Shown in pieces: positions 1 to 38,776 of a stretch of DNA of 38,776 nucleotides. Under the pieces are notes generated by a model. It was given only the letters and a program-made list of their open reading frames with translations, had not been told where the DNA came from and did not search any database. This stretch comes from a virus. A program made the position numbers and the translations under genes. The stretch's first letter is position 1. Each line of letters starts with the position of its first letter. The DNA is taken from IMG/VR virus record IMGVR_UViG_3300020438_000103, positions 1-38,776 of that record; one strand, written 5' to 3'.

Positions 1-1929
1 TTGACTAAATTCAATTACTCCAATATTTTGATCACCAGCAGGATCATCTGTTCTGTTTAATTCAAAGAATGCTTCTGCACCATTAGTACAACCATTTACA
101 GCAAGTTTAGCAGATGATGTGCTGCTAGATGCTCCAATAAGTACCTGACCAGCTGAGGTAATATCCATTAGGTTAGGATAATCACTACCACCACCATTTC
201 TTGCCTTAAATGCAAACCTACCAGAATTATTTCCAGTTCTTATATAATTAAGTTGAGAAGATGAAGTTGCACCATTTGCAACAGAGAATTGTATACCAAC
301 ATAATTATCAACACCAGTATTATCAGTACCATCTAAATTTTCAAGTTTTAATAATGCATTGGTTAAATTTGAAGTGTTAACTGTATTAGTACTATAAGCA
401 AGACTACTAGTAGTTGTAAGGTGTAGTTTATTATCAGGTGATGACTCATTAATACCAACATTACCATCACTTTTGATAACAATACTATCATTTGCACCTG
501 ATGCTGAACCTACTCCAACGATTATACTCTGACTAGCATCATGATTTCTAAAAGTGAAATCTCCATTGTTAAGAACCTCAATTCCTCCATAATTACCACC
601 ACTTGCATCACCACCTCCATTACCATCAAGAATTATTTGAGCACCATTATTATCTGTAGAACCTATTAATATTCCTTGATTACCAGCACCTCTTACATCA
701 AAGTGTTTAACTGGAGTTATTGCACTACCATCACCCACCAATACTTTACCAACAGAGTTAATGCGAAGTCTTTCTTCTGCTGCCGTTTTGAAGTACATCT
801 CATCAGCATTTACTGCTCCATGATCATACTCAATTGTTCCTCTATATCCTGTGCTATCCGCAGCAGTACCATCACTAAAGACAACTCCTCCCACACCAGT
901 AGTTGATGTTCTTACTTCAATATAAGTACCAGTTCTATCTGTTTTTCCTACCTGTAAAAGTCTCTCTCCAAGAGAACTAGCAGTTGTGTCTCCTATCTGT
1001 AATTCACCAGTTGCATGTATGCGAACTTTTTCTGATGGAGAAGCACCAGTCCATAATTGAAGTTCTTTTTGAGTTATTTTACAATCAACATAAGCACCAT
1101 TAGCTCTATCATAATTTACTAAAGAATTTAATCCACCATCGTTAGGATTAAAAGCAAATTCATAACCACCATCATCCGAAACTTTAAATTTGAAATCGTT
1201 AGAAGTTGAAGTTCCTACAAGAACTGCACCAGGAGAAATAATACCCTTACCAGACTCCATAGTAAGTCCAGTACTATTGAAAGTACCAGCTAAAGCATTA
1301 GTAGTTCCTGTATATAATTGTACTGAGGAACCTTTAAGATTTAATTGTTTATATGCAGAATTGTCTCTATCGTAAACAATTACCTGGCCAGTATTTCCAT
1401 CAGGAGCACCAATCTCAACACCATGACCAGCACTAGGAGCAGTTGTACCTGAGAACTGAGCAGTATGTAAACTTGCTACCCCACCTACCTTTAATGTAGT
1501 AGTTGCTTCTACACCAATACTACTTACCCATGCATCCTTAGCATCAACAAAGTTCCAAGTTATATCTGTACCAGAATCAATCGTAATACCAGCACCATCA
1601 GCAGTTGCATCAGACGTATTTCCTTTAGCAATCGTGATGTTTTTATCAGTTACATCAAGATTGGTCGTATTGACGGTTGTAGTAGTCCCTGTGACATTTA
1701 GGTTGCCACTTATCGTAAGAGTTCCTGCACCACTGTTAGAGTTGATTGTGAAGGCAGCAGGGACTGCTAGAGTACCACCAGTAAAGTCATTAGTACCATC
1801 ATGCTTCAAATAAGTACTTTTAGCAGATTCTACTGCATTATAATGAGACCAAAAATCAGCAGCAAGAAGATTTATCTCAGTTCTTTGCTGTTCAAACGTA
1901 TAATTGGTTGCTACACTTCTTTGTGGCAT
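1..1929 (-). CDS. Tail-fibre-like virion structural protein (3' end beyond window)
   Basis: The frame is open from the ATG at 1929 to the left edge (643 codons, no stop), so only the N-terminal part is visible. The start MPQRSVATNYTFEQQ is followed by Ser/Thr/Gly/Asn/Asp-rich sequence with beta-strand repeats. These include a GNLNVTGTTTTVNTTNLDVT stretch near residues 80-100 and later IVIKSDGNVGI-type segments. Sequences of this kind are common in marine T4-like phage fibre or appendage proteins, often ahead of a C-terminal chaperone domain, which would lie outside the window. It begins 16 nt after the DUF4815 gene and is the last gene of the late structural operon seen here. The likely role is a trimeric fibre involved in host contact. 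The structural class is fairly sure; the exact fibre is not known. Confidence 0.8.
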   Translation of the reverse strand, partial: MPQRSVATNYTFEQQRTEINLLAADFWSHYNAVESAKSTYLKHDGTNDFTGGTLAVPAAFTINSNSGAGTLTISGNLNVTGTTTTVNTTNLDVTDKNITIAKGNTSDATADGAGITIDSGTDITWNFVDAKDAWVSSIGVEATTTLKVGGVASLHTAQFSGTTAPSAGHGVEIGAPDGNTGQVIVYDRDNSAYKQLNLKGSSVQLYTGTTNALAGTFNSTGLTMESGKGIISPGAVLVGTSTSNDFKFKVSDDGGYEFAFNPNDGGLNSLVNYDRANGAYVDCKITQKELQLWTGASPSEKVRIHATGELQIGDTTASSLGERLLQVGKTDRTGTYIEVRTSTTGVGGVVFSDGTAADSTGYRGTIEYDHGAVNADEMYFKTAAEERLRINSVGKVLVGDGSAITPVKHFDVRGAGNQGILIGSTDNNGAQIILDGNGGGDASGGNYGGIEVLNNGDFTFRNHDASQSIIVGVGSASGANDSIVIKSDGNVGINESSPDNKLHLTTTSSLAYSTNTVNTSNLTNALLKLENLDGTDNTGVDNYVGIQFSVANGATSSSQLNYIRTGNNSGRFAFKARNGGGSDYPNLMDITSAGQVLIGASSSTSSAKLAVNGCTNGAEAFFELNRTDDPAGDQNIGVIEFSQ

Positions 1930-1945
1930 TGGATTGATCCTCTAA

Positions 1946-4900
1946 TTAGTATGATGCTACTGCTCTTAAATCCTGAATCTTAGGAACGTAAGCAGGGTTA
2001 CGTGACTTCATAATAACTTTCACAGCAAATGATGAAAACTCAGGAAGATCTTCAACGCTATAACTCAACTCTTGATAAGATGATTGCTTCTCAGTGATGC
2101 CACTGATAGAGTTCTCTGAGGTAGCAATTGTATCTGTATCTGGTAATCCTGTTCCATTAAACATTACCCATTCAATATCCTCAAAGTTCTCCTGAGATGA
2201 AGATTTCTTTATTCTATATAGGAGTCCTATGTTGTTTATATCACTAGTATTAGCAGTGATCTTGACATTGATTCCTGTTGCTGGATTCTCAATAGCAACT
2301 TCCTTAGTTACATACTTAGCAATAGTAGAACTATTCTTAGATTTAACATCAGAGATAAAATCTACACCATCAGTATATGAAACTTTAGATACCTGAATGA
2401 ATCCTTCTTCTCCAGTTGCCTGACCAGTGTATGATAAGAAATCATCTACACGGAATATATCAGTTGCTTGTGAACCAACAACAGAATTTCTAGCAAAACT
2501 TCCACCTACTGCTACTTTACTTGTATAATCATCACTAATTGGTTGTTTATTATTGGTTACTGTTAGTTCTCCTTCCTTACTATCCCAAAGAACAATAGCA
2601 GCATCAATAGTATTATCATAAGTATCCACAAAAGCAGATGAACTTCTAGCAGTTACCTTACTTATCGCTGTTGTATTAGGGAATGTTGGAACTACTCTTA
2701 CTATATCAGCATTATTAACAGTAACTTTATTAGTACCATCATCATTTAATGCTGTTTGTGTGGCAAAATCAAGAGTCTCGCCAGCTTGGAAAGTATTAGT
2801 TGTCTTAACAACAACCCATACATCAGAACCACTAACCTTAACAATTTTACCAGAAGCATTACTTGTAACACCAGTAACTGTATCTAGTGTGCTTTCTTTA
2901 TTTAATTTACTTGTATCAATATCAACTCCACTGTGTGTATTGGTAATAGTAAATTTATACACAGGATAGAACTCAAGAACTTGATCTCTACGTCCAAATC
3001 TATCTTCCTTACCAGCAGAATATTCAACTTTATTGGAAATAGTTTTAAGTGATGCTCTAGAAAGATCAACTAATGGAGATAGATGAGAAACAGTACTTGA
3101 AATATCAAGTTTATAAGTTAATGATCTATCAATACTATTAATAGATTCATTAATAGGTGATGCAAGAACTTTTTGATTAATAAAGAAGAAATCCTCATTT
3201 AAGAATGTCTTTTCATAATCAGATTGTGTATAAGATGTAAATGTACCAACATTGTCATCCACAGGTTTAATATTAGTTGTCTTAATTGTAGAATCAATCT
3301 TAGTCTGTGTGAATGAAAGATTGGGAACAATAGCATAAACTTTTTCAAACTTTCTATTGTATGATGCTAGTACATTTGTACCACCACCATATGCATTTGA
3401 AGATGCTCTACTTGAAGTTGTGATGACATAACTATCAACACCACTATTACTTACCTGATATAAATCAGAATTTAATTTAGTAGCAGTTACTCCACCAACA
3501 TCAGTTGCTGATTTAAAGAACACATATGATTTTCCAGAATCTTCAAATCCATTATCATAATGATTAATTTTAACTTTAAAGTTATTATTTTTAAAGAGAG
3601 ATGAAGTAGCACCAGTATTTGATTCAGCATTAGTTTCTATTGGATCAGCATCAAGTTTCTCATAACCAAGATTTTCATTTGTAAGAAGTAAAGATGCAGA
3701 TCTTGAAATATCAAAATTAGCACGATGAATCTTAAACTTAAGATCTTCAAATAAATCCTCTGTCCAAGCATTAGTATTTTGAGACTTAAAGAGAGAACCC
3801 AGTAAAGGTTGTGTTGTGACAGTTGTGCTAGTGGCAATTTCTGTCTCACCTAATTTAGATGCCCATACAAGATAATCAACTGAATCTGTTTCTAATACAA
3901 GAGCATACTCAGTATCATTTTCTAAGTAAACTGGATAATCAAAAACAAAATTAGTTGGGGTTGTTGAATTAACAGCAGTAGTTGTTGAATCATCAATAGC
4001 AATACCCATTCTAACTGCTGGACTATCAATAGTAATAGAAGAGGATATCACAGCACCAGCATTTCCTGTACCAGTACCTGCTATAACAACAGCAGGTGGT
4101 TCTGTGTATTCTGAACCAGAAAGAACTATCTCAGAATGATATACCTTACCTCCACCAACTCTTACTATTGCGGTTGAAGTACCACCACCAGGTAATTGAG
4201 GACTCTCAATAGTAACAATAGCAGAATCATAAGAAGAACCAGTATTAGTTACTACTAAACCAGTTACCCTACCAGAATCTTTTGCTATCTTAAGAGTATT
4301 GGTTGTATTATTAGTATTATTAGCAAGTATTAATGAAGGTATACTCAATTCTTCATCTTGCTTGAAAGATACACCAGTATGATTACTAAGGACTAATGTA
4401 TATACTTGATCATTAGTTAATGAAAATACACCAGAAGAAGATGGAGTTACTTCAAGTTTATTCTTATCAAATACTTTGGATATAGGACCAGAAGCATTAG
4501 ATGTTGCACCAGTTACCTTTTCATCCTTATTAATAGTCAAATTAGAACTAGCAACTACTCTTAAATAAGTATCTGGAGAAATTACCTTTTGTGTTCCTGG
4601 AATAATATTCTTACCAGGTTTACCATTAACTACATCAGTTACATAAACTCTAAATGGAATTTTATCACTCTTAGTTGAGAAGTATAAATCAACACCAGTT
4701 GTAAATACTCCACCATCAAAATTCTCAACCTTAAATGTTTGAGCAAGTGGGTTTGGTCTAATTGGATTAGCAGTATTACTTGCAGTTAACTGTGTTCCTT
4801 CATTTGATTTAAAGAACGCAGGAGAAGTAGAAACAATAGAAGAAGGATTCTCTGGAATTGCACCAGTAGCATAATATTTAACTTCAGCATATGTCTCTGC

Positions 4901-7900
4901 TAAATTCTTATCAGCATCAGTTGAACTTGATGTAAATCTAATAGTTTTAACACCAGTAGTAAATCTAACTTCACTAGAAGCATCATCATAAAGAACAGTA
5001 TCTACATTACCTGTCCATGTAGTATTCTCTCTCGGTGCTTTACCAGCAGGAACCAGAATAATACCACTAGCATTACCATTTTCGTCTGTGGTAATAGAAC
5101 CATTAAATGCAGATGAAGAATTTCCAGCAATACCTGTATATCTTATATCGGGACATACCCAACGAGCAATATTCTGACCCTCCATGAAAGCATATACTGT
5201 CGTATTAGGCTTAAGACGATTAATTACATACTTAACAGGAACACTTCTTGCAAAGAATGATAATGAAGTTGCAACAACACCAGAACCAATACCTTTAGTA
5301 TTAATTCCCTTACCAACTTCATTGTTCTGTGGACTAATATTTGAAGAACTGCTTACAGAAGCATTCTGAACACTTGAATTGGATAAGTTATTGTTAGTAT
5401 CAGAAAAAGATCCAATATTAAAGAATGCTCTATTTGCTCCTATCCAGTTAACTTTATATGAATTATAAAGACTTGACAATGAATCTCTAATAGTATCCTT
5501 TGCTAAGAATATAGAATAAAGATTAGTATTATTATCATTTACTAATGGTGCAATACTATTATCATACCAAGAATCTACACTTGGTCCAATAAAGGAATCA
5601 CCAACATATTGAAGAACAACAAATGGATTAGGATTAATTGTCTTAGTAGCAAAAGAGTTACCAAGCAATTCCAATTCTGTGTATGGAAGAGTTATACGAT
5701 CACCAGTTCTCTTATAACCAGCAGTTGTTCTTTGATCATCTCTAGTATAAACTTCTTCTAACTTCAATGAATCTTCTTTAGACTGTGATCTTAGTACAGA
5801 TTGTTGTGTATCAACAGCACATTTATAATCAATAGATTTCAACGAACCAATCTTATGAGTCTCAAAATTGTCTACAATAAAACCACTCTTATAACGATTA
5901 TTTCCAGTGCTATCAACAATTTCCATATTGAGTGCTTGTTGTTCAAGTATACTCAATGTTGTATAATATTCTAATCTTTCAATTCTTTTCTCCAACTTGC
6001 CAATATCACGCATTGTGTAACGCTTGTTATCAACAGGAGAAATTCTTACATCTTTATTTGATTGTGTATATGCAGGAATATAAAGATATGCCAAAGCAAT
6101 AGCATCACCAACTGGATCTGGTTTAGATGGATTAAGTGATGAATTACCTTCTTTAACTATAAAACTACCTTTCTTATCTAAAAAGATACCATCAATTCTG
6201 TCAAGATATTGTTTCTGTGTAAATGAGAAAGTATATTCCAATCCACTATCAGAAGCAGGAGTACTAGAAACAATACCACCACTGCCTGTAAATGATCTTG
6301 TATTTGCAGCACCTAATAAAGTTGCATTAGTAGTAGCACTATTTTGGAATCCAGAGATAATAGCAGCACTATCTACTTTAGGTCTAAAGTCAAGAACATC
6401 ACTTAAATTAACATTACCTAAAGCAGGTGAATTGTAAGAAGGAATATTATCTGCTGTAACACCAGCCTCATGTAAGTAAGAATCTACTACACAGAAATCA
6501 CCTGCTGTATGTTCAAAATAATCAAAAGCAACTACCAACTTACCAGATGGTGATTCAGCACCTGGTTTTAATACTATTCTAGAAACATCATATAAAGTAT
6601 CCCTTTGACCATCATCAAAGGTAAATCTATTTGTAATATCTGTTCCACTAACAAGAGTACCACTTTTATCTACAGTAGGAGCATCTGATGATGATCCCAT
6701 ATAAACGTATCTTAATTTATATACATCAGCATACGTTGATACAGTTGTACTAGTGGTATCATAGTCAGTTCCTCTTAATGGAAGAACTGCATCACCAACA
6801 GAATCTATAATAATTCTCTTATTTTCAATAGAAGTCTTAAGTCTTGGTTTTGCTTTAGTGACTTCTAAAGTAGCAGTTAATTTTAATTTAGGAAATGCAC
6901 TATATGTTGAAGATGCAGGACCAAAATAATTATCTGGAAGATTTAAACTAACACTACCAGATGTAAGTCCACTTGCAGCATCTACAGATGATGTAATACT
7001 TACATGTTCAGAAGTAATATAAACAACATCACCTTTTGATATAAGTGAAGTTCCAGATGTAGTACCTGGATCAAGAACAGTAATCAAGAAATTACTTTCG
7101 GTAAATGAAACAAACCTTTGTGTACCATAATCTAACTGAGCAGCAAAAGCAAATCCACCGCTTGTTAATCCACTACCAGTACTTATAAAATCTCTTCTTA
7201 AGAAATAAGATATCTTAGAATCATCAGCACTTGAAACAAGTGAACTAACTTGATTAGTTCCAGTTTTATAAAGAAAAGATCCTGAATTAAAATTACTAAT
7301 TGCAGGACGTACTCTAACAACACTAGTATTAGTTACCACATCGGGAAGAGATCTATCCAAATAAACTCTAGACTTCAATACACCAGATGGTTTTGTAGCT
7401 TGCTGAACAATTGCACGAATAGTAGTATCAGTTGTATCAGTAAATTGTATTAAATCTCCCTGCTGTAAAAACTTAGAAGTATCTCCTCCAAAACCATTAC
7501 ACTCAATAAATTTCTTACCCTTTTCACCACTAAATGTGAAATCTGTTACTGCTTTAACTTCAGTATATTTTTCTCTATTAACTTCAATATCAGAAGTATA
7601 TGTATTAGCATTACCAGAACCAAACTCACAGAAGAATGATTTAACATTCTGTGGAGTATAGGTAACTACAGAATCTCTTACAAGAACTGGAGTAACCACA
7701 GCACCAGTACCAGCACCTCCACTAGGATTAACTACATTAACAACGGGAGGTCTTGAATACTCTACATTAACAAGATCTCTATTCTTTATTATAGCACTAA
7801 TAACTTCTTTTCCAGATAAAGTTAATTCAATCTTAGATATATCATAATCAACTCCATCAATTCTCAACTTTGTTCCTGGATTATAATTTGATCCTCTATT

Positions 7901-10162
7901 AGCAACAATGAAATGAGATATTGTATTATCTTTACGAATTCTTATAGTATTATTCTTTTCATCCCTAATTGGTTCACCTGATTGGAAAGTTCCAAAAAGT
8001 GTTTTAACCATTAATGTTTTGTATGAACTATATGATATATCTGCTGCACCCTCTATAACACCATAAGCACCACTTTTAAGACCATAGACATACATTCCAT
8101 TATCAAATTTAGGATTTTCAACTGTTGATCCTGGAAGAGGATCATCTAATGAAATTTTAGTAAAAAATTGAGGGTCAAAATATGATAATCCAAATGTACT
8201 GTTATAAACAGCATCACCATTATCTTGACGACCTTTAGAAACAACAACATCTATATCAGGATTAAATCCAGCACCCTTTTCAACAAGAGTAACATTGCTT
8301 GGTTTTGCAAGTCCTATAATAGGAGTAATAATCTCATTATAATCAACAATAGTTCCAAATTCTGTTGCAGATGGATTCTTAGCATCATTCTCTGTTAAAA
8401 ATAATTTTCTGTTAAGATCAGTATCTCCAGTATCATATTCAAGAAGAAACTGATCTATATTACTTTTCTTTCCACTAACAGTAATTTCAAAGAAAGTATT
8501 AGATGTATTTGAATCAACTTCAACTCTACTTACAATAGATAGTCCAATAGCAGATACAGAATCAACCACACTAGGTGTTGAAGATCCAGCAACTCTGTTA
8601 ACAACAAACCAAAGATTTGATATTGCTGCTAATCTTGCATCATTATCTGTTGTAGCAGAACCACCAATCAAATCAATATTTGTACCACTATCAACTTTAA
8701 CATATATTGTTTTAATTCCTGTATCAATATCAAAATACTTACCACGCCTATCTGTAGTTTGTTTAGCAGCAGTTGTAGTTTCAGTATTGTTTAATCCAAT
8801 AGAACCATCATTAAAACTAGCACAAAGGAATATATTAGGATATGCAGTTAAATCAGATCCTTCTGCATTGAGTGGAACTGTTCCAAAAGTGTTATTAACA
8901 CTATAAGTAGGCAATCCACCAGATTTTAGACGGATATCAGATCTATTAAGTGTTTCTCTTGCTTTGTTGAGAGTAAGATGTTTTGTCTCTTTATTAACAA
9001 TCTCATATCCTTTAACATATGCTTTACCTGGACCAATACTAGCAAGCAATTTATCTGCTGCCACAGTAGTTGTAAATCCATTTACCAATCCTGTTACAGA
9101 ATCAGCAGAATATACACCTAAATTACCACTTGTTTGAAAATACTCTCTAACATCAAGAGAGAAATCATCAACAACATAATCACCAGATTCGTCAAATGTT
9201 CTTCTTGCAAGAGTATTCTCAAGAAGATTGTAGTCTGTTTGTACTACTTGACTCTGTACAGCACCAGACTTAATAGTTAATAATTGAATAAAGTTCTTAT
9301 CTGTAGTTGCAGTATAAGAATAATTAACAAGAGTAAGATCAATCTTTAATCTATCTGCACCAGGAGCACTATAATTACTAGAACCTATAGCATTATCATA
9401 GAGAGACTCATCTGTCTCAGATGAGACTATGCTCTCAACAATCTTGAAACCTACCTTTGTAGATGGTCTATCATAATATTTGTCAACTATAAGTAATTGA
9501 GCAGCATTTCTTGCAAAATATCCATTAACAAAATAAATTCCTTCTTCTACCTTAACAGCAGAAGCATATCCCATCGCATTACTTACGAGCGATGACGATA
9601 CACCTGTGTCAGGATCAGTAACAGAAATACTAGTAGGAAGTACACTTCCATCGGTTCCCACCACCATCAGTGGTGTATTAACGCCATCTACGACCTCTAG
9701 GGTCTCACCTTGTCGGAATGTATCCTCATTACCTGAATTACCACTATTAACATAATTAACATATACAACATCAGAAGATGTTTCTGTAGAAACTGTTGCT
9801 TCAACTACACTAGCAACAACACCAGATGTAACACCTTTTAATTGTTGTCCCTTTAATAAGGTTATATCATATTTTTTATAAACTATATTTCCATCAACAT
9901 TAGTTGGAATTTCCGTTACGGATGATAGTTTAACAAAATTTAATTTGGTATTAAGAGCAACTTCACCTGGTATTACCAGTTCACCTTGCTTAAAGGCATA
10001 TTTACCAAAACTCTCTATCTGATTTTGAAGACTAGACTGTAACTGGGTTAATTCTCTTGCTTGGATAGAATATCCAGGGCGAAAGAGCACCTTGTAGAAG
10101 TTCTTATCCTGTGCAAAATCATCGTAGTATGGAGCTACGTTTAGGTTCGTCTTCTGAGGCAT
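1946..10162 (-). CDS. Giant DUF4815-containing virion structural protein
   Basis: A 2738-residue protein. Its N-terminus (PYYDDFAQDKNFYKVLFRPG, then QARELTQLQSSLQNQIESFG) is the signature of the DUF4815 family, found in structural proteins of T4-like marine phages. The rest is a long beta-rich chain with few cysteines. It contains repeated modules of the form GSGYTxxPxVxI (for example around nt 4080-4260) and a helical stretch near nt 5930-6010 (RDIGKLEKRIERLEYYTTLS) that could be a trimeric coiled coil. It lies 32 nt after gp8 and 16 nt before the fibre gene, so it is probably a baseplate-peripheral or fibre-network protein. The family is fairly sure; the position in the virion is inferred from gene order. 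Confidence 0.85.
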   Translation of the reverse strand: MPQKTNLNVAPYYDDFAQDKNFYKVLFRPGYSIQARELTQLQSSLQNQIESFGKYAFKQGELVIPGEVALNTKLNFVKLSSVTEIPTNVDGNIVYKKYDITLLKGQQLKGVTSGVVASVVEATVSTETSSDVVYVNYVNSGNSGNEDTFRQGETLEVVDGVNTPLMVVGTDGSVLPTSISVTDPDTGVSSSLVSNAMGYASAVKVEEGIYFVNGYFARNAAQLLIVDKYYDRPSTKVGFKIVESIVSSETDESLYDNAIGSSNYSAPGADRLKIDLTLVNYSYTATTDKNFIQLLTIKSGAVQSQVVQTDYNLLENTLARRTFDESGDYVVDDFSLDVREYFQTSGNLGVYSADSVTGLVNGFTTTVAADKLLASIGPGKAYVKGYEIVNKETKHLTLNKARETLNRSDIRLKSGGLPTYSVNNTFGTVPLNAEGSDLTAYPNIFLCASFNDGSIGLNNTETTTAAKQTTDRRGKYFDIDTGIKTIYVKVDSGTNIDLIGGSATTDNDARLAAISNLWFVVNRVAGSSTPSVVDSVSAIGLSIVSRVEVDSNTSNTFFEITVSGKKSNIDQFLLEYDTGDTDLNRKLFLTENDAKNPSATEFGTIVDYNEIITPIIGLAKPSNVTLVEKGAGFNPDIDVVVSKGRQDNGDAVYNSTFGLSYFDPQFFTKISLDDPLPGSTVENPKFDNGMYVYGLKSGAYGVIEGAADISYSSYKTLMVKTLFGTFQSGEPIRDEKNNTIRIRKDNTISHFIVANRGSNYNPGTKLRIDGVDYDISKIELTLSGKEVISAIIKNRDLVNVEYSRPPVVNVVNPSGGAGTGAVVTPVLVRDSVVTYTPQNVKSFFCEFGSGNANTYTSDIEVNREKYTEVKAVTDFTFSGEKGKKFIECNGFGGDTSKFLQQGDLIQFTDTTDTTIRAIVQQATKPSGVLKSRVYLDRSLPDVVTNTSVVRVRPAISNFNSGSFLYKTGTNQVSSLVSSADDSKISYFLRRDFISTGSGLTSGGFAFAAQLDYGTQRFVSFTESNFLITVLDPGTTSGTSLISKGDVVYITSEHVSITSSVDAASGLTSGSVSLNLPDNYFGPASSTYSAFPKLKLTATLEVTKAKPRLKTSIENKRIIIDSVGDAVLPLRGTDYDTTSTTVSTYADVYKLRYVYMGSSSDAPTVDKSGTLVSGTDITNRFTFDDGQRDTLYDVSRIVLKPGAESPSGKLVVAFDYFEHTAGDFCVVDSYLHEAGVTADNIPSYNSPALGNVNLSDVLDFRPKVDSAAIISGFQNSATTNATLLGAANTRSFTGSGGIVSSTPASDSGLEYTFSFTQKQYLDRIDGIFLDKKGSFIVKEGNSSLNPSKPDPVGDAIALAYLYIPAYTQSNKDVRISPVDNKRYTMRDIGKLEKRIERLEYYTTLSILEQQALNMEIVDSTGNNRYKSGFIVDNFETHKIGSLKSIDYKCAVDTQQSVLRSQSKEDSLKLEEVYTRDDQRTTAGYKRTGDRITLPYTELELLGNSFATKTINPNPFVVLQYVGDSFIGPSVDSWYDNSIAPLVNDNNTNLYSIFLAKDTIRDSLSSLYNSYKVNWIGANRAFFNIGSFSDTNNNLSNSSVQNASVSSSSNISPQNNEVGKGINTKGIGSGVVATSLSFFARSVPVKYVINRLKPNTTVYAFMEGQNIARWVCPDIRYTGIAGNSSSAFNGSITTDENGNASGIILVPAGKAPRENTTWTGNVDTVLYDDASSEVRFTTGVKTIRFTSSSTDADKNLAETYAEVKYYATGAIPENPSSIVSTSPAFFKSNEGTQLTASNTANPIRPNPLAQTFKVENFDGGVFTTGVDLYFSTKSDKIPFRVYVTDVVNGKPGKNIIPGTQKVISPDTYLRVVASSNLTINKDEKVTGATSNASGPISKVFDKNKLEVTPSSSGVFSLTNDQVYTLVLSNHTGVSFKQDEELSIPSLILANNTNNTTNTLKIAKDSGRVTGLVVTNTGSSYDSAIVTIESPQLPGGGTSTAIVRVGGGKVYHSEIVLSGSEYTEPPAVVIAGTGTGNAGAVISSSITIDSPAVRMGIAIDDSTTTAVNSTTPTNFVFDYPVYLENDTEYALVLETDSVDYLVWASKLGETEIATSTTVTTQPLLGSLFKSQNTNAWTEDLFEDLKFKIHRANFDISRSASLLLTNENLGYEKLDADPIETNAESNTGATSSLFKNNNFKVKINHYDNGFEDSGKSYVFFKSATDVGGVTATKLNSDLYQVSNSGVDSYVITTSSRASSNAYGGGTNVLASYNRKFEKVYAIVPNLSFTQTKIDSTIKTTNIKPVDDNVGTFTSYTQSDYEKTFLNEDFFFINQKVLASPINESINSIDRSLTYKLDISSTVSHLSPLVDLSRASLKTISNKVEYSAGKEDRFGRRDQVLEFYPVYKFTITNTHSGVDIDTSKLNKESTLDTVTGVTSNASGKIVKVSGSDVWVVVKTTNTFQAGETLDFATQTALNDDGTNKVTVNNADIVRVVPTFPNTTAISKVTARSSSAFVDTYDNTIDAAIVLWDSKEGELTVTNNKQPISDDYTSKVAVGGSFARNSVVGSQATDIFRVDDFLSYTGQATGEEGFIQVSKVSYTDGVDFISDVKSKNSSTIAKYVTKEVAIENPATGINVKITANTSDINNIGLLYRIKKSSSQENFEDIEWVMFNGTGLPDTDTIATSENSISGITEKQSSYQELSYSVEDLPEFSSFAVKVIMKSRNPAYVPKIQDLRAVASY

Positions 10163-10194
10163 CTCACTTTATCTCTCTGTTTTCGGGGATAAGA

Positions 10195-11922
10195 TTAGAA
10201 TTCAATTACTAGCTTGATGTCCTCTATCTGGTCAGCAGCTCTAGTAATCTGTCTTCTATTCTCTATGTATACTATATCTCCAGAGTTAGGTGCGATCTCA
10301 GGGTTTGCTTTTCCGTCTGTGAAAGATACGTCAGCAAGTGCTGTATCTTGATTTGCATCAATAGGACGTGCAGTAGGTGAAGCACCAGGACCAGTCACAT
10401 TGTTTGTTGCATGATCAAATGCTAAAACTTTACCATTATGACTATGAAGTTCAGGAGATTGGAAGTACTTCAATATACCATTTGTTGCATCCCATGAAAC
10501 AACTCTACCTTTAGCAGTACCACCACTAACTGTTTGAGTTATTTCTTCATCAGGATTAAAATCACCACTTCCTGTTAATTTCAATGCAGCAGTACCACGA
10601 AGAGTACTTGCAGTAGCAACAGTTGTAGTACCATAGTTAAATGGATCCATAATGATTCCTATTCTACGGAAATCATTATCAACTGGGAAGTCTCCAGATC
10701 CTTCTGCATAAGTTAGACGAATATTCGTCATAACTCTCTTAGCAAAGAATTCATTAGCAAGATCAGCACCATGACCACCTTCAGGTGACATAATCACTTC
10801 AATAGCACCAGTAGCAGTTGCACCAACATTAACAGTTGTTGTAAGACCAGCATCACTATAAACATTACCATTAACTAGACGTACACTACCATATGTGTAT
10901 CCAGAACCAACTGCTTCCATTTCTACAGTAGCAATTGCATTACCAGCAGTTGTTGTAAACTTAACTTTAGCACCAGCTCCATCACCATCAACAGGTACAA
11001 AATAAGGACCACCAGCAGTTGCAGGAAGGTTAGCACCACCATCTGTTATTACAGGAATATGGATTGCACCATCAACAGGAGCAGTACCAGCATATGTTCC
11101 CATTGGAAGGAAGTCACTTGATAAGAATGCAATAACATCAGCAGTACTTAAAGTGTACATATACTTCCAGATATATCCAGTAGCACTCTCAGTAAAGATA
11201 CCATTTGCATATGTACCTTGACCAGCAGTAGGAGTAGTCTTTGGTTCATGTGTTGCATTAATACCTGTTGCATTAGCAGGTGTCTGACCATTATAAAGGC
11301 ACTTAAAGACCTCATAATTGGAGTTCATTACATAAAACTTAGATCCAGATAATGCGGAATTTCCTAATGCAGTCTGAGTACCTATTGCACCACCGCCACC
11401 AGGAGTAACTGAGTAAGTTGGACGATACATATCAAACTTAGGGTTTGTTGTTAAACTCCAGTTGTAGCGAGGAGAAACAAGACGAGCAAATGTAGATGTG
11501 ATACGCTTGGCAGCAATTAGATCATCATATACAGAAGATTTTTCATTTTGATTGTCTATAGGAGCAGGAGGAGTATCCTCATTAGCAAACCTATAAGTCT
11601 TTACTTTTGCAGTAGCACCAGAGTTCAACTGTGTTAATGTACCACCCACAGTTGGTGCTATTGTTGATCCTGTATGACTTAGTAAAATACTATTAGAATA
11701 AGCAGCAACAACTGTTGTAGGGTTAGTAAAACCTGCTCCCGTAACAGTATCTGCTGAATTAGAAGTCCATGTACCAGTTACATTGTAGATTTCAACATAA
11801 CTGTACCATGTTTGAGGTCTACCAACGAAAAAATACATGTTGGTTGGAGCCGCTTCACTGAGCGACTCTAGAAATTGCTTCGCATTGAAGATTCTAAACT
11901 TTTCTGAGATTATAGCTGCCAT
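10195..11922 (-). CDS. 8: Baseplate wedge protein gp8
   Basis: A 575-residue homologue of T4 gp8 (334 residues in T4), a dimeric wedge component linking gp7 and gp10. By memory the ends align with T4 gp8. SEKFRIFNAKQFLESL..MYFFVGRPQTW corresponds to T4 TSKFRTEKMLNFYNSI..IFITFGRSEPW, and the C-terminal SGDIVYIENRRQITRAADQI corresponds to T4 SGEMIYMENRPPIIMAMDQT. A middle motif YIWKYMYTLS matches YVWEYLFEIP. The extra length is an insertion of beta-rich, Gly/Thr/Ala-rich sequence. It follows the gp7-like gene, as in T4, but has a 54-nt intergenic gap carrying its own late promoter. Confidence 0.9.
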   Translation of the reverse strand: MAAIISEKFRIFNAKQFLESLSEAAPTNMYFFVGRPQTWYSYVEIYNVTGTWTSNSADTVTGAGFTNPTTVVAAYSNSILLSHTGSTIAPTVGGTLTQLNSGATAKVKTYRFANEDTPPAPIDNQNEKSSVYDDLIAAKRITSTFARLVSPRYNWSLTTNPKFDMYRPTYSVTPGGGGAIGTQTALGNSALSGSKFYVMNSNYEVFKCLYNGQTPANATGINATHEPKTTPTAGQGTYANGIFTESATGYIWKYMYTLSTADVIAFLSSDFLPMGTYAGTAPVDGAIHIPVITDGGANLPATAGGPYFVPVDGDGAGAKVKFTTTAGNAIATVEMEAVGSGYTYGSVRLVNGNVYSDAGLTTTVNVGATATGAIEVIMSPEGGHGADLANEFFAKRVMTNIRLTYAEGSGDFPVDNDFRRIGIIMDPFNYGTTTVATASTLRGTAALKLTGSGDFNPDEEITQTVSGGTAKGRVVSWDATNGILKYFQSPELHSHNGKVLAFDHATNNVTGPGASPTARPIDANQDTALADVSFTDGKANPEIAPNSGDIVYIENRRQITRAADQIEDIKLVIEF

Positions 11923-11959
11923 TGTCTAATTGCCGTGATTTATAAGACTGAATCTGGTT

Positions 11960-11968
11960 TATTTATAC
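11960..11968 (-). promoter_or_regulatory. T4-type late promoter for gp8
   Basis: On the minus strand the gap between the gp7-like stop and the gp8 start reads CGTATAAATAAACC. It contains the exact T4 late -10 element TATAAATA (11960-11967), recognised in T4 by sigma factor gp55 with gp33 and gp45. It lies about 38 nt upstream of the gp8 ATG, a suitable leader length. It allows gp8 and the genes after it to be transcribed independently of the 8.6-kb gene before them. Confidence 0.75.
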
Positions 11969-11976
11969 GTATTTAG

Positions 11977-14900
11977 TTACGCACTTCTGAAGTAAGGTTC
12001 GTTGGTATCGTGCGATTGTGCGGTAGTACCATTAACACCTCGTGTACATCCTGTAAAACGATCACTCTGTTTACCAGTATAAGTGATCTGTTCTTTTCCT
12101 AACTGTAAAGTTCCCGTTGCAGGGAAATCAGTAGTATTTTCTGCATAAACAATACTATCAGTAGTGTTTAAGTTTTGGTTTATTCTTCCCAAATAATAAT
12201 TTATACTTGGATATCCAACATTGAAAACATATCCAGCATCAGATACACCTGAACCTGCATTATCTGCAAAGTCTTCTAGGTCATATCCCCATCTTGACAT
12301 TTCTTCAATAGTTAAAGCGGAAACTCCTAATCCTGTACCATCTACGATGTTACCTGTATCCATGAATTTCGCATTCTCCCACATCAAGAATGATGGTCTC
12401 AATGACATATTATTTAGATGAGCAGGTGCGGAACTATTCCAAGCAGGATTCCAATAACGGTGATCTACAAAACCCAATTCAAAGGTAGTAGTCTTACCGA
12501 CAACTGGATCTCCTTCACCGCCGCCTTGGCCGCCGCCTCCACCTCCACCTCCTCCACCACCGTCACCAACACGGCGATTACCTTGTGCATCCAAGTAAAT
12601 AAATGGAATATTCATCTTAACAGCACCACCTGTTTGGATGTGAGTGATTTCCTTAAAGATCTTGATAAGATTAGTACCAGCATTTTCTGTAATAGTTGGC
12701 CAAGTAATATTTACTGCTCCTATATTTGAAGTACTAGAAGAAGCACTCCTAGTCATAGGATCAAATATAACAGTAATCTTAGTTTTTAAATCAGGGAAAC
12801 TAGATTGCATTAAAACACTATTAACGATTGCAGCTCCTGGTGTTTCAGGGGTTCCTCCCCCTCCTCCTCCACCGCCGCCACCGCCGCCGCCTCCACCACC
12901 GCCTCCACCGCCGATGCCTTTGATGAAGGATATTTCGGATCCTATCCAAACTGGAGAATATGGACTTACTTTATTTCTGAGATTTAATTCAACTACAGAA
13001 TCAATCTTTCTATTTCCTTTCTTAATCTTATATTGTTTTGCAACAACAACTCTTGGTGCTTTAGTATATCCAGAACCACCATTAGTTAATACTATGTCTA
13101 TAACAACACCACCATCCACAATAACTTCTGCTCTAGCACCACCACCTTCTTGATCCACAGGAATAAAGTTTAATATAGGTGCTCTATGATACCCAGATAT
13201 AGGAATATCCCTATCCCATGTAATAGTGTCAACCGAACCACCTGATATAGTACATGTTACGGCAAACCCTACACCTTCTTCTTCACCATTGTAATTTGTA
13301 GTGGCAACCGAACCAAAGAAACTACTTGAAGGATCATCTCCAGGAATATAAGTTTTAGGTTCAAAGTATTGTGGTAACTTATTGATAGTTCTATATTCAC
13401 TTTCACCATCAATCTTAATAAGATCATCTTTATTCAAATTAGCAAGACCATTCTTTCTAACATAGAAAGCTTCATCTGCTTTTACTGATCCATACAACCA
13501 CCTAGAAGCATTCCTTTGCATCTTATAGGTATTATCAGAATTTTTAGTAACAGTAGTTATTTGTGACTGAGTAACTGATATTTCATCACTATAATCATCT
13601 AGACCAGAAAAGAATATAGGACTGCTATCAACATCAGGATTAAATCCTGCTATCTGAACAGTTAAATCATTATCACCGTCAATAGTATAATGTTTAATAC
13701 TACCAATAAATTTCTTTACTCCAATTACTTTCTGATATGCAACCATATCAGTTTCATTAAATTTACCCCACCATGCTTCAAAAGTATCAAAGTCTCCACT
13801 ATTACCAGTAAACTTGATCTTTATTTCATTATAGTATTCACTCTTTTCATAATCATATAAAGTAATACTTTGTGAAAGATCTCTACCATAAAGATATATT
13901 ATTTCAATATTATTTCCTTGGAAAATCTTCTTAGAGAACTTAATAGTAGGACCATTAATAACATAAGAATCAATATCTCTTTGTAATACGCCATCTATAA
14001 AGACAAGAGCAAACTCAGGATCAGTTACATTAATGACTTCATCATCAGTACTATTTGTCATTAAGAATGGACCATTGGATCCTGTTGGAATACTATTTTT
14101 ATCAATCTCACATCTCAAATAATTTCCTATACTATAAGCAAAGAACTTATCAATTGATATACCTTCTTGTAAAGTCTTGGTATTTACTCCTTGACCCCAA
14201 ATAGGTGGACTTGTGAATACAACCTTATTTGGTACAGATGTTCTATCAATACTATAAGCAGAATCATGCTGTAGAACACCACTAATACCAATAAAGAGAT
14301 TTTCATTTGGATCTGTTGATACACCTGTACCATCCTCATAATACAATTCAAATACCTTATTCTTACCATCAATATAATCAGGATGAGATACTGGAACAGT
14401 ACCCACACCACCACCTAAAGTTTTCTCTATAATTTCACCTAAAGTTGTTATTGCAGATATAACATCAGCACACTTATCAGTAGCAGAATCAACTATTATA
14501 TTTGAATTAGCATATGGTGTGACAGTTGTGTAAGTGCCTGTAGGTAAAGTATTGTTGATTGCCTTCTTAGCAAGACCTATAGCATGTTTATATGCTTCTG
14601 TAGTCTCTTGTTGCTCTCCTATGATATAATCTAATATATCGTTGTTAAAATACTTCTCAATGGCAGTAACGGTGTAATAGTTACCACCAAATCTTATATC
14701 ATTTGCAATAGCATCAACAACAAATCCAATATCTCTGTAACACTTAGATTCTATAGTTCCCCATGTTAATGTTGGGTACTCATTTTTAGCCCATCCAAGA
14801 GTCTCTGATTGAATATACTCTCTATTACGTTCAAGTTGATTATAAGAATCAATCCATCTTCCACTCTTCTGGAATATATTCTTAATCTTTCTGAGATACT

Positions 14901-17900
14901 TGGCATTTAACTTATCAGTCTTAAACTGATAATTCTTACCATAGAACTTAACTCCAGGTACATCTTGACTATTCTTAGTTACTGGACCTAAAGGTGGTTG
15001 TGCAAATGTTATATTACTTCCAGATACAGTATATGCAACTCCAGGTTCTTGGAATATACCATCAAGAGTAATAATTAATGCTTGTTCATTATATGGTGTG
15101 ACAGCATTATTATTCTTATCAAGAATACCAAATGTCTTTGTCCCTGCAAGATTACCATTATTAGATAATGCTCCATCAAATGCAGCACTTAATTTAATCT
15201 CTGATGATTTAATTTCTGTTGTATTGGTAGCATCCTTTGCTACTGATCCAACACCATCTTCAATAGTATGAGTCTGAACAGTTACTATGTGTTGAGTAAT
15301 TTGTTTTTTAAAACTTTGTACAGTAATGTTTGATTTAAGTTCTACATAACTATCATGCGTTGTAATTGTAGTGCTGCTCATTGGAGTTTGAGCAGAAGAC
15401 TCTATATCAACCTCACCAAATAACTGAAATCCAGCAGGGTGTGTAGTTTCTTTTATTAAAGATCTCCAAGAATCCATTGGAGTCTTTGATTTAATCAAAT
15501 ATGAAAAATCTTGATAATAATATGAATCATGTATCTTTTGATTCTGATCACTTACTTTACCAACATCAGAAGTATACTTTCCAATATTATCAAAATATGT
15601 TTTAATAACAGGATTAAACTCTGTATAACTGATACTATCAAGAGTTGCAGTTTTTCCACCTGCTAATCCAACAATCTGTTGATTCTCTCTAAAGATCCCT
15701 GTAACATTTGATACATTAAGTATATTAGAACCTTTTCTCCAAGAAGTAACTCTTGCTCTAGCAATTTCAGTTGCTCCTGATTTTTGTACAATATATTCAC
15801 CAACATTAAATCCATCACTAACAAAATTAGATAAAGTAAGAATATAATTTGATCTAATATTTGATTTTATTGTTTGATCATTGTGATAAGAACCACCATT
15901 ATTTCCAATTTTAATATTTCTAGGAATACCAATGTCTGTACTGTTTAAAAAACAACTTATATTAGTATCAACTTTATTATCATTATCATAGATACCAGTT
16001 ACAATAGGAATCTTCTTATAATCTCTTCCTATATTGGTAATTTTAATTGAATTAATTTCACCAACAGAGAATAATGATTTGGAAATATATGCAATTGTTC
16101 CAGTACCATCATGAGGTGCTTTAGTCCCAGTAGAATATAATATTCTATTAGAAGTAACATACAGAGAAGTTTTAGATCCTTGTAACGAATCATCAATTAC
16201 ATTAAAGTAGGATTTCTCAGAATTAACGACACCATCTCTATCATAATAGTAATACTTCTTATAAGGAGATGATTTCTTAATAGTGTAAGTATTGGTAGAA
16301 ACTCTTGATCCAAAACCCAACTTAAGATCAACCCATTGATTGTTTACTCCAGTAGTTTTTTCTGGTGTAACAAGATTGAAATTTCTACTTGGAGATATGT
16401 CAAATCCAACCCCATTCATTGAAGCATGTGAAGTATCAAACTTATATTTGTAGTATTCTTTAATATCAATAATTTGATTCCTTACAAATGTTGTATTATC
16501 AGAAGAAAACTCAAAATAATTATCTGGATTAGTAACTGACTTTATTTGTATTAACTTCTTATCAGTACTATCATCATAAAATACAGTAGATAAATTTATC
16601 TTATTAATTGATGCAACAGTTTGATCATAATCCCATACAAACACTGCTTTCTGTGTTGCTGAATCATAAGAAAAAACCTTTGCATCTTTAACTGTAGCAC
16701 CTACAGGATGATTTAGAGGAATATTATATCCAAAATTATATACAGAAACATTCACACCATTAAAATGATCAACTGCTGTAGTTGAGTTCTGTGCTCTTGC
16801 TACAGTTAAAGCAGTGCTAGATTTAGCAGTTACTTTAACAACCTCACTACCAATCTGTAAATAATCATCAATTGTAATCTTATCAGCATTAGAAACATTT
16901 AATATATTATTTTCTGCTGCAAATCCTACATGATCAATACGTACTTTAAGATCTGGTTTAGTTGAAGGATTTGCTTTACTTAAATCAGATGCTCCAACTG
17001 TAAGAATATCAAACCTATTATACCCAGTTCCCTTATTAGTTAAAATAACACTACTAACGACACCAGTAGATGAAACAACTATAGTTGCTTTAGCACCAGA
17101 TCCTGCTCCACCAGATAATGCGATATCAAGATATGTATTTTGTGTATAATCACCACCACCATTTAATATAGTAAACCTTCCAATACTATTATCATTGAGA
17201 GTCGTTGCTATGACTGAGGTTTGAAGGATTGCTTCTTGATAAACTCTCTTTCTTACATAATATGTTGTTGTAGATGACGCATCACTTGGATTGATATTAA
17301 CATCAATTTCCTCACCAAGAGCAACACCATGTGAAGAAGATGTAGTTAATAATGCTACATTATCTTGCAATTTAAAAATAGAGAGATTTTCACTTAGAGA
17401 TGATATAGAAACAATTTTTGATCCAGTAGTATTAATTAAATTAGAACTCGTTAAGAATAAAGTAGCAGAAACACTAAAAGTACCAGTTAAAACTTTTACT
17501 TTAACATTATTTTGATTTACAGTTGTTTCAAGTACTTCACCTGTTGCAACTGCTGCTGCAACACCATCACTAAAGGATAAAATAGCACCTTTAGTATATG
17601 ATGATTTATTATCAAGAATAAAATTAAGCACCTTAGTACTTGATGATAGTACATCTGTACTATTAAAAGTTCCTGTTACTGCACGTAGAGCAAAATTCTT
17701 ATTGGAGAATACATTACCAACTATCTTTCCTGTAGCACCTGTGTTTGCTTGTGTTATAGTATCTCCGTCAAAGAGATATCCATTATTAACAAGTTCAATA
17801 TAAAGTGCCTTAGTAGTTTGAGATTCAAGTGATGATACTGTTTTTCCTTTAACTGATTCTATTTCACCAGCAGCATCATAACCTTCAGTTCCACTATCAT

Positions 17901-20604
17901 CAACAACTAATCCACCACCAACAGAGAAGTTAGATCCACTACTAAGAATTGTAGCAGATGATACAGTTCCTCTTGTTACATCTTCAATCTTTGCTACTGC
18001 TTGTACACCATTCTTAGATATACCAGAAGTTCTCAATCTATTTGCACCTACTGGCAAATCATCTTGAGTCATCTCAGAATTGTAGTTAGAATCTAAAGGA
18101 AGTGAATAATAATTCTTTCCTATAAGATATGGAAACAATGGATCTCCATTACCATCAACTGTAGTAAAATATGCATAAGTTCCATTAGGATATTCTGGTG
18201 TAACGCAAAAACGACCATTATTCTGATCTAAACTACCAGAACCATCAGTGAATGTATAATCATCAATAAATGTACCTAAAGGGTATGTGGTTATACTTGG
18301 TCCCACTCTACTAGAGTTTCTAGAGTAACTAGAACTCATCTGTATAACAGCACTAGAAGCGTCTAGAGCATTTGTATATCCATAAGCACCGTATATGGGG
18401 TTACCATCATATGCAAACCCCAGAATGGGTGAATGAAATGCTCCAGTGTCATTTGTTCTTAGTGTAGTAGGAGAAGCATAATAAGCATATCCATACCCTT
18501 TAGAAGAATCAAAATTTTGGAACCAGTATCCATTTTCAGAATCTACGTTATTCTTATTAATAAAATACTTATCCTTTCTCCACTCTTTAATAGTTGCAGT
18601 TGCAGTTGCACCAGAACCAACAGGAAGTAAATCAATCCTCACATTTTCTTGTGTATAATAATTACCACCATTAATCTTTGTAAATCCAGTTATTTCACCA
18701 GTACTTGATACATTAGCAACATAATCAGCAAATCTTCCTTTTCCTGCATTATCACTAATTCTAACTTCAGGAGGACTTGAATAATACTCACCAGGATTAG
18801 TAACATTAATACTACTAATAGAACCATTAGTAACTATAGCAGTTGCGATACCATTCCTTCCAGATAAAACTTCAACTGTAGGAACGGAAGTATATGCACC
18901 TACATTAGTGATTGTTATTGATTCAACCAACTGTCCTGATAATGATGATATTGCTTTGCCAGATTCACCATCAACTAATACATATGGAGCATCGGTATAT
19001 CCAATACCCTTAGTATCAACAGTAATCTTTTGAAGAGCACCATTATATACAACACTTGAATCTTTATATCCTGCAAATGGAATTCCATTTATAGCAATAC
19101 CTACATCTCTGTACTTAGTATCATAAATCTCATTTGTAGATACAGGTGACTTTCTAATAATCTTTAATTGCTTCTGGTCTTTTATATCAGTAGGTTGGTT
19201 TGTTGTTCCTACTACATGAGAAGGAAATCCAGAAGAAGCTATGTAATAACCTTCACCATCCTCATAGATTGCTGATACATTAGTGTTTATATCACTAATC
19301 AATGGAGAAGAACCAGGCAATGCCCATCTAAGGTTGTTCTGTGCATCAAAGATCTTTATATCATTTGTTACAAAACCAGGTTCTGATATTTCAAGAATAT
19401 CTCCTGAATTTGAATATGGTGCATCTATCTTATTAGTCGCATTGTACAATACACCATAGACTAGTAATGTTACATTTGATCCAGATACATTTGCACCATA
19501 AGTTACAGCAGTACCTATAGGATGAGTTGTATTTCCAGATCTAGTGTTAATAACAAACTGATTAACATTCTTATCTTCAAATGTAATAGTCTCATTACCA
19601 ACTATAAACTCACCTTTCTTATCCCACCCCATTGTGGATTCTACATCAATTCTATCACCCACAGTATCAGTAGTAGTGATAGACTCAGTTAATTTAGTTC
19701 TTGCAGCTGTGGAAAACTCTCCATTTACACTTGCTTCGTTAAGTATGATCTCATATAGATCCTCTCCATCATATGTACCATCAAAACGTACATTATCAAC
19801 AACAGCAGATGCAAATGGACTTGCCTGAGAAATCTTTTTACCAATAAGATCTGTTACTGTACCTGATAATACTTTAACTTTAAGTGAATAGTTATTAATC
19901 CAGTTAGATTCAGAACTTTTTAAGGTAAACTCACGTGGATATGCAATCTCTGGTTCTGGATCATCCTTAACCAAACACTTGAATAAGAATTTAACAGACT
20001 TGTCAGTTCCCTTTGATTGATAAAAAGAACTTATATTCTTAATAAGTGTTCTTTTATCAACTGCTTCGTTCAAATATGCTTCTGGAAAATCACTAAGGTA
20101 CTCACTCTCAAAGTTTTTAATTAAAGCATATAAGAATAGATTACTAATATTAAGTACCTGAGATCCATTGGTATGACTGGATGCTTGGGTAGTAACAAAT
20201 GTGGTTGTGGAATAAAGATCTCCTAATTTTGTATTACCACTTACACCACGACTAATTTCTTTAAATTGAGTATCTGTTCTACTCTTATAAAAACAAATCT
20301 CATCATCTATTTTAAAATACCCACCATTTTTAGGGAATGATGAGGCATCTGCTACTGTTATAGTAGTATCAGAAGGATTAACCAATCCATCTACAGTAGT
20401 ACTCTGATTTAATAGATTATTCTCATAGAAATCAATGTCACGATAAGTCTCAAGGTTCTCAACAATATCGTATGGTTGACCTTGCAGTTCTAACTGCTCA
20501 TAGTACTTTTGTATGAACTTACCAAATAGTTCATACTCCTCATTGATAAAATCAGGGAGTTGAGAATCAATTAAAAATGAGATTCTATTCGCAGTCTTTA
20601 ACAT
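11977..20604 (-). CDS. 7: Giant gp7-like baseplate wedge protein with polyglycine linkers
   Basis: A 2875-residue protein in the position of T4 gp7 (1032 residues), between gp6 and gp8. Residues about 178-225 (DKRTLIKNISSFYQSKGTDK then SVKFLFKCL) resemble the T4 gp7 segment DKRDAVARFFESRSYDFYSTKGIEASYKFLFKVL. A second patch near residue 1710 (SWRSLIKETTHPAGFQLFGE) resembles T4 SRWKSDVIRFVHPVGFGFIA. Between and after these are many beta modules: GxGYTxxPxVxV repeats, and Gly-x-Glu/x-x-ITY...TRGVNGTTAxxH repeats at both ends. A helical part carries CYRDIGFVVDAIANDIRFGG near 1955. Two polyglycine runs lie at residues 2565-2584 and 2682-2692, flanking a domain of about 97 residues. The ATG follows the gp6 stop directly. 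Homology is good for the matched patches; the rest is unassigned. Confidence 0.85.
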   Translation of the reverse strand: MLKTANRISFLIDSQLPDFINEEYELFGKFIQKYYEQLELQGQPYDIVENLETYRDIDFYENNLLNQSTTVDGLVNPSDTTITVADASSFPKNGGYFKIDDEICFYKSRTDTQFKEISRGVSGNTKLGDLYSTTTFVTTQASSHTNGSQVLNISNLFLYALIKNFESEYLSDFPEAYLNEAVDKRTLIKNISSFYQSKGTDKSVKFLFKCLVKDDPEPEIAYPREFTLKSSESNWINNYSLKVKVLSGTVTDLIGKKISQASPFASAVVDNVRFDGTYDGEDLYEIILNEASVNGEFSTAARTKLTESITTTDTVGDRIDVESTMGWDKKGEFIVGNETITFEDKNVNQFVINTRSGNTTHPIGTAVTYGANVSGSNVTLLVYGVLYNATNKIDAPYSNSGDILEISEPGFVTNDIKIFDAQNNLRWALPGSSPLISDINTNVSAIYEDGEGYYIASSGFPSHVVGTTNQPTDIKDQKQLKIIRKSPVSTNEIYDTKYRDVGIAINGIPFAGYKDSSVVYNGALQKITVDTKGIGYTDAPYVLVDGESGKAISSLSGQLVESITITNVGAYTSVPTVEVLSGRNGIATAIVTNGSISSINVTNPGEYYSSPPEVRISDNAGKGRFADYVANVSSTGEITGFTKINGGNYYTQENVRIDLLPVGSGATATATIKEWRKDKYFINKNNVDSENGYWFQNFDSSKGYGYAYYASPTTLRTNDTGAFHSPILGFAYDGNPIYGAYGYTNALDASSAVIQMSSSYSRNSSRVGPSITTYPLGTFIDDYTFTDGSGSLDQNNGRFCVTPEYPNGTYAYFTTVDGNGDPLFPYLIGKNYYSLPLDSNYNSEMTQDDLPVGANRLRTSGISKNGVQAVAKIEDVTRGTVSSATILSSGSNFSVGGGLVVDDSGTEGYDAAGEIESVKGKTVSSLESQTTKALYIELVNNGYLFDGDTITQANTGATGKIVGNVFSNKNFALRAVTGTFNSTDVLSSSTKVLNFILDNKSSYTKGAILSFSDGVAAAVATGEVLETTVNQNNVKVKVLTGTFSVSATLFLTSSNLINTTGSKIVSISSLSENLSIFKLQDNVALLTTSSSHGVALGEEIDVNINPSDASSTTTYYVRKRVYQEAILQTSVIATTLNDNSIGRFTILNGGGDYTQNTYLDIALSGGAGSGAKATIVVSSTGVVSSVILTNKGTGYNRFDILTVGASDLSKANPSTKPDLKVRIDHVGFAAENNILNVSNADKITIDDYLQIGSEVVKVTAKSSTALTVARAQNSTTAVDHFNGVNVSVYNFGYNIPLNHPVGATVKDAKVFSYDSATQKAVFVWDYDQTVASINKINLSTVFYDDSTDKKLIQIKSVTNPDNYFEFSSDNTTFVRNQIIDIKEYYKYKFDTSHASMNGVGFDISPSRNFNLVTPEKTTGVNNQWVDLKLGFGSRVSTNTYTIKKSSPYKKYYYYDRDGVVNSEKSYFNVIDDSLQGSKTSLYVTSNRILYSTGTKAPHDGTGTIAYISKSLFSVGEINSIKITNIGRDYKKIPIVTGIYDNDNKVDTNISCFLNSTDIGIPRNIKIGNNGGSYHNDQTIKSNIRSNYILTLSNFVSDGFNVGEYIVQKSGATEIARARVTSWRKGSNILNVSNVTGIFRENQQIVGLAGGKTATLDSISYTEFNPVIKTYFDNIGKYTSDVGKVSDQNQKIHDSYYYQDFSYLIKSKTPMDSWRSLIKETTHPAGFQLFGEVDIESSAQTPMSSTTITTHDSYVELKSNITVQSFKKQITQHIVTVQTHTIEDGVGSVAKDATNTTEIKSSEIKLSAAFDGALSNNGNLAGTKTFGILDKNNNAVTPYNEQALIITLDGIFQEPGVAYTVSGSNITFAQPPLGPVTKNSQDVPGVKFYGKNYQFKTDKLNAKYLRKIKNIFQKSGRWIDSYNQLERNREYIQSETLGWAKNEYPTLTWGTIESKCYRDIGFVVDAIANDIRFGGNYYTVTAIEKYFNNDILDYIIGEQQETTEAYKHAIGLAKKAINNTLPTGTYTTVTPYANSNIIVDSATDKCADVISAITTLGEIIEKTLGGGVGTVPVSHPDYIDGKNKVFELYYEDGTGVSTDPNENLFIGISGVLQHDSAYSIDRTSVPNKVVFTSPPIWGQGVNTKTLQEGISIDKFFAYSIGNYLRCEIDKNSIPTGSNGPFLMTNSTDDEVINVTDPEFALVFIDGVLQRDIDSYVINGPTIKFSKKIFQGNNIEIIYLYGRDLSQSITLYDYEKSEYYNEIKIKFTGNSGDFDTFEAWWGKFNETDMVAYQKVIGVKKFIGSIKHYTIDGDNDLTVQIAGFNPDVDSSPIFFSGLDDYSDEISVTQSQITTVTKNSDNTYKMQRNASRWLYGSVKADEAFYVRKNGLANLNKDDLIKIDGESEYRTINKLPQYFEPKTYIPGDDPSSSFFGSVATTNYNGEEEGVGFAVTCTISGGSVDTITWDRDIPISGYHRAPILNFIPVDQEGGGARAEVIVDGGVVIDIVLTNGGSGYTKAPRVVVAKQYKIKKGNRKIDSVVELNLRNKVSPYSPVWIGSEISFIKGIGGGGGGGGGGGGGGGGGGGGTPETPGAAIVNSVLMQSSFPDLKTKITVIFDPMTRSASSSTSNIGAVNITWPTITENAGTNLIKIFKEITHIQTGGAVKMNIPFIYLDAQGNRRVGDGGGGGGGGGGGQGGGEGDPVVGKTTTFELGFVDHRYWNPAWNSSAPAHLNNMSLRPSFLMWENAKFMDTGNIVDGTGLGVSALTIEEMSRWGYDLEDFADNAGSGVSDAGYVFNVGYPSINYYLGRINQNLNTTDSIVYAENTTDFPATGTLQLGKEQITYTGKQSDRFTGCTRGVNGTTAQSHDTNEPYFRSA
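12529..12561 (-). repeat. Polyglycine microsatellite, run of 11 Gly codons
   Basis: Eleven consecutive GGN codons, followed by Gln, three more Gly, Glu and Gly, inside the gp7-like gene (residues 2682-2692 of the protein). Codon use mixes GGT, GGA and GGC, so it is an imperfect GGN microsatellite. Its GC content is strikingly above that of its AT-rich surroundings. Confidence 0.9.
12853..12912 (-). repeat. Polyglycine microsatellite, run of 20 Gly codons
   Basis: Twenty uninterrupted GGN codons (residues 2565-2584 of the gp7-like protein), preceded by KGI and followed by TPETPG. All four Gly codons occur, so the run is selected or maintained at protein level rather than being a pure triplet expansion. 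It probably forms a flexible or extended linker before the C-terminal domains. Confidence 0.9.
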
Positions 20605-22410
20605 CTACTCTTCTTTATAAGCAACGAATTTACTCTTTGATACATCTACATCTAGATACATCTCACGTTTAACTTCAATATCCTTATTTGCTGGTTTTAC
20701 TCTCAATTCAATACGATTGTCAGAGAAAGTTCCTTTAAGGATAGTAAAGTCTGTCATTATTATCTCACCTTTAATATAATCAACAGTTCCTATTGAATCA
20801 TTCAATAGAATCTTTTCACCAGTGATGGAATCTAGTCTATATAGGACTAATTTACCACTTCTGTCCTCTAAGTAAGAAGTGACATTAGGATATTCAAAAA
20901 CTGTCATTCCTGTTGACGAAACTACAGGATTATTACAATCAATTAAGAAAGGATTACCATAACATACTTCATAATATGAAGATGAATTAATTTGTGCAAT
21001 AAAGTCCTTTCTCATAGTAACATCAGTATCATTTGAATTGATAGCACGATCTGTATTATCAATAACACCAATAAACTTACTATATCTGAACTTACCATTA
21101 AACTTCTCTGTACCAGAAGTCTTTAAGTATTCAGTTATTGCAGTTGCTACCTTTGATGCTACTTCAGTAGGTAACATCTTAGTCTTAGTTCCATTATAAT
21201 AGATGTTACTTGTCAATTCTAAGAAGAGAATAGATGGATCTACAAACTCAGGTCTAATAGAAGCAACTGTATACTTCTTAAGTTCGGATGTTAACTCATT
21301 CTTAGTAAATGCTGAAAGTGCAGCAGCCTCAGTGGGTTTCACTGATAAGAATACTTTACCGTATGCAGGTGGTACTTGATCTTCTCCACCAAACACAATA
21401 ATATCACTTACTGCTGGATATAGATTTCTAACAATTGCTTTATAGTCATTACCAGTAACTGCTCTGTTCTGAGAACCATAGTACTTAGGAGCATTGAACT
21501 TAATCTTATCAATAGTCTCAATAGGTGCTCCACCACTAGCATTTGAGACAGTTGTTAAACTGGTTACTGTATATGGAAGTGCTATATTAGCATTGTTCTC
21601 ATCTTGCATCACCCCATTAAAGGTAAATGTCTTTGCACCGTTTGTTGAATCACCATTTGTTACAATGTAACTGATTTCAACTACGTTACCATCTTCCAGT
21701 TTCTTACCTAATACTCCATCACCAAAGAACAGTTCATATCTTTCATCTTCCTTCTCACTGAGGAAAAATACTTTATCCACAGCACCTATATCAAGGATAT
21801 TATTTGCTGCTGTATAATCATCAAATATAGTTGAGTTAATTGCTTTATATACTCTTACCTTTACTGTAGTAGTATCAATACCAGCATTATCTAAGTAGAA
21901 CCTTTGATCCTTAATACTAGTATCAATGGTAGTAGCAGTTGATATATAAGAACCTTCATATATTGGAATAGCAGAGAAGGTAGCAACACTATTTGCAACT
22001 TCTACCTTATTATCATCTCTTAATACAAACCGATATAATGATCCATCGTAATTTGTAACAAATCCACTTCCTGCCTTAATAGTAACCGTTGATGGAGAAG
22101 TACCAGTGAATGTAAGTGCCATATCAACACTTGCTGTTGGTGCAGTGATTGACTTAGGAGTATACCCCAGTTGTTTTGCAAGTGATACCACATTATCCCG
22201 TAAGGTTGCGGAATCCAGATACATTTCATTCACTACCATGTTGGTATTGAACGCAGTGTAATAAGTATTGTATGCTAGTACGTCTAGTATATTACTTAAT
22301 GCGGAACCTTCAAAGTCATAGTCCGTAAAGTCAGACTGTGCTCTCATATAATCTTTGAGAGCGACCTTTATGTCTGTGAAGTCTAAATTGTTTAACTGGG
22401 TATATGGCAT
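20605..22410 (-). CDS. 6: Baseplate wedge protein gp6
   Basis: A 601-residue protein of the T4 gp6 / baseplate J-like family. T4 gp6 is 660 residues and forms the dimeric scaffold of the inner baseplate ring. The N-terminal signature DFEGSALSNILDVLAYNTYY and NTNMVVNEMYLDSATLRDNV is characteristic of gp6 in marine T4-like phages. A central FFGDGVLGKKLEDGNVVEIS stretch matches the GDG..G..L..G motif of baseplate J-type proteins. The start codon shares one base with the gp25 stop (TAATG), and its stop abuts the gp7-like ATG, so 25-6-7 are translationally coupled. Confidence 0.92.
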   Translation of the reverse strand: MPYTQLNNLDFTDIKVALKDYMRAQSDFTDYDFEGSALSNILDVLAYNTYYTAFNTNMVVNEMYLDSATLRDNVVSLAKQLGYTPKSITAPTASVDMALTFTGTSPSTVTIKAGSGFVTNYDGSLYRFVLRDDNKVEVANSVATFSAIPIYEGSYISTATTIDTSIKDQRFYLDNAGIDTTTVKVRVYKAINSTIFDDYTAANNILDIGAVDKVFFLSEKEDERYELFFGDGVLGKKLEDGNVVEISYIVTNGDSTNGAKTFTFNGVMQDENNANIALPYTVTSLTTVSNASGGAPIETIDKIKFNAPKYYGSQNRAVTGNDYKAIVRNLYPAVSDIIVFGGEDQVPPAYGKVFLSVKPTEAAALSAFTKNELTSELKKYTVASIRPEFVDPSILFLELTSNIYYNGTKTKMLPTEVASKVATAITEYLKTSGTEKFNGKFRYSKFIGVIDNTDRAINSNDTDVTMRKDFIAQINSSSYYEVCYGNPFLIDCNNPVVSSTGMTVFEYPNVTSYLEDRSGKLVLYRLDSITGEKILLNDSIGTVDYIKGEIIMTDFTILKGTFSDNRIELRVKPANKDIEVKREMYLDVDVSKSKFVAYKEE

Positions 22411-22802
22411 TATCTCGTCCTTGCAAGGAAGAAGTCTACGGTTACTGGTGGATTATCTGAACCTCTTATACTATAAGTTAATTCAACACTAAATCCATTA
22501 TCCTCATAACTAGGGAGAACCTCAATCTGTTGAACTGCAATTCTAGGTTCAAATCTAGTTAAACAGTATTTAATACTATTCTTAATCTGTACAGCAGTAC
22601 CAAAGTCTAGTGGTTCAAATAGGAAACTTCTTATATCTGATCCGTAATCGGGTTGCATGACACGTTCACCCTTATTAGTAAGCAATAGATTTACAATTGC
22701 TTGCTTAATAGCAGAAGCATCCCTACTAACAACTAAGTCATTAGTAACAGGATGCTTCTTAAAAGTAATATTAATGTCCTTAAAGGACAACGTGGCCGCC
22801 AT
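22410..22802 (-). CDS. 25: Baseplate wedge protein gp25
   Basis: A 130-residue protein of the gp25-like (lysozyme-like fold, W_rX12) family. It is the wedge component that connects gp6 to gp53 and the central hub, and is homologous to type VI secretion TssE. Typical features are KQAIVNLLLTNKGERVMQPD near residues 30-50, followed by YGSDIRSFLFEP, and IKNSIKYCLTRFEPRI near residues 73-88. The length agrees with T4 gp25 (132). As in other marine T4-like phages it directly precedes gene 6; in T4 itself the two are apart. Confidence 0.93.
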   Translation of the reverse strand: MAATLSFKDINITFKKHPVTNDLVVSRDASAIKQAIVNLLLTNKGERVMQPDYGSDIRSFLFEPLDFGTAVQIKNSIKYCLTRFEPRIAVQQIEVLPSYEDNGFSVELTYSIRGSDNPPVTVDFFLARTR

Positions 22803-22841
22803 TTACCGACAATATACGAAGTCAGTTATATTTAGCGACTT

Positions 22842-23141
22842 TTATCCTACCTTATAAAAGGTATACTTCAAAAATAACTCTTCTCCCTTCTTAATCTGTT
22901 TAATCGTCTTCATATAGTAGATTCTTCCCCATCCTTGGTCTTCGTACCATTTAACGCAATTGGGGTCTTCAGAGTGATTTACGAACCCTCCTAGAGGTGT
23001 TCTCATTATCTCTTCATCAACTACCACGTGGGATACGCCAAGATACATCATAGCATCAATATCTTCTTTCGCAAAAAGACCTTGACCTGCTATAGGACTT
23101 TCTCTTATATGTAATTCCTTTGGTAATGCTTGATATGTCAT
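22842..23141 (-). CDS. SET-domain protein (predicted protein-lysine methyltransferase)
   Basis: A 99-residue protein with a compact SET fold. Visible motifs are the N-terminal SPIAGQGLFAKEDI (SET motif I, G-x-G-LFA), the knot motif GGFVNHSEDPNC at residues 51-62 (consensus NHSC-x-PN) and GEELFLKYTF at 86-95 (GEEL-xx-Y). Together these form the SAM-binding pseudoknot and the catalytic tyrosine. At this length it lacks pre- and post-SET zinc regions, like small bacterial and viral SET enzymes. It sits inside the late baseplate operon between a GTG-start gene and gp25, so it is made late. The target (virion protein or host protein) is unknown. The family call is good; enzyme activity is inferred. 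Confidence 0.75.
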   Translation of the reverse strand: MTYQALPKELHIRESPIAGQGLFAKEDIDAMMYLGVSHVVVDEEIMRTPLGGFVNHSEDPNCVKWYEDQGWGRIYYMKTIKQIKKGEELFLKYTFYKVG

Positions 23142-23178
23142 TTCGGAGTCTTCGGCGTTCGGGGGTCGGAGACCTCCA

Positions 23179-23328
23179 CTAGAATTGCTTCGGATGAGTT
23201 ACCACGTCACCGTGTATTTCACCGATATCATCTATATGGGCATGATCTATGTCAACATGCAACTCTTTCTCAAAAGAATCTGCTATCCTCTCAAGGGCTG
23301 AGGCAATACGAGAGAGTTCGTCACTCAC
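23179..23328 (-). CDS. Small acidic protein, GTG start
   Basis: A 49-residue protein (MSDELSRIASALERIADSFE, then a His/Asp-rich tail ending VVTHPKQF). It starts at a GTG overlapping the stop of the preceding gene (GTGA), which implies translational coupling. The N-terminal half is an amphipathic helix with heptad-like spacing (L-xx-I-xxx-L-xx-I). Function unknown; it belongs to the late structural operon and may be a small virion or assembly factor. Confidence 0.7.
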   Translation of the reverse strand: MSDELSRIASALERIADSFEKELHVDIDHAHIDDIGEIHGDVVTHPKQF

Positions 23329-23459
23329 TTGCCCTGACCTCTGTATCTCTTTTTCGCTCCATTACGAGAAGTCGCAGCAAGCTTTGTATTCTTTGACTTA
23401 CCTTGTCTAGTCACCTTCGCTGGAGGTGTTATATGATCTGAGTTATTATATAATGCCAT
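23325..23459 (-). CDS. Small basic protein of the late operon
   Basis: A 44-residue, very basic protein beginning MALYNNSDHITPPAKVTRQG and rich in Lys, Arg, Ser and Asn. Short basic proteins of this type sit near gene 25 in marine T4-like phages (from memory). The ATG overlaps the stop of the PAAR-like gene by one base (TAATG), and its own stop overlaps the next GTG start. The position between the spike tip and gp25 suggests a small baseplate or DNA-contact role, which is only inferred. Confidence 0.7.
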   Translation of the reverse strand: MALYNNSDHITPPAKVTRQGKSKNTKLAATSRNGAKKRYRGQGK

Positions 23460-23866
23460 TATGTACGTGTACCTATGTGTATTGTAGGATATAAAGTTGG
23501 AGTTGTCAAGGGTCTTGGAGAAGGTGCTGCTCCCACACCAGTAATACCATCACCTATAACTGGTACTAACTTATCCTCAAAATAAACACCCCTTACTGCT
23601 GTGTTGACAATCCCAACAATAGGAGGTGTTCTAGGTAATGGTTGTGGAACAGGTGGAACCAAAGGATTGATAGGAACACCAGTAACATCGGTAGGTTTAC
23701 TAGTAATGTCTATATGCTTTAATTTTGCACCATTACTGTAAATAGTATTACATGTAGTATTACCACCTCCATGAGACTGTAATGGATATGCAGCAGTACC
23801 ATTAGTACTAGCAGTATCAACTGTAGTAGTATCTGCTATACATCCATTAATATCAGGTATCGCCAT
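23459..23866 (-). CDS. PAAR-like tail spike tip protein
   Basis: A 135-residue, Gly/Pro/Thr-rich protein resembling PAAR-repeat proteins, the sharp tip that caps the central spike in contractile tails (T4 gp5.4, type VI secretion PAAR). Visible features are GVYFEDKLVPVIGDGITG near residues 92-109, in the style of the PAAR V-x-x-x-G-x-P-V-x-x-x-GD segment, and a final TLYPTIHIGTRT. A proline-rich linker (INPLVPPVPQPLPRTPP) lies at about 66-82. T4 5.4 directly precedes gene 6; here four genes lie between them. No complete zinc-binding His/Cys set is obvious, so the call is moderate. Confidence 0.6.
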   Translation of the reverse strand: MAIPDINGCIADTTTVDTASTNGTAAYPLQSHGGGNTTCNTIYSNGAKLKHIDITSKPTDVTGVPINPLVPPVPQPLPRTPPIVGIVNTAVRGVYFEDKLVPVIGDGITGVGAAPSPRPLTTPTLYPTIHIGTRT

Positions 23867-24065
23867 GCTTTAACTCCTCTACTGTTTTATGTAGATAGTC
23901 AAGTGTTTCCGATATCGTCTCGTATGTCGTTGACTGTGGTGGACGGTACATCAACTGTGGTCGTTCTAGCAGTGATATCCTCTTCTCCAACTGAGTCAAC
24001 CTCTCGGACAACTGTTGGAGTAACTCGTTGGACTTCTGCATTGTCAAGTGGTTGTCTACTGTCAT
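23853..24065 (-). CDS. Small coiled-coil protein
   Basis: A 70-residue protein with a clear coiled coil (SNELLQQLSERLTQLEKRIS, then LLERPQ) at residues 12-37 and a second helix near the C-terminus. The ATG at 24065 has a strong Shine-Dalgarno sequence (AGGAG, 7 nt spacing). The last 14 nt overlap the PAAR-like start. It is nested for 167 nt inside the frame of the preceding 92-residue gene. Of the two overlapping frames this one has the better ribosome site and more protein-like composition. It may be an oligomeric tail accessory or chaperone; the function is not known. Confidence 0.75.
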   Translation of the reverse strand: MTVDNHLTMQKSNELLQQLSERLTQLEKRISLLERPQLMYRPPQSTTYETISETLDYLHKTVEELKHGDT

Positions 24066-24177
24066 TGTCTACTCCTGAAAATCGTTTCGCAGCAGCAAAC
24101 TCAAAGTTATCACAAAACTGGTCAAAGTTATCTAAGACCTCATTGTAAAAGTTTTTATCTACTGGTTCTTCTCTCAT
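23899..24177 (-). CDS. Acidic protein with out-of-frame overlapping C-terminal half
   Basis: A 92-residue frame. The N-terminal 37 residues (MREEPVDKNFYNEVLDNFDQ, then FCDNFEFAAAKRFSGVD) look like a real folded segment. From residue 38 the frame runs across the 70-residue coiled-coil gene in another phase and becomes hydrophilic and repetitive (TVVREVDSVGEEDITARTTT). The ATG overlaps the preceding stop (ATGA). Either the true protein is about 40 residues and has lost its stop codon, or both frames are used. Function unknown. Confidence 0.6.
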   Translation of the reverse strand: MREEPVDKNFYNEVLDNFDQFCDNFEFAAAKRFSGVDNDSRQPLDNAEVQRVTPTVVREVDSVGEEDITARTTTVDVPSTTVNDIRDDIGNT

Positions 24178-24452
24178 TTTTTCTGATGTTGTTGTAATTC
24201 TGGATAGTTTGCTATAGGATCATTAGGATCGTATCCTGTTGCTGCTTCTTCCATATCTAATATTTTCTTTTCTATTGATATAACTCTTACACACAGTTCT
24301 TCAATTAGATCAGCAAACTTATTCAACTGATGTGTATGGGTGGCAATTGCATATGCAGGATCTCCCATCATTTCAGTGTGTGCTGCTTCTCCCTCTGAAA
24401 CTTGTGGCATGTTTGTGGGGGGCGTATTTGTTAGTTCGGGTTTTTCAGTCAT
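24174..24452 (-). CDS. First gene of the late structural operon, small helical protein
   Basis: A 92-residue acidic protein with a low-complexity N-terminus (PELTNTPPTNMPQ) and a central amphipathic helix (HQLNKFADLIEELCVRVISI, then EKKILDMEEAA) at about residues 41-73 suited to a coiled coil. It is the first gene downstream of the TATAAATA promoter at 24510 and overlaps the next gene by ATGA. Function unknown; structural or assembly role inferred from the operon. Confidence 0.75.
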   Translation of the reverse strand: MTEKPELTNTPPTNMPQVSEGEAAHTEMMGDPAYAIATHTHQLNKFADLIEELCVRVISIEKKILDMEEAATGYDPNDPIANYPELQQHQKK

Positions 24453-24509
24453 TTTTTACCAGGGAAAATTTTTCTCAATTCTAGCACAGAACTTTTGAAT
24501 TTGCAAATT

Positions 24510-24518
24510 TATTTATAG
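24510..24518 (-). promoter_or_regulatory. T4-type late promoter of the structural operon
   Basis: The minus strand reads CCTATAAATAAATTTG, an exact T4 late promoter core (TATAAATA, preceded by C) with AT-rich sequence downstream. It lies 58 nt upstream of the first gene of the late operon and downstream of the terminator-like hairpin at 24575. It is the best candidate for driving 24452 down to the left edge. Confidence 0.85.
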
Positions 24519-24574
24519 GTCGTTGGGATACTTTTGTAGGTTAGACGTTTTCGTTTTTGCTCGGCACACCCCCG

Positions 24575-24592
24575 AAACCCCAAAGGGGTTTA
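24575..24592. terminator. Hairpin between T5orf172-like gene and late operon
   Basis: AAACCCC and GGGGTTT form a 7-bp stem with a 3-nt loop, 18 nt after the T5orf172-like stop. The T-tail on the minus strand is only TTT followed by CGGGGG, so it would be a weak intrinsic terminator, or a stable 3' end. It separates the early-type gene from the late promoter. Confidence 0.55.
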
Positions 24593-24609
24593 AATAACTG
24601 CCTAGTGTG

Positions 24610-25305
24610 CTAGACTGTGAGTGAGCAGCAACCTTCGGGTGCTAATCCTGTGAGTGTTCGGTAAGTCCATGCAAAATTCAATGCTCTTGCTGCGTGAGTT
24701 CTGCCGATACGTCCTGCGGTTTGGATAATTGGCAGACCGTCACGGTTGAATTGAAATCTGTATGCCTCATTTTTAGGTGTGCTGCCTGTCCACTCTAGAG
24801 AATCAGCATAAGGGGCAAGTCCTCTGAATGGGTATCTTGCCTTTGCTGCTTCATAGTATTTTGCCAACTGACTTAGTGTGATGATGAACCACTCCTTGCC
24901 GCCAGTCTTATTAGTGAAATACTCACGGTAACGCTCAGGCACTTTGCGATTCCATGCCCCATGCTTGCCAACATAATCCAATGTTGAATACCCATCATTT
25001 CTCAACCTACGGTGTAGGTATGATTCAACCGTGCCGCACTTGTTGACTGGAAGCAGATGATGGAAATATAAATCACCTGAGTTAGAGGTGGCATGTTTTT
25101 CCATGACCTTACGCATTGACTGTTCGCCATCATGTGCTAGACCAATCTTGACAGCAACGTATTTTGATTCGTCAGAGGTAATGAAGTTATCACGGCATGA
25201 CATGAAATAAATGCAACCAATGCCATTGTGATTTTCATTTCCAGGTTGTGGTGCGTCATCCTTAGCAGTTGATCCAAAGTCGTGAAGAGAGTTTTGTAGA
25301 TCCAT
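24610..25305 (-). CDS. T5orf172 / GIY-YIG-like domain protein
   Basis: A 231-residue protein read from the ATG at 25305. The longer frame from 25359 would start inside the upstream terminator hairpin, so I reject that start. Motifs fit the T5orf172/MUG113 branch of the GIY-YIG superfamily: CIYFM at 31-35, VKIG at 52-55, a conserved Glu near 94 in GTVESYLHRRL, and GGKEWF at 135-140. Family members are predicted nucleases or DNA-binding proteins, often in phages. The rest (residues 150-231) is unassigned. It stands alone between a terminator and the late operon. Whether it cuts DNA is not shown; the canonical catalytic Arg and Glu cannot be assigned with certainty by eye. Confidence 0.7.
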   Translation of the reverse strand: MDLQNSLHDFGSTAKDDAPQPGNENHNGIGCIYFMSCRDNFITSDESKYVAVKIGLAHDGEQSMRKVMEKHATSNSGDLYFHHLLPVNKCGTVESYLHRRLRNDGYSTLDYVGKHGAWNRKVPERYREYFTNKTGGKEWFIITLSQLAKYYEAAKARYPFRGLAPYADSLEWTGSTPKNEAYRFQFNRDGLPIIQTAGRIGRTHAARALNFAWTYRTLTGLAPEGCCSLTV

Positions 25306-25333
25306 GATAAAAAATGTTTGTGAACTGAACAAA

Positions 25334-25361
25334 GAAAAAAGTGACCTAGTGGCGGTCACTT
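25334..25361 (-). terminator. Intrinsic terminator enclosing a stop codon
   Basis: A 6-bp stem GTGACC/GGTCAC with a 7-nt loop is followed by TTTTTT on the minus strand. The TAG stop of the 56-residue gene lies within the hairpin, across the loop-stem boundary. Confidence 0.8.
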
Positions 25362-25516
25362 ATATTCCAACTGCCTCCAGTTGGTGTTTTGAGTTCTTCC
25401 CAATCTCGTTGTTGCATTGCTGCGAATGCTGCAAGAACTGCTGGATCTTTCATTGCTGAAGCGTTAGCAAGAACACGTCCGCCGAAATAGGAATTGAGTT
25501 CGTTTGTTTTGTTCAT
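25346..25516 (-). CDS. Small protein of 56 residues, predicted leaderless
   Basis: Starts MNKTNELNSYFGGRVLANAS and ends SWNISDRH, with an Ala-rich helix (DPAVLAAFAAMQQRDWEELK) in the middle. The ATG begins exactly 7 nt after the last base of the TATAAT box at 25523-25528, so it should coincide with the transcription start. No Shine-Dalgarno sequence could exist. The gene is monocistronic, bounded by a terminator on each side. Function unknown. The combination of dedicated promoter and terminator supports a real gene despite its size. Confidence 0.7.
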   Translation of the reverse strand: MNKTNELNSYFGGRVLANASAMKDPAVLAAFAAMQQRDWEELKTPTGGSWNISDRH

Positions 25517-25522
25517 GCTTTA

Positions 25523-25576
25523 ATTATACACACAAAAATGCCCCTAATGGGGCAAGTGTGTTCAGTTCGTGGATTG
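25523..25576 (-). promoter_or_regulatory. Palindrome + -10 promoter for the 56-residue gene
   Basis: -10 TATAAT at 25523-25528; near-palindromic upstream element CAATCCACGAACTG at 25563-25576; 34 bp between them. No -35 hexamer at the expected place. The terminator of the preceding operon lies inside the spacer, and the TGA of that operon lies in the upstream element. Confidence 0.7.
25534..25554 (-). terminator. Intrinsic terminator
   Basis: Stem TGCCCC/GGGGCA with ATTA loop, followed by TTTTT on the minus strand. It ends the three-gene unit 26136-25562 and sits between the upstream element and -10 box of the next promoter. Confidence 0.85.
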
Positions 25577-25705
25577 GCACAGGTCGGGGTCAACCTTGCA
25601 TAGTGCTTCCATTCTTTGTTGTTGCATTTGGTCAACGCTTTTTATGGCGTTAGTGCCGATATGCACCCCGACCCCAATGACTAAAGCAATAAGAAAAAAT
25701 CTCAT
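25562..25705 (-). CDS. Small secreted or membrane-anchored protein
   Basis: A 47-residue protein (MRFFLIALVIGVGVHIGTNA, then a hydrophilic tail with two cysteines). The N-terminal 17 residues are a hydrophobic segment preceded by Arg, like a signal anchor or lipoprotein-free signal peptide. Its ATG overlaps the previous stop (ATGA). The tail (SVDQMQQQRMEALCKVDPDL) is helical. Likely an inner-membrane or periplasmic phage factor; function unknown. Confidence 0.7.
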   Translation of the reverse strand: MRFFLIALVIGVGVHIGTNAIKSVDQMQQQRMEALCKVDPDLCQSTN

Positions 25706-25830
25706 GCTAGTTCACACCTTATGCCAGCACCTTTATAAAATGCCAACATGTCCAACGCTTTGGATTTTGAGGAGAATGTAATGACTCTCCCATTGCGTTG
25801 GTCGGTTGCTGTCCAGTAGCGAATGCTCAT
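25702..25830 (-). CDS. Small protein of 42 residues
   Basis: MSIRYWTATDQRNGRVITFS, then SKSKALDMLAFYKGAGIRCELA. It reads like a small single-domain beta-alpha fold (two strands and one helix). The ATG follows the TAA of the previous gene directly (TAAATG) and its TGA overlaps the next ATG, so it is the middle gene of a coupled trio. Function unknown. Confidence 0.7.
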   Translation of the reverse strand: MSIRYWTATDQRNGRVITFSSKSKALDMLAFYKGAGIRCELA

Positions 25831-26136
25831 TTAAATAAATGCGTTGTGGGTTTGTACTTGTGAGATCAGAACGGAGTCTTGCCTGAATTGTTTTTTGTAT
25901 GCCGCAGCGATACAGTTTAAACTCAGCATGTGCTCGTCAACCTCAGAGTCAGCACACTCAAGATAAAAAATCTTGGTGTTCTCTAACTCACCTTTCCAGA
26001 GACCTTCGCCATCTATGAAAGTGCCATACTCAAAATGTGGCATGATCTCACGCTTAATGAATGAGTCCATCATGTGATCGGTGACAGTCCCGTTATCTGG
26101 GATGTTCCTGCCCATGATTAATTCAAGTCGTTGCAT
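25831..26136 (-). CDS. Hypothetical protein, first gene of a trio
   Basis: A 101-residue protein read from the ATG at 26136. The frame is open upstream to 26190, but those codons span the -10 box and T-tract of the promoter, so the hydrophobic leader seen there is an artefact. The sequence contains GRNIPDNGTVTDHMMDSFIK, an acidic middle (GTFIDGEGLWKGELENTKIF) and a C-terminal helical part. I do not recognise the family. Transcribed from the palindrome-type promoter at 26160-26213 with a leader of about 17 nt and no clear Shine-Dalgarno sequence. Confidence 0.75.
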   Translation of the reverse strand: MQRLELIMGRNIPDNGTVTDHMMDSFIKREIMPHFEYGTFIDGEGLWKGELENTKIFYLECADSEVDEHMLSLNCIAAAYKKQFRQDSVLISQVQTHNAFI

Positions 26137-26159
26137 AAGATTTGCTTGAGTACATATAC

Positions 26160-26213
26160 AGTATAGCAAGGCAGCGAGGAAAAAAAGCATGGGGTGGGAC
26201 AGTTTGTGAATTG
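26160..26213 (-). promoter_or_regulatory. Palindrome + -10 promoter for 26136-25562 trio
   Basis: -10 TATACT at 26160-26165, upstream element CAATTCACAAACTG at 26200-26213, spacing 34 bp. No -35 hexamer. A T7 tract lies in the spacer and may be the tail of a weak terminator for the genes upstream. Confidence 0.7.
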
Positions 26214-26277
26214 GTTGTGGTCTTACAGTTCTTTAGCAGTTGCGAGGGATGCCCAAAGAGTACACGCCACTGGTCAA

Positions 26278-26457
26278 CTATGAGAATAGGGGTCGCATGT
26301 AATCTTTAAATTCTTCTCTCATAGCGGTTGCGAGTATGCGTAATTGCTTCTCGTCTGAATTGTTACCATCTGCCACGAGTTCATCATAACACGCTTGAAA
26401 AATTCCAAGATCCGTGATATCATACTCGTGCAGTTGAACGTGATTGAAAAATGACAT
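26278..26457 (-). CDS. Small protein of 59 residues
   Basis: MSFFNHVQLHEYDITDLGIF, then QACYDELVADGNNSDEKQLR, then ILATAMREEFKDYMRPLFS. It looks like a compact all-helical domain with an acidic middle. It begins 3 nt after the stop of the TTG-start gene and is the last gene of the unit 26810-26278. Function unknown. Confidence 0.7.
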   Translation of the reverse strand: MSFFNHVQLHEYDITDLGIFQACYDELVADGNNSDEKQLRILATAMREEFKDYMRPLFS

Positions 26458-26460
26458 AAG

Positions 26461-26619
26461 TTAAACGTAATCAAAAGGACTGGGTTCGCTCACCTTTTCC
26501 CATAGTGTGTCAAAAGCGTCATCCTCCTCTAAGTGAGGTGGCACACCTAGGTCGTGAACGAATAAAAAAAGATTGACCAAAGCAGTTTCCTCTGCCTCGG
26601 TCAATGAAAGATTTCTCAA
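26461..26619 (-). CDS. Small protein of 52 residues with TTG start
   Basis: No ATG is available. A TTG overlapping the stop of the previous gene (TTGA) has a strong GAGGAGG ribosome site 5 nt upstream and opens a frame (M)RNLSLTEAEETALVNLFLF, ending SEPSPFDYV. Both neighbours are tightly spaced, so the gap is best explained by this gene. Acidic, with one predicted amphipathic helix. Function unknown. Confidence 0.65.
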   Translation of the reverse strand: MRNLSLTEAEETALVNLFLFVHDLGVPPHLEEDDAFDTLWEKVSEPSPFDYV

Positions 26620-26810
26620 ATTGCCTCCTCTATTGCCTGATCTAAAGCGACTGAATAGAGTGCAACTTCGTCATGTGTTGTGAGGTCAATGAAAAATCTC
26701 TTTGCAAGATCTTCAAAGATGTCCTCTGCTCTTGCTTCAACAAAATCAAGATTGTAAGACATAAAATCCTCTAATGGTTTGGGTGTGGAGAGATTCGGGT
26801 TAAAGAGCAT
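26616..26810 (-). CDS. Small acidic protein, first of a trio
   Basis: 64 residues from the ATG at 26810 (ribosome site GAGGAAA, short spacing), or 48 from the ATG at 26762 (AGAGGA, 4 nt spacing). Both are plausible, and the second begins the better conserved-looking part, MSYNLDFVEARAEDIFEDLA. Rich in Asp and Glu with two helices. It follows the promoter at 26849-26902 with a leader of about 32 nt. Function unknown. Confidence 0.7.
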   Translation of the reverse strand: MLFNPNLSTPKPLEDFMSYNLDFVEARAEDIFEDLAKRFFIDLTTHDEVALYSVALDQAIEEAI

Positions 26811-26848
26811 TTTCCTCTGGGGTCGCTCACTCTTGCCTCCACTCTTTA

Positions 26849-26902
26849 ATAATACATGAAAAAACCCCCTAGTGGGGGTTGAGTGTACCAGTTTCTAGAC
26901 TG
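26849..26902 (-). promoter_or_regulatory. Palindrome + -10 promoter for 26810-26278 trio
   Basis: -10 TATTAT at 26849-26854, upstream element CAGTCTAGAAACTG at 26889-26902, spacing 34 bp. The TAG stop of the preceding gene lies in the middle of the upstream element, and that gene's terminator fills the spacer. Confidence 0.75.
26859..26880 (-). terminator. Intrinsic terminator
   Basis: 7-bp stem AACCCCC/GGGGGTT with a 4-nt loop, followed by TTTTTT on the minus strand, directly after the basic-protein gene. Confidence 0.9.
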
Positions 26903-27221
26903 TCCACGCTTTGACTTGTTTTACGAGTTGAGCGTGATAGGGTGTTACTACGTCAAAACCTTTGCGTAGGTCTCTTACTAGTTCTTGGATTTCAAATGAA
27001 TGGATTGCCCATCTTGTCTGAATATCCTGCACATAGCGTTGAGGAGAAATGAGTCTAGCAGTTGAAGGACGCTTGAGCGTTGTTACCTTTGCGACTGCCT
27101 TGCCACTTTTGAAGGTTGTGACTGTGACCTTAGAAACTTGTGGTCTCTTTGCTGCTGCTTTACGTGCTCTAGGTTTGCGTGATGCAATTTTCTTAGCAGT
27201 TGGGGCAGTTGCGGTTGGCAT
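26895..27221 (-). CDS. Basic, histone-H1-like N-terminus protein
   Basis: 108 residues from the ATG at 27221. An upstream in-frame ATG at 27248 overlaps the -10 box, so it cannot be transcribed. The N-terminal 55 residues are Lys/Arg/Ala/Thr-rich (TAPTAKKIASRKPRARKAAA, then KRPQVSKVTV), like the disordered tail of histone H1-like or nucleoid proteins. The C-terminal half (RYVQDIQTRWAIHSFEIQEL, then VRDLRKGFDVVTPYHAQ) looks folded. A DNA- or RNA-binding role is likely by composition. Monocistronic, with its own promoter and terminator. Confidence 0.75.
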   Translation of the reverse strand: MPTATAPTAKKIASRKPRARKAAAKRPQVSKVTVTTFKSGKAVAKVTTLKRPSTARLISPQRYVQDIQTRWAIHSFEIQELVRDLRKGFDVVTPYHAQLVKQVKAWTV

Positions 27222-27246
27222 ACGTGAAAAACGTGTTGACTCATTC

Positions 27247-27321
27247 ATTATACAGTCAAAGGGGTTGACAAATTACTCAATCGTTACACTATGAAACAAA
27301 AAAGTCCAGTTTGTCAATTGT
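27247..27321 (-). promoter_or_regulatory. Palindrome + -10 promoter, 55-bp spacing class
   Basis: -10 TATAAT at 27247-27252, upstream element CAATTGACAAACTG at 27308-27321, spacing 55 bp (one of two sites with this longer spacing). The ATG at 27248 lies within the -10 region. Confidence 0.65.
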
Positions 27322-27331
27322 CCTCCATCTA

Positions 27332-27353
27332 TCAAAAAAATCCAGCTGCCTCG
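27332..27353 (-). repeat. Repeated terminator-like element, copy 1
   Basis: A 22-bp sequence (GAGGCAGCTGG, seven T, GAT on the minus strand) that recurs with one extra T at 27794-27816. Here its GGCAG pairs with CTGCC just upstream to give a hairpin followed by T7, so it may act as a second terminator behind the one at 27363. Confidence 0.6.
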
Positions 27354-27362
27354 CATGGGCAG

Positions 27363-27386
27363 AAAAAAACGGTCTTAGAGACCGTT
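27363..27386 (-). terminator. Intrinsic terminator enclosing a stop codon
   Basis: 8-bp stem AACGGTCT/AGACCGTT with a 3-nt loop, followed by T7 on the minus strand. The TAA of the 55-residue gene lies in the loop. Confidence 0.9.
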
Positions 27387-27542
27387 GAGAAAATCGTGCA
27401 TGGATTCAATATATTCTTGGTACGTCCCGTTGAACCAATCGGGTGCGACTCGTTCTTGGTGACGCTTGCATGACTCACGGATCTCACGTTCTGTGTAACC
27501 CTTGTCAAGCAAACCAGAATAAAATTCTGTAATTACGCTCAT
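27375..27542 (-). CDS. Small protein of 55 residues
   Basis: MSVITEFYSGLLDKGYTERE, then IRESCKRHQERVAPDWFNGT, ending YIESMHDFLNGL. Charged, all-helical, with a YTEREIRESCKRH pattern. The ATG overlaps the previous stop (ATGA) and has GGAGG upstream. The stop lies in the terminator loop, so gene end and transcript end coincide. Function unknown. Confidence 0.75.
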   Translation of the reverse strand: MSVITEFYSGLLDKGYTEREIRESCKRHQERVAPDWFNGTYQEYIESMHDFLNGL

Positions 27543-27724
27543 GACTTCGCCTCCTCAAATTTAATGTTGTGATCTGCGTTTGAGATTTTGTCCCAAACTC
27601 GGTTGAAGACTGACTCGTCATGATGCTCGTCAAAATCGTTGACGAAAGTGAATGCCATGACCGCTTGGATCATGTCGTATTCGGTTGAGGTCAGGGTGAC
27701 CTGAAATTCATCTGTTATTCGCAT
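27539..27724 (-). CDS. Small protein of 61 residues, predicted leaderless
   Basis: Read from the ATG at 27724. The frame is open to 27748, but that start lies upstream of the -10 box. MRITDEFQVTLTSTEYDMIQ, then an acidic, His-rich part (FVNDFDEHHDESVFNRVWDK). The ATG begins 7 nt after the end of the TATTAT box, exactly at the predicted transcription start, so the message should be leaderless. Coupled to the 55-residue gene by ATGA. Function unknown. Confidence 0.7.
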   Translation of the reverse strand: MRITDEFQVTLTSTEYDMIQAVMAFTFVNDFDEHHDESVFNRVWDKISNADHNIKFEEAKS

Positions 27725-27730
27725 ATTCTT

Positions 27731-27784
27731 ATAATACACGAAATCCACCCCATTTCTACAAAATGTGTGTAGGTTGTTAAATTG
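27731..27784 (-). promoter_or_regulatory. Palindrome + -10 promoter (degenerate palindrome)
   Basis: -10 TATTAT at 27731-27736. Upstream element CAATTTAACAACCT at 27771-27784 is the least conserved of the set but has the same 34-bp spacing and the same CACAC sequence after it. Confidence 0.55.
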
Positions 27785-27793
27785 GCACAGCGG

Positions 27794-27816
27794 ATCAAAA
27801 AAAATCCAGCTGCCTC
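27794..27816 (-). repeat. Repeated terminator-like element, copy 2
   Basis: Near-identical to 27332-27353 (one extra T). It overlaps the TGA of the 98-residue gene and provides a T8 tract, so it probably ends that transcript. Confidence 0.6.
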
Positions 27817-28111
27817 ATTTACCATGAACAGGGAATGAAAGAGATTCACCTGGTTCTATACCATAGGTGACAGTGGTTTCATTGTCCACTAACTCTTTCC
27901 AGAGATCCTCGTCATGTGATACAATAAACTCCTGGAGTTCATCCTGTGTTAGGTCGCTGTAGTAATCTACTAAGTCATCGTACACATATTGGCACAGGGT
28001 CTTAGTGTCCATGCCATCAACGATGATCTCTGAAAATTGGTCAATAATACTGTCCAGTTGATCCGTTGTTAGTTCTGGTGTCATGCTTGTGGAAAAACCT
28101 GTGGAAAACAT
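27815..28111 (-). CDS. Acidic hypothetical protein preceded by DnaA-box-like repeats
   Basis: 98 residues from the ATG at 28111, or 89 from the ATG at 28084. In the longer form the first codons (FSTGFSTS) are simply the translation of two TTTTCCACA repeats, so the shorter start (MTPELTTDQLDSIIDQFSEI) may be the real one. The protein is strongly acidic and helical (YVYDDLVDYYSDLTQDELQE). Neither start has a clear Shine-Dalgarno sequence. Transcribed from 28181-28234. Function unknown. Confidence 0.7.
   Translation of the reverse strand: MFSTGFSTSMTPELTTDQLDSIIDQFSEIIVDGMDTKTLCQYVYDDLVDYYSDLTQDELQEFIVSHDEDLWKELVDNETTVTYGIEPGESLSFPVHGK
28088..28108 (-). promoter_or_regulatory. Two tandem DnaA-box-like 9-mers
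   Basis: TTTTCCACA on the minus strand at 28088-28096 and 28100-28108, with a one-mismatch copy at 28111-28119. The 9-mer matches the cyanobacterial DnaA box. Three more exact copies follow within 2.1 kb. Confidence 0.55.
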
Positions 28112-28180
28112 GTGGAGAGTGGGTCACAGCACGTGCGAAGTCTGTTGGACGTTACCCTGTAGTATCCCCTCCACATTTAT

Positions 28181-28234
28181 ATAATACATGAAAAATGCCC
28201 ACAATCCAGATGACCGTGGACACTTTGTAAACTG
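28181..28234 (-). promoter_or_regulatory. Palindrome + -10 promoter
   Basis: -10 TATTAT at 28181-28186, upstream element CAGTTTACAAAGTG at 28221-28234, spacing 34 bp. A CCAC/GTGG hairpin with a T5 tail lies in the spacer. The leader to the gene at 28111 or 28084 is unusually long for this region (about 63-90 nt) and contains the DnaA-like boxes. Confidence 0.7.
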
Positions 28235-28261
28235 TCTACTAGTACGTAAAAAAGCAGCTGA

Positions 28262-28405
28262 TCAGCGGTATGATGGTGGATTGCAGTATTCTCCATCGTA
28301 GATATCATCGTCAGTCCAGTGGTGGACTGCGATGTCCTCCCCATATTGTTCTACTAACTCTTTCTTTTGATCTTCTAATTCTACTTTGAAGTTGAAATTG
28401 TCCAT
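28262..28405 (-). CDS. Small acidic protein of 47 residues
   Basis: MDNFNFKVELEDQKKELVEQ, then YGEDIAVHHWTDDDIYDGEY, ending CNPPSYR. Begins 27 nt after the -10 box of the strong promoter at 28432-28461, without a clear ribosome site. The TGA lies in a short palindrome (CTGATCAG) followed by T6, perhaps a weak terminator. Function unknown. Confidence 0.7.
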   Translation of the reverse strand: MDNFNFKVELEDQKKELVEQYGEDIAVHHWTDDDIYDGEYCNPPSYR

Positions 28406-28431
28406 AGTAAGTAACAGATAGTGGTATACTA

Positions 28432-28461
28432 ATTATACAATAAAAGTATAATTGTTGTCAA
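28432..28461 (-). promoter_or_regulatory. Sigma70-type promoter with overlapping inverted repeat
   Basis: TTGACA (28456-28461), 18-bp spacer, TATAAT (28432-28437): both hexamers are perfect. An inverted repeat with 8-bp arms (TCAAATCT, 4 nt, AGATTTGA; 28458-28477) overlaps the -35 box and could be an operator for a repressor. It drives the 47-residue gene. Confidence 0.8.
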
Positions 28462-28633
28462 ATCTTAACAGATTTGATAAAGTATCTCGTTATTTGATAT
28501 AAACCCCAAACAAATAATTCATTGTTCGTTGAAGTCTGTTCAATAGATTTATTCATAAATGTAAAAATATAGAAAAAGGAAAAAACTCAAAAACCCAAAT
28601 TGTTGAGTTCTTGAGTTTATTGAGTTTTGACGA
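28462..28633. other. AT-rich intergenic segment without supported genes
   Basis: About 170 nt of very AT-rich sequence between the promoter at 28432 and the gene ending at 28634. It holds three near-tandem copies of TTGAGTT (28603-28625), part of a terminator, and only a 32-codon frame with no ribosome site. It lies within the DnaA-box cluster, so it could be a DNA-unwinding element. Confidence 0.5.
28577..28609 (-). terminator. Probable intrinsic terminator
   Basis: Stem AACTCAA/TTGAGTT with a 12-nt loop, followed by TTTTTTCC on the minus strand, 25-57 nt after the stop of the 116-residue gene. Extra TTGAGTT copies allow alternative pairings. Confidence 0.6.
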
Positions 28634-28984
28634 TTAGCGACTTATTGTATAACCGTCAAAGAACACATCTGCATTTCTTACTGTTGGTGAACTGTTGCCA
28701 GTGTTACCAATGTACCACGTAAAATCTTTCTGCCATACATGAAATCCATGTAGGAAAGTATCAAGAATTGCATTCAATCTTGATTTGGTTGTTACTGTGT
28801 CCCAACCACAAGATGATAACGTGATGTCACCAAAATTGTTAACAAATGCGATGCGGTTCCCATGTAGGTAAACGGATGTGTCACCTTCTGAGTTCTTAGC
28901 AACCTCAGTGTTTGCCTTACGCCATGTTTGACCATTTGATAGGTTGCAGATAGCGGACTGCATTTCTCTTTCAATTTTACGCAT
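28634..28984 (-). CDS. Conserved-type hypothetical protein
   Basis: A 116-residue protein with a mixed beta-alpha pattern. Features are SVYLHGNRIAFVNNFGDITL near residues 37-56, SSCGWDTVTTKSRLNAILDT at about 57-76, and aromatic-rich GFHVWQKDFTWYIGN. Proteins with the L-H-G-N-x-I-A ... GW-x-T-x-TTxSRLNA arrangement occur as small hypotheticals in T4-like cyanophages, from memory. A TATTAT box (28989-28994) stands only 4 nt before the ATG, and a 19-bp palindrome at 29016-29034 lies upstream. Function unknown. Confidence 0.75.
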   Translation of the reverse strand: MRKIEREMQSAICNLSNGQTWRKANTEVAKNSEGDTSVYLHGNRIAFVNNFGDITLSSCGWDTVTTKSRLNAILDTFLHGFHVWQKDFTWYIGNTGNSSPTVRNADVFFDGYTISR

Positions 28985-28988
28985 GATG

Positions 28989-29034
28989 ATAATAAGAATT
29001 AGGGTTGATAAGGATTACTTGATTGGATCAAGTA
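28989..29034 (-). promoter_or_regulatory. Possible operator palindrome and -10 box
   Basis: Perfect 8-bp inverted repeat TACTTGAT-CCA-ATCAAGTA (29016-29034) spanning the stop codon of the upstream gene, centred about 31 bp before a TATTAT box at 28989-28994. Unlike the other palindromes in sequence and spacing, so listed separately with low confidence. Confidence 0.4.
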
Positions 29035-29284
29035 CTGTGTCTATCTCTGCCTCAATTACACCTAGTAGGGTGAATAGAGGACTGCAATCATCATCATCTT
29101 GAATGAATGGATTGTCCGTTGCACGGTTGAGAGCGTCAGCGTATGCACGTGCTTCTTCAACTGTGAATTCTAATGTGATCATGTTGGAAGGTTTGTTGGA
29201 CATGTACCTATTATAGGCGAGATCAGCAACGATGGGGAGAATAGTGGACAGTTTGTCAACTGGTTCAACTGGTCTCGTGTCCAT
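29015..29284 (-). CDS. Acidic hypothetical protein with two possible start sites
   Basis: 89 residues from the ATG at 29284, or 62 residues from the ATG at 29203 (MSNKPSNMITLEFTVEEARA). The extra N-terminus (VDKLSTILPIVADLAYNRYM) looks protein-like. However, a palindrome-type promoter sits inside it with its transcription start exactly at the 29203 ATG, while another promoter lies upstream of 29284. Long and short forms may both be made. The C-terminal part (FIQDDDDCSPLFTLLGVIEA) is acidic. Function unknown. Confidence 0.7.
   Translation of the reverse strand: MDTRPVEPVDKLSTILPIVADLAYNRYMSNKPSNMITLEFTVEEARAYADALNRATDNPFIQDDDDCSPLFTLLGVIEAEIDTVLDPIK
29210..29262 (-). promoter_or_regulatory. 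Palindrome + -10 promoter inside a gene
   Basis: -10 TATAAT at 29210-29215, perfect upstream half-sites in CAGTTGACAAACTG at 29249-29262, spacing 33 bp. The ATG at 29203 begins 7 nt after the box end, so the message would be leaderless. Confidence 0.75.
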
Positions 29285-29302
29285 CGTTGCGTGACCATTT
29301 GT

Positions 29303-29377
29303 ATTATACAATGAAAAAGCACCCCGAAAGGTGCTTTTGTAATATACTGAAACAATTCGGGGTCAGTTTAATAACTG
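29303..29377 (-). promoter_or_regulatory. Palindrome + -10 promoter, 55-bp spacing class
   Basis: -10 TATAAT at 29303-29308, upstream element CAGTTATTAAACTG at 29364-29377, spacing 55 bp. The TAA of the preceding 50-residue gene lies within the upstream element and a terminator lies in the spacer. Confidence 0.65.
29314..29338. terminator. Intrinsic terminator (bidirectional)
   Basis: 9-bp stem AAAAGCACC/GGTGCTTTT with a 6-nt loop, with A/T tracts on both sides. It follows the 50-residue gene. Confidence 0.85.
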
Positions 29378-29520
29378 TCCTCCTCCCACTTGTGGTCCTT
29401 CTTGAATTTTCCTACATTGGTCTTCTTACCTTTCTTTACTCCTTTGATCTTGTAATCATAAGTTACAACATTCTCAGCATATTCATCTGAATATGTGTTA
29501 ATATTATGTGACTTACCCAT
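29368..29520 (-). CDS. Small basic protein of 50 residues
   Basis: MGKSHNINTYSDEYAENVVT, then YDYKIKGVKKGKKTNVGKFK, ending KDHKWEEDSY. Lys-rich centre, possibly nucleic-acid-binding. The last codons GAC AGT TAT TAA form half of the promoter palindrome. No clear ribosome site; an AATAAAT sequence about 20 nt upstream could be a promoter variant. Function unknown. Confidence 0.65.
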   Translation of the reverse strand: MGKSHNINTYSDEYAENVVTYDYKIKGVKKGKKTNVGKFKKDHKWEEDSY

Positions 29521-29550
29521 TGTTACTAGTTAGTGGTGAACTATTAATAT

Positions 29551-29793
29551 TTATTGATCAATAAGCACACCATCCTTGCGAGATTGTGATACAAACGCAC
29601 CTACACTTCCACCGTCTTGTTGTAATTCATTACTGACAAGTACAGAACACAAGTTGTTAGTGAATTGTGGTACATTTTCACAGTTATATGCATAATTCTT
29701 CGCTATATTGGAAGAATATGTAATAAATACTTCATTTTCTTTAGTTTCAACTGATTCTATCGCTGAACTGAAGAAATTAGAGTAAAGTGTCAT
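29551..29793 (-). CDS. KTSC-like small protein
   Basis: 81 residues from the ATG at 29793 (93 from a GTG at 29832 that overlaps a DnaA-like box). The pattern FFSSAIESVETKENEVFITY, then YAYNCENVPQFTNNLCSVL resembles the KTSC domain (SSxIxxVxYd...L.V.F...Y.Y..VP...). That domain is found alone in phages and at the end of some lysyl-tRNA synthetases. A TATAAT box lies at 29894-29899. The family call is tentative. Confidence 0.55.
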   Translation of the reverse strand: MTLYSNFFSSAIESVETKENEVFITYSSNIAKNYAYNCENVPQFTNNLCSVLVSNELQQDGGSVGAFVSQSRKDGVLIDQ

Positions 29794-29824
29794 CTTTTTG
29801 AATGAATTAGAGGTTAATATGAAG

Positions 29825-29833
29825 TTTTCCACA
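29825..29833 (+). promoter_or_regulatory. DnaA-box-like 9-mer
   Basis: Exact TTTTCCACA on the plus strand, next to a degenerate copy (TTGGGGAAAAC) 6 nt further on. Part of the 28.1-30.2 kb cluster. Confidence 0.5.
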
Positions 29834-29957
29834 GGTATTGGGGAAAACGCATCCCGAAAGACCTCAAAAAGTCATAAAAAGACGTTTTTTAATATTATAA
29901 AAAAGTTAAAAAACTGACTTTCTAAGATTTTGAAGTTTTTCAGATGTCCATGTTTTA

Positions 29958-30011
29958 ATAATAACCGATTTTCTGAGTTTTGTCAAGGTGTGTGTGCCAG
30001 TTTGCTGACTG
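29958..30011 (-). promoter_or_regulatory. Sigma70 promoter with upstream palindrome
   Basis: TTGACA (29981-29986), 17-bp spacer, TATTAT (29958-29963), plus the palindromic element CAGTCAGCAAACTG at 29998-30011 exactly 34 bp upstream of the -10 box. It is the only member of the palindrome set with a good -35. An ATG lies at the predicted transcription start but is followed by a stop after three codons, so the product may be an untranslated RNA. Confidence 0.75.
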
Positions 30012-30117
30012 TCCTCCAAATATTTCATAGTGTTACAGAGACTTGACTTTCGGTCCATTGCGGGCTTAGACAACAAGAACCTCGCACCTTACCTATATTA
30101 ATTTAACCATTTTAAAA

Positions 30118-30151
30118 GTTTTCCACAACACCTCAAAAAACTGTGGAAAAC
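30118..30151. repeat. Inverted repeat of two DnaA-box-like 9-mers
   Basis: GTTTTCCACA (from 30118) and TGTGGAAAAC (to 30151) form perfect 10-bp arms 14 nt apart. Each arm contains TTTTCCACA, at 30119-30127 (plus strand) and 30142-30150 (minus strand). It could be a paired DnaA site or a stem-loop. Confidence 0.6.
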
Positions 30152-30206
30152 TCAGTCATACCAAAGTGCGGACACTTGTGTGTAAAGGGTAGTATCCTTG
30201 TGTATC

Positions 30207-30407
30207 CTAATCAGTGATACCATACTTTGTTAAATCATATTTTGGCATCGCTAATGGTTCTACCTCTACTTTAAATGGAAGACCTATCTTATCCTCTAAT
30301 GTTGATACTAGTTTCTTCTTGCCTATGTCATATGGACATGGTGCATTCTGTAAACACACTCGTAAACACTGTAGTTCTTCATCATTAAATGTAAATGTAT
30401 GACTCAT
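30207..30407 (-). CDS. Small hypothetical protein
   Basis: 66 residues (MSHTFTFNDEELQCLRVCLQ, then a Lys-rich middle and PLAMPKYDLTKYGITD). One helix with two cysteines (QCLRVCLQNAPC), then a short extended tail. It begins 4 nt after the oxygenase stop, as the last gene of the long coupled chain. Function unknown. Confidence 0.7.
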   Translation of the reverse strand: MSHTFTFNDEELQCLRVCLQNAPCPYDIGKKKLVSTLEDKIGLPFKVEVEPLAMPKYDLTKYGITD

Positions 30408-30411
30408 GATA

Positions 30412-30927
30412 TCAAATATATGTTGCTACTAATGCTATTCTCTCACCATCTCTAGGTAACATCAGACTATGTGGTATACCATTAAAAATTATAACATCAT
30501 CCTCTTGTGGATAAAAATGTTCATCATCAACAATAATCTGCCCACCTTTACCCTCTTGATGAGAAGTAAAATAAATCAAAACATTATTGTGAGGAAACTC
30601 ATGGTCCACATGTACAGGTGTCTGTTGATTACCTTCTTGTGGGAGAACCATGTTAAGATTAATCCTATAATAACATTGAACAGTGATATTATTATAATTT
30701 AATATCTCTTCTAGTACATCATATACAAACTTAACACCATCACACAGAACAAGTGGATATTTTATTTCTGCTGGTCTTTTAATGAATGAATGAGAGAGTT
30801 GACTTGGAGTTGATTGTTCATCTGTACGTGGATAGTAATTCCAATTAAAAACATTACTCTTTATCACACTCTTGAACTCATTGTATAATTCTGTTCGTGG
30901 ATTCTTCAGTTGTATAATATCACTCAT
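30412..30927 (-). CDS. 2OG-Fe(II) oxygenase (prolyl-hydroxylase-like)
   Basis: 171 residues with a complete double-stranded beta-helix metal triad: H106-x-D108 in TPVHVDHEFPH, H153 in IIFNGIPHSLMLP, and R163 (GERIALVATYI) placed to bind the 2-oxoglutarate carboxylate. KGGQIIVDDEHFYPQEDDVI is the usual strand pair before the distal His. Such enzymes hydroxylate protein, nucleic-acid or small-molecule substrates, and are frequent in marine T4-like phages; the substrate here is unknown. The start overlaps the previous 49-residue gene by 8 nt. Confidence 0.85.
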   Translation of the reverse strand: MSDIIQLKNPRTELYNEFKSVIKSNVFNWNYYPRTDEQSTPSQLSHSFIKRPAEIKYPLVLCDGVKFVYDVLEEILNYNNITVQCYYRINLNMVLPQEGNQQTPVHVDHEFPHNNVLIYFTSHQEGKGGQIIVDDEHFYPQEDDVIIFNGIPHSLMLPRDGERIALVATYI

Positions 30928-31069
30928 CTTTTAACATTGCATCATGTATACCTTTAGCAGATGGATTGTGTGTAATAAGTTTATTCATCCACACACGTTC
31001 TTCTAGTGTTACAGGTACACCATCATCAGTGATCATCCTGCATAATATATCAGTTAGTTCAAGTCTCAT
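30920..31069 (-). CDS. Small protein of 49 residues
   Basis: MRLELTDILCRMITDDGVPV, then TLEERVWMNKLITHNPSAKG, ending IHDAMLKDE. Fills the space between two genes with overlaps at both ends (11 nt and 8 nt). The pattern resembles a small helical domain. Function unknown. Confidence 0.75.
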   Translation of the reverse strand: MRLELTDILCRMITDDGVPVTLEERVWMNKLITHNPSAKGIHDAMLKDE

Positions 31070-31442
31070 CTTTGTGCTTAACATTGTATTCAATAATGAT
31101 TTTCTTTGATGTACGACCAGTAGATGTAAATGATTCAGTTCTTTCTACTGATCCACCTAATAATGCAGCGATTTGTAATATTTCACTAATTAGTTCACCT
31201 TCATCATGTTCATTTTCATATGTCATTTGCTCATCCTCCTCCCAAGGTAGTTCACATTCTTTATACTCCTCAACACATTCTGTTTTACATTCTGTATCCG
31301 TTGGAGCACATTCACTAGTACATTCAAGGAGTTGATCGGTGCAATCTTTCTCTTCTTCATTATTCTTTCTGATATCATCATGTAATCGTTCTGTTGGTGT
31401 TTGCACATTGACCTCGCCTTTTTCTATTTCATGTCCTGCCAT
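31059..31442 (-). CDS. Acidic protein with a regular cysteine ladder
   Basis: 127 residues. Cys34, 41, 45, 52, 56 and 63 are spaced 7-4-7-4-7, each followed or preceded by acidic residues (CTDQLLECTSECAPTDTEC). On a helix this places all six on one stripe. It recalls twin CX3C proteins, or a metal- or redox-binding helical hairpin. The C-terminal part (SEILQIAALLGGSVERTESF, then a Lys-rich end) is unlike the first half. It lies between two oxygenase genes. I know of no family match. Confidence 0.75.
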   Translation of the reverse strand: MAGHEIEKGEVNVQTPTERLHDDIRKNNEEEKDCTDQLLECTSECAPTDTECKTECVEEYKECELPWEEDEQMTYENEHDEGELISEILQIAALLGGSVERTESFTSTGRTSKKIIIEYNVKHKDET

Positions 31443-31449
31443 GATCGTC

Positions 31450-32055
31450 TTATTGTGGTAATCTATTTAACATACTTTCAGACAGTGCAGTGTACATGTT
31501 AAATGATACACTTATTCTATCTACACCAGAACTATTGCGTCCAACATGATGCCAAATATGTCCTGGAAATAGATATAATCTTCCTGATGTTGGTTTAATT
31601 TGGAATTGACCATCTTCATGCATCATCATAGTATATGAAGCACCATCATTACGAGTCAATATTAAACTACCACTGTTCTTTTCTGATTTAATATAAAATA
31701 CACCGACAAGATCAGTTCTACCATGATGATGTATTCTATTACAATCACCAACATGATTTATATTACACCACCAACTGTACATATCTTTTGATATTGATTT
31801 GTCCAGTTTGTTTGTAATATACTCATGACTAGCATCAATACATTTACTCCTCAATGAATTAAATGTCTTGTATGGACTATCCACACTAAATGATCCAAAG
31901 TCAGGTGATTGATATCCACCAATATTACTCTTAAGAGTTGATTTGTAATCCTTTTGCATTAAAATTAACTCAACCTCTAGCATGTCCAATGATATATCAA
32001 TATCAGTAGATGCTACGAAATCAGAGAATATCTCTTGTTCTCGGAAATTACTCAT
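31450..32055 (-). CDS. 2OG-Fe(II) oxygenase-like protein
   Basis: 201 residues from the ATG at 32055, which overlaps the previous stop (ATGA); a longer frame to 32073 exists. It matches the phage-type putative 2OG-Fe(II) oxygenase family (PF13759-like): WWCNINHVGDCNRIHHHGRT with candidate ligands H109/H111, strand pair GVFYIKSEKNSGSLIL, SGRLYLFPGHIWHHVGRN with H169 or H170, and R180 in DRISVSFN. The proximal motif is H-x-H rather than H-x-D, as is common in this family. Substrate unknown. Confidence 0.75.
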   Translation of the reverse strand: MSNFREQEIFSDFVASTDIDISLDMLEVELILMQKDYKSTLKSNIGGYQSPDFGSFSVDSPYKTFNSLRSKCIDASHEYITNKLDKSISKDMYSWWCNINHVGDCNRIHHHGRTDLVGVFYIKSEKNSGSLILTRNDGASYTMMMHEDGQFQIKPTSGRLYLFPGHIWHHVGRNSSGVDRISVSFNMYTALSESMLNRLPQ

Positions 32056-32714
32056 TTCTTTGGTCTCAACCATATATTACCAGAGATTGATACACGTTGA
32101 TCATCACATTCATAATATGGATAAACTTCGTGATTTAGTCTTGCTGGAAAGAATAACAATGTGCCTTCCATCTCTGGTCGTTGTTCATATGTTGTTGTTC
32201 TTAAATTACCAAGACTATCAGTATAATGGAAACAAAATGCTGAGTTAATAGGTGAATTAGCATCCTTTGCATTATAAATCTGACTCTGTTCGTAGTGATC
32301 TGTTGGTATCTTCAACCATGCGGCAAAAGAATACACACCACCATGATTATGTACAGGATTGAACTCATGTTTATTCTGGTAATTAACCCAGAACTGTTCT
32401 AATTTGTATTCGTAGAGATCATCATCACCAATATATTTAAATATTGGTATTTTAGAATGATCATGACTCCATTTCCTCCCATATGTAATGATTAAAGGCT
32501 TCAAGAGTTGATCAAACAGTCTATTGTTTTTATCTTCCATATGAAGACTCTTTTCAATATGACCAACTAATATAGACTTTGCATTATCATGAGCATCATT
32601 AACACAACTCCAAATATGATTGATTAGATGATCATTTAATGGCACTTCAATCCAACCATATGTTGTTGGTTCTTTTAAATAATAGTTGAAGATTATTTCC
32701 TCATTCTTACTCAT
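32052..32714 (-). CDS. 2OG-Fe(II) oxygenase-like protein
   Basis: 220 residues, same family as its downstream neighbour. NPVHNHGGVYSFAAWLKIP with H122/H124, GTLLFFPARLNHEVYPYYEC with H195, and QRVSISGN with R207. The N-terminal 100 residues are helical, with a conserved-looking WSHDHSKIPIFKYIG. The two genes overlap by 4 nt and are probably ancient duplicates, or a pair acting on related substrates. Confidence 0.75.
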   Translation of the reverse strand: MSKNEEIIFNYYLKEPTTYGWIEVPLNDHLINHIWSCVNDAHDNAKSILVGHIEKSLHMEDKNNRLFDQLLKPLIITYGRKWSHDHSKIPIFKYIGDDDLYEYKLEQFWVNYQNKHEFNPVHNHGGVYSFAAWLKIPTDHYEQSQIYNAKDANSPINSAFCFHYTDSLGNLRTTTYEQRPEMEGTLLFFPARLNHEVYPYYECDDQRVSISGNIWLRPKK

Positions 32715-33019
32715 TTTCTACAATCTCCTTCCACTCAGCATACATGCGACCATACATCATACCTTCATTACTCTTGATCGGTGATCCGTCCAATAGTTCC
32801 AATTCTCTCTTTGATAAGTTCCTTGTTGCTTTGATGCTGTACTCCTGTTCCCAGTTGTCCAGTCTTTTTATGTAATTCAAGTGCTAATTGCCTCTCTATT
32901 TCAAATTCAAGTGTACATAATGAGTCATTTAAGAAATGTTCCCATTCATTGTCTTCAATTAGATCATGCAAGTGAGCAATATGTTCAAGTGCGAAGACTA
33001 ACTTAGTTTGTGCATTCAT
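32707..33019 (-). pseudogene. Small helical protein gene with a probable 1-nt frameshift
   Basis: From the ATG at 33019 (ATGA overlap with pyrE) the frame reads MNAQTKLVFALEHIAHLHDL and on to ALELHKK, then turns into Gly/Gln-rich sequence and stops at 32768. If one A is removed from the A5 run at 32865-32869, translation continues in a second frame. That frame gives RLDNWEQEYSIKATRNLSKR, then ELELLDGSPIKSNEGM, and ends at 32707, overlapping the next ATG by 8 nt as its neighbours do. The repaired product is about 103 residues. It could be a sequencing error, a true mutation or programmed frameshifting. Confidence 0.65.
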
Positions 33020-33591
33020 TCGCATATATCATTTAAGAAGAATAGTGAGTGGAATTCTATATTATTATCTTCCCATATCTTATGGTCATCCATCCTATCA
33101 ACAATTGCTACTACTCTATTCACAATGTATCCTGCTTCTCTTAACACATTTACTGCTACCATTGCACTACCACCAGTGGTTGTGACATCTTCTAATACTG
33201 TTACGACACTCCCCTTTGGTGGTTTATTACCCTCTATAACTTCTTTAGTTCCGTATCCTTTGGGATTCTTGCGTATGATGAGTGCATCTATGTGTCTGTT
33301 ACCCTTATAGTATGCCTTCTGAGCAATGCCACACACTAATGGGTCTGCACCTAATGTGAGACCACCAACTGCTACTGCCTCCTTCTCAACTAATTTGAGC
33401 ATGAGATGTGATAGGAGAGCATTCCCCTCACATGACAGTGTGACAGGTTTACAATTGACATAGTGTTCTGATTCTTTGCCAGATGATAGGGTATACTGTC
33501 CATGACGATACGCTCGTTCTTTCAGTAATGCTTTCAGTGTATTCCTATGCATAATATCCTCATGTGGGATAGCATTCTGATATTCTTTCAT
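33016..33591 (-). CDS. pyrE: Orotate phosphoribosyltransferase
   Basis: 191 residues from the ATG at 33591, which overlaps the previous stop (ATGA); the longer frame to 33660 is rejected. It catalyses orotate + PRPP to OMP + diphosphate, in de novo UMP synthesis. Motifs are all present: GQYTLSSGKESEHYVNCK (31-48), VGGLTLGADP (75-84), IRKNPKGYGT (106-115) with the catalytic loop Lys residues, and the PRPP-binding VLEDVTTTGGSA (132-143). Length is typical of bacterial PyrE. It is likely active as a dimer in the host cytoplasm, supplying pyrimidines for phage replication. Composition matches the surrounding phage genes, which suggests long residence. Confidence 0.92.
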   Translation of the reverse strand: MKEYQNAIPHEDIMHRNTLKALLKERAYRHGQYTLSSGKESEHYVNCKPVTLSCEGNALLSHLMLKLVEKEAVAVGGLTLGADPLVCGIAQKAYYKGNRHIDALIIRKNPKGYGTKEVIEGNKPPKGSVVTVLEDVTTTGGSAMVAVNVLREAGYIVNRVVAIVDRMDDHKIWEDNNIEFHSLFFLNDICE

Positions 33592-33770
33592 GAGTTTAAT
33601 ACTATTATTAATCTTGTGATCATTCCTGTTATTAAAATATAGTAGGACCACATTACCCACATACCAAATTGATTGTAGGCACTACCACGTTTATAGTTAC
33701 TGACAGGTGGAATATTTCTCTTCCACACATCACTAGACATATATTCTTTTGGATGGACATTTCTGTTCAT
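33588..33770 (-). CDS. Small membrane protein
   Basis: 60 residues: a hydrophilic N-terminus (MNRNVHPKEYMSSDVWKRNI, then PPVSNYKRGSAYNQF) followed by one transmembrane segment GMWVMWSYYILITGMITRLI near the C-terminus. ATGA overlaps link it to both the zinc-ribbon gene and pyrE, which supports it as a real gene. Probably inserted in the host inner membrane; function unknown. Confidence 0.7.
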   Translation of the reverse strand: MNRNVHPKEYMSSDVWKRNIPPVSNYKRGSAYNQFGMWVMWSYYILITGMITRLIIVLNS

Positions 33771-34021
33771 TTAGGAGTTCTCCATGTATCAGTCTGGTCA
33801 ATTAACCACTCATACTTATCAATGTCCTGCTTACAGGATGTACATGTGAGTGATGTCCATGAGAGATGATGTATACGATGTACACACTGACACTCAGGAC
33901 ACATAATGTTCTTACCATTCTTACCTGCACGTGATCTCTTGTGAATCAGTGCATAATCTTGTACAACAGTTTGTTTCTTACCGTTGACTATGATCTTTTT
34001 AGATGCCTGTATGGGGGTCAT
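33767..34021 (-). CDS. Zinc-ribbon protein
   Basis: 84 residues with C41-xx-C44 (MCPECQCVHRIHH) and C60-xx-C63 (LTCTSCKQDIDKYEW), a four-cysteine zinc ribbon, preceded by a basic region (HKRSRAGKNGKN). Likely a small nucleic-acid- or protein-binding factor, such as a transcription modulator. The N-terminus overlaps the 29-residue membrane peptide gene by 23 nt. Confidence 0.75.
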   Translation of the reverse strand: MTPIQASKKIIVNGKKQTVVQDYALIHKRSRAGKNGKNIMCPECQCVHRIHHLSWTSLTCTSCKQDIDKYEWLIDQTDTWRTPK

Positions 34022-34088
34022 AATGCCTCAAGATGAATAAGATGTACAGTAATGGGAGAGCAACTCCGAAGCTTGCGAGTGTTATCAT
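33999..34088 (-). CDS. 29-residue membrane miniprotein
   Basis: MITLASFGVALPLLYILFIL then RHYDPHTGI: a single transmembrane helix with a positively charged cytoplasmic tail. The ATG overlaps the preceding stop (ATGA). Without it the stretch between the neighbours would be empty, in a region where all other genes touch. Confidence 0.55.
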   Translation of the reverse strand: MITLASFGVALPLLYILFILRHYDPHTGI

Positions 34089-34282
34089 GATTTATTACTA
34101 TCTTCGTGTTTCTCTATTGTATCAAGCATACCATCAAAATCTTGCAAACTCTCAACATCATTTAACAATCGTGCGATGGCATTCACTGTAATAGTGCGTT
34201 CGTTACGTGCGGCATATGCTAAGGCATTACGAATATGTCCTTTAGCATCACCTAGTGATTCAATTACTTGTTTACTTAACAT
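34085..34282 (-). CDS. Small helical protein
   Basis: 65 residues: SKQVIESLGDAKGHIRNALA, then YAARNERTITVNAIARLLND, then an acidic helix. All-helical with a 'VNAIARLL' turn like a small helix-turn-helix or four-helix element, but no clear DNA-binding signature. Overlaps the previous gene by 11 nt. Function unknown. Confidence 0.75.
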   Translation of the reverse strand: MLSKQVIESLGDAKGHIRNALAYAARNERTITVNAIARLLNDVESLQDFDGMLDTIEKHEDSNKS

Positions 34283-34577
34283 AGTGCCACATAGTATAGT
34301 CTTGGGGTTGTAGTTTTAATTTTTTAATCTGAATACATGCTTGTTCATAGTCTCTCAACCATGACTTATTAAATGCATCCTTCTTAACTGGATGAAGATA
34401 CCAAGGAAATGAGTCCTTTATGTTACCATTACCATTACCCAGTTCCCATTTAGCATCTGATTTAACCTTAGTGAAGACTGGTTTCTTATCACTCCTAGTC
34501 TTCCTAACCTTTGTTTCTTTAGTTGTAGTAGTGAGTTTGGACAGATTACTATCCAAACTCTTTTGAGTTCTAGCCAT
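34272..34577 (-). CDS. Basic hypothetical protein
   Basis: 101 residues. The N-terminal 45 residues are Lys/Thr/Ser-rich and probably disordered (KLTTTTKETKVRKTRSDKKP). The C-terminal half is folded, with aromatic residues (DSFPWYLHPVKKDAFNKSWL and LQPQDYTMWHYVK). It overlaps the 48-residue gene by 8 nt. Possibly nucleic-acid-binding by composition; no family recognised. Confidence 0.75.
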   Translation of the reverse strand: MARTQKSLDSNLSKLTTTTKETKVRKTRSDKKPVFTKVKSDAKWELGNGNGNIKDSFPWYLHPVKKDAFNKSWLRDYEQACIQIKKLKLQPQDYTMWHYVK

Positions 34578-34716
34578 TGGTTAGTTTCTTCAACTCCTCC
34601 ATGTTGTGCATGATAGTTTTTGCAAGTGTGAGGTCTTTAGCATTGGTTGCTTTAATGTAATCCATTGCCAATTTCTTCAACTCATCCTCAACTCTTGATT
34701 GATTTATAGAGTTCAT
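34570..34716 (-). CDS. Small helical protein of 48 residues
   Basis: MNSINQSRVEDELKKLAMDY, then IKATNAKDLTLAKTIMHNME, ending ELKKLTNG: two amphipathic helices with Leu/Ile periodicity. The ATG at 34716 overlaps the previous gene by 29 nt. An internal ATG at 34665 would give only 31 residues. Function unknown. Confidence 0.65.
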   Translation of the reverse strand: MNSINQSRVEDELKKLAMDYIKATNAKDLTLAKTIMHNMEELKKLTNG

Positions 34717-34939
34717 TTAACTCTTCCTCGTCAAAAAATAGAGTGGACTCGTTTATATATGAGTCTTTATCCATCCATTCAAACCATTCATCCATGAAAG
34801 CAAGTGCATCATTGTGTCTTTCTTCCGCAAGCATGAGTTGGAAACGCTCTACTATCCATAGAATAAGTTCAGAACGCACTGTGTTTAATCGCAATGCGTC
34901 CTCATCATCCGCAGGATACTCTTTAAATTCTTCACTCAT
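34688..34939 (-). CDS. Acidic hypothetical protein
   Basis: 83 residues from the ATG at 34939 (8-nt overlap with the previous stop). Mostly helical, rich in Glu, Asp and Trp (LNTVRSELILWIVERFQLML, then DALAFMDEWFEWMDKDSYIN). Strong negative charge could mimic DNA or bind a host enzyme, but this is only a thought from composition. Function unknown. Confidence 0.75.
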   Translation of the reverse strand: MSEEFKEYPADDEDALRLNTVRSELILWIVERFQLMLAEERHNDALAFMDEWFEWMDKDSYINESTLFFDEEELNELYKSIKS

Positions 34940-35105
34940 GATCAAACTGTCCTAACTTAGCATCAGCAAGTGACGCAACCATTGTCCATGCAACCTCACC
35001 TGATACCATGTGTTGATCACAGAAATACTCTACAGTATCCTCCATGACTTCCATCATTTCTATCAGTTGTTGTTGCCTTCGTTCACTAATAGGTTCGTTA
35101 CTCAT
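34932..35105 (-). CDS. Small acidic helical protein
   Basis: 57 residues: MSNEPISERRQQQLIEMMEV, then MEDTVEYFCDQHMVSGEVAW, ending ADAKLGQFDHE. The ATG overlaps the preceding stop (ATGA), and its own stop overlaps the next start. Met-rich amphipathic helices. Function unknown. Confidence 0.75.
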   Translation of the reverse strand: MSNEPISERRQQQLIEMMEVMEDTVEYFCDQHMVSGEVAWTMVASLADAKLGQFDHE

Positions 35106-35392
35106 CTTCTAACTACCGTTAAATCGTTTGTAAGGTGGTTGTAAGACAAGAACGCTAATTCGCTAGGTAATACCTCTTCAAGTGCCTTACAGAACTCTAG
35201 AGTGAACCTTGACTGATAACGCCAGAACTTTCTCTCTTCATCAGAGTAGGGTTCTGCATTTGTCTTAACCTTGATAGTATACTGCTTACTTGCCTGTAAG
35301 TCAAGTGGTGCAAGCAATTCTTTAACGTGAGCAACAATCATAGGTGCTGCCTTCTGTACTTTAAGTTTTGTCAATCTAGGAAGATTTTTCAT
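35102..35392 (-). CDS. Hypothetical protein
   Basis: 96 residues with Lys-rich N-terminus (MKNLPRLTKLKVQKAAPMIV), a strand-forming middle (KQYTIKVKTNAEPYSDEERK) and a helix FTLEFCKALEEVLPSELAFL. Mixed alpha/beta. Its ATG overlaps the 24-residue membrane peptide stop (ATGA). Family not recognised. Confidence 0.75.
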   Translation of the reverse strand: MKNLPRLTKLKVQKAAPMIVAHVKELLAPLDLQASKQYTIKVKTNAEPYSDEERKFWRYQSRFTLEFCKALEEVLPSELAFLSYNHLTNDLTVVRR

Positions 35393-35463
35393 TTTGTTAG
35401 TTTAAGATAGAGACCGATAGAGAAGGCGAATACGACATACGCCCAAAATAGTGTGAGTACCAT
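35389..35463 (-). CDS. 24-residue membrane miniprotein
   Basis: The ATG at 35463 has GAGG 7 nt upstream and opens a 24-codon frame made almost entirely of one transmembrane helix (LTLFWAYVVFAFSIGLYL) ending in KLTK. Its TGA overlaps the next ATG. The coupling on one side and ribosome site on the other support a real gene. Confidence 0.6.
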   Translation of the reverse strand: MVLTLFWAYVVFAFSIGLYLKLTK

Positions 35464-35467
35464 GTGA

Positions 35468-35800
35468 TTACCTCATGTAAAGATAACCACCTGCCCAATC
35501 TGCACGTGTAATGCAATCAGTAAATGATTTCTCATCTAATAGATTGTAACGTACATACTTTGCTGGTCCTCTCCATGATGCTGGTTTGAACACATCACCT
35601 GTCTTTTTATCAACAAATGCGTGTACACCACCATGATCTTGCATGATCTTGAAATACTTACGACCTTTCTCTACTGTAAATTCTACAGGACGAGATGATT
35701 CTGAGTATCTGAACAAATAATTCTTCTCTAATGCTTCAACTAATATATCCACTCTACTCGCTACTTGATCTTCTTTTGAAACGAATAGTGTTTTAGGCAT
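35468..35800 (-). CDS. Hypothetical protein with FVDKKTGDVFKP motif
   Basis: 110 residues. After a helical N-terminus (VASRVDILVEALEKNYLFRY) comes a beta-rich part, RKYFKIMQDHGGVHAFVDKK, TGDVFKPASWRGPAKYVRYN, typical of a small conserved protein seen in many T4-like cyanophages (from memory, function unknown). Has its own palindrome-type promoter, a leader of about 19 nt and a good ribosome site (AAGGAG). It starts the unit that runs down to 30.2 kb. Confidence 0.8.
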   Translation of the reverse strand: MPKTLFVSKEDQVASRVDILVEALEKNYLFRYSESSRPVEFTVEKGRKYFKIMQDHGGVHAFVDKKTGDVFKPASWRGPAKYVRYNLLDEKSFTDCITRADWAGGYLYMR

Positions 35801-35835
35801 GTGCTCCTTTGTTTGTTATGTACTTATTATAATGG
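35798..35835 (-). repeat. Duplicated promoter-leader, copy 1
   Basis: 38 bp from the -10 region through the ribosome site to the ATG, repeated at 36098-36135 with three mismatches, exactly 300 bp away. Both copies carry AACAAACAAAGGA before the start. Confidence 0.85.
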
Positions 35836-35880
35836 AAAAAGGGGGCATGTAAACCCCCCTGTGTGACAGTTCTTAAACTG
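35826..35880 (-). promoter_or_regulatory. Palindrome + -10 promoter
   Basis: -10 TATAAT at 35826-35831, upstream element CAGTTTAAGAACTG at 35867-35880 (extends to a GACAGTT-AACTGTC palindrome), spacing 35 bp. The TAA of the preceding gene is at its centre; a terminator lies in the spacer. Confidence 0.75.
35835..35860 (-). terminator. Intrinsic terminator
   Basis: GGGGG/CCCCC stem with an 8-nt loop, followed by TTTTT on the minus strand, after the 75-residue gene. Confidence 0.8.
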
Positions 35881-36100
35881 TCTCTAATATAATATCTCTG
35901 ACTCTTTCTCTGTCTACACTATCTCCACCACCCCATGAGTAATGAACATACTCTAGATCACCTTTCTCAAGTCTTTCAATATACACATCAAGTGCATCTT
36001 CAACCTTCTGACTAGTTAGATTCTCAATAGGATATAATACATCCTCATGTGTTGGTAAGTAGAATGATTCAACATACTCAACGAATTCTGGTCTAGTCAT
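35873..36100 (-). CDS. Acidic hypothetical protein
   Basis: 75 residues: MTRPEFVEYVESFYLPTHED, then QKVEDALDVYIERLEKGDLE, ending RERVRDIILETV. Acidic and helical, with a Gly-rich turn (HYSWGGGDSVD). Ribosome site AAAGGA, leader nearly identical to that of the next gene. Single gene between a promoter and a terminator. Function unknown. Confidence 0.8.
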   Translation of the reverse strand: MTRPEFVEYVESFYLPTHEDVLYPIENLTSQKVEDALDVYIERLEKGDLEYVHYSWGGGDSVDRERVRDIILETV

Positions 36101-36135
36101 GTGTTCCTTTGTTTGTTATGTACTTAGTATAACGG
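36098..36135 (-). repeat. Duplicated promoter-leader, copy 2
   Basis: Second copy of the 38-bp promoter-leader at 35798-35835 (three differences). It implies local duplication of a regulatory cassette, since the two genes behind it are not obviously related. Confidence 0.85.
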
Positions 36136-37077
36136 TAATTTGTTGGGAATGGTGGAAATACGTGCAGTTTGTAAACTGGCATAGTCCTCATGCAACTCAC
36201 ACCCAATGTATGCTCTACTATTCTTCTTAGCTACCATTGCTGTAGTACCTGATCCCATGAACGGATCTAATACTATATCACCCTCCTCACTACCAGCAAG
36301 AATGCATGGTTCAATGAGATCAGGTGGATAGCAAGCAAAGTGAGCACCCTTGTAAGGTTTATTAGTTACTGACCAGACAGATCGTTTATTCTTTTTTGGA
36401 TATGATTTTGCAAGACCTGAATGTGGTTGTAGTCCTGTTCCTTCGTTGTGATACTTTCCTTTGGATCTATCACGTGTTCCCCAGTCTTTTGCTGGTTCTT
36501 TGATTGCTTCATTGTTGTAGTAATACTTCTTACTCTTACTCAATAAGAATATGTATTCATGTGACTTAGTACATCTATCACGCACACTCTCAGGCATAGG
36601 ATTTGGTTTATGCCATATTATATCCTGCCTAAGATACCATCCATCCGCACGTAATGCGAACGCTAACATCCAAGGTATACCAATGAGATCCTTCTCTTTC
36701 AATCCTTCTAGTTTATTACCTCTGCGTGGACACTCATCAGGTAAGTCTTGCTTAGTGTTAGATACACTCTGTTTATTCAATGCTTGACCTTTACCTGGTC
36801 TATAATTATAATATGAATCACCTATGTTCAACCATAATGTACCATCATCCGTAAGACACTCACGTACCTTACGGAAGACATCCACCATGTTCTCAATATA
36901 TTCCTCTGGTGACTGCTCTTGACCTATCTGTTTATCCTCATCACCATAGTTTCTTAAACCATAGTAAGGTGGGGATGTGACACACATGCGTGGTCTCTCA
37001 GCAATACCAGTGGTAATGTGTCCATGTAATGTCTTTAGTGTGTCTCTACAGTCACCAAATAATACTGTATCTTTCAT
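36124..37077 (-). CDS. DNA methyltransferase (SPPY type, beta class)
   Basis: 317 residues. Motif IV TSPPYYGL lies at 34-41 and the SAM-binding motif I DPFMGSGTTAMVAKK at 271-285, followed by AYIGCELHEDY. The IV-before-I order is that of the beta class. SPPY is usual in N4-cytosine enzymes but also occurs in N6-adenine ones, so the modified base is not certain. A target-recognition region lies between (about 110-250). There is no recognisable restriction partner except, possibly, the nuclease-like gene about 0.7 kb upstream. Likely role: protecting phage DNA from host restriction. The ATG overlaps the previous stop (ATGA). Confidence 0.9.
   Translation of the reverse strand: MKDTVLFGDCRDTLKTLHGHITTGIAERPRMCVTSPPYYGLRNYGDEDKQIGQEQSPEEYIENMVDVFRKVRECLTDDGTLWLNIGDSYYNYRPGKGQALNKQSVSNTKQDLPDECPRRGNKLEGLKEKDLIGIPWMLAFALRADGWYLRQDIIWHKPNPMPESVRDRCTKSHEYIFLLSKSKKYYYNNEAIKEPAKDWGTRDRSKGKYHNEGTGLQPHSGLAKSYPKKNKRSVWSVTNKPYKGAHFACYPPDLIEPCILAGSEEGDIVLDPFMGSGTTAMVAKKNSRAYIGCELHEDYASLQTARISTIPNKLPLY
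36126..36178 (-). promoter_or_regulatory. Palindrome + -10 promoter overlapping the methyltransferase gene
   Basis: -10 TATACT at 36126-36131, upstream element CAGTTTACAAACTG at 36165-36178 (perfect arms), spacing 33 bp. The element lies inside the last 18 codons of the methyltransferase gene, so the site is kept within coding sequence. Confidence 0.75.
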
Positions 37078-37250
37078 TCTTTAGGCAAACTATCATTGAA
37101 TCGTTGATGATCCCATTTAGTATAGGCATCAAGTAATTCACTTGCAACAAGTTTAACAAACTTCTCAAGATATAGCAATGGTAATACAACCCATGTAAAA
37201 CCATCCCATTCTTTGGCTTTGTTAACTAGTTTCTTAAAGTCTTCTAACAT
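37074..37250 (-). CDS. Small helical protein
   Basis: 58 residues from the ATG at 37250 (63 from 37265). Helical, with a hydrophobic middle (WVVLPLLYLEKFVKLVASEL) that is more an amphipathic than a transmembrane helix. Overlaps the previous gene by 17 nt and the methyltransferase by 4. Function unknown. Confidence 0.7.
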   Translation of the reverse strand: MLEDFKKLVNKAKEWDGFTWVVLPLLYLEKFVKLVASELLDAYTKWDHQRFNDSLPKE

Positions 37251-37437
37251 GTTTCCAGTCTCCACGATAAATTAATAAATTGCATTGACCAACACCGTTC
37301 TTTTTTCCTTTGTCTTCCCATTCCCTAACGCATAGCGTGAAGTAGGCAGTATCTATAAAAGTAATGAAACCTGTTTCATGTAACAGTTCTCTCTTAACTT
37401 CAACACGATCTCCCACATTAAATGGGAACTTCTTCAT
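37234..37437 (-). CDS. Small SH3/KOW-like protein
   Basis: 67 residues: KKFPFNVGDRVEVKRELLHE, then TGFITFIDTAYFTLCVREWE, ending LLIYRGDWKHVRRL. The V-G-D-R-V-x-V start and alternating strands resemble small SH3-like barrels (KOW or YopX-like). ATGA overlap with the preceding gene. Function unknown. Confidence 0.75.
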   Translation of the reverse strand: MKKFPFNVGDRVEVKRELLHETGFITFIDTAYFTLCVREWEDKGKKNGVGQCNLLIYRGDWKHVRRL

Positions 37438-37760
37438 AGCAAATTGCCACGTTGAAATCTAGCAATATCTGTTAATGTAATATCAGCAGCATATTCATAT
37501 GATTTTGATTCAACATATGATTCAACAGGTACTGTATTCTCTGTCAGTGTTGGTATCTGTGCTCTCTCATCTATAAATGGACGAGGATTTGACATATTCT
37601 GTACCATTTCAATAACTTGCTCACGTATCTCAATCAATTCGTGATAACATTTCTGGTTGTGAGCACAACCTCTAAGTCTATCATCAGGTTTATGTAAAGA
37701 CTCCAACATAAGAGTCTTTCCACGATCCCACTTCTCATACTGTGTTGGTTCTGTTGACAT
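37434..37760 (-). CDS. Hypothetical protein
   Basis: 108 residues: QYEKWDRGKTLMLESLHKPD at the start, an H/C-containing segment (GCAHNQKCYHELIEIREQVI) that could bind metal, and a low-complexity C-terminal half. It begins 2 nt after the nuclease-like gene. Family not recognised. Confidence 0.75.
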   Translation of the reverse strand: MSTEPTQYEKWDRGKTLMLESLHKPDDRLRGCAHNQKCYHELIEIREQVIEMVQNMSNPRPFIDERAQIPTLTENTVPVESYVESKSYEYAADITLTDIARFQRGNLL

Positions 37761-37762
37761 CG

Positions 37763-38356
37763 TTATAAAGACATTAGTTTTTTATAGAATGGACCTACTA
37801 CAACTCCCTCACCGTAGTGAGCATGTTCCTTGAGTAGATCTTTGTTTATGTAGTGTACCTTAAGCATTGGATAATCAATCCAATTAGCATAAGTCCAAGA
37901 GCAAGAACGGACATATCTGTTCCGTTGTTCCTCACAAATACGAATGATTTGTTCATCCAATCTATCAGCAATTGTATCAAAAGTAAACTCTACAACATAT
38001 ATTAGCATACCCTTAGCAAAAAGGGAAGAGATGATAGGTAAATTAACACTACAATCTTTCTCCCATCTCTTGCGAGTATAATCATTGAAGCATCCTCCTC
38101 CGTTAGTCCTCTTGCCTGTATAATTTTTTGGTTTAATTTCTTTCTCTCTGCCATCTATATCAATGGCATCACGACCTAATTTTCCAGGAATAGTCTTACA
38201 TCCCGCTACTGCTGCTGTTACCTGCTCACGCAAAGATGAACTGTTTGGATCAGACATGTACTCATTGTACAGTTCTTCAAACAGTTCACCTTGGTTCTTA
38301 GTTGGTTTACCCAACGAACGATCAACAGCAAGTTTAAGGAATTTCGTTGAGAACAT
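37763..38356 (-). CDS. Possible PD-(D/E)XK-type nuclease
   Basis: 197 residues from the ATG at 38356; the longer open frame (to 38482) merely runs through the upstream gene. The segment DAIDIDGREKEIKPKN (63-78) offers D66/D68 followed by E73-x-K75, the D...ExK active-site spacing of restriction-like nucleases. It is followed by a Gly-rich, basic loop (GKRTNGGGCFNDYTRKRWEK) and strands. It may pair with the methyltransferase gene downstream, or act on host DNA. The call rests on one motif and needs structural comparison. Confidence 0.5.
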   Translation of the reverse strand: MFSTKFLKLAVDRSLGKPTKNQGELFEELYNEYMSDPNSSSLREQVTAAVAGCKTIPGKLGRDAIDIDGREKEIKPKNYTGKRTNGGGCFNDYTRKRWEKDCSVNLPIISSLFAKGMLIYVVEFTFDTIADRLDEQIIRICEEQRNRYVRSCSWTYANWIDYPMLKVHYINKDLLKEHAHYGEGVVVGPFYKKLMSL

Positions 38357-38543
38357 CTTCCTCATGTTGATAAACTTCTGGGTAGATCCTCTTATCATCG
38401 TGCTCATACAATGTAATAAGTGGCACAATGTCTGGTGAGATCTCACCAGTTTTAATGGTATGGTTGAGTGCAATAACTCCAACCGATACCATTAACAACA
38501 CACTTGCTGTCTCAACATATTTAAAGAGACGGGCAATCATCAT
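38334..38543 (-). CDS. Small membrane protein
   Basis: 69 residues with one N-terminal transmembrane segment (YVETASVLLMVSVGVIALNH) after a short basic leader (MMIARLFK), then an acidic, Pro/His-containing soluble tail. ATGA overlap with the gene before and 23-nt overlap with the nuclease-like gene. Function unknown. Confidence 0.75.
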   Translation of the reverse strand: MMIARLFKYVETASVLLMVSVGVIALNHTIKTGEISPDIVPLITLYEHDDKRIYPEVYQHEEDVLNEIP

Positions 38544-38767
38544 TCAACCTCCTCAAAGTAAATACCATGAAAAGAATTGAATGCGTCAAGGTCAATAAAG
38601 TCCTCACGTTGATACTTCATTGCATTCTCACCATCAGGTGCTACAATGAACTCTTCGCAGAAATACTCTGCATTAACTGTTAATACTTCAGCAGCCTGAA
38701 TAAGTTCATCAGTCTGCTCTGCATTGCATCCTAACACACGTGTGCAGTAATCAATGTCTTTGTTCAA
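38540..38767 (-). CDS. Acidic hypothetical protein
   Basis: 75 residues: MNKDIDYCTRVLGCNAEQTD, then ELIQAAEVLTVNAEYFCEEF, ending FNSFHGIYFEEVE. Acidic, helical, with three cysteines. It is the first complete gene at the right edge; its promoter lies beyond the window. Function unknown. Confidence 0.75.
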   Translation of the reverse strand: MNKDIDYCTRVLGCNAEQTDELIQAAEVLTVNAEYFCEEFIVAPDGENAMKYQREDFIDLDAFNSFHGIYFEEVE

Positions 38768-38776
38768 TTGAGAGAG

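Follow-up and report, generated by a model that had tools for sequence, protein, structure and literature searches.

The window analysed here, a stretch of viral DNA 38,776 nucleotides long (positions 1 to 38,776 of IMG/VR virus record IMGVR_UViG_3300020438_000103), comes from a phage of marine cyanobacteria and carries a confirmed set of putative promoters in which a palindromic element precedes a -10 box, and the same promoter design is a general feature of cyanophages. We consider it probable, at roughly 75%, that these sites belong to one activator-dependent promoter class of the T4-like cyanophages and the S-TIM5 lineage, serving clusters of small, probably early, genes.

Promoter architecture in the window

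The consensus element is an imperfect dyad of 24 bp, TGTG(A/C)CASTT-N4-AASTG(T/G)CACA, followed after 33-35 bp (mode 34 bp) by a -10 box of the TATAAT type. With the first base of the box taken as -12, the dyad is centred near -53.5 and spans about -65 to -42. The eleven sites of the window are the following.

25558..25581 (-): dyad, core 25563-25576 CAATCCACGAACTG, spacer with a terminator-like hairpin, 29.2 bits; -10 box TATAAT at 25523..25528 (-), gap 34, predicted TSS about 25516
26195..26218 (-): dyad, core 26200-26213 CAATTCACAAACTG, 30.4 bits; -10 box TATACT at 26160..26165 (-), gap 34
26884..26907 (-): dyad, core 26889-26902 CAGTCTAGAAACTG, sharing bases with the upstream ORF's stop codon, spacer with a terminator, 30.9 bits; -10 box TATTAT at 26849..26854 (-), gap 34
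27302..27325 (-): dyad of a long-gap site, core 27307-27320 CAATTGACAAACTG; -10 box TATAAT at 27247..27252 (-), gap 54
27766..27789 (-): weakest dyad, core 27771-27784 CAATTTAACAACCT, 27.9 bits; -10 box TATTAT at 27731..27736 (-), gap 34
28216..28239 (-): dyad, core 28221-28234 CAGTTTACAAAGTG, hairpin in the spacer, 32.3 bits; -10 box TATTAT at 28181..28186 (-), gap 34
29244..29267 (-): dyad, core 29249-29262 CAGTTGACAAACTG, 39.9 bits; -10 box TATAAT at 29210..29215 (-), gap 33
29359..29382 (-): dyad of a long-gap site, core 29364-29377 CAGTTATTAAACTG, with a TTTCAG..TATTACAAA insert and a terminator; -10 box TATAAT at 29303..29308 (-), gap 55
29993..30016 (-): dyad, core 29998-30011 CAGTCAGCAAACTG, the sole site with a TTGACA -35 (17-bp spacer), 40.2 bits; -10 box TATTAT at 29958..29963 (-), gap 34
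35862..35885 (-): dyad, core 35867-35880 CAGTTTAAGAACTG, sharing bases with the upstream ORF's stop codon, spacer with a terminator, 41.0 bits; -10 box TATAAT at 35826..35831 (-), gap 35, ATG of a DUF7717 gene 19 nt past the predicted TSS
36160..36183 (-): dyad, core 36165-36178 CAGTTTACAAACTG, within the 3' end of a DNA methylase gene, 28.7 bits; -10 box TATACT at 36126..36131 (-), gap 33

One promoter model, combining the dyad, a gap of 33-35 bp and the -10 box, fits nine of the eleven sites exactly. Since a minus-strand TAnnnT box with at least five of six matches to TATAAT has a chance of about 2% of falling in any given 3-bp window, this number of gaps at 33-35 bp is far beyond chance. 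A scoring model built solely from other phages, with the window left out of training, recovered all nine short-gap sites at 28-41 bits, and its one extra match was the palindrome at 29364 read on the plus strand; shuffled windows gave on average 0.20 matches of at least 14 bits, with a maximum of 2 in 200 shuffles. Searching the window against Rfam and for tRNA genes produced no match.

These data strongly support the layout proposed in an earlier sequence-only reading of this DNA, namely a palindrome centred near -53, at a fixed distance from a -10 box and without a -35 hexamer, and its pairing of palindrome and box stood up well against shuffled sequence. The eleven minus-strand elements are where that reading had located them, except that the one at 27308 shifts to 27307-27320; with this re-placement its gap becomes 54 rather than 55 bp, and the other ten gaps are unchanged. 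Ten of the eleven sites indeed have no -35, TTGACA being found only at 29998, 17 bp before TATTAT. The palindrome of 14 bp had been drawn too short, as the flanks GTG(A/C) and (T/G)CAC extend it to 24 bp.

The two longer gaps had also been taken for a class set about 21 bp, or two helical turns, further upstream. Both are real in the window, and such gaps recur at a few sites elsewhere, most of these few long-gap sites having in common an inserted TTTCAG..TTATTACAAA stretch. However, no second gap peak near 54-56 bp was seen among 388 distinct elements, and a second spacing class is not supported as a general rule. The site within the 3' end of the methylase gene has a counterpart of the same kind in P-HM1, at 31624.

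Distribution across phages and host genomes

When the gap was left free between 20 and 50 bp, TATWAT boxes in IMG/VR sequences were found at 33, 34 and 35 bp in 33, 58 and 18 cases, respectively, and in 0-5 cases at other gaps. The 388 distinct elements had 395 -10 boxes at gaps of 33-35 bp, against about 2-3 per position elsewhere. Eight cultured T4-like cyanophages have 5-28 sites each, versus about 1 in shuffled sequence, and HTVC008M, a relative with a non-cyanobacterial host, has none. The counts for these genomes, all outside training, are given below with the shuffled mean in brackets.

Syn9: 14 matches (1.0)
P-TIM40: 17 matches (1.0)
S-PM2: 28 matches (0.6)
P-HM1: 16 matches (1.4)
S-CRM01: 28 matches (0.4)
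S-SKS1: 24 matches (0.4)
P-SSM2: 23 matches (0.6)
S-SM2: 5 matches (0.6)
HTVC008M: 0 matches (0.8)

Twelve further sites are present in S-TIM5, a cyanomyovirus that is not classed with the T4-like cyanophages, and essentially none in pelagiphage HTVC008M, Ma-LMM01, T4, the T7-like cyanophages and the siphovirus stretches tested. In total, 308 distinct site clusters were obtained. The orientation of the element follows the direction of transcription, for example at 66-68 kb in P-SSM2, where the cluster is divergent, and the sites of Syn9 and P-TIM40 lie mostly within the small-gene cluster ahead of gp25/gp6.

Doron et al. (2016) reportedly described a novel regulatory element that controls early genes in Syn9 as well as in P-TIM40 and is conserved among T4-like cyanophages. 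The element of the window likewise occurs in both phages, at clusters of small hypothetical genes, and group-wide. The dyad promoters very probably correspond to that early-gene element, the match being one of phage and spread. The promoter set is not unknown in kind, since the same element is present throughout the T4-like cyanophages.

Host genomes show no comparable set. The strict architecture gave 24 matches in 300 Cyanobiaceae genomes versus 22 for reversed-pattern controls, which is no excess, and a host regulon of the same design was rejected. The dyad alone, with at most two mismatches, occurs at 12 sites in 8 of 121 host genomes versus 0 in controls; in the contexts inspected, these sites had no common gene and formed no coherent regulon. 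A GTDB-wide scan for the dyad returned 44 stretches; a clear -10 box at 34 bp follows the dyad in only one of them, and this contig bears cyanophage genes.

Mechanism, alternatives and the candidate regulator

We propose that a dimeric DNA-binding protein would occupy the 24-bp dyad, centred near -53.5. The half-sites are 11 bp apart, so that both lie on one face of the DNA. The bound protein may contact host RNA polymerase and substitute for the missing -35 contact, after which polymerase carrying the host's main sigma factor would open the -10 box, which is strong and sometimes TG-extended. The spacer of 34 +/- 1 bp often also accommodates the terminator of the upstream gene. The -35 is not conserved: a hexamer with at least five of six matches to TTGACA is found at 32 of the 308 sites (about 10%, 5 expected), and conservation stays at or below 0.36 bits at every spacer position between -41 and -14. 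The earlier description of an activator-type promoter set is strongly supported as to architecture, whereas activation itself is inferred, as are early expression and the involvement of the host sigma factor.

The dyad might instead be the operator of a phage or host repressor that shuts the promoters later, with the -10 boxes acting alone as extended -10 elements. Symmetric dyads this long are typical of repressors, and a TGn-extended -10 is present at 68 of the 308 sites, but we regard this as unlikely: the dyad stops near -42, short of the -35 region, its distance to the -10 box is held to 34 +/- 1 bp and a -35 is missing from about 90% of sites, whereas a repressor that excludes polymerase more usually overlaps -35 to +10 and does not need a fixed phase. 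It is very unlikely that the dyad marks the junction of a mobile cassette of promoter and terminator, shuffled in the manner of PeSLs (promoter-early stem-loop cassettes) and kept by recombination rather than by a regulator. Composite operator-terminator-promoter units do sit between small genes, and promoter-stem-loop cassettes have been described in other T4-like phages (cited in PMC4503421); yet the 308 clusters differ from one another at more than 22 of their 74 bases, with wide variation outside the dyad and the -10 box, and conservation is limited to positions like those of a protein site, with half-sites that accept specific alternatives.

The palindrome could also be imagined to work at the RNA level, forming a hairpin where the upstream transcript ends, as part of a terminator or a processing site. 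The dyad often overlaps the upstream stop codon, and hairpins are found in 119 of the 308 spacers (about 39%), being terminator-like with a T-run in 62 (about 20%), against 30 and 4 after shuffling. These terminators, however, are hairpins separate from the dyad and downstream of it, and the distance from dyad to -10 box is fixed. The two arms vary independently, with no covariation (p = 0.76 for G/C versus C/G, p = 0.32 for A/C versus T/G), which points to an operator in the DNA rather than to an RNA hairpin, and makes the latter role extremely improbable.

For the regulator of the proposed activator-dependent class, we lean slightly towards a host-side factor over a virion-delivered or phage-made one. 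No DNA-binding phage protein was common to all site-rich phages and missing from the site-poor ones, and the other phage proteins that site-rich phages share and HTVC008M lacks included no clear DNA-binding candidate. The phrog_385 'transcriptional regulator' beside phoH was rejected as a candidate: it is conserved in cyanophages but also occurs in site-free HTVC008M. That S-TIM5 shares the element while a close relative infecting a different host lacks it narrows the options, and the dyad provides a defined DNA bait for the regulator. We suggest, tentatively and with some doubt, that one host-encoded (or virion-delivered) dimeric protein may be the obligate -53.5 activator throughout the T4-like cyanophages and the S-TIM5 lineage, acting at genes expressed before any phage protein is made. 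In that case a host regulator would have been recruited into a phage-only promoter class with a layout unused by the host itself. T4-like cyanophages have no Alt, ModA, MotA or AsiA, and how host RNA polymerase reaches their first genes has been an open question (PMC2984593). The precise consensus and spacing rule allow such promoters, and the many uncharacterised small genes behind them, to be listed in any cyanophage genome.

Comparison with known promoter systems

The late promoters of P2 and P4, activated by Ogr/Delta, have the site of a phage activator near -55 and no good -35, and are used by host RNA polymerase with the main sigma factor. The cyanophage promoters are alike in their dyad centre near -53.5 and in the small share of sites, about 10%, with a -35. 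They differ in that the Ogr site is TGT-N12-ACA, whereas in the present consensus 16 bp separate TGTG from CACA and conservation peaks in CA-S-TT/AA-S-TG, and in that the P2/P4 genes are late and those found here are probably of early type.

The middle promoters of T4 (MotA/AsiA) similarly combine a -10 with an upstream phage-specific box in place of a -35. The MotA box, however, lies near -30, where the cyanophage sites have no conserved box. Cyanomyoviruses are without motA and asiA homologues (PMC2984593, PMC5780444). Cyanobacterial promoters of the NtcA/CRP type also place a palindrome for the activator ahead of a -10 and have no -35; in contrast to the class II NtcA arrangement, with GTA-N8-TAC at -41.5, the present consensus does not contain that motif and is centred near -53.5. 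CRP-family sites are TGTGA-N6-TCACA, whereas TGTGA and TCACA are 14 bp apart here. The suggestion that the sites are neither MotA-like nor NtcA-like is thereby borne out.

For the ORFan region deleted in S-PM2, the PeSL mechanism was judged improbable (PMC4503421). PeSLs of T4-like phages pack a promoter and a stem-loop between small shuffled genes, a combination that the present units may share at the 119 of 308 sites with a hairpin in the spacer, the other spacers holding none. Where the hairpin occurs here, it lies between the upstream operator and the -10 box.

Promoter elements in the window

The window, an IMG/VR virus record of 38.8 kb, comes from a T4-like cyanophage. Its DNA matches are Prochlorococcus and Synechococcus phages, and its genes include one for a Kyanoviridae Gp96 family protein, baseplate genes of the gp25, gp6 and gp8 types and members of further cyanophage families. 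All eleven palindromic elements reported by the sequence-only reading were found, every one on the minus strand within a series of small genes upstream, in the direction of transcription, of the gp25/gp6 baseplate block.

Features of the window
25563, 26200, 26889, 27307, 27771, 28221, 29249, 29364, 29998, 35867 and 36165, minus strand: palindromic elements
25346-25516: 56-aa ORF, its ATG coinciding with the TSS predicted for the site at 25516-25576, so that its mRNA may be leaderless
26895-27248, minus strand: 117-aa protein rich in lysine, alanine and threonine, whose match to histone H1-like HC2 is weak and falls short of the cutoff (E 9e-5)
33016-33660, minus strand: 214-aa protein of phage phosphoribosyltransferase family phrog_32468 (E 4e-89), likely a nucleotide-metabolism gene acquired from a host

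The element first placed near 27308 exists but is better positioned at 27307, with a gap (the distance from the 14-bp dyad core to the -10 box) of 54. A -10 box follows at a gap of 33-35 in nine of the eleven sites and at 54-55 in two; a TATAAT-like box occurs in any given 3-bp interval of the window about 2% of the time. Ten sites indeed lack a -35 hexamer, since 29998 alone has TTGACA, 17 bp before TATTAT. The proposed model-based comparison of the window and related phages with shuffled sequence was run, and the sites stand far above the shuffles. When the window was re-scored by a model built without its own sites, the nine short-gap sites were recovered at 28-41 bits and the 29364 palindrome was also matched, read on the opposite strand, with a mean of 0.20 matches in shuffled windows.

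Consensus, spacing and mode of recognition

IMG/VR was scanned for CAGTTNACAAACTG followed by TATWAT, the gap being left free from 20 to 50. Among the matches listed, boxes at gaps 33, 34 and 35 number 33, 58 and 18, against 0-5 at other gaps, and no gap peak occurs on the opposite side of the palindrome. Iterative modelling yielded a 24-bp element, TGTG(A/C)CASTT-N4-AASTG(T/G)CACA, with the -10 box at 34 +/- 1. A palindrome-only search gave 388 distinct elements, with 395 boxes at gaps 33-35 and about 2-3 at each other position. After clustering, 308 clearly distinct sites remained, with gaps of 32 (4 sites), 33 (61), 34 (176), 35 (54) and 36 (13). If the -10 box is taken to begin at -12, the dyad covers approximately -65 to -42, centred near -53.5. 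No spacer position in the 308 sites holds a conserved -35; TTGACA with at least five of six bases at proper spacing occurs in 32 of them (5 expected), and an extended -10 in 68. Overall, the sites are a real, widespread and sharply defined promoter class.

The suggested second class, longer by two helical turns, is real in the window at 27307 and 29364, but the 388 elements show no general peak at gaps 53-56, and it is thus a minor local variant. Three stretches outside the window (L127, L119 and L049) have gap 54 with a common TTTCAG..TTATTACAAA insert, also present at window 29364. At several long-gap sites (window 29303-29377 and the same three stretches) a TTTCAG(N)TTATTACAAA-like insert lies between dyad and terminator and may be a second binding site.

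A palindrome acting as an RNA hairpin would be expected to show covariation between its arms, and none is seen in the 308 sites: the central G/C positions of the two arms vary independently of each other (p=0.76), and the same holds for the A/C and T/G positions (p=0.32). Because the arms do not covary, the dyad is read as acting at the DNA level, each half-site presumably being recognized separately. The most strongly conserved bases of one half-site are separated by about 11 bp from those of the other, a distance that would fit a dimeric helix-turn-helix protein on one DNA face. The spacer itself does contain hairpins of at least 5 bp in 119 of 308 sites versus 30 in shuffles, 62 of these with a T-run versus 4; in the window they occur at 25563, 26889, 35867 and 29364. 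In many cases the element overlaps the end of the gene before it, and the spacer often also serves that gene.

Distribution among phages

Genomes were scanned at a cut-off of at least 14 bits with a model trained on metagenomic sites and the window only, the scanned genomes being held out.

Sites in held-out phage genomes and mean number of matches in shuffled sequence
Syn9: 14 sites; 1.0
P-TIM40: 17 sites; 1.0
S-PM2: 28 sites; 0.6
P-HM1: 16 sites; 1.4
S-CRM01: 28 sites; 0.4
S-SKS1: 24 sites; 0.4
P-SSM2: 23 sites; 0.6
S-SM2: 5 sites; 0.6
HTVC008M: 0 sites; 0.8

Most sites of Syn9 (43-53 kb) and P-TIM40 (45-55 kb) lie among small hypothetical genes immediately before the gp25/gp6 block. In the divergent cluster of P-SSM2 (66-68 kb) site orientation reverses, as it should for a promoter element. 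The cyanomyovirus S-TIM5, which lies outside the T4-like family, has 12 sites, 10 of them at 163-171 kb with gap 34-35; in these ten (record positions 163779-170893) the right half is shifted to AGTGGCCCAA and the gap is mostly 35. The model scan found 0 sites in Ma-LMM01, P-SSP7, Syn5 and the first 50 kb of P-SS2 and of S-CBS2, and a pattern search of T4 and Ma-LMM01 was likewise without match. A perfect dyad with a -10 box also occurs on a contig binned as the Flavobacteriales MAG TMED113 (L181, 4382-4405); this contig has cyanophage genes, among them one homologous to window ORF 35873-36100, and appears to be a piece of cyanophage DNA assigned to the wrong bin.

Relation to known systems and the search for a regulator

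T4-like cyanophages are without alt, modA, motA and asiA functions, and their early and middle control was called unclear in a 2010 review (PMC2984593). The nearest mechanistic analogue known to us is the P2 Ogr promoter, which has its site near -55 and no -35, like the present class; however, its TGT-N12-ACA core is not matched by our dyad. A novel regulatory element conserved in T4-like cyanophages reportedly controls the early genes of Syn9 and P-TIM40, according to RNA-seq work by Doron et al. in 2016. Since both phages are rich in the present element, we put the probability that the two are identical at about 85%, and the sites described here are very likely a new instance of that early-gene element. 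As far as we can tell, the full dyad, the spacing rule, the independence of the arms and the frequent terminators within the spacer are new, as is the occurrence in S-TIM5 and freshwater S-CRM01.

No phage protein of a DNA-binding type was found that site-rich phages share and other phages lack. Phrog_385, annotated as a 'transcriptional regulator', was rejected as reader of the dyad, being present also in HTVC008M with its 0 sites. Sites are distributed by host group more than by phage lineage, and the factor for an early promoter has to be present from the start; we therefore lean slightly towards a host-side or virion-delivered protein. In 300 host-family genomes the strict architecture gave 24 matches versus 22 in reversed controls. 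The strong dyad alone occurs at 12 places in 121 genomes and at 0 in the control, and no gene common to these 12 places was found. Two strong dyads in a Mojavia pulchra MAG (L138, 3107 and 5191) precede two paralogous genes, with no good -10 at the right distance. Among 44 GTDB stretches with the dyad, about a dozen are cyanobacterial and many are from Acidobacteria.
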